Part shown: positions 1-64,000 of the stretch, one piece after another
Layout of the letters: every line of letters begins with the position of its first letter
Numbering within the stretch: position 1 is the first letter of the stretch
From: Tetradesmus obliquus
Taxonomy: Eukaryota > Chlorophyta > Chlorophyceae > Sphaeropleales > Scenedesmaceae
Length of the DNA: 64,000 nt
Direction of reading: 5' to 3'
NCBI GenBank assembly: GCA_030272155.1
Contig: CP126193.1
Coordinates: 930,001-994,000 of the forward strand
Notes under the pieces: model-generated
What the model saw: the letters and a program-made list of their open reading frames with translations, nothing else
The model's database searches: none
What the model was told of the DNA's origin: nothing
Program-made: the position numbers and the translations under genes

Positions 1-335
1 AGCAGCAGCCAGGGGCTGTCACAATCCAGCAGCTGGTAGAAGAGCAAGGTAGCAGCCAACAGCAGCGGCAGCAGCAGCAGGCAACTGCTGAAGTGAGCAG
101 ACGGAGCGTCGCTGCTGCCCCTGCAGCACGGTACTGGTGGCTAGGGTTTGTAGCTGGTGGGGTTCTGATGGCAGTGGCGATACAGGTGGTGCATGCTGTG
201 CGGCTGGTAGTGAGCAAGAGTAGCAAAGGGTATGCACACGTGCCAGAGCTGGAAGGGCAGGCAGCTGCTGCATCAACAGAGCTGACTCCGTTGGCATCAG
301 GGATGTGCAGCAGCATTGCGACGCAGTCAGTGTGA
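1..335 (+). CDS. 3' end of an unidentified gene; C-terminal single-pass membrane segment
   Basis: The frame is open from base 3 to a TGA at 333-335, giving about 110 C-terminal residues; the 5' part lies outside the window. The visible part starts glutamine-rich, followed by an aromatic-led hydrophobic stretch (WWLGFVAGGVLMAVAIQVV, bases about 135-190) long enough to cross a membrane once. A short basic patch (SKSSKG) and a tail of about 35 residues rich in Ala, Ser and Thr follow. The arrangement suggests a C-terminal membrane anchor with the tail on the far side. No family could be recognised from so short a piece. A TGTAA motif 223 bases after the stop is a plausible polyadenylation signal and supports this being the real 3' end. 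The only base for calling it coding is the open frame with the hydrophobic segment, so confidence is moderate. Confidence 0.5.
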   Translation, partial: QQPGAVTIQQLVEEQGSSQQQRQQQQATAEVSRRSVAAAPAARYWWLGFVAGGVLMAVAIQVVHAVRLVVSKSSKGYAHVPELEGQAAAASTELTPLASGMCSSIATQSV

Positions 336-937
336 CAGCTGCTGTTGTTTGTTGTGCCTTGGTTGAGTAGCAGGCTATGTGCTTCTGCTTTTGCCAAGTG
401 TGCTTCCTGCAACTCTGTGTGTGGTGTCGCCCGTGTATCGACCAAGTAACTTGACAGCGTTCTCTCCGCAGCAGCATACATGTGTATGGTGGCTGAAGGC
501 GCCAACCAGTAATTGTTTTTGGTGCACGTGCTCTTTGAAAATAAACTTGGCTGATACTGTAAGCCTTCAACGGCCACGCACGACTGCCTGGCTTCACGTG
601 TACGGGCTGTGCTGACTGCGAGTACTGCGGAATGCTGCGCGTACGTCGTCGGCGCTGCCCTTGCCGAACACCAGCATCATGTCGTGTTCTTTTTGTGAGT
701 ATCGTTTACGAGCGTTTTGAAGCAGTCTACCCTTGTAGTTGAATCACCAGCAGGGGCATCATGCTCTCGGTGCTGTCATGTAACAGGATAATGCTCTAGG
801 GCGTGCGCCCACGACCACGACCGATCAGGCCCAGCACGCTTAAATGCATCACACCGAATACAGATCATCAAAACTAGCCAGGCATCTTCACCTCGCCCTT
901 CACCTCTCCTCTTTACGACTCACCGTCAACAGCAACC
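336..937. other. Intergenic: 3' UTR of the first gene and promoter of the secreted-protein gene
   Basis: No coding segment was found. The left half is probably 3' UTR, with TGTAA at 558-562. The right half should hold the promoter of the next gene; the 90 bases before its ATG are pyrimidine-rich and end in an ACC immediately before the ATG, a good initiation context. No convincing TATA box was seen. Confidence 0.5.
558..562 (+). terminator. Putative TGTAA polyadenylation signal
   Basis: TGTAA is the usual poly(A) signal of chlorophycean algae. This one lies 223 bases after the stop codon at 333-335. The motif is short, so position is the only support. Confidence 0.35.
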
Positions 938-2791
938 ATGCAGAAGGCAATCCTGCTCCTCGCCCTTGTGGCCGCCGCCTTTGTGGCATCCGAGGGTAAG
1001 TGTTTGACTAAAGTCTTACAATGGATGGCTGCGTCTTTCATGCGATCAGCCAGCAGCTGCTGTTGGTGTAGACGCGGTGTCACCCGGGAATCTTCCCCGG
1101 TGACACCAAGGAGCTCTTGTTGAAGCAGGAAATCAGCAGAACAACAGCAGCAATTGCGATCTTAAGCCCTTTGTGTTGGCTACTCGGCCTCAAGCAGCAC
1201 AAAGGGGCAGCCCAGCCACTTCGACATGCAGCTGCTGAATAATCGACGATGATTCCCAGTCGGATCGCAGCTTCATTGCCAGCTCAACTACATTTGGATG
1301 TATCACACATCTCAAATCCGTCTTGCGTCTGCTGTCTGCACGCCCTTCCACCTCTGCTGTGCAGCTGCCTACTGCCACACCTCCACCTACAAGGTGAAGC
1401 TCAGCGATGCCACCAAGAACAAGCTGGCCATGTACGATGCCTGCTTCGCCGCCAAGAAGATTGCCGTCAGTGAGTAGACAGTGATGCAGGCAGCTGGTGA
1501 AATACAGCATCCTGCTCTCAGACAACTTCAGCAACCTGCCTGATGACTGCCGCACCCTGCTTGGAGTCAGCCTGAGGCACGCATTGTCAGGCCTTGCCAA
1601 GGGGGTGTTAGTTGCCTCTGATGCTGATGCACCATACACGTCGTGTTATATTGCACGAACTGCAACCTGAGTTGCAATCTCCTGCCGCCAGCACCATGGC
1701 AGCTACCCTTCAAGCCATCACAGCTTCCAGCCCATTGCATCCACACAAGCTGCACCATCCTGCATTGCAACTGCACCATCCGGTACACCACACGTCACAC
1801 CAACCCTGCTCCTCCCTGCAAGGTTTGACTCGCTGCTGTGCCTGCTTGCTGCTGCAGAGCCCAAGATCGTTGACAGCAAGATCATGCCCGATGGCTGCAT
1901 CACCATGATCCAGAAGGTGCCATCATCCGTAAGTTCCCCTCGCTTGCCAGTCTGCTTCACTGCCATGTGACGCAATCATGAGGACAGCCTGCTGCATGTT
2001 CGCCTCAAAGATTCAATGCATCGATGAATGCTGCTTGCTGGCCACCTGGCGATGCGCTGGGCTGGCAATTGTGAAGGCTGGCAACTGCAAGTCAGGCCTT
2101 GCCGCGCACCCTGCACCCAACAGCTGACAGCTTCCTGACAAGCTTGGTTTCAACAGTCGCGTGCAGTGTGCATAAGCAGCCCTACTTAGACTCTTCTGTG
2201 CAGACAAGGCATCTGCTGGCCACATGTGCCCAGATGGGCTGGCGGGGTGTTTTGCATCACATCGGACACACTATATCACTATGCCCTGGCACATGCTCAC
2301 AATCAAGTTTGCTCACAACAAACCTTGTTGTGCTGTCTGCAGGCTGCCTGGGAGGCATACAGCGCATGCGAGAAGAGCAAGACTGGCGTGGACAACAAGG
2401 CCCTCTACGAGCCCCTGAGCACCATGAGTGAGTATATGTTTGCGGCAGAACTGTGGCGCTGCTGTAACTTGCTGGTGTATTGGCACACGTCATGGGTGCA
2501 CACCCCGAGCGGCTTGGTAGAAAATTATGTTTGTATCGTGAAGTCCAGTGCAGGGAAGTTAAGTGTTGCCTATGGTGTGTGCAGCCATGACATTCTTGCC
2601 TAACAAGGGTCCCTGCAGCTCTTTTGTGGGTGGCCAGCACTGCTGTACATGTTTAAATCAGCCCCTATCACCTGCACAGCTACTATCCTGCTGGCCCAGC
2701 TGTCACTCACCATCTATTGCTGCTGCTGCTGTTCTGTGCATACCCTGCAGGCGGCCCATGCTCCAAGTACAAGAAGGCCACCGCCTGCTAA
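938..2791 (+). CDS. Small secreted six-cysteine protein (119 aa), five exons
   Basis: Exons 938-995, 1365-1469, 1858-1928, 2343-2427 and 2751-2791 join in consistent phase into 119 codons plus TAA. Each intron begins GTGAG/GTAAG and ends CAG. The N-terminus MQKAILLLALVAAAFVASE is a textbook signal peptide with cleavage probable after an Ala/Ser around residue 17-20, so the product should enter the secretory pathway. The mature part of about 100 residues is lysine-rich with six cysteines, one or two per exon, an even number that fits three disulfides. There is no membrane segment, no low-complexity tract and no glycosylation-rich tail. The family is not recognised; a cell-wall, periplasmic or defence-type small secreted protein are all possible. 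The ATG at 938 is preceded by ACC. Candidate TGTAA signals lie at 3042-3046 and 3215-3219. Confidence 0.82.
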
Positions 2792-3467
2792 GCTGCTTCT
2801 GGCTCGCTGTTGGGCTATCAGACAGCATCCGCAACATACTTGAGTTGACACTGTGACAGTACAGTGCACAGTGCCTGCACCAGCCCAACAGGAAACTGAA
2901 GTCTCACCACCCAGAACTACCAAGCACTGTGTGCATCGAGTTGGGTAGAAGCGTAGCCTGGTTAGTCAGCGCGGGTCGCTTTGTACTGCAGCAGGCGTTG
3001 TGTGTATAGCTGTACATGGTGATTGAAATGTACCACCTGTGTGTAAACAACAGGTTGGAAATGTTGTCAGCGGCCGGCACATGCTGGCAGTTGCATGGTT
3101 GAATGCGAATGGTTTGTTGGCCCGCATGGGGATTACTGATATGGCGCAGCGAGTTGTTGGAGACCTATGACACTCGCAGCCCAACTGGTCAGGTCTGGCT
3201 TCAGCCAGTGAACATGTAACACTCTTGCGTATATCTTGGTGCTGTCTGATGCGTCTGGTTGAGGGCAGTAATTCAGAAACACATGGCAAGGCAGCGAAGC
3301 AGCAAGGATGAAGTTCACAGTGCAACTTGACACATGTCATGACAGTTGCTTGCACAGGTTTTGCATACCGCACTGGGCCGTGCCAACTTCCAGCGTTACG
3401 CATAATGCAGAAATCGTTTTGAGCACGATGATTCCACAATATCGCTACCAGCATTAGACCTCACCAA
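2792..3467. other. Intergenic: 3' UTR of secreted-protein gene and RtcA upstream region
   Basis: No coding segment was supported on either strand. TGTAA motifs at 3042-3046 and 3215-3219 could end the upstream transcript. The remaining 250 bases before the ATG at 3468 would be the RtcA promoter and 5' UTR; no clear core-promoter element is visible. Confidence 0.45.
3042..3046 (+). terminator. Putative TGTAA polyadenylation signal of the secreted-protein gene
   Basis: It lies 251 bases after the TAA at 2789-2791. A second TGTAA at 3215-3219 is an alternative. Confidence 0.3.
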
Positions 3468-4651
3468 ATGTCGATCCGACTTAGAGAGACATCGCCGGGT
3501 GCTTGCTACCAGCAGTTAATGGCATTAACTTATCCCAATTGTTTTGCAATGCATTATCCAGATCGACAGCATAGTCACCCAACGAAACGCAGTGCAGCAA
3601 AGGGCACCAGCAGTGAACAGCAGCAGCAACAGCAGTGTGTCCGCCCAACAGATGCATTCTGCATCGATGGTAAGTTGCTCTGCTTACAACAGTGGAACTG
3701 TTCACTGCATGTGCAGCGTCTGATGCCAGCGGTTCACATTATTCCGAGTGCCTACAGCAGCAGTGCTGTCAGGCACAGCAGCGTGCCTGCTGCAATTCTC
3801 ACGAGGATCTTGCATTTCCAGCATTGTCTGCCCTTGAGCTCACAATGTTCAAGAATGTCTCAGCAGGATAGCATGTTGGCCCAAGATACCGTATAGTATG
3901 ACTGCAGCCTGCAGCAGTGCTGCGAGTTCATGCTCTACTCTGACGTGGGAGTGGCTGTCGTGTGGCATCATGCCTTTGATAGGTTCACAGCTTGAAGGCG
4001 GCGGCCAAATCCTGCGCAACGCAGTAGCACTGTCTGCACTGACTGGCCGCAGCATACACGTTGACAAGATACGAGCAGGTGGGACCAACTGTTAGCCTAT
4101 CCTGCAGGGACAGGTGCTGGCCAGGCCTGGTCAGTGACGATGTAAAATGACAGTTTTAGGCACGGTAAATGCACAACTGCGCACCTGCAAGCAATGCTGG
4201 ACCAGGAGCCCACGATGTTTTAACGGTACTGCTGGCGCGCTCACGGCAGCTTGCTGATGCAGCACCTGGGGGAACATGCAGACTGACTGTTGTTGTGCTG
4301 CGTGCCACTTTCATGCATGTATGATATACTCAGCACCCAGTATGGAGAAGGACAAACTTGTACGGCTTTTACATCCAGCACACAGTTTGTGCTACAGCTG
4401 AGACTGCAGCAGCTGCTACGGCATGCCATGCCGTACACAGTGTGTGTACTGCCTGCTGCTCTGTGAATGCTCCGCTGCTGCAGCTGCTGTCAGCACAGAC
4501 AGGCTACATATCTGCCACTGGATCAACTGAAAAGCAACATGCAGCAGCCACTACCAGTGCGCTGTGCAGTTTTCTGACCGAATGCACATTGGGGTTTGGC
4601 TGTGCAGGCCGGCAGAAGCCTGGGCTCAGCCCACAACACCTCACAGGTAAT

Positions 4652-4684
<33 letters not shown>

Positions 4685-6556
4685 CTGGCGGCATGGCCAT
4701 GCAGCAGGGACTCGTAACAGGGCAGGCATGCCTTGCAGCAGCAATCAGTAACAGGGCAGGCACGCCTTGCAGCAGCGGCTGGTGACAGGGCAGGCACGCC
4801 TTGCAGCAGCACTGAGTGCCTTCTGTTTGGACAGCAAGGCCACAGCCAATTCAGCCTGTGGCAAACAGCAGATCGCAAGGAGGCAACCGCACAGCTGTGC
4901 ACTGATCACTAGTGCAGCATGATACTGCAGGCCCGCTTAGCCAAACCAAGTGCATGGCACATACGTTTTATTGCTAGTGACAGGACTGACCCCTGCACAC
5001 GAGCCTACACTAAAACTCTGAGCATGTGTCCTGCTGCTCCTGTGCGTGCTGCTTTGTCAGGGCTGCGCCTTGTTGAGGCCATCTGCAGTGGGCATTTGGA
5101 GGGAGGCGCTGTGCGCTCAACTGCCATCAACTTTACGCCGGGGCGCACTGCAGCTGGCACCTACACGGCAGACACACACACTGCAGGCAGCTGCACACTG
5201 ATGGTACAGCAGGCCCTGCCTTGCCTGCTTTTTGCACAGCAGCCGCGTGAAAGGTGAGCCGCGTGCTGTCACGCATGCCAAACCCAAGGTGACAAGCGCA
5301 TGGTTTTGATGTGGTGTGTTGCACATCTGCTGAGGCAGTAGCAGGCAATGCTGCGGCTGCTGGTGCTGCAACTCAGCTGCTGCATCATGTAACATGTTGG
5401 TTTCTGCATCATGTAATAGGACGAACTTATACAAATCCAGGATCCCGAAGGACGCATGTGCATTGGCTGCCATGCCTGCTTTGCCACACTTCCGCACCCC
5501 CTTACTGTCACTGCAGCACTGTGTCGACCCTGACACTGCGTGGCGGCACGGACGCCTCCTTCGCCCCACCCATCGGCTACCTGCAGCTTGTGCTGCTGCC
5601 CACCCTGCAGCGCCTGATGGGGCCCGCTGCTGCCGGCTTGAGCCTGCGGCTGGTGCGGCGGGGGTTCTATCCAAAAGGTGGCGGCGAGGCAGTGCTGCAG
5701 GTGAGCATGGGCTGGGCTGAGTTCGTCATATTAAACCACAAACACAATTAACCACAATAAAGCCATAAATGCCTATTGCTACATCGCAAACGGTGGCGGC
5801 AAAGCAGAGCTGCAGGTGGGCAAGGCCTGCCTGGGTGGCGTGTCTTGCGCGGCAATGCTGAACAAATGCACATCATAATCTGTCTGCTGCTTGGGCCCTG
5901 CGTATGGGTTTTCCCTTTAAACTGTACATTGTGCATCGAGCAGTCCTGATAGCTGCAAGCGCGCACTGGAGTTGCACTCCCTGCAATCTGTTGTCACACG
6001 AGTTGTGGGCATCCAGTGCAGCGGAGCAACTGCCCAGTCGGCTTGCATCAAGCCACCAGCATGGCACCTCAGCCCTGTGCTTGTAGAGAGGCAACAGTAG
6101 TCGTACATTCCGCCCCGTACGGGGCATGGTTGCCGATGCCGATGACAAGGTACGTCCAAGGTATGGTTACAAGAAGACTATTACTCTGTTGGCCCAGTGC
6201 TTGTGTTTTCATCTAAGAGCCTTTGCTGCTGGCATAGCGCCGCACGGTGCTGGTCCCTGTCCCTGAGCAAGTGTTACCCACAACACTCCAACTGCTCCTT
6301 GCGGTGTGCAGGTGCCTAGCTTGCCTCCAGGCCAGACCCTGCCAGCCTGGGACCTCAGCAAGCGAGGGCACCTTCTGGGCATTGATGGCATTGCATTCAC
6401 AGCAGGCAGGCTCAAGCCAGAGACTGGCAGCCGCATCGCCAACGCAGCAGCTGACTGCATACGGCAGGCCCTCCAGGAGCAGCAGCAGCAGACAGTGTGG
6501 GGCGCAGCAGCCGCCGCAGCAGCATCACAAACAGAAGCACCAGCAGCAGCAGCGGC

Positions 6557-6588
<32 letters not shown>

Positions 6589-7789
6589 AGTCAGGGCCCC
6601 CGCAGGTTGAAGCTGTGCCGCAGCCAGCTGTCGGCATCCAGGTGGTCCGTGAGACTCCAGAGACAGCATGTGGCGATGGCGGCGGCATTGTGCTGGTGGC
6701 CGCAACAAGCACCGGCTGCCTGCTAGGTGCGGGCACTGCGTGTCTTAAACCCTGCGTGTCTAAAAACCCTGCCGTGACGGGTGCTGGCTCACAGGCACAT
6801 GCGGCAAAGTGTTGTGCTCTGTGCGGCTTGAACGCGCTGCTGGGCAAACCTGCCATTGTGCAATGCAAGAGTGCTGCTCTTACGAAGAGTCATATGGCAT
6901 GCCTGCTGGCACACTGTCCCTGGCAGGTGCTAGTTTTGCCCAGCAACTGCTGTTCGCAGCATACAACACCAGGGCTGATAGTATCAAAAACCCTAGCAGC
7001 TGTGATGCTTGGCGCCTTTGCTGCCTGCTCGACTGCAGCTACTTCCAGTGTTCCAAGCCAACGCTGCTGCTGCTGCTGCTGCTGCTGCCACTGTTGTTGC
7101 TGCCGCTGCGTGCAGGTGCCAGCGCGTTGGCAGAGCGGGGCATGGCACCTGAGGCTGTTGGTGCTGCTGCTGCTGGCGAGCTGCTTGAGGGGCTGCAGAG
7201 TGGAGCTGCTGTTGACGATTGGTGAGCAAGCGTTCTTGCTTTGGTTAGCAGTTGCCCAGAACACAACATGCAAGCTGTTGCGGGATGATGCTGCTCTGCT
7301 GTCGTGAAAATATAACCAAATATGTCCTGGCTCTTTGTGAAGGTTGCTGGTCTTTGTGAAGATACCATCTTTGATGGACGGTTGGTGAGCAAGCATATCT
7401 ACTCACCTGGCAGTTGTGGCGTCACCAGCCCTGCATGGTAACACACTGCTGATGCTGGCACGGCATTTACCGTGGCATGTAATGCAGCTGCAGACAAGTC
7501 ACAATGCCAGTGTCAACCTAGCAACAGCTGCACTCTGCACCCCTGGCTGATGCGCTGCTGCTGCTTGCATGCCTGCAGGGTGCAGGACCAACTGATCCTG
7601 TTCATGGCCCTGGCAGGCGGCAGCAGCAGCATGCTGTGCAGCGAGCCCACGCTGCACACTCGCACCGCAATAGCTGTTGTGCAACAGCTGCTGCCGCAGG
7701 TGCAGTTCAGCATCAGCAAACAGGCTGCTGGTACGTGTGGCAAGCAGCTGTACATCATACGCTGCCAGGGCGCTGGGTGGAAGCTCTAA
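3468..7789 (+). CDS. rtcA: RNA 3'-terminal phosphate cyclase (RtcA family), 481 aa, eight exons
   Basis: RtcA converts a 3'-phosphate at an RNA end into a 2',3'-cyclic phosphate using ATP through an adenylated-histidine enzyme, in RNA repair and processing. Exons 3468-3669, 3983-4078, 4608-4646, 5061-5253, 5517-5700, 6312-6726, 7116-7221 and 7579-7789 join in phase. Family landmarks appear in order: GSQLEGGGQILRNAVALS, KIRAG...PGLSPQHLTG, LEGGAVRSTAINF, LRGGTDASFAPP, RRGFYPKGGGE, ATSTGCLLGA, VQDQLILFMALAGG, and LHTRTAIAVVQQ with the conserved histidine near residue 438 that should carry the AMP. Exon 1 was added because its end (CIDG) completes the family's IDGS motif across a phase-1 intron. 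It gives an N-terminal extension of about 66 residues, possibly a targeting or low-complexity region, so the start is less sure than the rest. Exon 5 has an Ala/Gln insertion (about 6480-6590) absent from typical members. TGTAA lies at 7868-7872. Confidence 0.93.
5778..5820 (+). repeat. Decayed tail copy of RtcA exon 5 end (5517-5700) with 5' splice site
   Basis: The bases from TACATCGCAAACGGTGGCGG to the GCAG|GTGGGC junction repeat the end of the exon that finishes at 5700 (TATCCAAAAGGTGGCGG ... CAG|GTGAGC), with several substitutions. It lies wholly in the following intron and has no upstream acceptor of its own. Confidence 0.6.
7377..7394 (+). repeat. Short tail copy of the RtcA penultimate exon end with its donor
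   Basis: An 18-base segment (GACG.TTGGTGAGCAAGC, one difference) repeats 7214-7231, which spans the exon end and GTGAGC donor. It lies 163 bases into the intron. Confidence 0.5.
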
Positions 7790-8631
7790 GGACAGCAGTC
7801 ACAAAACGGTGATGCTTGCTGCTGCACGGTAGCTACGGACATTGCCATTTTGCAGCATCATTTGCACTGTAATGTGCAGAAGTCCCTGCATAAGGCTGCT
7901 CGCCTTCCGAAGGAAGAGCTCTTCTGAGCTAGAGGGGGTGGGGTGAGGTCAGGATGGAGATCAAGAACTCAGGATTAAGAAACAGTCAGACTCGTTACGG
8001 ATGTTCACATCAACGATTAAACCAACATTGTGCGCTGGTCAGCCGTGAGTAAATTGATTCAGCTACATGCCCCCTGGGGCAGCCCCCCAGGCAACAAGGG
8101 TTGTTCGCTTGTTGTGAACAGTCGCAGCGCTATTTAGGTCTTGATGGTGATTACGCCAGCTCGTACAGTGAACTGCTGGTCAGAGGTTGCTTGTAAACAG
8201 CCCTGACGGTGGTCAGGGCGAGGATAATCCGATGGTGTTGTGAGAGTCTGTCGTGACCACTGCTGGTGGAGCCTTGAGGATGTCGCGGGCTCATAACAAA
8301 CTTGTAATAGCATCAAAGCGACTAAATTGAACACCTTCATCGAATAAAGCAGGTGTGTCGAAGCCATTATGTTAGTCGTGGGAGGGATGCCCAGGAATAT
8401 AACAGATGATGCCGAGTATATGCGGCAGCCACCCTTCCATATGACCCGATAGGGTTGATCATCGAGCCACAGGGAACATACATCGGCACGCAATCAGCCT
8501 CCACACTAGCTGAGTGCTGTTGCTGTGGTCACCTTTTGCTCTGTCAAGCACTTCAGCGATTCCAGCTTGCCTGTAGCGACGGCCTTCTTCTTACACTCCA
8601 GCAGCAGAAGGTTGTGCAGCAATCGAGCAAC
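7790..8631. other. Intergenic: RtcA 3' UTR and phosphate-transporter upstream region
   Basis: TGTAA at 7868-7872 lies 79 bases after the RtcA stop. The remaining 750 bases hold no supported coding exon. A short GC-rich run and a purine-rich run (about 7915-7960) were seen, but no recognisable regulatory motif. Confidence 0.45.
7868..7872 (+). terminator. Putative TGTAA polyadenylation signal of rtcA
   Basis: TGTAA lies 79 bases after the stop codon at 7787-7789, a favourable distance for a chlorophycean 3' end. Confidence 0.45.
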
Positions 8632-10023
8632 ATGGCGTGGCCGGTGAGTGAATCGCGCGGTGTATAGCTCGCGGTTCTTTGATTTTACACACGTTTTGCA
8701 CATTGGGGCTGCCAGCACACCATCTAATCACAACATCATGCTGACAACTCTGTTTCTGTCTTTGATGATGGCTGCTGCAGCAATACACATGGATGATTGG
8801 TGAGTGGACTGGCTGCTGATGGAAGGGCAAGGCATCACCCCCTGATTGAACAGCAGCTGCAGCAGCTTCAGCTCCCATCGCAGCGGCTATGATTTGATGC
8901 TACCTGTCATTCAACTGATAGCAGTTGCCAGCTGTGCAGTCTGGCATGCCATGCAGGGCAGCAGCTTGGCCCAGCAGTAGCCCATTGCTACAGCAACAGC
9001 AACATCACTGCAGCGCCAACCAGCATCAGGGGCCCCCAGCCGCCAGAATGCCCTGCTGCATCACCAGCCACATGCTAGTCGTGCTTCATTATTGTTCATG
9101 GTGAGTTAGGCTAACTTATTGTTTCTTTGTGCAACCTCTGCTGCTGCTGCGCAGTGGTGCATGGCATCGTGGCTTTCCTGGATGCCTATGGTATTGGAGC
9201 CAACGATGTGGCTAACGCATTCGGCACCTCCGTGGGCAGTAAGACACTGGTGAGAGCTGGAAGCAGTTGGCTGCCGCAAAGTTAGTTGCAGTCTGCATGG
9301 CTGCCAGGGTCCTGCTGGCATCAGCAACAGCCCCATGCAGTCAAACAGCCGCAGCTGCCATCCTCCTTATTGCTTCTTATGTTGCACTCTGTTTCAAAGC
9401 TCTGCAGCAGCAGAAGACACCAGCTGCTGGAATTCTAACAACAGCAGCAGCACCTGGTCACAGACGACCACTGCTGTGCGGTCTTGCCGCCTTGTGGTTA
9501 TTCGAATCCATCGCTCACGGTTCCGCACTGCGCTTCCTGCCACTGCTGCAACTCCTCACCACCTCCCCGCTACCACAGAGCATGTGGAGCGCTGTCTGCA
9601 TTGCTGCTGTCTTCGAGTTCCTCGGAGCACTGCTGCTGGGTGGCCAGGTCACCAAGACCATTGCAGGCGGCATTGCAAAGACATCCACATTCGCAAAGGC
9701 CCCTCAGCTCTTCATGTATGGCATGTTGACAGCAGAGACCGGAGCCATGATTTGGATCCTGCTGGCAACATACCTGGAGCTGCCTGTGTCAACCACACAC
9801 TCCATTATCGGCGGTATCATCGGCTTTGCCCGTGAGTGACGTGGCTTATGTGAAAGCTTTTTTTCCAGCTGCCTGACATCTGTTATGTGCACAATGGCCA
9901 GAAATGTTTTGTGACCCCTATGCTGCTGGAGCCCTGCACAGCATGTCTTCTGCAGCATTGTATGCTGCGTAGCATTTTGCATAACGGTGTGCAACCTGCA
10001 GCAACATATGCTAATGTTTGCCC

Positions 10024-10061
<38 letters not shown>

Positions 10062-12708
10062 AGTGGTGTTTGGTGGTGGCAACGCTGTGGTCTGGTATGA
10101 GCCCAAGGCAGACTTCCCTTATGGTGAGTGACATGGCACGCCACAGCGCTCCGAAAAGTGAATTGTTTCGACTCTCTTTCCCTTTTTTTACCAACAGCAT
10201 GGGCAGCAGCAGCCTGTTGTGAGTAGCACCCGGCTAGGGCCGCAAGCAGCATTCCTGCCTGATCATCATAATTAACATGCTGTGCAGCTTGACACCGCCT
10301 CCCAAACACAAAGACACCGATGCACCATGCTACCTCGTGTTGTGCTGCTGCTGACGTGTTGCCTCCTGTGGCGCCTTTCCCTCTGCTGCTGCTCCCTGCA
10401 CTGCTGCTGCTGCAGTCGGCGGCATCGTGCCTATCGTCATCTCCTGGTTCCTGTCCCCGCTGCTGGCTGCTGCCATCACCCTCGTGCTGTTCCTGCTGGT
10501 GCGCACGCTGGTGCTGCGCCGCGTGAACTCCACCAAGATTGCCTTCTACGTGCTGCCGCTGCTCATCCTGTTCACCTTCTTCATCAACCTCTTCTTCATC
10601 CTGGTGAGCGGACAATTCATCAATAGATATCTGTATCGACATTATTAAATAAATTATCACAGACGTATGCATTTAAGCAACAGGTCATCCTGTTCCCTTC
10701 TCATCAACCTCTTCTTCGTCCTGGTGGGTCCCGGTGCCAAGAGGTTGGTTCTGTTTGTGTGGGTGGCGCTGCTGAGCACTGCTGGTGTGCTGCTGTGCAT
10801 GCCACACCCGTGCGAGGCAGCCGGCACTCTCCAGTGCTGTTTCGCTTGGGAGGGTGTCGCCCTGTCTTCCTGTGCTTGTATGGCATGTGGGCAACGTCTC
10901 GCCACCTTGCCAGGTCAAGTGTCCCTTGTCTCGAAGCGCGCAGTGGTGTCCTGTTGCTAGCATGCAGAGGCTGACGCCCTGCTGTCTCTGTGCCCCGCCA
11001 CATCCCTGCCCCTTGTCTCTTTTTATTCAACCCTGCAGACTAAGGGCGTAAAGGGCATTGTGACCATCTCTCCTGAGAAGGGTGCATGGCTGGCAGCAGC
11101 CGGTGCTGCAGGCGCAACCCTAATTGGCACTGCCATTATCTGGCCCATTATGAAGCGCTCCCTGCTCACCTTTGACACCCAGAACACCAACAGCATTGAG
11201 GCCGGCAAGGATGCGGCTGGCAGCAGCAGTGTGTTTCAGGAGGAGGACCGATTCCAGAAGGCTGTGTCTGACAAGCTCAAGCCGGTGCATGTGGACGAGG
11301 ATGATAAGTCGATCGGCGCGATGTTCAAGCGCTTCCGGAATGCCGCACTGTCCGGCGTCACACATGACATTCACGCCGACGTGAAGGACGATGAGGCCAT
11401 CATGGACATGCACGACGCAGCCGAGAAGTTTGACCCGCGCACCGAGCACGTGTTCAAGGTCCTGCAGGTCATCTCCGCCTGCGCCATGTCCTTCGCACAC
11501 GGTGAGATGCCGAGCCTGGCCGCTGCTGCTGCTGCTGTGTTGTTACACACTGATGCCGGCCTTGCGCTACATACTGCCTCCCTGTTGCGAGTCGTCACCA
11601 GCAGCCTGTAGCATGGCAACAAGGCCCTCACGCTCGCACAAACAATGACACACATATCTGAATTCTGGACCGCTTGCTGACTCACCCTTTGCTGCTGCTG
11701 CTGCTGCCGCACCCTCTGCTGCTGCTGCTGCTGTGCTGTCATCCTCTGCAGGCGCCAACGATGTGGCCAATGCCATCGGCTCCTTCTGCGCCAGCCTCTA
11801 CGTGTACAACAACCTGATGGTGCCCGGCAGCAACAGCGATGTGTACCCCTGGGTACTGGCCCTGGGCGGTGCAGGCATCGTGATCGGCCTGGCAACATAC
11901 GGCTACAACATCATGCGCGTGCTGGGCGTGAAGTGCGCGCACATTACTCCTTCTCGCGGATTCTGCATGGAGACTGCCACTGCCATGGTTGTGTCCATCG
12001 GCTCTGCTGTTGGTGAGTAGCACGGCTGCAAGCTAGCCAGCTGGCTGGCTGGAGAGATGTGTGCTTTACATGGTTGTGTTTGCTAGATGCAGTGACGGCG
12101 GCACGTCTCAGAGCCTTGCTGTTGTGCAGCTCCTTGTACTGCTGCAGCAATGCAGACCTTGCGCTTGCATCGGATCTGTGAAAGTCTTCTGCAGCCACTC
12201 AACCCAGCCTAGGACAAAGGATGCTGACTCTCTGTGCCTCTGCTGCTGCCGTGTGCTGCCTGCAGCCCTGCCCCTGTCCACCACCCACACCATCACTGGC
12301 GCCACTGCCGGTGGCGGCATTGCTGAGGGCCGCTGGAAGGCCCTCAACTGGGCTCTGTATGGCAAGATGATGCTGGGCTGGATCGGCACACTTGCTGCTG
12401 CCGGCTGCGTGTCTGCGCTGCTGTTTGCGCTGGGTGTGTACACTCCTTCCCAGCCTCAGACAATGGAGCTGATCTCTGCCCGCAACTTTGCAATGGCAAA
12501 CACCAATGTCACCCTGGGCCGGCTGTCGGCGCTGAATGCGGCTGCTGCTGCACCTAATGCAAGCCTGACGGAGCAGATCAATGCAGTGAATGCAAGCCTG
12601 CTGGGTCTGGGCAACCTCAATGGCAAAACCTGGATCGATGGCGGCGCACTGCAGAAGACTTTCCAGAGCGCACTGGACCTGAGCAGCAACGCCACTGTGC
12701 TGGGTTGA
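8632..12708 (+). CDS. PiT/Pho4-family phosphate transporter, 597 aa, nine exons
   Basis: Exons 8632-8643, 8781-8799, 9155-9249, 9579-9831, 10064-10123, 10416-10603, 11039-11501, 11752-12012 and 12266-12708 join in phase. PiT proteins move inorganic phosphate with Na+ or H+ across a membrane and are built from two inverted homologous halves. Both signature motifs are present: [18 protein letters not shown] (residues about 25-42) and [12 protein letters not shown] (from residue 364), each followed later by the half-signature [12 protein letters not shown] or [12 protein letters not shown]. Hydrophobic segments flank a long hydrophilic loop (residues about 255-345) rich in Asp, Glu and Lys, which separates the halves as in algal PTB-type and animal PiT proteins. 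The first exon codes only four residues (MAWP) and the second six (QYTWMI), matching the family's usual YTW N-terminus. The C-terminal tail has several N-x-S/T sites. The ion it uses and its membrane cannot be told from sequence. Confidence 0.95.
10684..10727 (+). repeat. Tail copy of phosphate-transporter exon 6 end with 5' splice site
   Basis: CATCAACCTCTTCTTC followed by GTCCTG|GTGGGT repeats the end of exon 6 (10560-10603, ...CTTCATCCTG|GTGAGC) about 120 bases downstream. Loss of bases in the middle breaks the frame, so it is not a usable exon. Confidence 0.7.
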
Positions 12709-14514
12709 GCGCTGATGGGGCGCCTTGAAACCTAGCGGCAGCCCTGGTTTATGCTGTGTAGTAGGTAGGCGAAGCTTGTGGCTGGCTGGCTGGCATGCTG
12801 GGAAGCAGTCAGGGGAGAGGCTTGCTGCTGCTGCTCCACCTGATTAGCGCGCATGTGAGTGTGTAGACTGGGTGTCGGCACAAGGGCTTATTCCAGAGTT
12901 GTGTTGCCTGTCCTTGAGGAGGCAGTGTAGCGCACTACTGCTGCAGCATACACAAGTGCTTTGCACAGAGAAGAGCTAGAAAATGCCTCTGGCACTGCTT
13001 TTTAAGTACCTGTCACACATATCACCCACACATCACTTGCGTCAGCAAGTGCAGATACATAACGGGGTGTGCAGCAAATACATATGTGAGTCTGTGTGCA
13101 TATTATTTCAGTGCGGGTGTGTGCGTTCCACAGACAGGTCGATATGCATGCAGCAGAGGCTTGCATGTGCTGCCTCGCACGGCATTGCATGCTGACTTTC
13201 AGCAATGCGCTGTACAGCATGATGTAAAATGCGGAGTTACATTGCGGAGTGAAGGCAGCAGTTGTGGATGAGCTGCAGCTGATCTTCCGCACAGGCAGCA
13301 GTGTGCGCTCAACTGTGTGCTCCTGCACACTACTTTTGGTTGCTTGTTGGCCAGGGGTGCTTTGGTATGTTGCTGTGCAGCCCTGGCTTGTTGCCACGGG
13401 GTGCTATTTGAGGTTTGAATTGCTGCTTGTAGGTTGTTCCCTGACACAGCACACCTAGGTTGCCTGCTGGAGCAGGTTGTCTTGTTTGCTGGCGTTACAG
13501 TGTGCTAGATGGCGCGCCTTTGAGGGCCCAGTGGTGCTCGCTGCTAGTCTATTGTGCTGCTTCTGTACTGATCTGCTCTTTCTCAGGCACTGCTACTGTC
13601 CTCAGTAAGAAAGCGCCACGGCTTGAGTGAGTAGGTACATGCCACCATCCACTGCTGCACGCTTTTGCTACTGTTATCATTGCCCTTTTGTTGCGCTGTG
13701 CTGCGGGCTCCTGCCCGGCAGCAGGCATAATGCACATGTTATGTGAGCATCTATAGCGCTTCTGGCTGCCGGCACAAGCTGGACTTGTGAAGGCTTGTGC
13801 CGAACTGGCCAGCAGCAGCACGTGCCAATTTGCAACCTGTAGTTCATCAACAATGAAATATCACAAATGAACACTGTTTACAGGTTGCTGGCGCGTGCTG
13901 CTGCTGTGGCAGCATCTCCTGGGCATTGCTGGTATAGCCTGCTTGCAGAGGAGCAGCTTGCACTAGTGCACACTGCTTTGCTGAAGCAGCAGGTCTGTGC
14001 CAAATATGCATGCTCAGGAAATGCAGCCGGGCTGGCGTATGGCAGCTGGAGTGCGGTGCTTGAATATGTGCTGTTACTCTGTTGTGTCTCTGGGGCTATT
14101 ACTACATTTGTGTTGACAGGCAGTTGGGACGGGTACATACAGTGGGGCTGGGAGGAGGGGTCTGGTGACAGCATTGCACACTATATGGTGCACAATGTGT
14201 GAGTTGTGAGGAGCGGCCGAGTGCCTGGGGTCAGGTGCAGAAAGTGTATTGCGCGCTGCTGCTTCTTGCAGGCTCGTTTGTGTGATGCGTTGAAGCATGG
14301 TGGCAAGGTGCCCACATGTCACAAAACATGTCAGGTGGTAGCGGGTTTCTGCAGCAACGCTTGCCCTGGAGCAGGTGGTTGGCTGAACACAGCAAATGGT
14401 TGTGTGCAAGTTGTGGCAAGGCTAAATTGGTAAGAGGGCGATCAATGATAAGTTGCTCAAGTTTGCCGCCTCCTTTCACTCACAGCAAAGGCATCACAGC
14501 AGTGCACTGTGCGA
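12709..14514. other. Gene-poor stretch: transporter 3' UTR, then nothing recognised
   Basis: The first 500 bases are probably the transporter 3' UTR, with TGTAA at 13223-13227. Beyond that there are only short, unsupported frames on both strands, with no family resemblance and no phase-consistent exon chain. Confidence 0.4.
13223..13227 (+). terminator. Putative TGTAA polyadenylation signal of the phosphate transporter
   Basis: First TGTAA found after the stop codon at 12706-12708, about 515 bases downstream; a long but possible 3' UTR. Confidence 0.3.
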
Positions 14515-14543
14515 CCCCCCCCCCCCCCCCCCCCCCCCCCCCC
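14515..14543 (+). repeat. Homopolymer run of 29 C directly at the left end of the TIR element
   Basis: An uninterrupted C run abuts the left terminal inverted repeat. It may be a real low-complexity junction or a sequencing/assembly artefact, and it prevents reading a target-site duplication on this side. Confidence 0.9.
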
Positions 14544-14566
14544 GTCGGAGTTTTTAGTACTCCCGA
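14544..14566 (+). repeat. Left terminal inverted repeat
   Basis: 23 bases beginning GTCGGAG and ending AGTACTCCCGA; matches the reverse complement of 17048-17070 with one difference at the eighth base. Confidence 0.85.
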
Positions 14567-17047
14567 ATCAAGGCCCACAAATCAGCCGGGGGTTACTGCT
14601 GCCAGTTTCAGCAGGCTACTGTCAGGGGTCGCTGAGTAAGGGGTGATTCCTGCATAACGTCAAGTGTTTTACGTCAGTACTGCTTATTTCAGTGGTGTCT
14701 TACGTAAATCGTGTAAACGTAAGCGGTGCTGCTCGCCTGAGTCAAGGGGAGCTTCATCACGACGTTTACATCAACTGCGCCGACGGCACTGATGCAGACC
14801 CATTCTGTACATTCCGTCTTCCGGAAACGTCTTGATCCACTAGTGTCTCCTTCAGGCGTGCTTTGTTGGCTGTGCATGCACTTGACTCAGGCGTACTGCT
14901 GCTGCCTTGTCTACGCCCGCGAAAAGTGCACAGCTGGCAGCATCAATGCTTTAAGAAAATGGTTGAGACTTATGTGGATTTGAGTATAGTCACTTGCCTG
15001 AACGAGCTGCTGAACCTCATGAACCCACGCCAAAGTGACAACCACACATTGTGAGCTGGCCCGTAAAGCGGCAGCACTGGTTTCTGCTGTCAACGCGCCG
15101 ACTCCCGAAACGCATAAAGCTGGATCAGCGAAGACGCCGATATCGGGCACACAGATTGGGCTTACCAACCAGACCGTTGGGCTTCTCACGCCAATCTCTC
15201 GGCAGCAGCGACACCGGCAGCTGAAGCCAGCCCTCGTGCAGTAGTCTGGGTAAATCCTTGAAAGTGGTCTGTCCTGCATGATGGCCAGCAGCAGCATGCA
15301 TGCTTGTGCTGCTCTGCTGCAGATCAGAGTGCTGCTTACCATCTCAGCAGCTGTTTACTGTTCTTGAGCTTGCTGATACAGCATTGACTTGATCTGACAT
15401 CTAACCATTGGTACCGGTCGCAAGATTCGTTCTGCAGAGTTCGTGTGCGCAACTGTGAGGAGGCAGGTTTTCCGCAGAGAACTGTCCTCGACAGCAATGC
15501 GCCTCATTCCCTGGCAATCCTGCCAAGCTCAGCATACCTAAGAAGTGGGCAGCCTGGCAGCAAAAGCAGCTGAAATCCAGCGCACAAATGGGAAGCTGCC
15601 GCATAGGAGTCCACGGTGAGCCAGCCATTGGCACAACCATTCAATACACTGACACGAAGCGATGATCGCTGTTGCTGCAGCAATGGTACCAATCACTGCC
15701 CTCATCAGCATGATCACATCGCTGCTTGCTGTAAACGCATACCTTGTCCTACCTAGCAGGAATTTCAGCCTGACCCGCACAGGTTGCCCATGATCATCTC
15801 AGCAGTTTTGTCTCCTGTTCCTGTGTCTCTGCATGCGCAGGCCAAAGGCCAAAGCATTCAGGAGATGCTGTCGAGCTGCTTAAATTGCTGGAATCCCTAC
15901 CCTGCAACACCATCGAGTGTTCAGCTGTGGATGCAGAGAAGGGGCGCATAAGTAGGGCTGTCCTAACTGCAAGCAATGCAGCATTTCTGCTTAGCGTGCT
16001 TGATCCAAGACTGCACGAGCATGGTTGCATTGACAGATGCACGCGTTTGCCTGCTATTGCAAAGGATCACCAGCAGCTTGGCTGTGAGTTGACTATGCAT
16101 GTGATGGCTATCATAGCCATGCCGGTATGCACGTTTGATGCTGAAATGAGTGCACACATTCTGCGATCCCGCGCTTGCAGGAATCATTGTTGAAAGCACG
16201 TGTCAACCATTTGCCATGAGTTCTTGCAGCAACGGCAGCATGATGCAGCACTTTGTTTGATTACCACTATTGCCTTGAAGGCGTTCAAAGCTTGATGAAA
16301 TGCTATCGATTGAACGATCTGCTCTGCTGGCACTTGTGGATGATGTGTGGGGTGCATGGCTGCAGCTGGCCTTGGCTGCTGCTTCTGGAGCTTTCTTTGT
16401 GTGATCTTTCTTTTCTGATGGTTTTCCTTAAAAGGCCCACACATGACTGTTGACGGTTGTAGTGCAGCATGGTTGTCGCGTCACACCACCAGTTGCCAGC
16501 TGCATGTTTTGCCAAGTCAGTGTTGCTACAGCGGCTTGTGGGAGTCACTCTACTGTGACGGTCACAGTGTGATGGAGAAGGCTTCAGGCACTGCCTGAAT
16601 GGCATTTCATATGGTATGGTAACGCAATTCTTTTGATTTCAGTTGCAGTTGATGCAGTGACACAGGAGTGGTCTCAGATGTACCGGGCTGGGTGTTGGCA
16701 CAGTACAGCCCCTTGAAAGCAGTTGCTGTGTGCTGCACACCTGACGTCAGTAATGTAAGCCACCCTACAGCAGCAGGCTTACAGCAGCAGGCCTGAATTC
16801 AACTCATCAACAGCACTTACAGCAACATGCTTACGTTTTCGCTGTAAGGCAACTTACAGAAAGGGTGCTGACGGAAGGTCAGTAAACACCGTTCCGTCAG
16901 CCCGGTTGACGCAGCCCCCGATTCATGGACCTGCCGTAAGCACAGCATACCGTAAGACGCATGACGTCAACAAGGTTTTTCGTAATGGGGGTCCTGATCT
17001 TTAAACCGAATAAGGGGGGTTTGACGTAAGGCGGGAAACCCCCTGTG

Positions 17048-17070
17048 TCGGGAGTACTAAAATCTCCGAC
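17048..17070 (-). repeat. Right terminal inverted repeat
   Basis: Reads TCGGGAGTACT at its inner edge and CTCCGAC at its outer edge; the inverse of 14544-14566. Confidence 0.85.
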
Positions 17071-17538
17071 GCCGCCCTTCCCTAGCTGTGTGAGAGCTGT
17101 CAGTTTCAACAGGAGCATCACTGCCTAATGCTTCTGGTAGATCCCTACATTCAGCTCAGCGCGTCCGCTTGCATACAGCCGGCTCAGGTAGATAGGGGAG
17201 CCAGGGTTCTGCATACAGCCAGCTGTTGTGTGAGCGAGATGAACTTCACACGAGAGCCCTAGTTGAGACCTACTAGGTCTGACCTAGAGCAGTGTTTTTG
17301 GCACTCACTCAATCACCACTTGCTGACGGTCCTTTAACGTTTAATGTATGGGTATTTTGCTGCGGCAACCATCTGAAAGCGCCAACAGCAAGCCAGCACT
17401 TCAGGCAGCATGATGCCGGAACATCCGACTGTGTAGTTGTTTGCATCTGTTTCGCTACAGTCACGCCTTGTTTGTCTTGTTAAAAGCAAAAAATCAGAGC
17501 TGCTGCAGGATTAGCCACCCACGACTGTACAGGCGATC
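17071..17538. other. Intergenic: BCD1-type gene upstream region
   Basis: No coding exon was supported. The frame that runs from 17441 into the BCD1 gene crosses a pyrimidine/CTG tract and is better read as 5' UTR, exon 1 and intron 1. Confidence 0.4.
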
Positions 17539-17676
17539 ATGGGCGCCGAAACTAAGCAGAAGCAGCCAGGCGACAAAGCAGGCGAGTGAAAACACCACAG
17601 ACCAACACGTTTATGTAGCTGCTTTGAAAAGTGCAGTAGCAGCGCCGCTAGAACCCGGCAGACAGCATCTCACGGG

Positions 17677-17718
<42 letters not shown>

Positions 17719-18142
17719 TTGTCCGCTCTGCCTGACTTCCTCGTCTGCCCTCGACACAGAAAACGGAGCTCACAGTCAGCCTGAAAGCAAGCAGCAGCCA
17801 TCTACCTGCCAGGTGTGCCAGCAGCAGCCACACAAATACCGCTGCCCAGGGTGTCAGCTGCAGACATGCAGCCTGGCCTGCAGCCAGCAGCACAAGCAGC
17901 AGAGCGGCTGCAGCGGCAAGCGGGACAAGCTGGCGTTTGTGCCAATGAGTCAGTTTAATGACAAGCACCTCATGTCAGGTGAGAGCTGGCAGCAGCTCTG
18001 GGCAGCAGCAGTAGCAGTACTAGCGGCAGTAGCAGCAACACTGGCCAGCAGCAGCGGCAATGGCAGGATGGCCGGACCTATGGCGGCAGCTAGCCAGCAG
18101 CAGCGTGAGCACTAGCACCCTGCAGCCATGGCAGGTGGAGTA

Positions 18143-18173
<31 letters not shown>

Positions 18174-19336
18174 CTGGGCAGCAGCAGCGGTAGCAGTAGA
18201 AGCAGCAGCACAGGGCAGCCGCCACGGCAGGATGGCAGCACCTGTGGCGGCAGGCACAGCAGCAGCAGCAGCAGGAGCATCTGCACCAGCAAAGTGCAGG
18301 CATTGCAGCGGCGTATGTGGAAGCAGCAGAAGCAGCAGCAGCACTACTGTATTCATAGTATTTCACTCGCAACTGCGCACTGCCACTTGCCAACAAACAC
18401 ACCCAAACCCGCTGCTCGCCCTCACCCACAGCCCAAACTGCTCACCCCAAACACATACGCACACATCTTACTCACCCCCTCAACCGCTGCCCGGACTGCT
18501 CGCCCCACAGACTACCGCTGGCTTGAAGAGGTCTCGCGCGCAAATGACAACGCGCGCCGGCTGCGGCCCCCCACCCCTCGCCGTGATCTGCCGCAGCACT
18601 TGGCCAGCCTGCCTGCTTCGCAACCACACCTGTATTTGCACACTGCTCGTCTACACCTCACACCTGCACTATATCCTACTCTACCCTGCTGCCCTGCCTA
18701 TTCTTACAGACTACCGCTGGCTTGAAGAGGTCTCGCATGCAGATGACAACGCGCGCCGGCTGCGGCCCCCCACCCCTCGCCGTGATCTGCCCCAGCACTT
18801 GGCCAGCCTGCCTGCTTCGCAACCACACCTGTAGCTACGCAATGCTCGTCTACACCTCGCACCTGCACTACATCCTACTCTACCCTGCTGCCCTGCCTAT
18901 TCTTACAGACTACCGCTGGCTTGAAGAGGTCTCGCATGCAGATGACAACGCGCGCCGGCTGCGGGCCCCACCCCGCGCCGCGAGCTGCCGCAGCACCTGG
19001 GTAGCCTGCCTGCTTCGCAACCACACCTGTATTTGCACACTGCTCGTCTACACCTCACACCTGCACTATATTACACCCTACCCTGCTGCCCTGCCTACCC
19101 TGACAGACTACCGCTGGCTGGAGGAGGTCTCGCGTGCGGATGATAATGCGCGCCGGCTGCGGCCCCCTACACCTCGCCGCGAGCTGCCACAGCACCTGGC
19201 CAGCTTGGTGCACCAGGCCCGGCTGCGTGGCGTGCGGCTGCTGATCATGCCGCCAGGCATGCAGCGCCGGCAGTGCAACAGCACTCGCTACGAGTTCAGG
19301 GCAAGGAAGCTGGCCTGGAGGCTGGAGTGGCACTTC

Positions 19337-19374
<38 letters not shown>

Positions 19375-20345
19375 GGTGCCGCAGGCCGCTGACGGCAGCA
19401 ACACAGCGCAAGCAGCAGCAGACGCTGCACAGCCGAGCGCTGATGCACAACCAGCAGCAGCAGCAGCAGCAGCCGCACCACCTAGCAGCAGCAGCAGCAG
19501 CAGCAGCAGCAGCTTGCGCATTGTTGACGGCCGTGTTGATGAGGATGCTCTGCTGTGTGATGTGCTGGGCGGTCACCTGCAGTACCAGCCAGGGGCAGGG
19601 GGCCAGGCGCTGCTGCTGCGGCAGCACCGGCAGGCAGGCCTGGGCAGCCTGACAGTGCTGATGCGCAAGGAGCGCTGCCCGGTGAGCGCTGCTGCTGCTG
19701 CTGCTGCTGCTGCGAGACTGAACATGCCGTTTGCAACCACAAGGGTACTGCAGCATGTCACATGTGCTTGTACGGCAGGGCTGTGCGGTTGGCAGTTGGT
19801 GTTTGGGGTTGCCTGCGAAGCTAGAGGCTGCCGTTTGTGTCTGGCAGGCATGATGCGTGCCTGCATGTGGCCAGTTGCTGCGGCTGGTGACCATATGCAT
19901 GCCGGCCTCCACAATGTGCGAGGAGCAATGGCAGCGGTGCAACCTCCACGTCTACCTGAGTGACACACAACAAAAAGCTGCACCTCCATTGCAGCAGTCT
20001 TAGGAGTGTTCATCTGCATGTGCTGACCCTTGCTGCTCTGCTGCCGCAGGCCAATGCAGTACAGTACCACCAGCTGGATCTACAGCAGTCCCTCAGGAGC
20101 CAGCTGGCAGGCAAGACAGTCATTGAGTTCCCTACCTTGCTGGTGCTGCTGCCTTCTGAAGTTGCTGCCTACAGCATAATCACCCCAGAGCAGCAGCAGG
20201 CAGAGCAGGCAGCATACAGGCAGGGGCGGCAGCAGCAGCAGCAGCAGCACTGGCCGCCGCCACCGCCACCCCCCCCACCACGCAAGCCAGCTGCAGCTGG
20301 GCAGCAGGAGCAGGATAGTGCTGGTGTTGTGCAGACAGCTGGTGA

Positions 20346-20380
<35 letters not shown>

Positions 20381-20729
20381 TGCAGCAGCAGGAGGCGCCA
20401 CCTGCTGACAGCGATGAGCCGCCAGCAAAGCGCCAATGCAGCGGCAGCAGTGCAGCAGCTGACATTGCTGCTAACAGCCAGCAGGCGGCTGTGCAGAACG
20501 AGGAACCACAGCAGCAGCAGCAGCAGCGGCAGCAGCAGCAGCAGCGGCAGCAGCAGCAGCAGGAGCAGCAACAGCAGGCCGTGGACATACCATCAGAGGA
20601 GCAGCAACAGGAGCAGCCTAGCCAGGACCAGCAGCAGCAACAGCAGCCCACTTACTACTACTATGACCCAGCGGATGGTGTAGATGAGGATGCAGCAGAC
20701 TTATTAGCAGGCCTAGAAGATGACGATGA

Positions 20730-20769
<40 letters not shown>

Positions 20770-20898
20770 GTACAGGTCAGTCAGCAAGCAGCAGCAGCAG
20801 CAGGGGATGGTGTGGTGCCGGGAGGTGAGGAGGGCCGTGCTGCCATGATGCAGCTGTTGGGGCAGTATGATGAGCATGAGATTGACCTGGATGAGTGA
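17539..20898 (+). CDS. BCD1: Box C/D snoRNP assembly factor, BCD1/ZNHIT6 type, 561 aa, four exons
   Basis: BCD1 is a nuclear factor needed for box C/D snoRNA accumulation and snoRNP assembly. Exons 17539-17581, 17760-17978, 19107-19681 and 20050-20898 join in phase. Residues 31-65 form a HIT-type zinc finger (C31, C34, C43, C46, C51, C55, H59, C65). Then come the family's post-finger core DYRWLEEVSRADDNARR, the basic patch FRARKLAWRLEWHFP, a VLMRKERCP region, and the conserved IEFPTLLVLLP motif. Ala, Ser and Gln runs interrupt the core, and the C-terminal 200 residues are polyglutamine with an acidic end (DEHEIDLDE), much longer than in usual members. Intron 1 appears to use a GC donor (GCAG|GCGAGT) and a long CTG tract before the acceptor; the ATG at 17539 depends on that reading. 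Intron 2 holds three decoy copies of the exon 3 start. Confidence 0.9.
18511..19106 (+). repeat. BCD1: Three tandem head copies of BCD1 exon 3 (period 199, 199, 198)
   Basis: Units starting at 18511, 18710 and 18909 each repeat an ACAG acceptor and the first 100-110 bases of exon 3 (reading DYRWLEEVS), then diverge into intron-like sequence before the next acceptor. The copy at 19107 alone continues into the exon body. Copies 1-3 have no GT donor at the divergence point, so they cannot be ordinary cassette exons; they offer three extra 3' splice sites. Copies 1 to 3 are very similar to each other, so the array is young. Confidence 0.9.
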
Positions 20899-21252
20899 GG
20901 GGCAAGCTGCAGGCGCAGCCAGCAGTGCTGGTGGGTTGCCTGCAGAGCTTCAGGCATTTTGCGTGTTTGCTGTTTGTCTTGCATCTACATATGCCTTGCT
21001 GCAATGCTTTACTTGACCCCTGACCTCAACATATTAGGTATGACAGGCATAATGCTTTTTGCTGGTGCTGACCATGGTTGCGTACAACTGTTGTACCATG
21101 ACGCCATGGCGTGGTGGAGTATCAGATGTAGCAGGTTACCTGTGTTACATGTGGGGCCAGTTGAGTACAGTTGGTGAGGTACCTCAGCGCCTTGCCTGCA
21201 TGCGGCCGCCGCTGCAGCAGCAAAGAGACCAGCACACGGTACAACGACTTGT
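20899..21252. other. BCD1 3' flank
   Basis: No gene was recognised. No TGTAA was found in the first few hundred bases, so the 3' end of the BCD1 transcript is not located. Confidence 0.35.
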
Positions 21253-21266
21253 TACTTCACCCTGGT

Positions 21267-21493
21267 CAGGTGTGTGCAGCATGCAATTGAGTTGTAGCAC
21301 ACCAAGGGGCCCCCCCGGGGTGTGGGGGTTCAACTCCCCTGCTTCGTTTTGGTCCGGGCGCTGGGCTCCTCCTGTATAGGGGTGTTTGCGTGTCTTGCTG
21401 GTGACGGCAGTGCCGTAGGCCTCCGGCACTCAGGTTCGCTTGATTGCTGTGTATGGCCAGCCAGTAGGGTTTCGGTCCCCTGGTAACAAAAAA
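21267..21493 (+). mobile_element. tRNA-derived SINE with 14-bp target-site duplication
   Basis: A 227-bp body is flanked by identical 14-bp direct repeats TACTTCACCCTGGT (21253-21266 and 21494-21507). A pol III B box, GGTTCAACTCC (21327-21337), has one difference from consensus. An A-box-like TAGCACACCAAGG (21295-21307) lies 32 bases upstream, the normal tRNA spacing. The 3' end is CCCCTGGTAACAAAAAAT. Flanking duplications, an internal pol III promoter and an A-rich 3' end together identify a short interspersed element moved by a LINE. It is full-length or nearly so, and the perfect target duplications mean it is young. The partner LINE family is unknown. Confidence 0.8.
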
Positions 21494-21507
21494 TACTTCA
21501 CCCTGGT

Positions 21508-21704
21508 GCAAGCAGATCTGCAAGTCTAGACTGTCTCTCCAGGCTCGAGTACAGATGAAGCATGGAACATCAACTGATGGTATGTCATGCATGTTGATGT
21601 GCGCATCAGTTGAACGTTGTTGACGCTGGGTGTTGCGTGGTTCACTAAACCAATTGGCAAATGTGATGCACGTTGAAATGCTTACCAAATACCATTTACC
21701 AGTT
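21508..21704. other. Spacer between the two SINE-related insertions
   Basis: No supported feature was seen. Confidence 0.4.
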
Positions 21705-21714
21705 ACCAACTGCA

Positions 21715-21743
21715 GGATTCCGTCCCCCCTGGTAACAATAAAA
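21715..21743 (+). mobile_element. Extremely 5'-truncated SINE/LINE tail with 10-bp target duplication
   Basis: Only 29 bases, ending CCCCCCTGGTAACAATAAAA, match the 3' end of the SINE at 21267-21493. It is flanked by identical 10-bp repeats ACCAACTGCA (21705-21714 and 21744-21753). This is what target-primed reverse transcription gives when it aborts almost at once. Confidence 0.75.
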
Positions 21744-21753
21744 ACCAACTGCA

Positions 21754-23490
21754 ACTGACTGCACATGATATATGCCAATGCTGTTTGCAGATTTGCCTTG
21801 CTACTTGCCACAAAGCATCCTTTGGATGGAGACAGACACCAGCAGCACATCACAGGTGGTACCAGCAACAGCAGTAACAGTACTGTAAGACCAACATCTG
21901 CAAATTCAGCAGCAGCAGCAGCAACAGTGGCAAGAACAGCAACATAAACACCAGCAGCAGCACAAACACCAACAGCAGCCAATGTGTAATGGCATTACAA
22001 GCTTACTCTGGACGGCGTCCTGGCCCAGTGCACTTAGCTCAGCTGTTGGTGTTTGTGCGGGTGCAGGCGGAGCGTACCTGTGCGCCACTGTCAGGTGAAG
22101 GCATCCAATGCCATCGATCGGATCGCTGAGGTGCCCCATTGTCAGAGTACAGTTGCAGATTTATTGGTTGCAGACTTTATCTGCTTCTTGTACCTGACAC
22201 AGACTTCTGCTGGAAGTGCTGGTATACCCCATTGCCAGGCCTGTGGCCAACTACGACGAGGCTGCTGTTGCCACATCAGCATATGTGGCAGCAATACTAC
22301 CTGTGTGCGCAGATGAGAATGAATATATGCAACGCATCAAGCCTATTACAGTTTGTTTTGATGCCGGAACCAGTGGGGAGGGCAGCAGTGGGGAAGGAAC
22401 TTGAGCACAACAGCAGCACTGCTTGGGGCTCAATTTGGCGGCAAGCTCCGCGCGAGCGCGGCGGCTTCCCCACCACTTGTGAGCCCTAATTTTTGCTGTA
22501 CAAAAATAAAAAAATCAAGCACTGTTTCTCAAGGCTTAAGCGTGTTGTCACGACCGAGTTGGCGTGTCAGCGACAATGTCGCATGATGGTGCTAGTCTCG
22601 CAGCAACTTGCCGACAACATAACACGGCACTGCTGTTTCGCTGCAACATGGCATTGTCAATTTGATGAGGATTCAAATTCTATGAAGCGGTCGGGCAGCC
22701 TCCTCCTGTGCCAGCTGATGGGCCTGCCACGGTCACAGTACACATGCTGCTGTTGAATTGACAGCTGGCAGGCTGGATGTTGTATGCATACCATCATTTG
22801 CGAAGAAGGGCCTCAGCCAGACAACAGTACGCATCTTCTTGCTGTCAGGTGCACACTCAATTCCAGGCTACGCCATGCTGTGACGGCACATCCATCTTGC
22901 ACTTACAAGCCTAATTCATTACTGCTGCAATCCAGCGAGTAGTCAAACATTGTATAGCTGCGCCATGTCAGTTTCTTGGCCGCCATGCAAGGCTGTGACA
23001 AAGCAGAGCATCTGTCTTCTGGTAACAGACAGGTGCAGCCACCATGCCTAGGCCTGGCATTCCGGTGGAATTGACCCATGCTTATGATGCACTGCACAGT
23101 GCTCGATTCCAGCACAGCAGAAAAATTGCAAATAGTGCGGCTCCTCCAGCTGTACTCATACATTATAGCGGGTTTTCAATTGTAATGTCTCTTGTTTACA
23201 GACACTGGCGTGGCCCATGCAGGGCATTCAGCCAGCATCCTGCAGGCTGCGATGTATGCAACCACCCTTGCGTGCTACACTTCACCCACATTGTTGACGT
23301 TTTGATGGAATGAGAGTAAACACATCCACAGCAGGCAGCCTGTGAACAATATGATAGCCAGTAGCAGGGGCCACAGTCCCATAAACCACTGCTGAAGGAC
23401 ACCTGCACACCATAACAGCACTGCCGTGCCACCTAATTTAGAGTGGCCGATTTAGTCTTCGTCTCCACCACCTCACACCCCTGCTGCGGT
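21754..23490. other. Intergenic, including the minus-strand gene's 3' flank; no gene recognised
   Basis: About 1.7 kb. Short frames exist (for example 22216-22404, +) but show no family resemblance and no phase-consistent splice chain. A small CAG-rich tract lies at about 21905-21975. The right part should be 3' UTR of the minus-strand gene; a minus-strand TGTAA lies at 23196-23200. Confidence 0.35.
23196..23200 (-). terminator. Putative TGTAA polyadenylation signal (minus strand)
   Basis: TTACA on the plus strand, 431 bases beyond the stop of the minus-strand gene that ends at 23631. Confidence 0.25.
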
Positions 23491-23560
23491 TAAGCAGTCT
23501 CCAGCGCTGCCTGCCTGGCTGCGCATGCAGCCACCAGGGCATCCAGGTACCGCTGCGAAG
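23491..23560 (-). repeat. Partial duplicate of the last exon and stop region of the minus-strand gene
   Basis: About 70 bases repeat 23631-23700, including CTGCCTGCCTGGCTGCGC and GCAGCCACCAGG, offset by 140 bases. It lies downstream of the stop codon, in the presumed 3' UTR, and is a decayed copy of the gene's end. Confidence 0.7.
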
Positions 23561-23630
23561 CCTAAGGAGCAGAGTGGTCGAAAAACCCTTTGACTCCCCC
23601 ACCAAGCGCCCCCTACCAGTAGTACCGCTG

Positions 23631-25181
23631 TCAAGCAGTCCCTATCGCTGCCTGCCTGGCTGCGCGTGCAGCCACCAGGTCATCCAAATGCCGCTGCAGC
23701 TGCTCCACCAGGTTCTCTTGCAGCGCTTGCTGCACGCTGCCGCCGCTGCTGCCACCGCCACTGCTTGTGCTGTTTAGCCCTGCTGCTAGCGCTGCGATGA
23801 TGCCAGCCTTCTCCTGCAGCAGCAGTAGCAGCACATGCACAAAGTGTGAGCTGTTGAGTCCACTGTGATGCTGCTCCGCTGCTGCATCCAGCAGTATTGC
23901 TAAATGCTAGTAACATGTGCAACAGGATATGACGGCTCTGCAAGTGCCCCGCAGCTGCGCATCATGCATGTGCAGGGATTTTGCGCCGAACATGTGCTGC
24001 TGCAAGCCGTGCAGGACCTGCGCATGTGGTATACGGGCAGTGTGACAACTAAATCACCACCATCAGCATCACCATCGCAATACGGCATAGCCCACACCTG
24101 TGTGATGCATGCTATCCTCTGTTCCAGAACTTCCAGCTCACGCTTGGCTTTCCTGCAAAACAGAAAAAGTGCGATCCAGAAGCTGTGAAGTGTTGCAATG
24201 CTTGCTGAATTCACCAAACACATGCAGTTTGGCTGCCTCAATGGTGCCAGTCTATTCCTGCAAGTCGGCATGCACCAACCAACACGGCTTCTGGCAAATC
24301 CTGCAAAGCCAACTTGGTTAAGGGCAGTTGCAGGCTTGAAGCCTGCAGCCAGCTGCATCACCTACACCTGCTGCCAGCACCCTGTTGTCCAGCCTTCATG
24401 GCATCTTGACAATGTTGCACCTTGCAGAAACCTCACCACTTCTTATGCTCTGCAGATGCTGCGCTAGCACTTGGGTTGTCTGAAGGTTGACTGGCCACCC
24501 CTGCTGCCTCTGCTGTGCTTGGAATGTTGCTGTGGTTGCTGCTGGCTGGTTTGGACTTGTGCTGCTTGCCTTGTAGGCTGCCTGCACTGCTGTTGCTGGT
24601 TTTGCTGCCTGTCACCATCACACCTTCTCCGCTGCAGTGCTTGCAGGTGCTCTGCAGAAGCAGAAAACATGAACACAGTGGGAAGGAGGAATCAACAGCA
24701 CAGCCTGGGTTCCTGCAAGACGCCTGCTCGACCCCATAGCAGCTGCTCTTGCTTGGACATCTCTACTGCAAAGGTGTCCTACTCACCTCAAGCGGGCGAA
24801 ACTCATACACCTCTGTGTGCACCCCGCTGCCCTGGCAGATGTGGCACAGGTGCACATGCGCCAGGCTCTCATCGCCTGTGCACACAGCCTGCTTTGCAGC
24901 ACCTGCGGGCAGATAGGGGGTCAACAGCCAATCCCAATAGCTACAGAATGTAATAATGCTTGCATTACGGCTTACCTGCATCCTGCAGGCCGATGGTGTC
25001 TGCTACGCTATGACCATCCTGGTTGATGCACAGCAGGTCAAAACAGTAAGAGGCGGGATGACGTGCCGTGTTCGCCTGACGACTGCGCAGGTGACGCTGT
25101 CACGCCCTGAGTTGAACGATTTGTTACCTTATACTTGTCCCGCAGCCTGTTCAGTTCCTCCTGCTCGCCTGTGCTGAGCAT
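23631..25181 (-). CDS. Protein with two CxxCxGxG (DnaJ-type) zinc motifs and C-terminal coiled coil, 240 aa
   Basis: Six minus-strand exons (25181-25128, 25075-24976, 24902-24787, 24651-24437, 24152-24098, 23813-23631) join in phase from ATG to TGA. Residues about 70-100 contain CHICQGSG and CKHCSGEG, two copies of the CxxCxGxG motif that binds zinc in DnaJ/Hsp40 cysteine-rich domains; DnaJ has four, so this would make one zinc site. No J domain (HPD) is present. The N-terminal part, with EELNRLRDKYK and YCFDLLCINQDGHS, looks globular. A Ser/Asn/Ala/Gln-rich linker follows, and the C-terminus (KRELEVLEQRIACITQEK and QENLVEQLQRHLDDLVAARA) is predicted coiled coil. The family is not recognised; a thiol or zinc co-chaperone-like role is inference from the motif. 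It is divergent from the sacsin-like gene with about 470 bp between start codons. An upstream noncoding exon is possible. Confidence 0.8.
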
Positions 25182-25650
25182 GCTGTACTGTGTTGTATTT
25201 CAAACGGTCTCGTGGATAAAGAAGCGATCCCAACTCTCCATTAGAACCATTAGCTGCAATTATCTGCTTGATCTGTGCCCGATGTCGTTATTGCATGCGT
25301 CAAATGACACAGAGTACTGCGGTACAGGTACTTGAGGCTTACACATGTGTTATGCGTCGTCCGTGCCACCACGGTGCCTCGGATCACACACCGGAGATGC
25401 TTGAACCAGTTTGACTATAAGCTGGCGATCTATGCCTGCATGGGTTTCGATCGGTGACTGAAAAGTTAAACAGGGCTTGACAGTACTACTACTGTAGACT
25501 TTTTGTTGCACGCATTACGTGAAGTGTCTTCTTTCTGTATTTGGCTGGAAACCTATCAGTGTACATAATGGGCACCTGATTACCCGTCAAGTGCTGTGCC
25601 TGCTGTGAGCAGCACTCCAGCAGGTGGCAGCAGCAGCGGCGACAGCTGCA
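25182..25650. promoter_or_regulatory. Shared divergent promoter region (CxxCxGxG gene and sacsin-like gene)
   Basis: 469 bases separate the two start codons, which point away from each other, so this stretch must hold both 5' UTRs and promoters. No coding exon, TATA box or clear heat-shock element array was identified. Confidence 0.5.
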
Positions 25651-28212
25651 ATGGAGCACGCATGGCAGGATTTCGGGCAGAAGGTAATATGCAAGAGAAT
25701 ACGATGTACATCCGCAACCTATTGCCATATGCAGCAGTTATGAATGATTGCATGCATGACGAAGTGCTCTGGGATCAGCTTGGTCTTATCACAACTGCAG
25801 CAACCGCTTCAGTGTACATTCAGGCACATGCATGCACTGTGGCGCTGGTGTGCCGCATCCACCTGTGAAGCCGATGCGTCTGCCAAACCCGCATTGTTTT
25901 GCTGTCTTGCTGTCCTGCAAGGTGGACCTCACTGCCCGCCTCAGGGAGATTCTGATCAACTACCCAGAGGGAACAAGCATCCTCAAGGAAATTGTGCAGG
26001 TGCATTAGCAATGCTACTGTAAATCAGCAGCTTTCACGCTACAGCCAGCAGCAGGTGCAGCCACGGTCATGGCGGCTGCTGGCAATAATGGCACAGCAGC
26101 AGGCTAACTGTTGCAGCAGCCTGAGGATCTGGCTGGGGGCGGTGCAAAGCATCGCCAGCAGCAGTGGGCCAAAAGGCCAGAAGCTGAGCACTGCCGCCTG
26201 TGTTGTACTGCTGCGCCCTGCAGAATGCGGACGATGCAAAGGCCACAATTGTCAAGTTTTGTCTGGACTACAACACGTACCCAGCAGGTGTGTCCTGCAA
26301 GTGCAGCTCCTGGCATGTAACAGAACACCGTAGCACAAAGCAGCAGTGCATGCATGCCTACTAGGGTAGATTGCAGCGCAGGCAGATGCGAGCAACACAC
26401 TATAAGGCAGCAGCACTGGCAGCACAGTATGCTGCTGGCGATGGGTTGCTCTGTGGCGCTGCGACAGCATGCTTCGCACTGATTGCTGCTGTCTTGCTGC
26501 CGTGTGGCTGCTGTTCTGCTGCTGCGCTGCTTGCTGAGGCGGTGCTGTCTCCCACCATGCGCGCATTCCAGGGCCCTGCACTTCTCAGCTTCAACGATAG
26601 CATGCTGAGCGCTCATTGCTGCTGGCTTGCTGCTGTGTGGCTGCTGCCCTGCTGCTGCACTGCTGCAGATGCGGTGCTGTCTCCTGCAATGCGCGCTTTC
26701 CAGGGCCCTGCACTGCTGGCCTTCAACGATGGCGTGTTCAGCGAGAAGGACTTTGAGTCCATCAGCAGGATCGGAGACAGCAAGAAGCGAGAGCAGCTGG
26801 GCAAGACCGGCAGGTTTGGGTGAGTGGCTGCAGGGGGCACACAGCCGGTGCGGGGTGTGTTTGGAGTTGACAAATAGCACAGCAGCAGTCTTCAGACAGC
26901 GGCAGCGTTGTGCTTGTGCCAGGCAGCCGGCAGCGTTAGGTGGCAGGTTTGGGTGAGTGGCGGTGTGGCGACACAGCGGCTGGTGACACAGCTGGTGCAG
27001 GGTGTGGCTGAGGTGGCGGCTGCCATAGCAGCAGTCAGTTCATAGTGGCAGCGTTGTGCAGCAGCGGTGGTGTCTGTTTGAGCTGCGCAACGCGCAGCGT
27101 TGGCGGCAGCCTTATGTGGAAATCTTTGTTGCGGCTGCCTCGATTTTGCCCGCCAGACCTCCCCTATCAGCCCTTTTAACCTTGCGTCGATGCCGTCAAC
27201 CAACATTCCTGTGTGTATGTGCTGTTGTGTATGTGCAGCGTGGGCTTTAACGCCATCTACCACTTGACTGATGTGCCCAGCTTCGTGTCTGGCGAGCACC
27301 TGGTGCGAAATGGAGCGCAATGGAGCTCACTCAATAGCAGCGCATCTCCACTGTTTGCTTTGGTGGTGTCCAGCATCACCAGCAGTGCTGCATGCCCGTG
27401 TTGCTTGCCGCTCCTGGCATTGCTACACGTGTGCACATCATGGCGGCATGCACATGTTACGCAAGAGGACCAGTGTGTTGACAGTGCCTTTATTGTTTGT
27501 CTGCGCAGGTGATTTTTGACCCCCACTGCAAGCACTTGCCAGCTATCTCAGCAGGTGCGCAGGCATAGCACAACACAGCAATGCAGCTATCTTGCAGTGC
27601 AGGAAGCAGCTTTAGAAAATCTTGCAGTGCAGGAAGCAGCTTTGGAAAAACCTTTGGGCTATGGCGACTATACAGCAGATCAGCAGCACCAGCTGCCTCT
27701 GACACTGCACACACTGCCGTGCGGACCTGTGCACACCACCTCCAGTCCACCTCCTCTCTTTTCCAGCCCACTTTATCGATTGTTTGTTTGTTGCTTTACT
27801 CTCACTCCGTTTGACTGCAGCAAACCCCGGCAAGAAGATCAACTTTGTGCAGCATACGCTGCAGCCGTCACTAGCCCACCAGGCGGCACCCTACCAGCTC
27901 TTCGGCTGCAACACAGCCAGCTACTACCCAGGGACGCTGTTCAGGTTCCCGCTGCGCACGCAGGCACAGGCAGACGCAAGCACCATATCCAAGCAGGTAT
28001 GCAAACCAGTCGCGCATCGCAGCCCAGCAGCTGTGATCCTCTGGTCAGCAGGCAGTGGGAAGGCGTTGTGGGGGCAGGGCCTTCTAGCAGTGCGAGCTTA
28101 GCGAGGGCTCGTTCTCCACAACTGCTTTCGACGTGGACAGTTGGCAGTGGAAGCAGGGTGCTTGCGTCTGTGCAGTGGCATGAAGGGTACCCATCCTAAC
28201 TGTTTCGGTGTA

Positions 28213-28244
<32 letters not shown>

Positions 28245-30125
28245 TGTACACGCCAGAGTCCATCTCTGCACTCTTTGATGACCTGCGCCAGGAGGTGCAG
28301 CTGGTGCTGCTGTTCCTGAAGAGCATCCGCAGCATTGAAGTGCTGCAGCTCCTGCCAGGCCAGGCACAGCCGCAGCTGCTGTTCAGCTGCAGCGTTGCAA
28401 ATGCAACTGAAGCAGTGCTGCAGCAGCGGGCGCTGTTCCTGCATGCTGCTTCAGCGCCTGCTGATGAGGTGGTGGCGGGCACTTACCGACTGGATATGGC
28501 CATACGGTGAGTGCGCAGGGGCTGCATTGTGTTATGTGAGAGCTGGTGTGGATGGCACCTGAATGCTGTGATGCTGCGCCCCACCCTGTGGCTGACAGCA
28601 ATCTGACGGTGCCTTGTGCTCTGCAAGAGTATGCGCGCGCTTGCATTTGCCTTAGGGATTGGTACTAGTGTCGTGCAGGCTGCGTGGCAATGCCGGCGTC
28701 AGCGGGTGTTGCAGCTGGCAACGAAACACACTAGGGCGTAAGCCAGCGTCCGGCATTTAGTTGGTTGCTGCAATTCTGCCATGCTGCCATGCAGGGATCC
28801 AAACACCAGCACAGCACAGTCCCTCAGCTTCCTGGTGTGTCAGCGCCGCGGCCAGCAGCAGCTGCTGTCAATGGCAGCTGAACTCAGCAAGCAGTTCCAG
28901 GTGCCGCTGGTAGCTTGGGGCGCTGTCGCTGCTGAAATAAGCAGCAGCAGCAGCAGTGCCGCTGAGCAGCAGCAGCAGCAGGGCCAGCTGGCAGGCCGCG
29001 CGTTCTGCTTCCTGCCGCTGCCTGCGTCCACTGGGCTGCCGCTGCACGTCAACGGCTACTTTGAGCTGAGCAGCAACAGGCGCGACGTGTGGCACGGCAG
29101 CGACATGGCGGGAGCGGGGCGCCTGAGAGCGCAGGTGTGTGCGGCAAGGATCTGCTGCTTGGCACCTGCTGGGTGCTCGCCATGGCTTGCGTGACTGCCA
29201 CATGTGTGTTCGTGTGTTGGTTTTCAGCTTGTTAGGGTGTTGCTAGCTGCATTGAAGTTAGCTGTATCCCTTGCTGGTGCCAGCAGTTCTGCCACCCAGC
29301 CGACTGAACCACCGCACTGTTGTCTGCCGCATCTGCTGCTGCTGCTGCTGCTGTGGCCAGTGGAACGAGGCGCTGCTGCAGCTGGTGGTGGCCCCTGCCT
29401 ACTTGGACCTGCTGGCTGCTGCTGCACAGCTGCTGGGCCACGGGACGCAGTATGCCAGGTGGGCTGTGCGCTGCTTGTTGTATCTCCCTTTTCAGCGGCT
29501 ATGCTGGCTTTCTGGCCACTAACAAATGGCAGCTGTGTGAGGCTTGACTTGAACTTCAGTGTATTTGCAACTGAACCTGTCCTCCTGTGTGTGGGATGGT
29601 CCTTTAAGTGTTTGTATGGTATTGTTTTGTACTTGCTTACAGCAGTGAAACTTATTAAACACCACATCCACACACCACCAACTGCAACCCTCATACTGGC
29701 CGACATACTATACTTTGTACACTTGTTGTGTGTAGCGTGTAGCACTCACCTGGTGTCCCCTGCGTGCTGTGCAGGCTGTGGCCAGCCACAGATGCCCTAG
29801 AGCCCTGGCAGTGCACAGTGCGTCTGTAAAGCCACAGGCTTGAAACCAAAACCACTTAACATGGTTGTTCCCTGATTGCTGCGCAGGCTGTGGCCCAGCA
29901 CAGATGCCCCTGAGCCCTGGCAAGGGATAGTGCGCCAGCTGTACGGCCACCTACCCAACAAACGCCTGCTGTGGACAGCAGCACATGGCGGCAGTTGGCT
30001 AGCCATCGATCAGTGCATTTTCCCTGATGCAGCGTGCCTGCAGCAGCAGCTGTTCCACTTGCTGACGGCTGGCGAGGCGCAGCAGGGCTGGCTGCAGCAT
30101 GCACCTCAGCAGAATGCCAGCAGTG

Positions 30126-30160
<35 letters not shown>

Positions 30161-33100
30161 GATGGGCTGGGGCCGTTGGGTCAGGCGCTGCTGCTGCTGG
30201 ACATGCCTCTGCTGGACATGCCTGCTGGCGTGCTGCTGATGATGCAGAAGCACCTGGTGAGATGTGGTGTGGGCTGTGCTGCTACTGCTACTGCTGCTGG
30301 TGCGGCTGTTGCATGCTGTTAGCTCTGCTGTTGTGTTGGTATGAGCTGCCTGCGTGCAATATGTAAATGAAAACCGCCTTGGGCCAGTGGATGACGGTGC
30401 TGCTTACCAAGAAGTTCAGGCACGAGCAGCGGCTTAGTGGGCCCCCAAGTGCACAGCTGGCAGTGCACTGCAGGTTGTTCTCACCTCACAGTGTTTCCTG
30501 GTTCTCTCTTGTAACTGTCTTCTTTCTTCAGCCGGCTTCCGTTGCTGCTGCCACCTTATTCTGCCAGTTTGATATCACTCTGTGGGGCCTGCTGCTGCTT
30601 ACCAACTGTCTCCTTTCTGCAGCCGGAAATGCCTCAGTCTCACTGCAGTCATTGTCCTGCAGGCGTCATCTTGCTCATTGCCCACTTTTATTGACTGTTG
30701 TCTGCTTGATGCTGCTTTGTTCTCTCTTGCAACTGTCTTCTTTCTGCAGCCGGAGCTGCCTCAGTCATGCACACCAGCAGCAGCACGCACAGCAGCAGCA
30801 GCACACCCTGACCGCATGACCATCCTGCAGCGAGACACGCAGCTAGTGCCATTACTGGCATACTGCCTTGCTGATGTGGACCTGTCAGCTGGCGCTGCAG
30901 CATGCCAGCAGCTGCTGCGGCTGCGGCTGCTGCCACTGGCAGATGGCTCAGTGGCAGAAGTAGCGGAATATAGCGGTGGAAAAAGCAAGGCGCAGAACCA
31001 GCAGCAGCAGCAGCAGCAGCAGCTGGTGTTTGTTGTGACAGAGGAGCTGGAGTTGCGGCTGATGGGGTCACAAAGTAAGCCGCCAGCTGATCAAAGTGAA
31101 CTGCTCTGTGCTCCGCATCATTATTGTACTATCGTTGTAAGTCTTTATTGACCTGCAAGCGGCGGTGTGGGACGTGCTCTCTACTGCACATGGCGTCACT
31201 TATAATCGATCACATCTGGATTACGTCCGAAAGCAGTGCTGCCCTCAACGTGCTTTGCTGCTGCGCAGGCCACCTGCTTCGAGATCACGTGCTGCTGTGT
31301 CCCCGGCTGCTGCTACTGCTGCTGTAGTGCGGCTGCTACTGCTGCTGGATCACGAGCTGCTACTGCTGCTGCTGCTGCTACTGCCACGCAGAGCACGTGC
31401 TGCTGGATCACGAGCTGCTAGGCCCTGCCCTGACTGCCAAGCTGTCGCTGGCTGCCAGCTACGGCTGCCTCAACCTGCAGCTGCTCAGCGTGCAGCACCT
31501 GGCCTCAAGCCTGCTGCCGCAGCTGCTGCCGCATGCGTGGCAGCATGCAAAGGCGGTGGCATGGGAGAGTGCAGCAGCGGCAGCAGCAGCAGCAGGTGGT
31601 GCAGAAGGTGCTGCAGGAGATGGCAGCACACAGGCGGCAGCGCTGAGCAGTGGCACAGGCGGTGCCCTTGTCACATGGTGAGGCCAACGTATACATGTAG
31701 CAGCAGTGGAGGGGGTTAGGTTGGTGTCTGCTGCCCTGTTGAAAGCTACAGAGGAGTTTTGCTCCGCTTTTTGTGTTCAACTTCAGCTAGCGTGTAACAC
31801 ACGCAAGAGCAGCGCATTTGGCTTGGATTGCAGTTGCACTCAAACCTGCAACTTGCAGGGCTCATGCGCCTGCAATCCACGCTTCTGCAGGTATTAACGC
31901 CTGTCGTGCCCAGCCAGTCCTGGCTGCCCCAGTGCTGATGCTGCTGCTGCTGCTGCTGCTGTCGCTGCGCAGGGAATGGCTGCAAGGCCTGTGGCAGTGG
32001 CTGTCAGCGCGCCGCACAGACCTGCCGCTGCTGCTTTCATGCGGCTGGCCGCTGCTGCCTGTGCAAGGCGGCACACTAGTCCCCATGCAGCCACATGCCA
32101 GCTCAGCTGTGGTTGCTGCTGGTGGTGACAGCTGGCCAGAGGGACTGGCGGCAGTCCTGCAAAAGCTCGGCTGTTTTGTGCTGGATACGGCGGGGTTCGA
32201 ACTGCCGCTTGAGGCTCTGCTGCAGCACTGCGTGCATCGGCCGAGTGGTGCAGGTGTTGCGGCTGCAGTATGTGCTGCACCGGGATGGGGTGCCAGTGTG
32301 GCAGCAGGGCAGCAGCTGAGTAGGCAGCAGCAGCTGTCAGGGGAAGAAGTAGCAGGCAGTTTGACTGTGGATGAAGCACGCATTTTACGGGGCTTTCTGC
32401 TGCAGCAGCGCTGGTTCAGCGGTGCTGCTGGTGCGGCTGCTGCTGGTGGTGATGCCAGCATGCGTGGGCTGCTGCTGGTGGTTCAGCAACTGCCACTGTA
32501 TGAGCTTGCCAACAGCAAGTCGCTGCAGCAGGCAGTGCCAGCAGCTAGTGCACGGAGGGGCCTGGAGCAAGGGCAGGAGCGGCAGCAGGCACAGCAGGAG
32601 GCAGTACAACAAGGCACAGTTGCCTTGTCGCCTGGCTGCTGCTTGGCTCCAGCAGGTGAGGCTGGGAGGAATAGAAACTGCTGAATGCAGAGCTGGGGAT
32701 ATGCTGCTTCATGTGTGCTGCAGCAGGCGTGCTGCTCAAATGCAAGCTCGCGCCGTACCACATCCGCGTGATGACATGCTATTCACTGCACGCTCTCCTG
32801 CGATGCATCCTACTGCTTGGCTTGCTCCTTGACCACACATCTGATGATGCTCCGTGCTGCTGTGCTTGCAGGTGTCTATACCTTAGCCCTAGACAGCCGT
32901 TTTCTGCAAGCATCTTCGGAGCAAGAGGCCACAGTCATGGCCCGCCACCTAGGCGTGGCAGCGCCTTCTGCTGCAGCTGTGTACAGGGATGTGCTGTTGC
33001 CGCAGCTGCACTTGCTGCCTGAGGCTGTGAGGGACGCTGCTTTGCTGCGCATGCTGCGCTGCCTGGCGGAGCTGCAGCAGCAGGACAGGGGCTTCATGCA

Positions 33101-35836
33101 GCTGCTGGCGCAGGTGGGGTTTTTGAGTGCTGGTGATGCTGCTGCTGTCAGTATCAGCATGGAATCCTTATCAGCATGGAACTCTTATCAGCATGAAACC
33201 CGTATGCATCCCATAGCCTTGTCAGATGTGCATACCACCTGCAGGTGGAGTGGCTGCCGCCAGTGTTGGCTAGAAGCCCCTATGTGTGTACACAGCTCAA
33301 TGAGAAGTGCATGTGCCACATCAGCAGCACGGCGGTTGCAGGCTGTCTGCTGCGCTCCACCCTGTCAAGCCTTGCTGCAGATGTACGATGCATCACCAGG
33401 CAGTGCCGCTGCAGCTTCACATATTCTGTCCTTGCACCTCTTGCCCCTGCCCGTGACTCTACCGCCTCTGCAGACACCGCTTGTGCCCAACAGCCTGGGC
33501 CAGCTGCACACGCCCAGCCGCGTATACGACCCGCGCGTGCCAGAGCTAGTGGTGGAGCTGTGTGACCTTGTTTGCTGGTCGCCTTTCTCTTTTACCAGCA
33601 CCTCACCCTGCACCTGCTGACCTTGCGCCTGCCTTCATTTGTCTGCCACTGCAGACGCCGTTTGTGCCCAACAGCTTGGGCCAGCTGCACACGCCCAGCC
33701 GCTTATACGACCCCGGGGTGCCGGAGCTAGTGGAACTGCTGGACCCTGAGGCATGCAAAAACATGTACTACTTGTTTAATGTAAAATTTAAAAGCATCAC
33801 CTACTGGTCGCTCTGCCATCAAACAACACTGCTTGCCTTGCACCTGCCCTTGAAACTGCCACTGCAGACGCCGTTTGTGCCCAACAGCTTGGGCCAGCTG
33901 CACACCCCAAGCAAGCTGTACGACCCCCGGGTACCGGAGCTAGTGGCGCTGTTGGACCCTGAGGCATGCTTCCCTGCTGCTGCCTTCTGCTCAGCTACAA
34001 ACACAGCAAACACAGCAAATACAGCAGAAACATCGGCAAGCGATTCTATAGATTCCGCTGCAGCTGGTGTCAACGGTGGTGGTTATGGTGTTGAGGATGA
34101 AGGGAATGACGGCTTCAGCAGCCTAGCAGCGCTGCAGCAGCTGGGGCTGCGCGGCAGTGCTGACCTGGGCACGCTGCTGCTGGCGGCGCGATACGTGGAG
34201 AAGACGGCCAGGGAGGGCGATGGGGACATGGCAGTGGCGCGTGGCAAGGTGCGCAATTACATAGCACACAACTGCTGTTTTATCATCATGACCACTTTGT
34301 CTTGTCCGTCCACCGGTGGCGCGCGGCACGGTGTGCTGCAGTGCAGTATAGACACCTAGCTGCTGTGATGTGCCTTACCCTATGTCTATGGTGATTTTGA
34401 TGGCAGCTGTCTATGTGCTGCTTGGTGTGTGGAGTGATGTGGAGAAGACCGACAGGGAGGGCGACGGCGACATGGCGGTGGCGCGCGGCAAGGTGCGCTG
34501 CAGTGCAATTGGGACAACCAGCTGCTGTAATTTGCCTTGCCCAGTGATTAGGTGAATTTGATCATAGATAACTGCAAGGGAGGGCGATGGGGACATGGCG
34601 GTGGCGCGCGGCAAGGTGCGCCGCTGAAGTAACATAGCCAGCCAGCTGCATTAGTGCAATGCTGTGTTGAGAACATTGTGGACTTTGAGACTGCGAGGGA
34701 GGGCGATGGAGACATGGCGGTGGCGCGCGGCAAGGTGCGCTGCAGCGCAGTATGGACAACTAGCTACTGTGATTTGTGTCAACCCTATGTCTCTGGTGGT
34801 TTTGATGGCAGCTGTTTACATGCTGCTGGCGGCGCGATACGTGGAGAAGACCGACAGGGAGGGCGACGGCGACATGGCGGTGGCGCGCGGCAAGGTGCGC
34901 TGCTGAAGTTACAATAAGTGCTGTCTCAGCTTTATTATGTTATTGATCACCATGTTATCCATCAACCTGTGACGCACGGCAAGGTGCGCTGCTGTGGAGA
35001 AGCACACAGAATGGCAGGCAGCTGCTGTGTTTCTCTGCGTGCCAAATGCTTGTGGATGCAGGTCTTTGCGAACAAGCTGCTGCCGTGTTGTTTTGTATGG
35101 GTTTGAGCGTGCACAGGAGCGTAGTGATCACTGCAGCCTGCAACATTCATGCAGCACCCGGCAATGCAGCAAGGTGCTCCAAGTTGACTGTGTGCAGCCT
35201 GCTTTGCACCTTTACACGGCGCGCTTGCCATTGATGCTCGAAACATGCTGCATCACAGACATCTACTCATCTTTATGTGATGGTTTTATTGCAACCCTGC
35301 AGGCACTGCTATCCTACCTTGATACAGAGGCGGAGCGCCTGGTGGGGCGCCACACAGCCATCACCAGTGCAGCAGCAGCAGCCGTCGCTGCCGCCACAGC
35401 ACAGCACAGTCAGCACGGCAGCAGCAGTGAGAGCGACCCAGGCACCCCAGGCGGCAGCAGCAGCAGCAGCAGCAGGCAGGGCAAGAAAGGCCGGCCTGGC
35501 ACTGGGCTGTTTTCAGCAATGCAGAACTTGCTTGGTGGTATTGGCGGCAAAGGCGGGCAGCAGCAGCAGCAGCTGGGCAGCAGGGGCCAGTTTGGTTCGT
35601 CTTCAGCAGTAGATGGCGGGGGTGCAGCAGCAGCTACGGGTGGCGCTGGGCAGTCTCAGCAGCAGGCTGAGCAGCAGCTGATTGCTGCTCAGTGGGCTGA
35701 GCTGTCTCGCACCTGCTGGTGCCCCATTATTGCAGTGGCACCTGACCCTGCTCTGCCTTGGAAGGACAAGCAGCACCAGCCTACTGCAGGCATTGAAGCA
35801 GCAGGTAGCGAAGGTGCAGCTGGCGTGGACAGCAGC

Positions 35837-35880
<44 letters not shown>

Positions 35881-36308
35881 GCTTGCTGCGCCGTGTGCAG
35901 CCAGGCCCAGGGGTGACCTGTGGCTGGTGTCTGCTGTGATGGCTGTGGTGGATGGGGACTGCAGGTGCGGGCATAAGTGGCACAGTGCAGGAGCGTTGCG
36001 CAGCAGCTGGCAGCTGGCAGCTGTCATCGACAATGTATTGCTTGTAGGTCGCCTGTCACGTGCGCGCGCTGCTGTAGATGTTGTGTGCGTTGCGGGTGGC
36101 CCGTTTCACTCTAGACGACTGTCACACGTCAAACAGCTGCTGTGGTGCGCCTGCAATCACTTGCCGCATCACTGCTGCTGCTGCTGCTGCCGCAGGTCGC
36201 CGGTGATGCTCGCTGGCCTCGGCTGGAGCTCCCCCGCTGCCAGGCGCTGTGCTGGCCAGCCAGCTGGCAGCACTGGGCACTACTCACCCCTGCTGCTGCC
36301 TGCTGCTG

Positions 36309-36346
<38 letters not shown>

Positions 36347-36438
36347 AGGTCCCTGGTGATACTGGCTGGCCTTGGCTGGAGCTCCCCCCTGCCAGGCGCT
36401 GTGCTGGCAAGCCAGCTGGCAGCACTGGGCACTACTCA

Positions 36439-36478
<40 letters not shown>

Positions 36479-36570
36479 AGGTCGCCCGTGATGCTAGCTG
36501 GCCTTGGCTGGAGCGCCCCGCTGCCAGGCGCCGTACTAGCCAGCCAGCTGGCAGCACTCGGCACTTCTCA

Positions 36571-36635
<65 letters not shown>

Positions 36636-39600
36636 AGGTCGCCAGTGATGATGGCTGGCCTTGGCTGGAGCTCCCCCCTACCTGGCGCCGTACTAGCAAG
36701 CCAACTGGCAGCACTCGGTGCTGCGCACCGCAGCGTGGCAGATGCAGCACTAGCTCAGCAGCTGGCGCGTGTGGTGCCTGTGCTGTATGGTGCCCTGGCT
36801 GGCCTGCCGCAGCAGGAGCTGGCTGCTGCTGCTGCTGTGCTGGAGGGGCGGGCCACGGTGTGGGTGGGCAATGGCTTCGTGCCTGCAGAGCGGGTAGCCT
36901 TCAAGGTACGCCGGTATGGTTTTCTTGCAGCACTACATTGTTTTATAACAACACAGTTATTGACAGAGAGACTGCAATCATTTATGTGCGTCGGTTGGCA
37001 GCTGTTGGTGGCATAGGCAGCTCTTTCCAGGCATATTCTACTGTATGTGAGCCAGCTGCTGCTGCTGTGCTGGAGGGGCGGGCCACGGAGTGGGTGGGCA
37101 ATGGGTTCGTGCCTGCAGAGCGGGTGGCCTTCAAGGTAGGCGCTAGGGTGTGATAATCGTGTGGTCAAACAACAAAGTAACTGCAACACTTTTGGGGTGT
37201 GGGCTAACAGCTGTCGGTGGTGCGGGCTGCTGCCACCACGCAACATGTACTTCAGTCGCGCCACGCCGTGTTGTTGTGGAAGATGTGTAACAGCTGATGT
37301 CCGCTGTACATTTTGCAGCGTCTCCGCGCTGAATGCAGTTTCCCCCATACATCATACACTGCTTCACTTTTATATGTTTTCATGCATGCAACTGCAGGGC
37401 GGGCTGGACCTGTCGCCGCACCTGTACGTGCTGCCGCGTGAGTTGAGCCCCTGGCGGGAGCTGCTGGCAGCACTTGGGGCACAGGAGGCCTTCAGCGCTG
37501 CACAGTACACCACGCTGCTGCAGGTGCGGCAAGACTTGTGGTTTGACCATGTTTGCGTACAAGCAGTTTGTTCTGAAGTGCAAATGTGATGCTTTTGTGT
37601 GCCCTCAGCGCAGCGCAGTACAGCTCGCTGCTGCGGGTGCGGAGCTGTGTGGTTTGACGTGTTTTCATTGGCGTATGGTCAGTTGATGCAGCAGATGCGT
37701 GTCCTGGCGGGAGCTGCTGGCGGCACTGGGGGCCCAGGAGGCCTTCAGCGCTGCACAGTACACCACGCTGCTGCAGGTGTGGGGTTGGGTTTTTGTTGGG
37801 CCATGTCTGCATACAATTACTGTATACTGAGAGCAAACGTAGATGCTGTGCGTGCCCTTGAATTTCCGAGTTGTAGAGTGGTGATGCTGCTGCGCCTTGC
37901 CTGCACACTGCACGCTGCACACCACACACGGCATACTGTACGCTGCACACTGCAGAATCCGGGCCATGAGGCACGAGGCAAGCCGCTGGCGCCGCAGCAG
38001 CTGGCTCAGGCCCTGGCAGTGGTTCAGCAACTCTCATACATTGCATATGTGGGCGCATGCAACTCTTGGCTGCTGTACTTCCACTGCACCATGCACACTG
38101 CGGGACCTGGGCCGTGAGGCTGCTGGCAAGCCCCTAGCGCCGCAGCAGCTGGCGCAGGCCCTGGCAGTGGTGCAGCAACATTCAATGATGCACATGTGTG
38201 TGCAATCAAGTCTTGGCTACTGCACTTCTACTGCACCTTGCACACTGCAGGACCTGGGCCGTGAAGCAGGCGGCAAGCCGCTAGCGCCGCAGCAGCTTGC
38301 TCAAGCCCTTGCGGTGGTGCAGACCCTCGCAGATGTGGTGGGGGCCTCAGGCGGTGGGGCCACTGCCGGCAAGCGCGCAGGCGATGTGACAGCAGCGGCT
38401 GGCGGCAAGCAGCAGGAGCTGCTTCTGGTGCCTGATGATGGCGGCGTGCTGAGGCCTGCTGCTGAGCTGGCGTATGACGATGCCCCATGGCTGGATGCAC
38501 CAACCGCAGGTAAGCAGTACAGCAGCAGCAGTTGTACAGTTTGTGTACACGTGTGCACCGTTTACACGTATCATGCTGAGGCCTGCCGCTGAGCTGGCGC
38601 ATGACGATGCCCCGTGGCTGAATGCACCCACAGCAGGTGAGCAGTGCAGAATGTTTGTGGATGTGTAAGTTGTACTGGTGCCTGATGATAGCAGGTCTGC
38701 TGGGTTGTTTCGGGTTTTCGGGTATAGCGTTTGCATCATGCATTTATAGATTTCAAAGTTCATGCATGGCAACTGCGGCCCAGGCAGATTCGAGAGTGCA
38801 CCGTGTGTACTTGCTGCCACCTGCTGCCACTTGCAATGCATGTAACTTCCTGTCTCTAGCATGAAGGTCTGGAAGGGGAGCTGCAGCTGACGCGCCAATC
38901 GCAGCTCTGGCGCTGCGGCTGGTAATGTGGCAAACTTCGTTGTGCTGAATTGCATGTGCGTTGTTCTGATGTCACTGCAGGGCTGGAGGGCGAGCTGCGG
39001 CTGGTGCACCCGCGCGTGTCAGCGCCAGTAGCTGAAGCCCTAGGTGTGGCCTCGCGGCGGCGGCTGATGCTGGCTGCATCTGCTGACTGTCTTGCGCTGG
39101 GGCTGGCTGGGGCTGGTGGGGCTGTGGAGGCCTTTGGGCAGAGCGAGGCGCTCACAACGCGGCTGCGACACATCATCCAGGTGAGCCTGGGTGATGTGTT
39201 TGTATGTATGGGGTTGTTGGTTGGGTGGCAGCGGTATCGTGGTGGTATGAAGAGGGTTGTGCGCTTGGAGACACGCATGCACACACTCTTCTGCTGCTGC
39301 CTGCTTATCAAATAATGATTGGCCTGGTGCTGGGGCTGGCTGGGGCTGGTGGGGGCTGGTGGGGCAGTGGAGGCCTTTGGGCAGAGTGAGGCGCTCACAA
39401 CGCGGCTGCGCCACGTCATACAGGTGGGTGGGGCTGGTGTGTTTTCATGTATGGGGATGTTGGTTTGAGACACACACGCACAACACCCTTCTGCTACTGC
39501 CTGCTTATCATTATATCGGTTGGCCTGGTGGTGGGGCTGGTGGGGGCTGGCTGGGGCTGGTGGGGCAGTGGAGGCGTTTGGGCAGAGCGAAGTGCTGACA

Positions 39601-42600
39601 ACACGGCTGCGCCACATGATACAGGTGAGCCGGGGCCATGTGCAGCATTACATGTTTGAAACCGTTGCACCTTTGAATAATGTTCCCAAGCTGGGATTGT
39701 GTTGCTGTGGTGGGTTTCAAGCATGATCGGAAGGGCCGCAATATTTACAGGTGGTGCATGACAGCAGTGGGGTAATGTGCACTTGCTCCCTGTGCGCACG
39801 CTTGACCTTGACTAGACCTCTAGCTTGTGGGGGTGACGAAGAAGCCGTTGCACCTTTGAATATTGTGCCAATCTTGGATTGTGGTGTTATGGGGATGTCT
39901 AGCATGTGGGGAAAGGGCCGCAATATTTACATTCTGTGCATGACGGCAGTGGGGTGATGTGCACTTGCTCTGTGCGCACGCTTGAGTTTGACTGGACCTG
40001 TAGCTTGCGAGGTAATTGAGAAGCAACTGCACCTTCGAATATTATGCCAAGCTGGGATTATGGTGTTATGGAGATGTCTAGCATGTGGGGAAAGGGCCGC
40101 AATATATACAGTTGGTGCATGACGGCAGTGGGGTGATGTGCACTTGCTCCCTATGCGCACGCTTGACCTTGACTGGCCCTGTAGCTTGTGCGAGTCACGG
40201 AGAAGCAACTGCACCTTTAAATATTGTGCCAAGCTGGGATATGGTTTTATGGAGATATCCAGCATGTGGGGAAAGGGCTGCAATATTTCAAGCTAGTGTA
40301 TAACAACAGTGGGGTGATGTGCACTTGCTCCTTGTGCGCACGCTTGAGTTTGACTGGACCTGTAGCTTGCGAGGTAATTGAGAAGCCGTTGCACCTTCAC
40401 ATATTGTGCCAAGCTGGGATTATGGTGTTATGGGGATATCTAGCATGTGGGGAAAATGGCTGCAATATTTACATTCTGTGCATGACGGCAGTGGGGTGAT
40501 GTGCACTTGCTCCCTATGCGCACGCTTGATTTTGACTGGACCTTTATCTTGTGCGGGTGATGGAGAAGCCGTTGCACCTTTGAATATTGTGCCAAGCTGG
40601 GAATATGGTGTTATGGGGATATCTAGCATGTGGGAAAAAGGGCTGCAATATTTCAAGCTGGTGCATGGCAACAGTGGGGCGATGTGCACTTGCTCCCTGT
40701 GCGCACACTTGACCTTGACTGGACATGTAGCTTGTGCGGGTGATGAAGAAGCCGTTGCACCTTTGAATATTGTGCCAAGCTGGGATTATGGTGTTATGGG
40801 GATATCAGCATGTGGGAAAAAGGGCTGCAATATTTCAAGCTGGTGCATGACAACAGTGGGGCGATGTGCACTTGCTCCCTGTGCGCACACTTGACCTTGA
40901 CTGCACCTCTAGCTTGTGGGGGTGATGAAGAAGCTGTTGCACCTTTGAATATTGTGCCAAGCTGGGATTACACACTTGTTTATGGGTCACACTTGTTGGG
41001 TGCAGCGTGGGGCCGGTCACAACTGTTTGGTGCAGCCTGGGCCCGGTCACAAATGTCTTTGGTGCAGCCTGGGGCCGGTCACAATTGTTGGGTGCTGCGC
41101 GGGGCCGGGCTCAATTTTTTGCTTGCAGCCTGGGGCCGGTCACAATTGTTGGGTGCAGCCTGGGGCCGGGCTCAATTTTTTGCTTGCAGCCTGGGGCCGG
41201 TCACAATCGTCTGGGTGCAACCCAGGGCCGGTCACAATTGTCTGGTGCAGCTAGGGGCCGGTCACAATTGTTTCGCCGCAGCATGGGGCCGGTCACAATT
41301 GTTGAGGCCGGTCACAGTTGTTTCTATCTCCACGCTATTTTGTCTCAGCTGTTGGTGTTTCCCCATCAACGTGACGATCATGCTGTCAACGTGATTATTC
41401 AGAGGGCCCTGGTTTCCTGCTGGAGCTTCTCCAAACCACTGATGTCTCGGGGCCCACCAGAGCCACATTCCTGCTGGGTACGCGGCAGCATGGCACAGCC
41501 AGCCTGCTGGGACCTGGCATGGCTGCCGCGTGTTAGTACCACCGTTTTCTGTTGAAATTGTTTTTCCTCATCCGCTGTCACAATGTTGCACTTGCCACCT
41601 GCAGGACTACCTAGAAGGCCCCGGCGTGCTGCTGGAGCTTGTGCAGCATGCAGACGATGCAGGGGCCACCATAGCAGCATTCTTGCTGGATGCGAGGCAA
41701 CACGGCACAACCCACCTGCTGGGCCCGGGCATGGCTGCAGATTGTCACTACCAACGTTTCCTTTGTTGTGTTTTTCAACTGCTGTGACAATGCTGCGCTT
41801 GCCACCTGCAGGACTACCCAGAAGGCCCCGGTGTGCTGGTGGAGCTTGTGCAAAATGCGGATGACGCAGGCGCCACCAGAGCAGCATTTTTACTTGATGC
41901 ACGGCAGCACGGCACAGCCAGCCTGCTGGGACCCGGCATGGCTGCCTGGCAGGGCCCTGCGCTGCTGGCTTTCAACGATGCGATGTTCAGCCCGGGCGAC
42001 TTTGCGGCGATCGCGCGCATTGGGCAGGATGGGAAGATGGCGCAGCCGGCCGCCATTGGCAGGTGCGGGTGACAGGCTTGCAGCTGTCAGTGAATTTGTT
42101 TTAAGTACTGTTGTTTGCGGCAAATGCTGTTGTATGTGGTCAGCAGTCTGCACTTGTGGCCACAGCAGACACTGCAAGTGCACTGGGGCATCTTCTGTGA
42201 AGGTCCTGATGTTCTTGCCATGTTTATCCGCCTGCAGGTTTGGGCTGGGCTTCAACGCGGTGTACCACCTGACCGACCTGCCCAGCTTCGTGTCGGGGCA
42301 GCACCTGGTGCTCTTCGACCCGCACGCCAAGTACCTGCCAGGTGCGGCGGGTCTGCTTGACTGTGTGTTGGCATGTTGGTTGTGCGTCATTGCGCAGGCT
42401 GTGCTGCTTGTGTTGACTATGTCAGTCCTGTGCAGGTTGACCCGCAAGCCGGAAACCTGCCAGGTGAGGATGCGCTGCATTACGGCGTGGTGGTGTCGGT
42501 ACGCCATCCCGTACGATGTGCTGCCGCTGCTTGTGTGGCCATATCACTGCTCTGTGGTGATCTTGCCACTTTGCCATCGATCCAGCAGGTTGATAGCTGG

Positions 42601-45600
42601 ATGTTTCATGTGACTGTACCCCTGTTCATGGTGTGTGCCGGCTGTAGTTGACGGTCGCAACCAGTTTGTTCTGCTGCTGCTCTGCCCTCCTTCCCACACC
42701 TGTACACACCCCCTTCTGCAGGCGCCAGTGCCGCGCAGCCTGGCCTGCGCATCAACCTGAGCAGGGGCGGCGGCAACCTGCTGCGGCAGTTCCCGGACGC
42801 CTTTGCGCCCTACATGCACTTCGGATGCAGCATGGAGGTGGGCGGGCTATGTGCAGCAGGGCTAGAGCTAATGCGCTACGCTGTATGTGCATGATCGTTT
42901 ACCCAGCAAATGCAATCTGGAGTGCTACAGCTGAGGAGTGGCGAAACGATTTGTCTCCTTGCCCACAGCGTACCCTTTAGCGCGTATATGTCAACGTGAT
43001 ACCACGCCAGAGCAAGAGGGTGTAAACACCGCATTAGTTGGACCGTGCAGCTCGTACCTGGCTTTGCATGTTTTCCATGCTGCCGTCCTTGCTTATGCTC
43101 CCTTTTCCATGTGTCTCCATGCCGCAGGGCTCCTTCCCCGGCACGCTCTTCCGCTTCCCGCTGCGCAGCAGCAGCGCAGCAGCCGCCAGCGACATCAAGG
43201 CCAGCGCCACATCAGCAGGCCAGGTCTTAGGCCTGTTACAATCACCCTAAAGCTATTGTCCTTTACTTTTCATGCCGCAGGGCTCCTTCCCTGGCACACT
43301 CTTCCGCTTCCCAGATCCTAGGTGACATGGGCGGTTGCAGAACGCTTTGCACTGTACCAGCCAATTTGTTGCCTTACCAGCCTTCTGCATTGCATGCCGC
43401 AGGGCTCCTTCCCCGGCACGCTCTTCCGCTTCCCGCTGCGCAGCAGCAGCGCGGCAGCTGCCAGCGACATCAAGGCATCAGCCACGTCAGCGGGCCAGGC
43501 CCTGGGGCTGCTGCGCTCCCTGGGGGCGGTGCTGCCCCAGGCGCTGCTGTTTTTAAAATCGCTGCGGCAGATTGAAGTGTATGTGGTGGGGGATGCAGCA
43601 GAGCTTACAGAGGAGCGGGGCTTGCAGGAGGGCTTGCAGGATGTAGATGGTGTTGGAAGTGGTGGTGGTGCTGTTGCGGCGGCAGCAGCAGCAGCAGCTG
43701 GAGGTGTTGGTGACCAGCCGAGGCTGCTGTTTAGGGCGGAGCTGTCTTCTTTGGATGGTGAGTCTGCACAGCGTGGCAGCTGCAGTGCTTCATACGCATT
43801 GCTGTCTCTGCGTCGGTGCCGTAGTTACCTGCTGGACTGTGCACACCACCTCCTACACCAAGTGGCTACTGAGCTGAGCCATCTCCTCCTGTTGCCACCT
43901 GCTGCCAACTTTCCAACTGTCAGGCTCAGGGCCTCTGCAGCAGCCCATCACCAACTTTGTGGCAGCTGGCGGCGGCGGCAGCGGCGCGCAGCAGCTGGAC
44001 GCATTTTATCGGCGGCTGGCGCAAACCCCGGAGCAGCAGCTGCCCAGCAGCATTGGGAGGGTGCAGTTGACGCTGGCACTGCCAGGTGCAGGTGCATCCA
44101 CAGGGACAGCTAGCAGCACTCTTTCCCTCCCAGCAGCAGGAGGCACAACAGCAGCAGCAGCAGGGTTAGATGCTGGTTTGGATGTTGCTAACAGGCTTGT
44201 CAACACACATGCTGTGGAGGCTCTGAGAGAGGAGTGGCTGGTGTGTAACCAGCTGGGTGGGGGTGAGGCAAGGGCACTCGCCCTAAAGGCCTGGCGGGAC
44301 GAGAAAGTGAAGATGGTGCCGTGGGTTGGCGTAGCAGCACGCCTCAGCAGCAGCAGCAGCAGCAGCAGTGTTAGCAAGCAGTCGTCGGATGGTCAGGTTG
44401 GCCAAGCTGCAGGGTTGGGTTTGGGAAAGACGCATGCATCAGGTGCTCTGGCAGGCCGTGCGTTCTGCTTCCTGCCGCTGCCCGCGTCCACCGGGCTGCC
44501 GCTGCACGTCAACGGCTACTTTGAGCTGAGCAGCAACAGGCGCGACGTGTGGCACGGCAGCGACATGGCGGGAGCGGGGCGCCTGAGAGCGCAGGTGTGG
44601 AGGAATTGCTGACTCATCGGCCTGCTAGTGCTGACCTGGTGCTGGCCCCGCGTGCGCCACTGCATGCAGAAAGGCTGGATGTGATATTTTGCAACTGTAG
44701 TTGGTGTTGGCTGCTGTATGCCGGCTTTTGGTGGTTAATAACTGTCTGTTGCATCCCTGCTTCCTCAGCCAGCAAGTGCGAGAAGGATGTTGCTGCTCAT
44801 GATGCTCCTGCGGCCGGAACTCGCCTCTGCATGCTGTAGTGTGACTTACCAGGGTTGTCTTGTTGCTGCTGCCATTGGCAACCACTGCAGTGGAACGAGG
44901 CCTTGCTCGAATCAGCTGTCGCGCCAGCCTACGCTGCCCTGCTGCTGGAAGCAGCACAACTCCTAGGCCCCAGCCAAGCCTTCTGGCAGCTGCTGCCAGC
45001 CGGCCAGGCAGGCTCCATACCGCAGCCCTGGCTGAGGGCTGCAATCGCTTTATATGCAGGGCTGACTCAGCAGCCTGTGCTGTGGAGTGCAGTGGGCAGG
45101 GGTTGCTGGCTGACGCCTGCCCAGGCACTGCTGCCTGATGCAGCGTGCTTTGTGGCGGGCAGCAGCAGCACTGCAGGTGCACAGAAAGCAGAAGATGAGC
45201 TTGCAGGTACAGCAGATGCAGCTTCAAATGCTGATGATGATGCTGGCAGTGGCCTAGAAGCTGGTAGTGCAGGTGCAGGTGCATTGGCGCTGGGGTATGT
45301 TGGTGGCAGGCTGCGGCCCCGCAACCTGGCGCAGCTGCTGGTGGGCTGTGGTGTGCCGCTGGTGATGGCGCTGAGTCAGGAGCAGCAGCGCTGGCTGCTG
45401 CAGCGCACACCAGGCACACAACAGGTAAGGCGGCATGATATGTGCTGTAGCCCTCAACCAATTATCGTCCTTCTGGTGGTTTATGTTGGTGTCGCAAGAG
45501 GCAAACATTGCATTCATGCTTGTCGCTGCTGTTGCCATGCAATGCTGCTTGCTTCAATGATGCTGCTCATGATGCTGTTGTTCACTTTGTAAACCCTGGT

Positions 45601-45782
45601 GCCTACTGCATTGCAGGTGACTCCCGCTTTGGTGAGGAAGCTGCTTGCTTCTAATGCCAGCCAGCTGGCACAGACGCTGTCACAGCAGCAGCAGCGCTGG
45701 CAACAGCAGCAGCAGCAGCAGGGTGCTGGTCAGCCCCCTGCTGCAGTGCTTCTGCAGTACTGCCTCTCAGATGTTGGCACTG

Positions 45783-45813
<31 letters not shown>

Positions 45814-48800
45814 TGGTGGTGCTGCGGCAGATGCGGCAGTACATGGAAATGCAACCACAAACGTGTGCAGCAGCAGTGGGGCTGTGCCAGTAGAGCTTTT
45901 GGGTGCACTGCGGCAGCTGAATGGCTTGGCGCTGCTGCCAGCAGCAGATGGCAGCCTCCAACCAATCCGGCTCAACATGCAGATTAGCAGCAGCAGCAGA
46001 AGCAGACAGCCTAGTCAGACAGCTTCAACAGAAGCAGGGGCACTGCTATACGTGCCTGCAAACACACTTGAGCAGCAGCTGCTGTCTCAGCTGCCTGGCC
46101 AGCTGCTGCACCCTAGCGTCAGTCCAGAACTTCAGCAGCAGCTGCTGCAAATTGCAGCTGCAGGCATTAGCAAAATTGCCATTGTCTGTTGCAGGAGCCT
46201 AGATGAGCAGATTTTACCACAGCTGCTGCCGCCTGCTTGGTATGCCCAGCTGGAAGTAACGTGGGACAAAGCCAGCGGCCAAACTGTTACTAACACCCAG
46301 CACTCATACATAGCCGAGTTGGATCCTCAGCAGCTGCAGGTTGCGGAACAGCAGCAGCAGCAGCAGCCTAGTCAGCAGTTTATGGTGCTGCTGTGGCAGT
46401 GGATGGCGCAGCGGGCTGATGCTGCTGACCTGGCGCACTGGCCGGTGCTGCCAGTTGCAGGAGGCAAGCTGCGCCTGCTGCAGCAGCCCGCACAGGTGAA
46501 CAGTTGGGCACAGCTGATGCATCATGTTGATTGTTTGCTGAGCGGCATCACCGCATAGAGGGATTCGTACTGGCACAGTGTGCGTTGATGCTGTTGCCTT
46601 GTGCAATGTGCAAGCTTCATGCTGTGCCTGCAAGTGCTCCAACGGTGTCAAATGCATCAAGCGTCCGCTTGCTGATAGCATGATGTGCATGTCGCTGGCT
46701 TGTATGCAGGTGCTGCAAGGCGGGGACTGGACTGAGCAGCTGACCTCAGCACTGCAGAAGCTGGGCTGCTGCCTGCTGGACTGCCAGCTGCTGAGTCAGC
46801 AGCTCAACTGCCCAGCACTGCAGCCCTTTGTGCAGCAGCCCACTGCAGCAGGGGTGCTGGATGCGATAGCTGCTGCTGGCTCTGCTGCTGCAGCAGGTGT
46901 TGGGAGCAATAGCAGCAGCAGCAGTGGGCCTCATAGTAAGCAGCAGCAGCAGGTGCAGCAGAGGACAGGAGGCCCGTTGCGGCAATTGCTGCAGACGCTG
47001 GCGCCAGCAGAGCGGCACCATCTGCGCACCTACCTGCTGCAGCGCAAGTGGTTTGCAGCAGCAGCAGCAGCAGCAGCCACACCAACCAGTACAGCTGCTG
47101 CTTCTGCAGGGGCCACGGCACCGTTCACCCAGGACCAGCTGCAGCTGCTCCGGCTGCTGCCGATCTATGAGGTGCATCCTCCCCTGCCATATGAAGAAAC
47201 CAAACCACAGCCCCAGCAGCAGCAGCAGTCTAGCAGTACATCAAGCAGCGAAGACAGCACCTTGCACTGTGCATTAGCGCAAGCCGGCCGTGCTCCGCTG
47301 CTGCTAGCTCCCCACGGCATCAGCAGCAGCGTGCTTGGCAGTCGATTCTTGCGCTGCGAGTCAGCAGCAGAGGAGGAGCTGATGCAGCAGCACCTGGGAG
47401 TGGCCCGGCTGCCTATGAGTGTGTTTCTGGCGCAGCATTTGGCAGCAGCGCCGCAGCAGCTGGACCAGCGGGGGCTGGTGGCGAGTGTGGTGTATGTACT
47501 GCAGAATCTGCAGCAGCTGGCTCAAGGGGACCCCTCTCTGCCGTCTGTGCTGGGGTGAGTGGTCACCGTCAGCAGTGGAGGGGGAGTTGCTGGAGCGGCA
47601 CCTGTGTTGGTGGCAGCGTGCACTTGAACATACGTACAATATACTTTACTGCTGTCTTTGTTTCTTCAGAGCGTCATCTTTTGTACCACACAGTGCTTTG
47701 CCAATACATGTGTATGTGGTCTTAACAGCAGCTTACCCGGCCTGCACGTCGTGTCTGCTTTGCCACCTGCTGCTGTTCGCAGGGACCTCCCACTCATCCC
47801 CACAAGAGCAGCGGCAGCAGCAGCAGCAGCTGGGCCTGTCCCGCCGCCGCCGCCGCCGCAGCAGCAGCAGCAGCAGCAGTGGCTGGCTTCACCCAAGGCC
47901 TTGTTTGACCCTCGCAATGCCACCTTCCTGCAGCTGCTGGACCCTCTGCTGCACTTCCCAGGTCCACCCTTTGACGGCAGTGCAGCAGCAGCAGCAGCTG
48001 GGGTGGCGTCTGGTGCTGTCAGTGCTGCTGCAGGGGCAGTGCTTGGTGTGCAGCTGCTGGACAGCTTGGCTCTGTGTGGCATGAAGACGGAGGTTGACCT
48101 GCAGGTGAGCTATTGTATAGTGGTGGCTGTGCCAGCTGTTGACATTTCAGGCTGGACTATTGAAAGCGCTGCTGACAAAAACCCTGTGATGTCACAGTGT
48201 TGTCGTATGAGCCACCGTGCGTGACGATGCTCCCGCCAACCTTGCCGTTTTGCAGCCAAGTGCATTACACCATGACTACACCCAAAACAGTGCAAAACCT
48301 ACATGCAAACTTCATTCTGCTCTCTGCTATCCAACCCCTGTCTTTCATACAGGCCTTGGTGACTGCTGCTGAAGCCATCGCCAGCTATGCAGCAGACGAC
48401 CCCGCCCCACACAGCAGGGCCCAAGTACTGCTGCAGCAGCTTGACATCTGGGCTCAACACCACCGGCAGCAACAGCAACAGCTCAACCCTGAGGATTCAG
48501 CACTGCTCAAGGCCCTGCAGGGCATGCCATGGTGCCCTGTGCTGGTGCACCCTCCCAATGCAGCACTGCCGTGGCCACACTCCCTGCCAGCAGATTTGGC
48601 GGAAGCTGGTACTGCTTCTGCTGGTAGTGGCGGAGGCAGCAATGCAGTGGATGCCCATGAAGCAGCAAATGCAGTGGATGCCCATGAAGCAGCAAATGCA
48701 GTGGATGCCCATGAAGCAGCAAATGCAGTGGATGCCCATGAAGCAGCAAATGCAGCAAGCAGTACAACTGAGGGAGCTGAAGCACTTGAAGTGCAGCAGC

Positions 48801-50713
48801 AGCAGCAGCAGCAGCAGGTGCTGCGCATTGCCCCAAAGCTGGTGGCTCCTGCTGAGCTGGCCTGGCTGGCCAGTGCCCCTCTGAGGCTGCTGGCTGGGCC
48901 GCCGCCTAGTGCAGCACTGCAGCAGCTGCTGGGCTGGTCTGTACAGCAGGTGCTGCGGCCACCTGTGGCGATTGCGCAGCTAATGGAGCTGGGGAAGATG
49001 TACCCTGCAGGACAGGTGAGGGAGTGAGGCACAGGTTGTTTCTATCAATCAATGCCTTGAGTCGTCCTATCAGCATCGTATGTGCAAGAATTGCGCAGCT
49101 GATGGAGCTTGGCAAGATGTACCCTGCGGGAAAGGTAAGATATTGAGCCACGGCTCTTTACCAGTGACCGGCCTGAGTCATGCTAGGTGCAAGATGGTGT
49201 GACTGCATTGCGCAGCTGATGGAGCTGGGGAAGATGTACCCAGGACGGGTGAGGGAGTGAGGCACATGGCGTATAAAACTTTGCATTTTAGCTAGCAGAT
49301 GAGGTGCATATCGTGAATGTTGTGCGTCTGCGGGTTGTGCGGTAGATGTGCCCTGCTGGGCAGGTGATGCACAACACCTGGGGCATCCAGACACACCGCA
49401 AACCTGACTTGCATTGTCAACCTTTCTTTATCTTGTCACCAACCTGATTGCATCCCCCACAGGTGCATGACCCAGCCCTGCAAGCCCAGCTGTGCAAAGC
49501 AGCAGGCACGCTGTACAGCAGCCTGGCAGGCTGCCTGACCGACCCTGAGCAGCATCAGCTGCTGGACATGACGCTGTCTGTGTCACCGTGTGTGTGGGCC
49601 GGCAGCGGCTTTGCATTCCCGGCAGTGGCGGCGCTGCAGCCTGACCAAGCAGCAGCAGCAGCAGCAGTACCTGGTGCAAGTGGTAGTGACACCTTAGCAG
49701 CAGCAGCAGCAGCAGGGTTAGATGGTGCTGGCAGCTCTGAGCAGCAGGAGCGGCAAAACGACCCAGCAGACATAGAAGAGGTGGCTGATACAAACACATC
49801 CCTCCGGCAGCAGCAGCAGCAGGAGCAGCAGCAGCAGCAGCTGCTGTGGGTGGTGCCGCAGCAGCTGCTGCAGCAGCATCTTGCTGCCGCAGACACTCTG
49901 CAAGCCATTGGTGTGCGGCGCCAGCATGACTTTGCTGCGTATGCCATTGCGCTTGCTGTGCTAGCTGAATCTGCGGCAGGCCAACCTCTGCATGAACATC
50001 AACTTGCATTGGCCCTTTCATATGCTGAGTCAGCAGCACAAGCAATATTATCAGGCTCCAGCAGTATACGGCAGCTGCAGCAGCCGGGTGCAGTGGCAGC
50101 TGCAGCCGCACTGCAGGCTGCGGCAGCAGCAGCAGCCGGCAGCAGCAGCGTGAGTGCTGCGGGTGGTGCTGATGTGCTGCTGCTGCCAGATGCAGCAGGG
50201 GTGATGGCCCCGCCTGGGGAGCTGTACTTTAATGATGCTGCTTGGTTAGAGGCTGAGGGGTTGAGGCTGGCACACCATGGGCTGAGTCAAGCTACCGCTG
50301 AAGCACTAGGTGTTAGATCCATGAGGTGCGCAGAATGATGTTGAATCTGTATGATGTTGCATGGCACATCCCGGCCGAACATTGTTTGGGTCAATGATGC
50401 TGCGTGGTTAGAAGCTGAGGGGTTGAGGCTGGCACATCATGGGCTGAGCCAAGCCACTGCTGAAGCACTAGGCGTTAGATCCATGAGGTGAGTTCGATAG
50501 CACAACGTCCATGCACGTTTGTCGTTGCGGATGGCAACGGCAGCAACGGCAGCAATGGCAGCAACATTGTCATGCTCGTTGTTAGTGGCCTTTGGACTCA
50601 TGTCGTGCACCACACAGTACGCTGCATGCACTGCCCACAAATTATGATGTCCATGTGTGCATCATTGCGTGCTGCTGCTGCCGCTGCTGTTGCGCTCCTG
50701 CTTTTGCTGCTGC

Positions 50714-50747
<34 letters not shown>

Positions 50748-53700
50748 ATTGCTGCTGCAGGTACCAGCACGAGGTCAGCCACCAGCTCACCACCAACGTG
50801 CCCTGCCCAGGCCTGGACGAGGCTGCAGCAGCTGCAGCAGCAGTACTGGCAGCATGCACCAGCAGCCAGGCCAGGCCTGCACCACACCCTTCAGCAGCAG
50901 CAGCAGCAACAGCCCTAGACAGCGGTGGTGGCACCACCACAGCTGCAGATGAAGTTGTTGCCGAAGCTGGTATAGCTGCAGCAGCAGCAGCAGCAGCTGG
51001 GGCAGGTGTTGCTGACATGGTCGGCCCAGCTGCAGCTGCAGCATCTGGGCCTGTTGCTGCCGTGCTGCTGGCTCTGCTGTCATGGGCAGACCAGGCCCAA
51101 GCAGCGGCAGACGTCAGCAGCAGCGGCAACAGCAGCAGCAGGCGCTTTGTCACTATGTCTGTGGTGCTGGATGAGCGTCAGCATGGCGCTGAGAGCCTGC
51201 TGCACCCTGGGCTGGCCAAGCTGCAAGGTGGGGCGGGCAGCTGTTGCAGCGTTGCTCACGCAAGTAAAGCTGCACAGCATTTGTAATGGTGTGCCTCTGC
51301 ATTGTACATGCAGTAGTACTGCATGTGCTGTGATGTTATTGTGGTCTCGTCAGGCATATTCTTGATGCACTCTTCGTGCAGCCGCAACAGCTGGAGCGCT
51401 TACCACCCACTTTATATGGCTTGTCACTGCTTGCGTCCTTTGCACACGCCCTACAGGCCCTGCACTGTGCTTTGCGCTGAGTGGCGCCAGCCTCACTGCA
51501 TCATCTCAAGCACTTGCCACCTACCAATCGCTGCGCATTGTTTGCTGTTTATGCACACGCAGGCCCTGCGCTGTGCGTTGCACTGCGTGGCGCCAGCCTC
51601 ACTGCAGCCCAGCTGGCGCAGCTGATGCCAGCCAGAAGGCCGGGCAGCACCCCTGCTGGTGGGGATGGTGTGCCAGGGGCCGGGAGAATGGATGCCGCGG
51701 CAGCAGTGCAGCTGGGCCTGTCCAGTGTGTGGGCTGTCACAGATGTGCTGCAGGTGGGCGTTAGCAGGCATTTGGCTGTCGGATAGGCTAGTACAGAGAA
51801 GCGAGAGCCTGCTGACTGATTTTATTTGTCCAGTGTGTGGGCTGTCACAGATGTGCTGCAGGTGGGCGTTAGCAGGAGTTTGGCTGTTGTTGTGCTTCGT
51901 AAAGCACCACGTGCTACTGTATGCACCAACAGTAGGCACGTGCACAATGCTGCTGCGGTATGCTCTGCTGGGGTGACCGTGCTGTGCACAACACGGTGTG
52001 TCTGTCTGCACGTCCCGCAGGCCATGTCCGGTGACACCACCTGCTAGTGGGACCCTTCAGGCGCTGCACTATATTATATGTGCACTTTTGATGTGCTGCA
52101 CTATGTGATGTGCTGTGTTTTGTGCTGTCCATGCAGGCCATGTCTGGTGACACCACCTGCTACTGGGACCCATCAGGTGCTGCACAACACTGCTGTGCTG
52201 TGCTTTGCTGTGGTGACTTTGATGTGCGCTACCATTTTTGTTTGCTGTCCATGCAGGCCATGCCTGGCGACACCACCTGCTACTGGGACCCCTCGGGCGA
52301 TTGCACTGTATTATCTGCTGCACTATATTTGTGTGCTGTGTTTTGTGCTGTCCTTGCAGGCCATGTCTGGCGACACCACCTGCTACTGGGACCCCTCGGG
52401 CGCTGCACTGGCGCAGACATCAGCAGAGTTACGCAGCCCTGCCCCCAGGGGCCGCTGCGTACGCCACACACAGCCAGGGCTAGCACAGCGCTTCGCAGAC
52501 CAGTGGAGCGTGTGGCAACCCTGCAGCAGCAGCAGCAGCAGCAACTCAGCGTCAGGCAAATCTGCTGAGAGTGAGGCAGATGCTGCAGGTGTTGTAGGTG
52601 ATGCGTTGTATCTAAGGCTGCCGCTGCGGCTGCTGCAGCAGCAGGGCATGCAGGCTGGGTCTGCGCTGGCGGGTGCTGCTGCAAAGCAGCTGGGGCAGAG
52701 TGGCAGGGCGATGGGCTTGAGCATTGAGGACGTCAGGCAGCAGGTAGGAGAATGCAGCATAGCAGAAAGATGCATATCGTGCTACACACAACCCATCGTG
52801 TGCAGACGGCTACTGGGTGACTGTCGTGTAGAGTTCAAGGCGCGGGGAATGGGCAGATATTGTTTATATAACTGCTCAGCACGGCTGCTTGCGTAGCCTG
52901 TGCTGCTCAGGCTGTAGGTGCTATACTCTACAAACAAACGAAGAAGCACCTGCTGCTGCTGCTACTTGCCCAACAGGTTGCCGCCTTTGGCCCTGCTGCC
53001 ACCAGGAGCCTGCTGTTCCTGGGCCACATGCAGCGCGTGTCTGTCTCACACCTGCCAGCAGGCAGTGCTGCTGCAGCACAGCAGCAGCAGCAGCAGTTGC
53101 GGCTGTGGCAGGGGTCCGTTGCCCCGAGTGTGGTTGGCAGCATGCCGCTGCGCACAGGTGAGTGGTGCAGACATCATACAACTAAAGTTCAACACGGCAT
53201 GAGTAGTGCGCAAACACTGGTCCTTTTAGAGGGAGTTGAGCGCATTGAATGTGTGCGTTGGCATCAACACAGCTGTGCCTGGTTCAGTGACTGCCCCGCT
53301 TTCTGGCATAGGTAATCACTCGTATCTCGTGCTGTGGATGTTGTGTCTAGGTATTATCCACCGTGCGTAGAAAACAACTCAGTTTAACACGTCTTTTCAT
53401 GCATGCTGAACTGCTCATGGTCTGCTGCAGGGGCTGCAGCGGAGCAGCACACAGCCCGCTGTCTGCAGCAGCAGCAGACCATGCACGGCCCTGGAAGCCT
53501 GCTGGCACGCATTGCAGCAGGTGCACGCGGCGGCGGCAGCAGCAGGAGCAGCAGCAGCAGCTACAAGAATTGCTGGCCCATCACATTGCAGGCTGTGTGC
53601 CGGCCTGGGGCGCTGCAGCAGCTGGCGGCAGGTCAGGCAGCAGACAGCTGTAGCACAAAAGCAGCGGCAGCAGCAGCAGCAGCAGCTGGGAGGGATGTTC

Positions 53701-53831
53701 GAGCTGCGCAGGCGCTCCCAGCAGAGAAAGAGGCACCAGCAATGGGTACTGTCGTTGTTGCTGGCCGGTCACATCCACCACCAGCAGCAGCAGCAGCCGC
53801 AGCCAAGATGGATGGCACAGATGTGTTTGAT

Positions 53832-53862
<31 letters not shown>

Positions 53863-54575
53863 GCCACAGCCGGAGCAGCAGTAGCAGCAGCTTCAGTGAA
53901 GCTGCTGCTGGTGCTACTGCTGCGGCAGGCAGTGCTGCCCACAGCAGCTGCATGGACGAGGTTGTATCACATAGCTTTTCGTACATGGTTGGCGCTGCAT
54001 CCGAGTTTGTGCAAGCGGATCCAGTAGCTGAGAGCGCACTGTCAAGTGCCTTGTCACACACTGCAGCAGGGACAGCTGGGAAGCCAGGTTGCTTGGTGGC
54101 TGCGGCGGCCGTGTGCACCAAGATTGACGGCAGTGCTACACACCAGGTCACACCAACAGGCGGTGAGTGCGGTGGGTACAGACAACAGCCGTGCTGGTGG
54201 CTTGGTGGTGATACAGTGAAGCTGGTCCTTTTGGTAAGCAGTAATTGTAAGATCTGCTGCAACTTTGTATGATGCCCCCTGGTGTGGTGCTCAGCAGCCT
54301 GATGGTTGGTGTACGGTCAAAAGCCAAAATAATGTGTTGTCGTGTTCAACAGGTGATGCTGCCTCTGCTGCTGTTGTGCTCTGTCCAGGCCTCTTCTCAG
54401 CAGTGGCAATTCCTGCTGCCAGCCGCATCCTGCTGGGCCAGCAGAACTTCATGGTCAACCTCCAGCTGCCCGCTGGCGTGAAGTTCACACCCCTGGACCG
54501 GACCAACAGCACTGCAGCTCACCATGCTGCCAGCCCAACAGCAGCAGCAGCAGCAGCAGGCAGGCAGCACTTGCC

Positions 54576-54613
<38 letters not shown>

Positions 54614-55397
54614 TGCTGTCTGCGCTTGTGACAGCCTGGCAGGAGCTTGTGACGATGCTGCACAACATGCGGCACAAGGGACTGTACTGCCTGCTGCCTG
54701 ACCTTGTTGGGGCGCTGGAGGCTGGAGACGGTGATGCAGCATACGCTTTCAAGAATGTGAGTGGTGCTGTTTTGCAGTAGTACAATGCGATGTTGGTAAT
54801 GGCAATTCAGTGTTGCTGGTTTGATGCACGATGGGATCATGTCAACCTGGTGATGGGCTAGCAGACAGGATCATGTCAAGCTGGTGATGGGCTAGCAGAC
54901 ATAGTGGTGTTGGGAATGTCGATCCATGGTTGCTGGTTCAATGAATAACGGAATCAGGGCAACCTGGTTGTGGGCTGGCAAACGCCGGGTCGGCTGCAGC
55001 GCTGCCTGTTGTAGTCGGTTCTGTCAGTGTGTAGTGCCTGCAACTGCATGTTTGCATCTGCAGTTTGCAGCTTAGAACAGCTTCCCCAGTTCCGTGTGCG
55101 ATACACACAGCAAAACCTTGAAGCAGTTGCATGCTGTGCATGGGCACTTAAGTTTGTGTCGCGCTCATTATTTTTATGTTGGTGTTGTGCTGCTGCGCCT
55201 GCAGATGTACCGCGCTGTGGCCAGCCAGCCCAGCTGGGCGCTGCACAACGGGCGGCTGGTGCACCTGCAGGAGGGAGCATTCCTGCCACCCAGGGACATG
55301 TCACCTGCACACAAACACGCACAGCAGCAGCAGCAGCAGCACGACCACCACACATCCTCAAGCGCTGCAATTGGCAGCGCTGCAACCAGCGCCACTC

Positions 55398-55431
<34 letters not shown>

Positions 55432-57478
55432 GCAGCAGCAGCAGCAGCACAGCCGAACCGCAGCGCTTGCCACTGGCCTAGGTCCTGAGGCTCGCCAGTT
55501 CATCACGCAGCACCTGCCACTCTTCAACGTGCCCTGGTCTGTTGTAGCAAATCTTGAAGCAGCAGCCATCCCAGGCCTGCGGATAGTCAGCCCTCAGGTG
55601 CTGCGGCCGCTGCTGCGGCGGCTGGGGGAGCGGCAAGTAACAGTTATAACACCTGGGGAGGTGCATCCGTTTGCAGCGCTGAGTGCTGTGCAGGCGCTGC
55701 AGCTGCTGGAGTTCTGCTGCAGTGACTTGGCAGCGCCAGACAGGCGCAGCAGCAGCAGCAGTGGCGGCAGTGCTGCTGCTGTCTCAACATCTGCGGACGC
55801 GGCAGGTGGCAGCGCAGAAGGCAATGCAGTAGCGCCTGGTGCTGCAGCAGCAGGTGGTAGTAGTAGTGCAGGGATGCTGAACCTGCCTGAGGGTGCTGCA
55901 GCAGCAGTAGGGGATGTGCTGGGTCCACGGGGCCTGACTGTTCTGCGTGGGCTGGCGAACCAGCTGCAGAATCAGCTGGCAGCAGGCATTGATGAAGTGC
56001 TCAACTCGGTGATGGATGCTATGAATGACCCGCAGCAGCAGCAGCAGCAAACGGCTCCAGCAGCAGCAGCAGGACGAGGCGCTCCTACTTCAGCAGTAGA
56101 TGCAGTAGCAGCTCAGGCAGCAGAATCAGCAGCAGCAGCAGCAGCGCCGTGCCCCTTCAACATGAACAAAGTGAACTGGCTGAGGGGCCTGCCAGTGCCA
56201 ACAGCAGCAGGCACTGTAGCAGTGCTTGGCAGCAGCACCCTTTTCGTGTGCCCAGATTGCTGCCAGCCTTCTCCCACTGCACTGCTGCCATCGCATCTGC
56301 TGCGTGAGTTTGTGTCACCAGAGTGTGTGGCAGCGCTATCTTGGGCGCTGAAGTACCCAGAAGTAAGGCAGGAGCTGGGGCTTGCATTCTATGGGCTGCA
56401 GCACCTGGCGGCACACTTGAAGGATGCACTGGGCCCTACTTGGCAGTTTGCTGGTGCTGAGTCAGCAACAGCAGTAGATGCAGCGGGCAGCAGCAGCAGC
56501 GGCGGTATGGCTGGTAGGCGTGAGCTTGAGGCATCAGCAGCAGCAGCAGCAGCGGTGCCTTGGAAGGATGGTGCATGTGGGGGCCCCTACCTGGATTGGC
56601 TGCAGCGGCTGTGGTCTGTCACACTGCACATCATTGCTGCTGCACCAGTGTGGCAGGAGGACCTCGCATGGGGTGCAGCAGCAGCAGCAAGCAGCAGCAG
56701 CAGCAGGGGCAGCACAGGTGCCAGGGTTGTTGGCAGCATCAGGAATGCAGCGGAGCGTGCCAGGGGGTTAGGCCGTGAGCTCATTGGCGGGGATGCGGCA
56801 GCAGCGATGCTTGCTCAAGCAGAGTACGCAAACGAGCATGCTGGAGCAGGCATGATGTTTGGCAGCGCTGCACCTAATAGTGCGTTAGTTGCTGCTGCAT
56901 CTGCTGCTGGTGCTGCTGAGCTGCTGTGGAGGCCACTGGCGGGCCTGCCGCTGCTGCCGCTGGCTGATGGCCGGCTGCTGCAGCTGCAGCACAGGGAGCT
57001 GGTGCTTGCAGTGCTGCCTGAGTACGCTGAGTCAGCAGCAGCAGCAGCAGTGGACGAAGGTGTGACAACCGGGTTGCCAGAAGCACCAGCTTGGGTGAGT
57101 TGAGTGCTGTGGTGTGGCATATTGCGATGAATGCATGGCGCGCTGCATGCTAGCATCACACCAGATGCAGGCTGTTTGTACTGCTCATGCCAACTGCACT
57201 GGGAGTGCTGTGTTGTGTGACTTGTCGAAATCAGGTGATCACGTGTACATGCTTATGCCTGTCAGAGTTTCCAGCTTGCGGGTTCCGGTCGCATTTTTAC
57301 TCGGTTCCCTTTTCCCCTGCCCTGCTGGCTGCAGGCTGGTGCTCTCTCAGAGCCGTGGAGCTGGCTGCTGCCCGCAGCTGTGGCAGCAGGTGTGCCGGTG
57401 CTGGACACCAGGTTCAACCACATCTACACAGCAGCTGCAGCAGCCGCACCACCCTCAACAGCCGCACGACCAGCCGCC

Positions 57479-57513
<35 letters not shown>

Positions 57514-60500
57514 TGGTGCAGAAAGTGTTGCCCCGCCAGGGCTGCCAGTGGAGCAGCTGCTAGGGCAGCAGCCAGTGCTGGGCCGGCCTCCTTTCCTAGG
57601 CCCCCTTGTGAGGAAGCTTGCAGCAGCACAGCAGCAGCTGGGCAGCTTGTCACAAACACCACCAGCAGCAGCAGCAGCAGCACCGGCATGGGATGAGCCG
57701 ACTTGGTGCAAGCTGTTTGTGCTGCTTGCTGACAACCCGCCGAGGGACTTGCAACCTGGAGAGGTGGCGTTCCTGCGCAGCCTGCCCATGTTTCGGCGGC
57801 TGCAGGTGCAGGTGCAGCAGCAGCAGCAGCAGCAGGAAGAGGACGCAGAGGGCTGGCTGCAGGATGATCTGCTGCTTCCAGGTGGCAATGAAACAGCAGC
57901 AGCTGCAGAGCAGCAGGGGCAGCTGGTTGCACTAGGGGAGGACAGCAGCTGGGTGCTGGCTCCGCAGGCTGTTGTGCAAGAGTGCCAAGGTGAGCCCCCG
58001 CAGTTCTCTGTCCTGCTGGTCATCAAAACATGTAGCCAGCTATGCTCAGAAGGGCCCAGAGTGCTACCTTCCATGCTGTATCTGCCTAGTCGGCAGTACA
58101 AGTCGTACCAGGTGTTTCAACACTTACAAGAAAAACGTCTGGGTGTAGTTAGTAGCACGTTGGAAGATCATCAGAGCTGCAGCTGCTGTGTTGTAACCTC
58201 ATCACACCCTCGTCCTTTTTTCCTCTGTTTTGTCTTGCTGCAGGCTTGCTGCAGCTGCCAAGCCTACCAGCTGGCTGCACCAGCCACGTGTTAGAGCACC
58301 GCCCCACATGGGGCGAGCTGTATTACATTCTGGGCCTCTCTCCTGCAAGCCTAGCAGATTTCCTGCAAGCGCTGCTGCTTCCACATCTGCTGCAGCTGTC
58401 AGTAGCAGATCGGCAGTCTGCATTGAGTTTTATTCATCAGCATTGGTCAAACAGCAGGTGGCAGCTGGGATTTGATGAAGTGTTTGTTACAGCACTGTCA
58501 GCGCTTGCTTTTGTGCCTGCAAAAGTGGCACCCGCTGCCGCTGCTGGCAGTGCAGCAGCAGCACGAGCAGCAGCAGCAGCAGCAGCAGCTGGTGCCGACG
58601 GTGCTGGCAGCAGTACAGCATCAGCTGCTGCTGCTGCGAGTCAGGTTGAGCAGTTGTATTTGGCAAAGCATCTGTTTGACCCAACTGTGCCTCTGTTTGC
58701 AAAGGTTATGGCCACTATGGGGGTGGCTGCACTTGGCGCAACAGCAGCAGCAGCAGCAGCAGGTGGCGGGGGTGTTGCGCTGTTTCCAGCAGCACCTTAT
58801 GACAGCCCTGGATGGCTGCAGGTGAGGTGCTGCTCATGTGATGGCTGCTCCTAGCACCTGCCACATTGTATCTGTCCAGACCACAGCACAAACAGCATCA
58901 GCTGTACACCTGCTCCGCCAAGCTGCCAGTTTGTGAGATGCCTGATGCTCCTGCATGCCTAGTGCGCTGGCACTCTCACATGCATCCGTTGCCACCCTCC
59001 TTTCCCGCCGCCACTGCTCACTGCACTGCTGCAGGTATTGCGTGCTCTTGGGCTGCAGTGCAAGGTCACTTCTGAAACCTTCCTGCAGCTTGCACGCCAC
59101 ATTGCAGCCAGCGCAGCAAGCCTGGTAGCAGCAGCAGCAGCAGCAGCAGCAACACCAGCACCCACACACCACAGCTGCATTGACATCAGTGCTGCAGAAT
59201 CCAGCCAGACAGATGCTCTGGTATCAGCAGCAGATGCTCTGCTGGACCGTCTGCGCAGTGGCTGGGCGGGATTAGGCTCTGACAAGGCCTTCTGGCAGCA
59301 GCTGGGGCAGCTGCAGTTTGTGCCTGCCACGCTGGGCCTGCCAGGTGGGTGCTGCTGCTGACTTGGCTAATGTTTTGGCAGCTTCTCTTTATTCACTGCT
59401 CAGGTGCTTCACTGCTCAGGTGATGTTTTGGCATTCCAATATTTTATAATTATTTCTGGCTGTGCTTCCCTTGTCGGTAGGGTTTTCGTGCTTGACCTGT
59501 TTATGCTGGTGCATCATCCATTGTTGTGCAGGCGGCCGCACCTCCTGCCGCGTGTTCACCAGCTGCGCCGCCGCAGCGCAGCACAAGGACTGGCACCTGG
59601 TGTGGACGCTGCTGCCGCTGCTGGCGGAGAGCAGGGCGATGCCTGCGGTGCTGGCGCAGCAGCTGGGGCTGCGCAGCCCCCCGCCACTGTCTGCTGTGCT
59701 GCAGCACCTGCACCTGGTGAGGGGGCAGGGCTGGCTGGGCTGTTTGTTGCTTGTGTTTCTACATGCATTCTCCCTGTCAGCTCCTTTCACTTTTGTGTAC
59801 ACATGCCATGCTTTGTTGTTGCGCGCGTTGCTCTAAAGGTGTCATTTGAGCCACTCACCAAGCAAGCATGTGTCTTTGCTACATCTATGTGCTGTCTGCA
59901 CCTTACTCTCAGATCGGTGACAGCGAATTTGGCGAGGAGCTGCTTTTATCCTGGCCCGAACTCTGAAGCCCCTCCGCAGCCTCTCTGCCAAACTCCTGCT
60001 GGAATACATAGTCACATCTGCTCTTTGAACATCACCGCTTCCTCCACCAACAGCCTGATGAACGGACAGAAGACGCATGCATGCTGCTGCATGTGTGCTG
60101 TTGCTTCACCTGCTGCTACGTCTCTTCCTGCACTTTGTTCAGGTTGCTGGCAGTGATGGTGGTGAGGAGTTGCTCGCCTCCTGGCCCGACTCCCTCGAGC
60201 CACTCCCCACCCTCACCGCCAAAATCCTGCAGCACTTAGACAGGGAAGGCCTCAGCCCAAGACAGGCCGAGCAACTGGCCAGCGCTGCATTCATCCCTGT
60301 GGCACACTGCAGCAGGCTGGTGGCCCCTCAGCAGCTGTTCCTGCGGCTGGGTGGGGCAGCGCTGGCGCCGTTTGCGTGGGAGGTGCCTGGGCAGTTTGTG
60401 GGGCAGGCGCAGCTGCTGCAGCAGCTTGGGGTGAAGGAGGAGCCGCGGGCCGAGGACCTGGTGAGGAACTGCTGCTGCTGCTGCTGAAGTGACTTTCTGG

Positions 60501-63500
60501 GCTTACAGAGCCAACCCTCCATGTTGTGGATGGTGCATGTGGTTGAATATGCCGCTGTATCGTGCTGCTATTATGTACATACATGTGTGTCCCAGCCAGC
60601 TCATTTTGACCTGCACCTCACCTGCTGTGTCTGTAACTTTGCTATGCATGCAGGTGCGTGCCCTGCAGCGCTTTGAGCAGCAGCTCGCAGGCTGCCGCAT
60701 GAACCCCAACGAGCTCTACGCCTGCCTCAAGCTGCCGCCATACCTCTGCACACTTGCTTGCTGCCCTTATTCGCTGCCCTGCAGGTCCGTGCCCTGCAGC
60801 GCTTCGAGCAGCAGCTCGCAGGCCGCCGCATGAACCCCAACGAGCTCTCAGCCTGCCTCAAGCTGCTGGCCTACCTCTGCAGCCGCTCAAGTGCATGCGA
60901 CGCCTCTTATTTGGCATCAGCTCGGGCCTCCAATGCACTGCTGGTGCCATCTGCAGCAGGCTTGCTGATGCCTGCTGCACGGGTGGTGCATGTGGGCGGC
61001 AGTGGGGGTGGCGTGGCTGCTGCGAGGCTGCTGGGAAGGGCTGACCCGCGGCACCTGGTGCTGGCACACCCGCAGATCTCAGACCACATCTGCAGGTGGG
61101 TGTGCAAAACTGTCAAACTAATAGATTTCTAGAGGCCCCTATGCTGCGCTTGTGCCTGCGCACACGCACTGGCTGCTGCTGCGGGTTGCATGGCTGTCTC
61201 CTTGCAGCCTGTTAGACTGCTGAACACTCTTTTGGCCGATCGCTGTCCTGGAACACTGCTGAAACTGCTGCATCTACTTGCTGCTGCAGGTGGCTTGGCG
61301 TCGCCTCACTTTCTGACATGCTGTCAGAAGAGCTGGACCCGGCCCAGCCACTCAACCCCCTACCAGCCATCAACGGCACAACCCTGCAGCACATACAGTC
61401 CCTACTCGCCAGCCCTCATTTCGCACCTGCTGTCTTCAGCATTGCAGCAGCTCACGCAGCAGCAGTGCCTGCCCTGCGGCAGCTGGGGTTGGGTGCTGTG
61501 GCGCAGGTGTGTGCTGCTGCTGCTGAGCCTGGGAGGCTGCTGTTGGTGGACCGGCTGTGCAGCAGGGTGGTGCTGAGCAACAGCGGCAGGGATGTCACCA
61601 GGGACACCGCATCACGCCAGGTGAGTGATGTGGGGTGATGGCGCTGGATGCTTATAGCTATAGGATGGTTGGGAATGCCACCGGTGCTGTCGTAACAACG
61701 TGTTGTGACGTCATTGTTGGCAAACAGCATAGGAGGCGTGCTGTTGCATGTTGCCCAGCGCTCTGTGTGGTTCTCTTCGGTGTCATGCATCCAGCTGTTT
61801 CCCTAAAGCAGAAAATCATCTGCAGCCGTCTAGCTCCCTGTGCCCCTGCAAGCAAGCTGCTGCACATCCCCCTGCACACCCTCCTGCGCACCCTGCCTCC
61901 TGCCCTGCTCACCAATCACGTACTTGCCTCGCCTCTGTATGTCTGCCTGCAGTTTTACGAGTACAGTGCTCACTGCCGCTCACACCGCACTGCTGAATGT
62001 GCATGCCTCACCTCTCTGTGCTCATCTGCTTGTACAGATCTACGAGTACTTTGACAGCAGCAGCGGCACGCTGTACGTGGCAGTGCCCCCCGCAGGCCTG
62101 GCGCTGTCTTCGCTGCTGGCGCAGGTGCTGAGCAGGGCCCTGGGCAGCCCCTTCACGCTGCCGCTGCACCCGCTGCTGGAGGTGCCTGACGCGGCACAGC
62201 TGCCGCTGCTGCAGCCGGTGCTGCACCCAGGTGGGTGGGCTGGGATTGATTAAGGTATTAAATAATGATGTGGTCGTCAATGCTGGGGTGCAGTGTGCAG
62301 CGCTGCGCACAGGAGAGCAATTGCTGTGGTGGATTCGAGCATACTCAAGTGGTGTTGTGGGATGGTGGTATGAAACGGCGTCAATAATGTCACAGCTGGG
62401 CAGCCCCTTCACGCTGCCGCTGCACCCGCTGCTGGAGGTGCCTCACGCGGCACAGCTGCTGCTGCTGCAGCCGGTGCTGCACCCAGGTGTGTTGTGCTTG
62501 ATCGCTGTGTGGTGTGGTTGACGTGGCCGGTGTGCAGTGCGGCACTGCTGCACGAAGCAGAGCATTCTGCTTTTGTTTAGTTATATGATTATCGTTGGCC
62601 TACTGTTATGGAATGGCGGGATCACTGTAACATATTCCGTTTCACGCTGGGGCCCTGGGCAGCCCCTTCACGCTGCCGCTGCACCCGCTGCTGGAGGTGC
62701 CTGACGCGGCGCAGCTGCCGCTCCTGCAGCCAGTGCTGCACCCAGGTGGGTGGGATGGGATGTGGTTTGAGAGAAGATAGTTACATGTGGGTCCTGGCAC
62801 CATCCTGCTTGAACACATGGTCTGAGACCAGAAAAGGAGAGTGAGCACTGTTGAACACAATGCACACCCTTGAGCGCCGAACCTGTGATGTTATATCCAG
62901 AGCCGTCTTGCTGCGGTGCGCAACGACACCCCACCTCACCGACAGCTTGCTCTAATTGCAAACCACACCGTTTGGGTGTGTCAATCGGGTTGTGGACGTT
63001 GCTTTTGATGCAGTGCCTAATTTTTGCAAACTCAATGCTCGCGAGCTGTGGAGTGGCAGGCTTACTCGAAGGTGTTCTGCTCAACCAAGTGCTCAAGTGC
63101 TGCTGTGTTTTGTACTTACTGCAGGCGGCTATGACAGTGACCTGGAAGGAGCCCTCGCCAGCGGCCACGTGGGCTCGCCAGTGCAGCCAGCAGACAGGGC
63201 CTTGCTGCGCCTGCGGCCCCTTCGACACTACGCAGCAGGGGAGCTGGTTGCAGTCAAACGCCGGTCAAACAGAAACCCTGCTGCTGCTGCTGCTGCTGCT
63301 GTCAGCTCAGCTGCAGTGATAGCGCAGATAGCTGCTGGTGATGCTGGTGGCGGTGATGCGGAGGGTGCTGCGCTGTGCTACGGGCGTGTTGCGGTTGATG
63401 CTGCGCCTGCTGCTGGCCAGGCTGCGTACAGGCTGTCAGTGGAGGTGGAGCTGGGCGTGTACCAGACGCTGCTGTCAACACAGGTGCGTTGCAGTCGGCG

Positions 63501-64000
63501 CCAGTGGGCTGCTTGGCAGGTGGAGAATAGAACCCACTGCCTTGTTTGTTGCTCCACCCGGCTGGTGTGAATGTACGCCGGATTCTGTTACACTTGAGTT
63601 TGCCCTTATTGCTCCCTGCAGCTGTGTGGCAGTGTTGTCCTCCGCAGTATTTGCACACTGCTTAGGAGCTCAAAGTTCCTGAGTGTGTATGCATTTTGCC
63701 TGGCTGCAGGTGTTTTGCTTCCAGAGTGGTGCATCTGGCACGCCCCTGCCAGCAGCTGCCACTGCAGAGCAGCCCGCCGCTGCTGCAGCAGGCGAGCAGG
63801 CCCAGCCAGAGACTGCAGCAGCAGCAGCAGGCGGCGCCAGCAGCAGCTCTAGCACCGCTGCAGCAGCATCGGGCCAGCAGGTGAGAGCAAGAGGTAGATG
63901 ATTTTGCAGCATGGTGCAGACGTGTCAGTCTGGTGTGCAGGAAGCGGCTGGTGAGCTGCGCACAAAGCAGCATAGCGCAGCAGCATCGGGCCAGCAGGTG
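25651..64000 (+). CDS. Sacsin homologue (giant SIRPT-repeat chaperone-like protein), 3' end outside window
   Basis: Sacsin is a very large protein of repeated units with an Hsp90-like ATPase fold, linked to Hsp70 co-chaperoning and proteostasis. Forty-nine exons, all in phase, give 6126 codons. Exons: 25651-25683, 25922-25999, 26224-26287, 26669-26819, 27239-27302, 27509-27554, 27821-27996, 28244-28506, 28795-29134, 29361-29458, 29887-30256, 30750-31074, 31392-31677, 31973-32655, 32872-33113, 33868-34248, 35303-35964, 36638-36905, 37398-37523, 38251-38509, 38981-39180, 41812-42062, 42238-42341, 42722-42837, 43403-43757, 43924-44594, 44891-45424, 45617-46495, 46710-47554, 47783-48104, 48353-49015, 49463-50325, 50761-51227, 51563-51753, 52360-52743, 52977-53157, 53431-54162, 54353-54756, 55205-57094, 57335-57989, 58244-58821, 59035-59344, 59532-59716, 60143-60460, 60785-61095, 61290-61620, 62038-62230, 63125-63483, 63710-63880. 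The start [11 protein letters not shown] fits the family's DFGQ opening. Ala, Gln and Ser runs inflate it beyond human sacsin (about 4580 aa). Any J or HEPN domain would lie to the right. Confidence 0.93.
26536..26960 (+). repeat. Head and tail copies around sacsin exon 4 (26669-26819)
   Basis: A head copy at about 26536-26604 repeats GCGGTGCTGTCTCC through TTCAACGAT. A tail copy at 26943-26960 repeats the exon end and donor GCAGGTTTGG|GTGAGTGG. The exon itself is used between them because only it joins exons 3 and 5 in phase. Confidence 0.8.
28988..29139 (+). repeat. 152-bp tract nearly identical to 44448-44599 (repeat 1 versus repeat 2)
   Basis: Covers the coding segment [14 protein letters not shown] to AGAGRLRAQ plus the first intron bases. 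By eye it differs from its counterpart 15.46 kb away at three positions near its left end, with no indel, while sequence on both sides is strongly diverged. Confidence 0.9.
29775..29831 (+). repeat. Head copy of sacsin exon 11 (29887-30256)
   Basis: GCAG|GCTGTGGCC..CACAGATGCCC repeats the exon 11 acceptor and first 45 bases. In the exon's frame it runs into a stop, so it is intronic debris carrying a usable-looking acceptor. Confidence 0.8.
30532..30749 (+). repeat. Two head copies of sacsin exon 12 (30750-31074)
   Basis: Copies starting at 30532 and 30623 each repeat the pyrimidine tract ACTGTCTTCTTTCTKCAG-like motif and a CCGG start. Only the copy at 30750 continues. Three near-identical polypyrimidine/acceptor sites therefore stand in a row. 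Confidence 0.65.
31269..31391 (+). repeat. Scrambled head copies of sacsin exon 13 (31392-31677)
   Basis: CACGTGCTGCTG and GGATCACGAGCTGCTA occur twice before the true exon, intermixed with CTG/CTA triplet runs. The copy at 31269 has an acceptor, but its frame ends in TAG. Confidence 0.6.
33474..33867 (+). repeat. Two head copies of sacsin exon 16 (33868-34248)
   Basis: Copies at 33474 and 33655 repeat the acceptor and the first 90-110 bases coding [15 protein letters not shown]..YDP. The copy at 33655 keeps more of the exon (through LDPEAC). Neither has an obvious donor. Spacing is 181 and 213 bases. Confidence 0.9.
34439..34983 (+). repeat. Five tail copies of sacsin exon 16 end, each with a GTGCGC donor
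   Basis: Copies end at 34492, 34615, 34734, 34894 and 34983, after the true donor at 34248. Each repeats GAGGGCGA.GG.GACATGG to GGCAAG|GTGCGC, from 12 bases (last copy) to 70 bases (34825-34894). Six equal 5' splice sites lie within 740 bases. None has its own acceptor. Confidence 0.92.
36196..36637 (+). repeat. Three head copies of sacsin exon 18 with CTG-tract acceptors
   Basis: Copies at 36196, 36349 and 36481 each have a (CTG)n-CAG acceptor and about 95 exon bases ([21 protein letters not shown]). The true exon starts at 36638. The first copy has an extra base that shifts the frame. CTG tracts lengthen from copy 1 to copy 4. Confidence 0.92.
37054..37135 (+). repeat. Tail copy of sacsin exon 18 end (36638-36905)
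   Basis: 82 bases coding [20 protein letters not shown] and the donor AAG|GTAGGC repeat the exon end, 230 bases downstream. Confidence 0.9.
37598..37776 (+). repeat. Two tail copies of sacsin exon 19 end (37398-37523)
   Basis: A short, diverged copy ends at 37635 (GCAGTACAGCTCGCTGCTGCGG|GT, split here by one changed base). A better one at 37705-37776 repeats [20 protein letters not shown] and its CAG|GTGTGG donor. Confidence 0.85.
37956..38250 (+). repeat. Two head copies of sacsin exon 20 (38251-38509)
   Basis: Copies at 37956 and 38104 repeat the [20 protein letters not shown] segment. The second has lost its acceptor dinucleotide (CACTGCGG instead of CACTGCAG), so only the first could compete for splicing. 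Confidence 0.88.
38575..38636 (+). repeat. Tail copy of sacsin exon 20 end with donor
   Basis: 62 bases coding [19 protein letters not shown] repeat 38448-38509 and end CAG|GTGAGC. Confidence 0.88.
38867..38925 (+). repeat. Decayed head copy of sacsin exon 21
   Basis: TCTGGAAGGGGAGCTGCAGC resembles the exon 21 start at 38981 but is out of frame with it. Confidence 0.55.
39330..39624 (+). repeat. Two tail copies of sacsin exon 21 end
   Basis: Copies end at 39423 and 39624 with ATACAG|GTGGGT and ATACAG|GTGAGC and repeat the coding segment [17 protein letters not shown]. They restore the very start of repeat 2 three times over. Confidence 0.9.
39664..40971 (+). repeat. Intronic satellite-like array, period about 182 bp, seven units and part of an eighth
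   Basis: Aligned unit starts at 39664, 39847, 40026, 40208, 40388, 40571, 40754 and 40936. Units share TGCACCTTTGAATATTGTGCC, GGCTGCAATATTT and GATGTGCACTTGCTCCCTGT. Differences between units are substitutions and 1-4-base indels. The array sits inside the 2.6-kb intron 21. It has no coding potential. Confidence 0.93.
40985..41318 (+). repeat. Intronic minisatellite, period about 31 bp, about eleven units
   Basis: The core GGGGCCGGTCACAATTGT recurs near 41011, 41041, 41072, 41103, 41133, 41164, 41194, 41226, 41256, 41287 and 41306. Two units share a GGGCTCAATTTTTTGCTTG variant, giving a 61-bp higher-order repeat. Confidence 0.92.
41398..41811 (+). repeat. Two head copies of sacsin exon 22 (NADDAG exon, 41812-42062)
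   Basis: An old copy at about 41398-41520 is clearly diverged, its NADD-equivalent unreadable. A younger copy at 41605-41740 has acceptor CTGCAG and reads [20 protein letters not shown]. Neither has a donor at the point of divergence. The true exon reads QNADDAGAT. Confidence 0.9.
42436..42463 (+). repeat. Tail copy of sacsin exon 23 end
   Basis: GACCCGCAAGCC..AAACCTGCCAG|GTGAGG repeats the exon end at 42314-42341, with differences. Confidence 0.65.
43128..43402 (+). repeat. Two head copies of sacsin exon 25; the first is a possible in-frame cassette exon
   Basis: The copy at 43128 runs 96 bases from GCCGCAG to GGCCAG|GTCTTA, so it has both splice sites and a phase-0, 32-codon length that would repeat [16 protein letters not shown]. 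The copy at 43281 stops after about 32 bases. The true exon is 43403-43757. Confidence 0.88.
44448..44599 (+). repeat. 152-bp tract nearly identical to 28988-29139
   Basis: Counterpart in repeat 2 of the patch in repeat 1, with three visible differences and no indel. The following exons (both beginning TGGAACGAGG) diverge at once. Confidence 0.9.
48641..48748 (+). repeat. In-frame coding minisatellite, 27 bp x 4 (NAVDAHEAA)
   Basis: Four identical 27-base units in exon 31 encode NAVDAHEAA repeated four times in a linker. Identity of the units implies recent slippage or unequal exchange, and length polymorphism is likely. Confidence 0.95.
49087..49363 (+). repeat. Three tail copies of sacsin exon 31 end
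   Basis: Copies ending near 49134, 49248 and 49363 repeat the [14 protein letters not shown] segment with GTAAGA, GTGAGG and GTGATG donors. They shorten with distance. Confidence 0.88.
50393..50487 (+). repeat. Tail copy of sacsin exon 32 end (95 bp)
   Basis: Repeats 50231-50325, coding [19 protein letters not shown] and ending ATGAG|GTGAGT, with a handful of mostly silent differences. Confidence 0.92.
51457..51888 (+). repeat. Head and tail copies around sacsin exon 34 (51563-51753)
   Basis: The head copy at 51457 repeats the acceptor and [15 protein letters not shown]. The tail copy at 51829-51888 matches 51721-51780 with three differences in 60 bases, all after the donor, so this duplication is very recent. 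Confidence 0.93.
52021..52359 (+). repeat. Three head copies of sacsin exon 35 (52360-52743)
   Basis: Copies at 52021, 52137 and 52257 repeat the acceptor and [14 protein letters not shown]. The first has TAG in place of the Tyr codon. The second has a possible donor (TCAG|GTGCTG). Spacing is 116, 120 and 103 bases. Confidence 0.93.
59913..60003 (+). repeat. Decayed head copy of sacsin exon 44 (60143-60460)
   Basis: After a CTCTCAG acceptor the copy resembles the exon start (GTGACAGCGAATTTGGCGAG, TCCTGGCCCGA) but carries a stop and indels. Confidence 0.7.
60654..60784 (+). repeat. Head copy of sacsin exon 45 (60785-61095)
   Basis: About 110 bases repeat the acceptor and [20 protein letters not shown] with few differences, offset 131 bases. 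No donor. Confidence 0.92.
61953..62037 (+). repeat. Decayed head copy of sacsin exon 47
   Basis: CTGCAG|TTTTACGAGTACAGTG resembles the true start at 62038 (TACAG|ATCTACGAGTACTTTG). Confidence 0.6.
62396..62745 (+). repeat. Two tail copies of sacsin exon 47 end
   Basis: Copies 62396-62486 and 62652-62745 repeat [19 protein letters not shown] and the CCCAG|GTGNGT donor of the exon ending at 62230. The second also repeats the intron bases GTGGGTGGG. Confidence 0.93.
63977..64000 (+). repeat. Tail copy of sacsin exon 49 end, cut by the window edge
   Basis: 24 identical bases (CAGCAGCATCGGGCCAGCAG then GGTG) repeat the exon 49 end and donor at 63861-63884. Confidence 0.7.

Follow-up and report, generated by a model that had tools for sequence, protein, structure and literature searches.

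Half-exon copies in the introns of a sacsin-like gene of Tetradesmus obliquus: junction-crossing tandem duplications, perhaps retained as decoy splice sites

Partial copies of exon edges lie in the introns of a sacsin-like gene of the green alga Tetradesmus obliquus, one example among many such introns of this genome. They appear to be products of tandem duplications that crossed splice junctions and in which the exon edge and its splice site were retained, perhaps as decoy splice sites; this reading is preferred tentatively, at somewhat less than an even chance.

Sequence and gene model

The window (the whole stretch of DNA analysed, 64,000 nucleotides, C3:930001-994000; GC content 57 per cent) was taken from an assembly of 104.66 Mb in 17 contigs. 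Positions are counted from its first nucleotide. Exons are predictions from a home-made hidden Markov gene finder, with the window plus 25 loci of this genome as its training set. On the + strand a long gene was predicted that begins at ~26.2 kb and extends beyond the window end:

26224..64000, + strand, sacsin-like gene, predicted exons, continuing beyond the window to ~64541 or later (gene finder, Pfam SACS, junction phase)

Several intronic copies were called as exons by the gene finder, a warning for gene annotation that half exons are easily mistaken for exons. The curated model consists of 49 predicted exons, calls judged to be copies having been left out. The phase is intact at 45 of its 48 junctions; those out of phase (27996/28244, 37537/38236 and 39190/41812) are weak spots of the gene model.

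The sacsin-like identity proposed in the initial annotation was confirmed. Four joined exons (41812-43757) match Pfam SACS (PF25794) with an E value of 1.3e-69, the match being continuous across the exons with the intervening intronic copies skipped, and their translation matches PDB sacsin 5v45 (E 4e-45). An earlier sacsin module lies at ~26.6-27.3 kb, where two matches of 47 and 72 per cent identity were obtained. A Pfam search with the ten + strand open frames first picked gave no family, probably because the SACS domain is split across short exons; the Rfam search of the window gave 0 matches.

Repeats of other kinds were also noted. An in-exon 27-bp unit is present 4.5 times at 48636-48755 (in-frame repeat NAVDAHEAA), and another predicted gene upstream contains 3.5 copies of a 199-bp unit (18507-19207), mostly read as a single open exon. 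Trinucleotide runs of GCN/CAG type, read as poly-A, poly-Q, poly-S or poly-L, are very common in predicted coding sequence of the window and the control loci. Two stretches of 152 bp, 28988-29139 and 44448-44599, are 98 per cent identical and both end at donor +5; they sit in two otherwise diverged sacsin modules ~15.5 kb apart, which suggests recent gene conversion between paralogous exons.

Copies at the exon edges

Local duplications were identified by self-comparison with simple repeats masked and offsets below 1500 bp. The 38.4 kb from 25601 to 64000 hold 23 families (6.0 per 10 kb), in which 33 partial exon copies were scored at 19 predicted exon edges: 15 head copies (acceptor plus exon start) at nine acceptors and 18 tail copies (exon end plus donor) at ten donors. 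Marginal pairs at 26809/26942 and 29754/29866 and copies at 30501 and 30603 (with 30719-30766) were left unscored, as was 63860/63977, which became clear only once the adjacent 10 kb were included. The copies reported in the initial annotation are thus real, while their number, put there at about 45, comes to 33 scored or roughly 38 with the marginal ones. The copies and intronic arrays are as follows.

26462..26594, + strand, head copy of exon 26669-26819, period 133, acceptor lost
33645..33969, + strand, two tail copies, exon ending near 33561, donor weakly predicted
34439..34903, + strand, four tail copies of exon end 34248, donor GTGCGC in 4/4
36192..36572, + strand, three head copies of exon 36638-36905, a CTG-rich run preceding the acceptor in each
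37055..37149, + strand, tail copy of exon end 36905
37601..37858, + strand, two tail copies of exon 37398-37537, exon end weakly predicted
37934..38175, + strand, two head copies, exon starting near 38236, 147-148 bp period, start uncertain
38574..38649, + strand, tail copy of exon end 38509
39339..39642, + strand, two tail copies of exon 38981-39190, exon end weakly predicted
39658..40970, no strand, purely intronic array, ~182 bp x 7
40985..41304, no strand, array read as purely intronic, ~31 bp x 10
41400..41738, + strand, two head copies of exon 41812-42062, SACS module start
43118..43312, + strand, two head copies of exon 43403-43757
49090..49266, + strand, two tail copies of exon end 49015
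50393..50490, + strand, tail copy of exon end 50325; 7/7 exon differences synonymous
51441..51500, + strand, head copy of exon 51563-51753
51827..51887, + strand, tail copy of exon end 51753
52017..52185, + strand, two head copies of exon 52360-52743
59909..59999, + strand, old head copy of exon 60143-60460, 73 per cent
60649..60750, + strand, head copy of exon 60785-61095
62396..62492, + strand, first tail copy of exon end 62230, period 256
62650..62761, + strand, second tail copy of exon end 62230

The two arrays and a third family, 54791-54983, were read as purely intronic. The repeats 26462-26743 and 26809-27059 are head and tail duplications of one exon with an equal period of 133 bp. Between 0 and 28 per cent of the exon positions differ between a copy and its exon; with an assembly of 17 contigs, this makes duplication by assembly error unlikely.

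A splice site of the opposite kind scoring at least 5 within 25 nt of the opposite edge was present in four of the 33 copies (33561 first, 37537 second, 38236 first and 52360 first); the copies are half exons, in line with the initial annotation, where almost none was taken as a complete exon. The exon edges at 33561, 37537, 38236 and 39190 are themselves weakly predicted, which leaves the junction inside their copies unsure. With the predicted exons, use of the copy's own splice site would retain a stretch that is a multiple of three in nine copies and stop-free in six; in one copy of the 33 it would be both in frame and stop-free. The copy contiguous with the exon body alone joins in phase, as the initial annotation had it, and this is a consequence of protein survival. 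Coding use through the copy's own splice site was rejected for 32 of the 33 copies.

Translation of the copies, as alternative or cassette exon ends, is very unlikely. The codon-like constraint in the sacsin-like gene (see below) and the calling of several copies as exons by the gene finder are in its favour; both counts above, 4/33 with a suitable opposite site and 1/33 in frame and open, and the SACS match that spans its exons without the copies argue against it.

Tandem origin

The tandem arrangement is clearest at exon end 62230, where the repeating periods are 256 and 254 bp and the exon pieces are 97-98 per cent identical; the first pair of spacers is recognisable (z 4.4) and the two other pairs are not. 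Spacers belonging to one unit show faint homology: their mean z over 52 HSPs is 1.24 (median 0.91, outliers 15.5 and 7.3), whereas the other side gives 0.11 (p 0.0013) and random stretches give -0.07 (p 2.3e-5). The HSPs are not independent, since some families contribute several. Outside the sacsin-like gene the mean z is 0.98 versus 0.17 for the other side (p 0.0058); the same comparison was not significant within the gene (p 0.064) or for blocks that are at least 92 per cent identical (p 0.1).

From repeating periods and residual spacer homology, an origin of the copies by tandem duplication across existing splice junctions, as first proposed in the initial annotation, is well supported. 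The residual homology implies that at least part of the copies are former fuller tandem units in which the intron half decayed; others may have been copied without an intron half from the outset. Selection acting solely through rare loss of a repeat unit is argued against by the apparent age of the spacers. A paralogue origin was also rejected: searches with one protein and two DNA stretches gave no other sacsin-like gene among the best genome candidates.

Decay of the copies at the junction

Identity profiles were calculated for the 47 families with the junction inside the copied block (15/23 in the sacsin-like gene and 32/76 elsewhere). Within the exon, 6-nt bins counted from the junction show an identity of 0.84-0.92 up to nt 36 and of 0.62-0.64 by nt 60, the point at which blocks end. 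Within the intron, the 6 nt next to the junction give 0.87-0.88 and later bins 0.44-0.81, mostly 0.6-0.7. Unrelated pairs gave 0.46-0.69, a control that mixes donors and acceptors and so does not give the splice-consensus level of the first bin. In gap-free comparison of the 47 families the identity is 0.86 for 24 exon nt, 0.91 for the splice dinucleotide, 0.84 for the first 6 intron nt and 0.42 for intron nt 9-30 (exon against intron 9-30, Wilcoxon p 2.8e-8). Intron nt 9-30 are 0.38 identical in the 25 families with at least 22/24 exon nt identical.

GT or AG is retained in 40 of the 47 copies (12/15 in the sacsin-like gene and 28/32 elsewhere) and lost in seven. On the trained splice matrices 37/47 copies score at least 3 (21/29 donor and 16/18 acceptor). 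Retention of exon edge and splice site in the copies is supported.

A neutral simulation was performed with selection on the real exon only and indel rates of 0.1, 0.3 and 0.6 per substitution. The simulated intron identity at well-matched exon edges is 0.77, 0.67 and 0.55, respectively, and the simulated blocks are nearly symmetric (median 59-70 intron nt and 76-81 exon nt). The observed median non-exon length is 8 nt in 57 exon-piece families (hand count, exon-richest HSP per family). The observed 0.38 in 25 families has a simulated P of 0.002 or less at all three indel rates; for the observed 0.42 in 47 families, P is 0.0000, 0.0018 and 0.058. The contrast between exon and intron is firm, except in the 47-family test at the very high indel rate of 0.6, where it is marginal. 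The exon half of the copies outlasted the intron half, which simple decay does not readily explain.

These blocks, which are shorter on the non-exon side and less identical in the intron than simulated, weigh against the copies being neutral relics, i.e. random tandem duplications that cross junctions by geometry and decay freely, with the remainder due to model error. This reading is improbable, although most of the junction share is explained by geometry and the codon pattern outside the sacsin-like gene agrees with it (both below).

Codon pattern of the differences

Mismatches between exon and copy in the sacsin-like gene number 59, 38 and 194 at codon positions 1, 2 and 3, copies of the same family sharing events. 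Counted per site, copies differing among themselves gave 26, 19 and 67, and copies united against the exon gave 5, 1 and 28. The exon-copy divergence is 0.064 at 0-fold and 0.257 at 4-fold sites, with d4/d0 = 4.70 (95 per cent CI 3.41-7.35, 19 families); copy against copy, d4/d0 is 3.56 (2.49-6.61). With automatic frames the position-3 ratio is 2.67 (1.82-4.31) in the gene and 1.93 (1.56-2.49) elsewhere. The mutation spectrum was rejected as the source of this bias, the expected 4-fold/0-fold mutability being 1.03. Differences at 4-fold sites vary by family from 0/8 to 4/10, and near-identity extends even to these sites at 62230 (1.5/23) and 51753 (0/8).

By our own argument, d4/d0 for a neutral copy of a conserved exon has a ceiling of ~2. 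This value was exceeded in 5000/5000 bootstraps for the sacsin-like gene, which is a second point against neutral relics. In the 32 families elsewhere d4/d0 is 2.64 (1.64-4.09), an interval that includes 2 and is compatible with neutral, unselected copies.

Concerted evolution, in which gene conversion by the exon repeatedly overwrites its intronic copy, was considered unlikely. Selection on the exon side would set the limits of the surviving homology, and tracts would stop at the splice site; this would account for the junction step, the kept splice sites and the lack of function. The pairs near-identical at 4-fold sites (62230 and 51753) despite decayed or unmatched spacers also favour it, and the 98 per cent identical stretches 28988-29139 and 44448-44599, which stop at donor +5, suggest a local precedent. 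Against it, conversion predicts, on the argument above, a d4/d0 of at most ~2 rather than 4.7 (3.6 between copies), and it gives no reason why the spacers escape conversion.

Exchange between diverged haplotypes is an improbable alternative as well. Unequal recombination of long-separated alleles would have placed two diverged, functional versions in tandem; the differences would follow the pattern of orthologous exons and the copies would need no function. The d4/d0 of 4.7, the kept splice sites and the diverged spacers fit together in this case. Plausibility is lent by a Scenedesmus strain for which 1,606 of 2,661 scaffolds were set aside as alternate haplotype (PMC7955037); the assembly of another strain, ~twice the size of a relative's for a cause not stated there (PMC5552973), was counted in favour. 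The d4 of ~0.31, very high for alleles, the unevenness of 4-fold differences between families (0/8 to 4/10) and the combination of near-identical exon pieces with decayed spacers at 62230 speak against it. Under either gene conversion or haplotype exchange, the copies would preserve earlier coding states of the gene in which they lie.

Distribution in the genome and preference for junctions

For comparison, 20 other 10-kb stretches at round coordinates on 16 contigs were spot-chosen. They hold 71 families, with a mean of 3.6 per 10 kb and a range of 0 to 8; none was present in 5/20 and the density exceeded the 6.0 of the sacsin-like gene in another 5/20. The exceptional density attributed to the gene in the initial annotation was therefore not borne out. 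The first 25.6 kb of the window contain five families. Long arrays with units of ~275 and ~350 bp were seen at one control locus (L021:1-6039).

An exon piece paired with a non-exon copy is present in 57 of the 99 families overall. The 23 families of the sacsin-like gene divide into 16 such pairs, two without exon, four mixed and one all exon, and the 76 elsewhere into 41, 14, 14 and seven, respectively. These classes depend on the exon predictions, which include some copies called as exons.

The caution attached to the initial annotation, that an excess of duplications at junctions over geometric expectation must be checked, was addressed by random placement of duplications with the observed periods on the curated gene, its introns first stripped of the extra copies; duplications inside an intron or crossing one junction were counted. 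The expected junction-crossing share is 0.71. By hand count 20/23 cross a junction (19 scored edges and one marginal versus three intronic families; p 0.06), and alternative counts are 20/24 (p 0.12) and 19/23 (p 0.15). With introns at their present length the expected share is 0.51 (p 0.002 or less), a value that was discounted because these introns include the copies themselves. Junction crossing in the sacsin-like gene thus shows no clear excess over geometry. A scan of block ends made independently of the gene model found shared donors enriched in the gene (7 against 1); elsewhere there was no enrichment of shared donors (10 against 8), and shared acceptors were not clearly enriched either (9 against 12).

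Proposed explanation

The retention of exon edges as putative decoys would proceed in three steps. In the first, which is well supported, a genome with many tandem duplications (periods mostly ~80-280 bp) would keep those that cross a junction because the site joined to the exon body is still spliced and the protein is unchanged; a half exon with its splice site would be left in the intron. In the second, which is supported, the intron-derived half would decay, while the exon edge and GT or AG appear to persist beyond neutral expectation. In the third, which we infer, the copy would persist by staying in contact with the splicing machinery as a decoy. Simple use of the copy site is predicted to break the frame or bring a stop in 32/33 copies, so that the amount or timing of productive splicing might be tuned.

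This reading agrees with the kept splice site, with the one-sided form of the copies and with the predicted disruption of the frame. The codon-like constraint deep in the exon fits less well: selection on splicing signals alone does not readily account for such constraint 45-130 nt into the exon. The decoy reading is weakened further by the strength of the real sites: those with copies are no weaker than those lacking them (p 0.11 for donors; acceptors in fact stronger, p 0.01).

A wider version, that many introns of the alga carry retained half exons with a live splice site, selected genome-wide as a dispersed layer of splicing control and possibly linked to long introns, is doubtful. Conspicuously long introns, of a size not explained, have been noted in Chlamydomonas and its relatives (PMC8226300). 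If copied exon edges are kept, tandem duplication feeds the evolution of splicing outside the intron-gain model, and one genome offers a natural set of splice-site competitions.

Comparison with known systems

The literature search found no account of half-exon copies in green algal introns, and a prior description is possible. A term may exist for repeated exons within algal introns, but it could not be confirmed for algal genomes in PMC5966456, PMC7955037, PMC12571836, PMC7617258, PMC8226300 and PMC5658486, or in PMC5552973 and PMC5255914. The copies differ from introners and transposed intron elements in that no dispersed family was found when two stretches were searched against their own genome: 62038-62745 matched only itself, and 49463-50325 matched itself, its tandem copy and, elsewhere, short stretches read as GCN-repeat tracts.

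Small tandem duplications at DNA breaks, formed via CST and Pol alpha-primase (PMC8355091), are likewise short and provide a known route; that work bears on origin only and is silent on retention. The closest described process found is intron gain in Drosophila by duplication of AG|GT (PMC2891723), which differs in outcome. Intron gain by tandem duplication, as outlined in a potato study (PMC4974935), shares the local duplication with splice signals and the saving of the protein by splicing. There, the duplicated exon piece makes a new intron, whereas in the sacsin-like gene an existing junction was duplicated and the copy lies inside an existing intron. The predicted introns do not run from the GT of copy 1 to the AG of copy 2 but end elsewhere, and the tandem unit runs on beyond the copy in the predicted gene. 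Exon-initial GT is present in 8/18 head families versus 38/218 other acceptors (p 0.011) and exon-final AG in 18/29 tail families versus 90/186 other donors (p 0.23); AG|GT at acceptors with head copies could be a hint of recursive splicing.

Tandem exon duplication with mutually exclusive splicing is a known system that has in common with the present copies adjacent repeats of exon sequence with codon-like differences. It requires a complete exon copy with both splice sites, whereas the copies here are half exons with one; 29 of the 33 have no opposite-kind site scoring at least 5.

Unproductive or decoy splicing, including poison exons, is likewise well known. The present case has in common with it a kept exon-like sequence that would break the frame if used, and differs in that the sequences are half exons derived from the neighbouring exon edge and are found in many introns.
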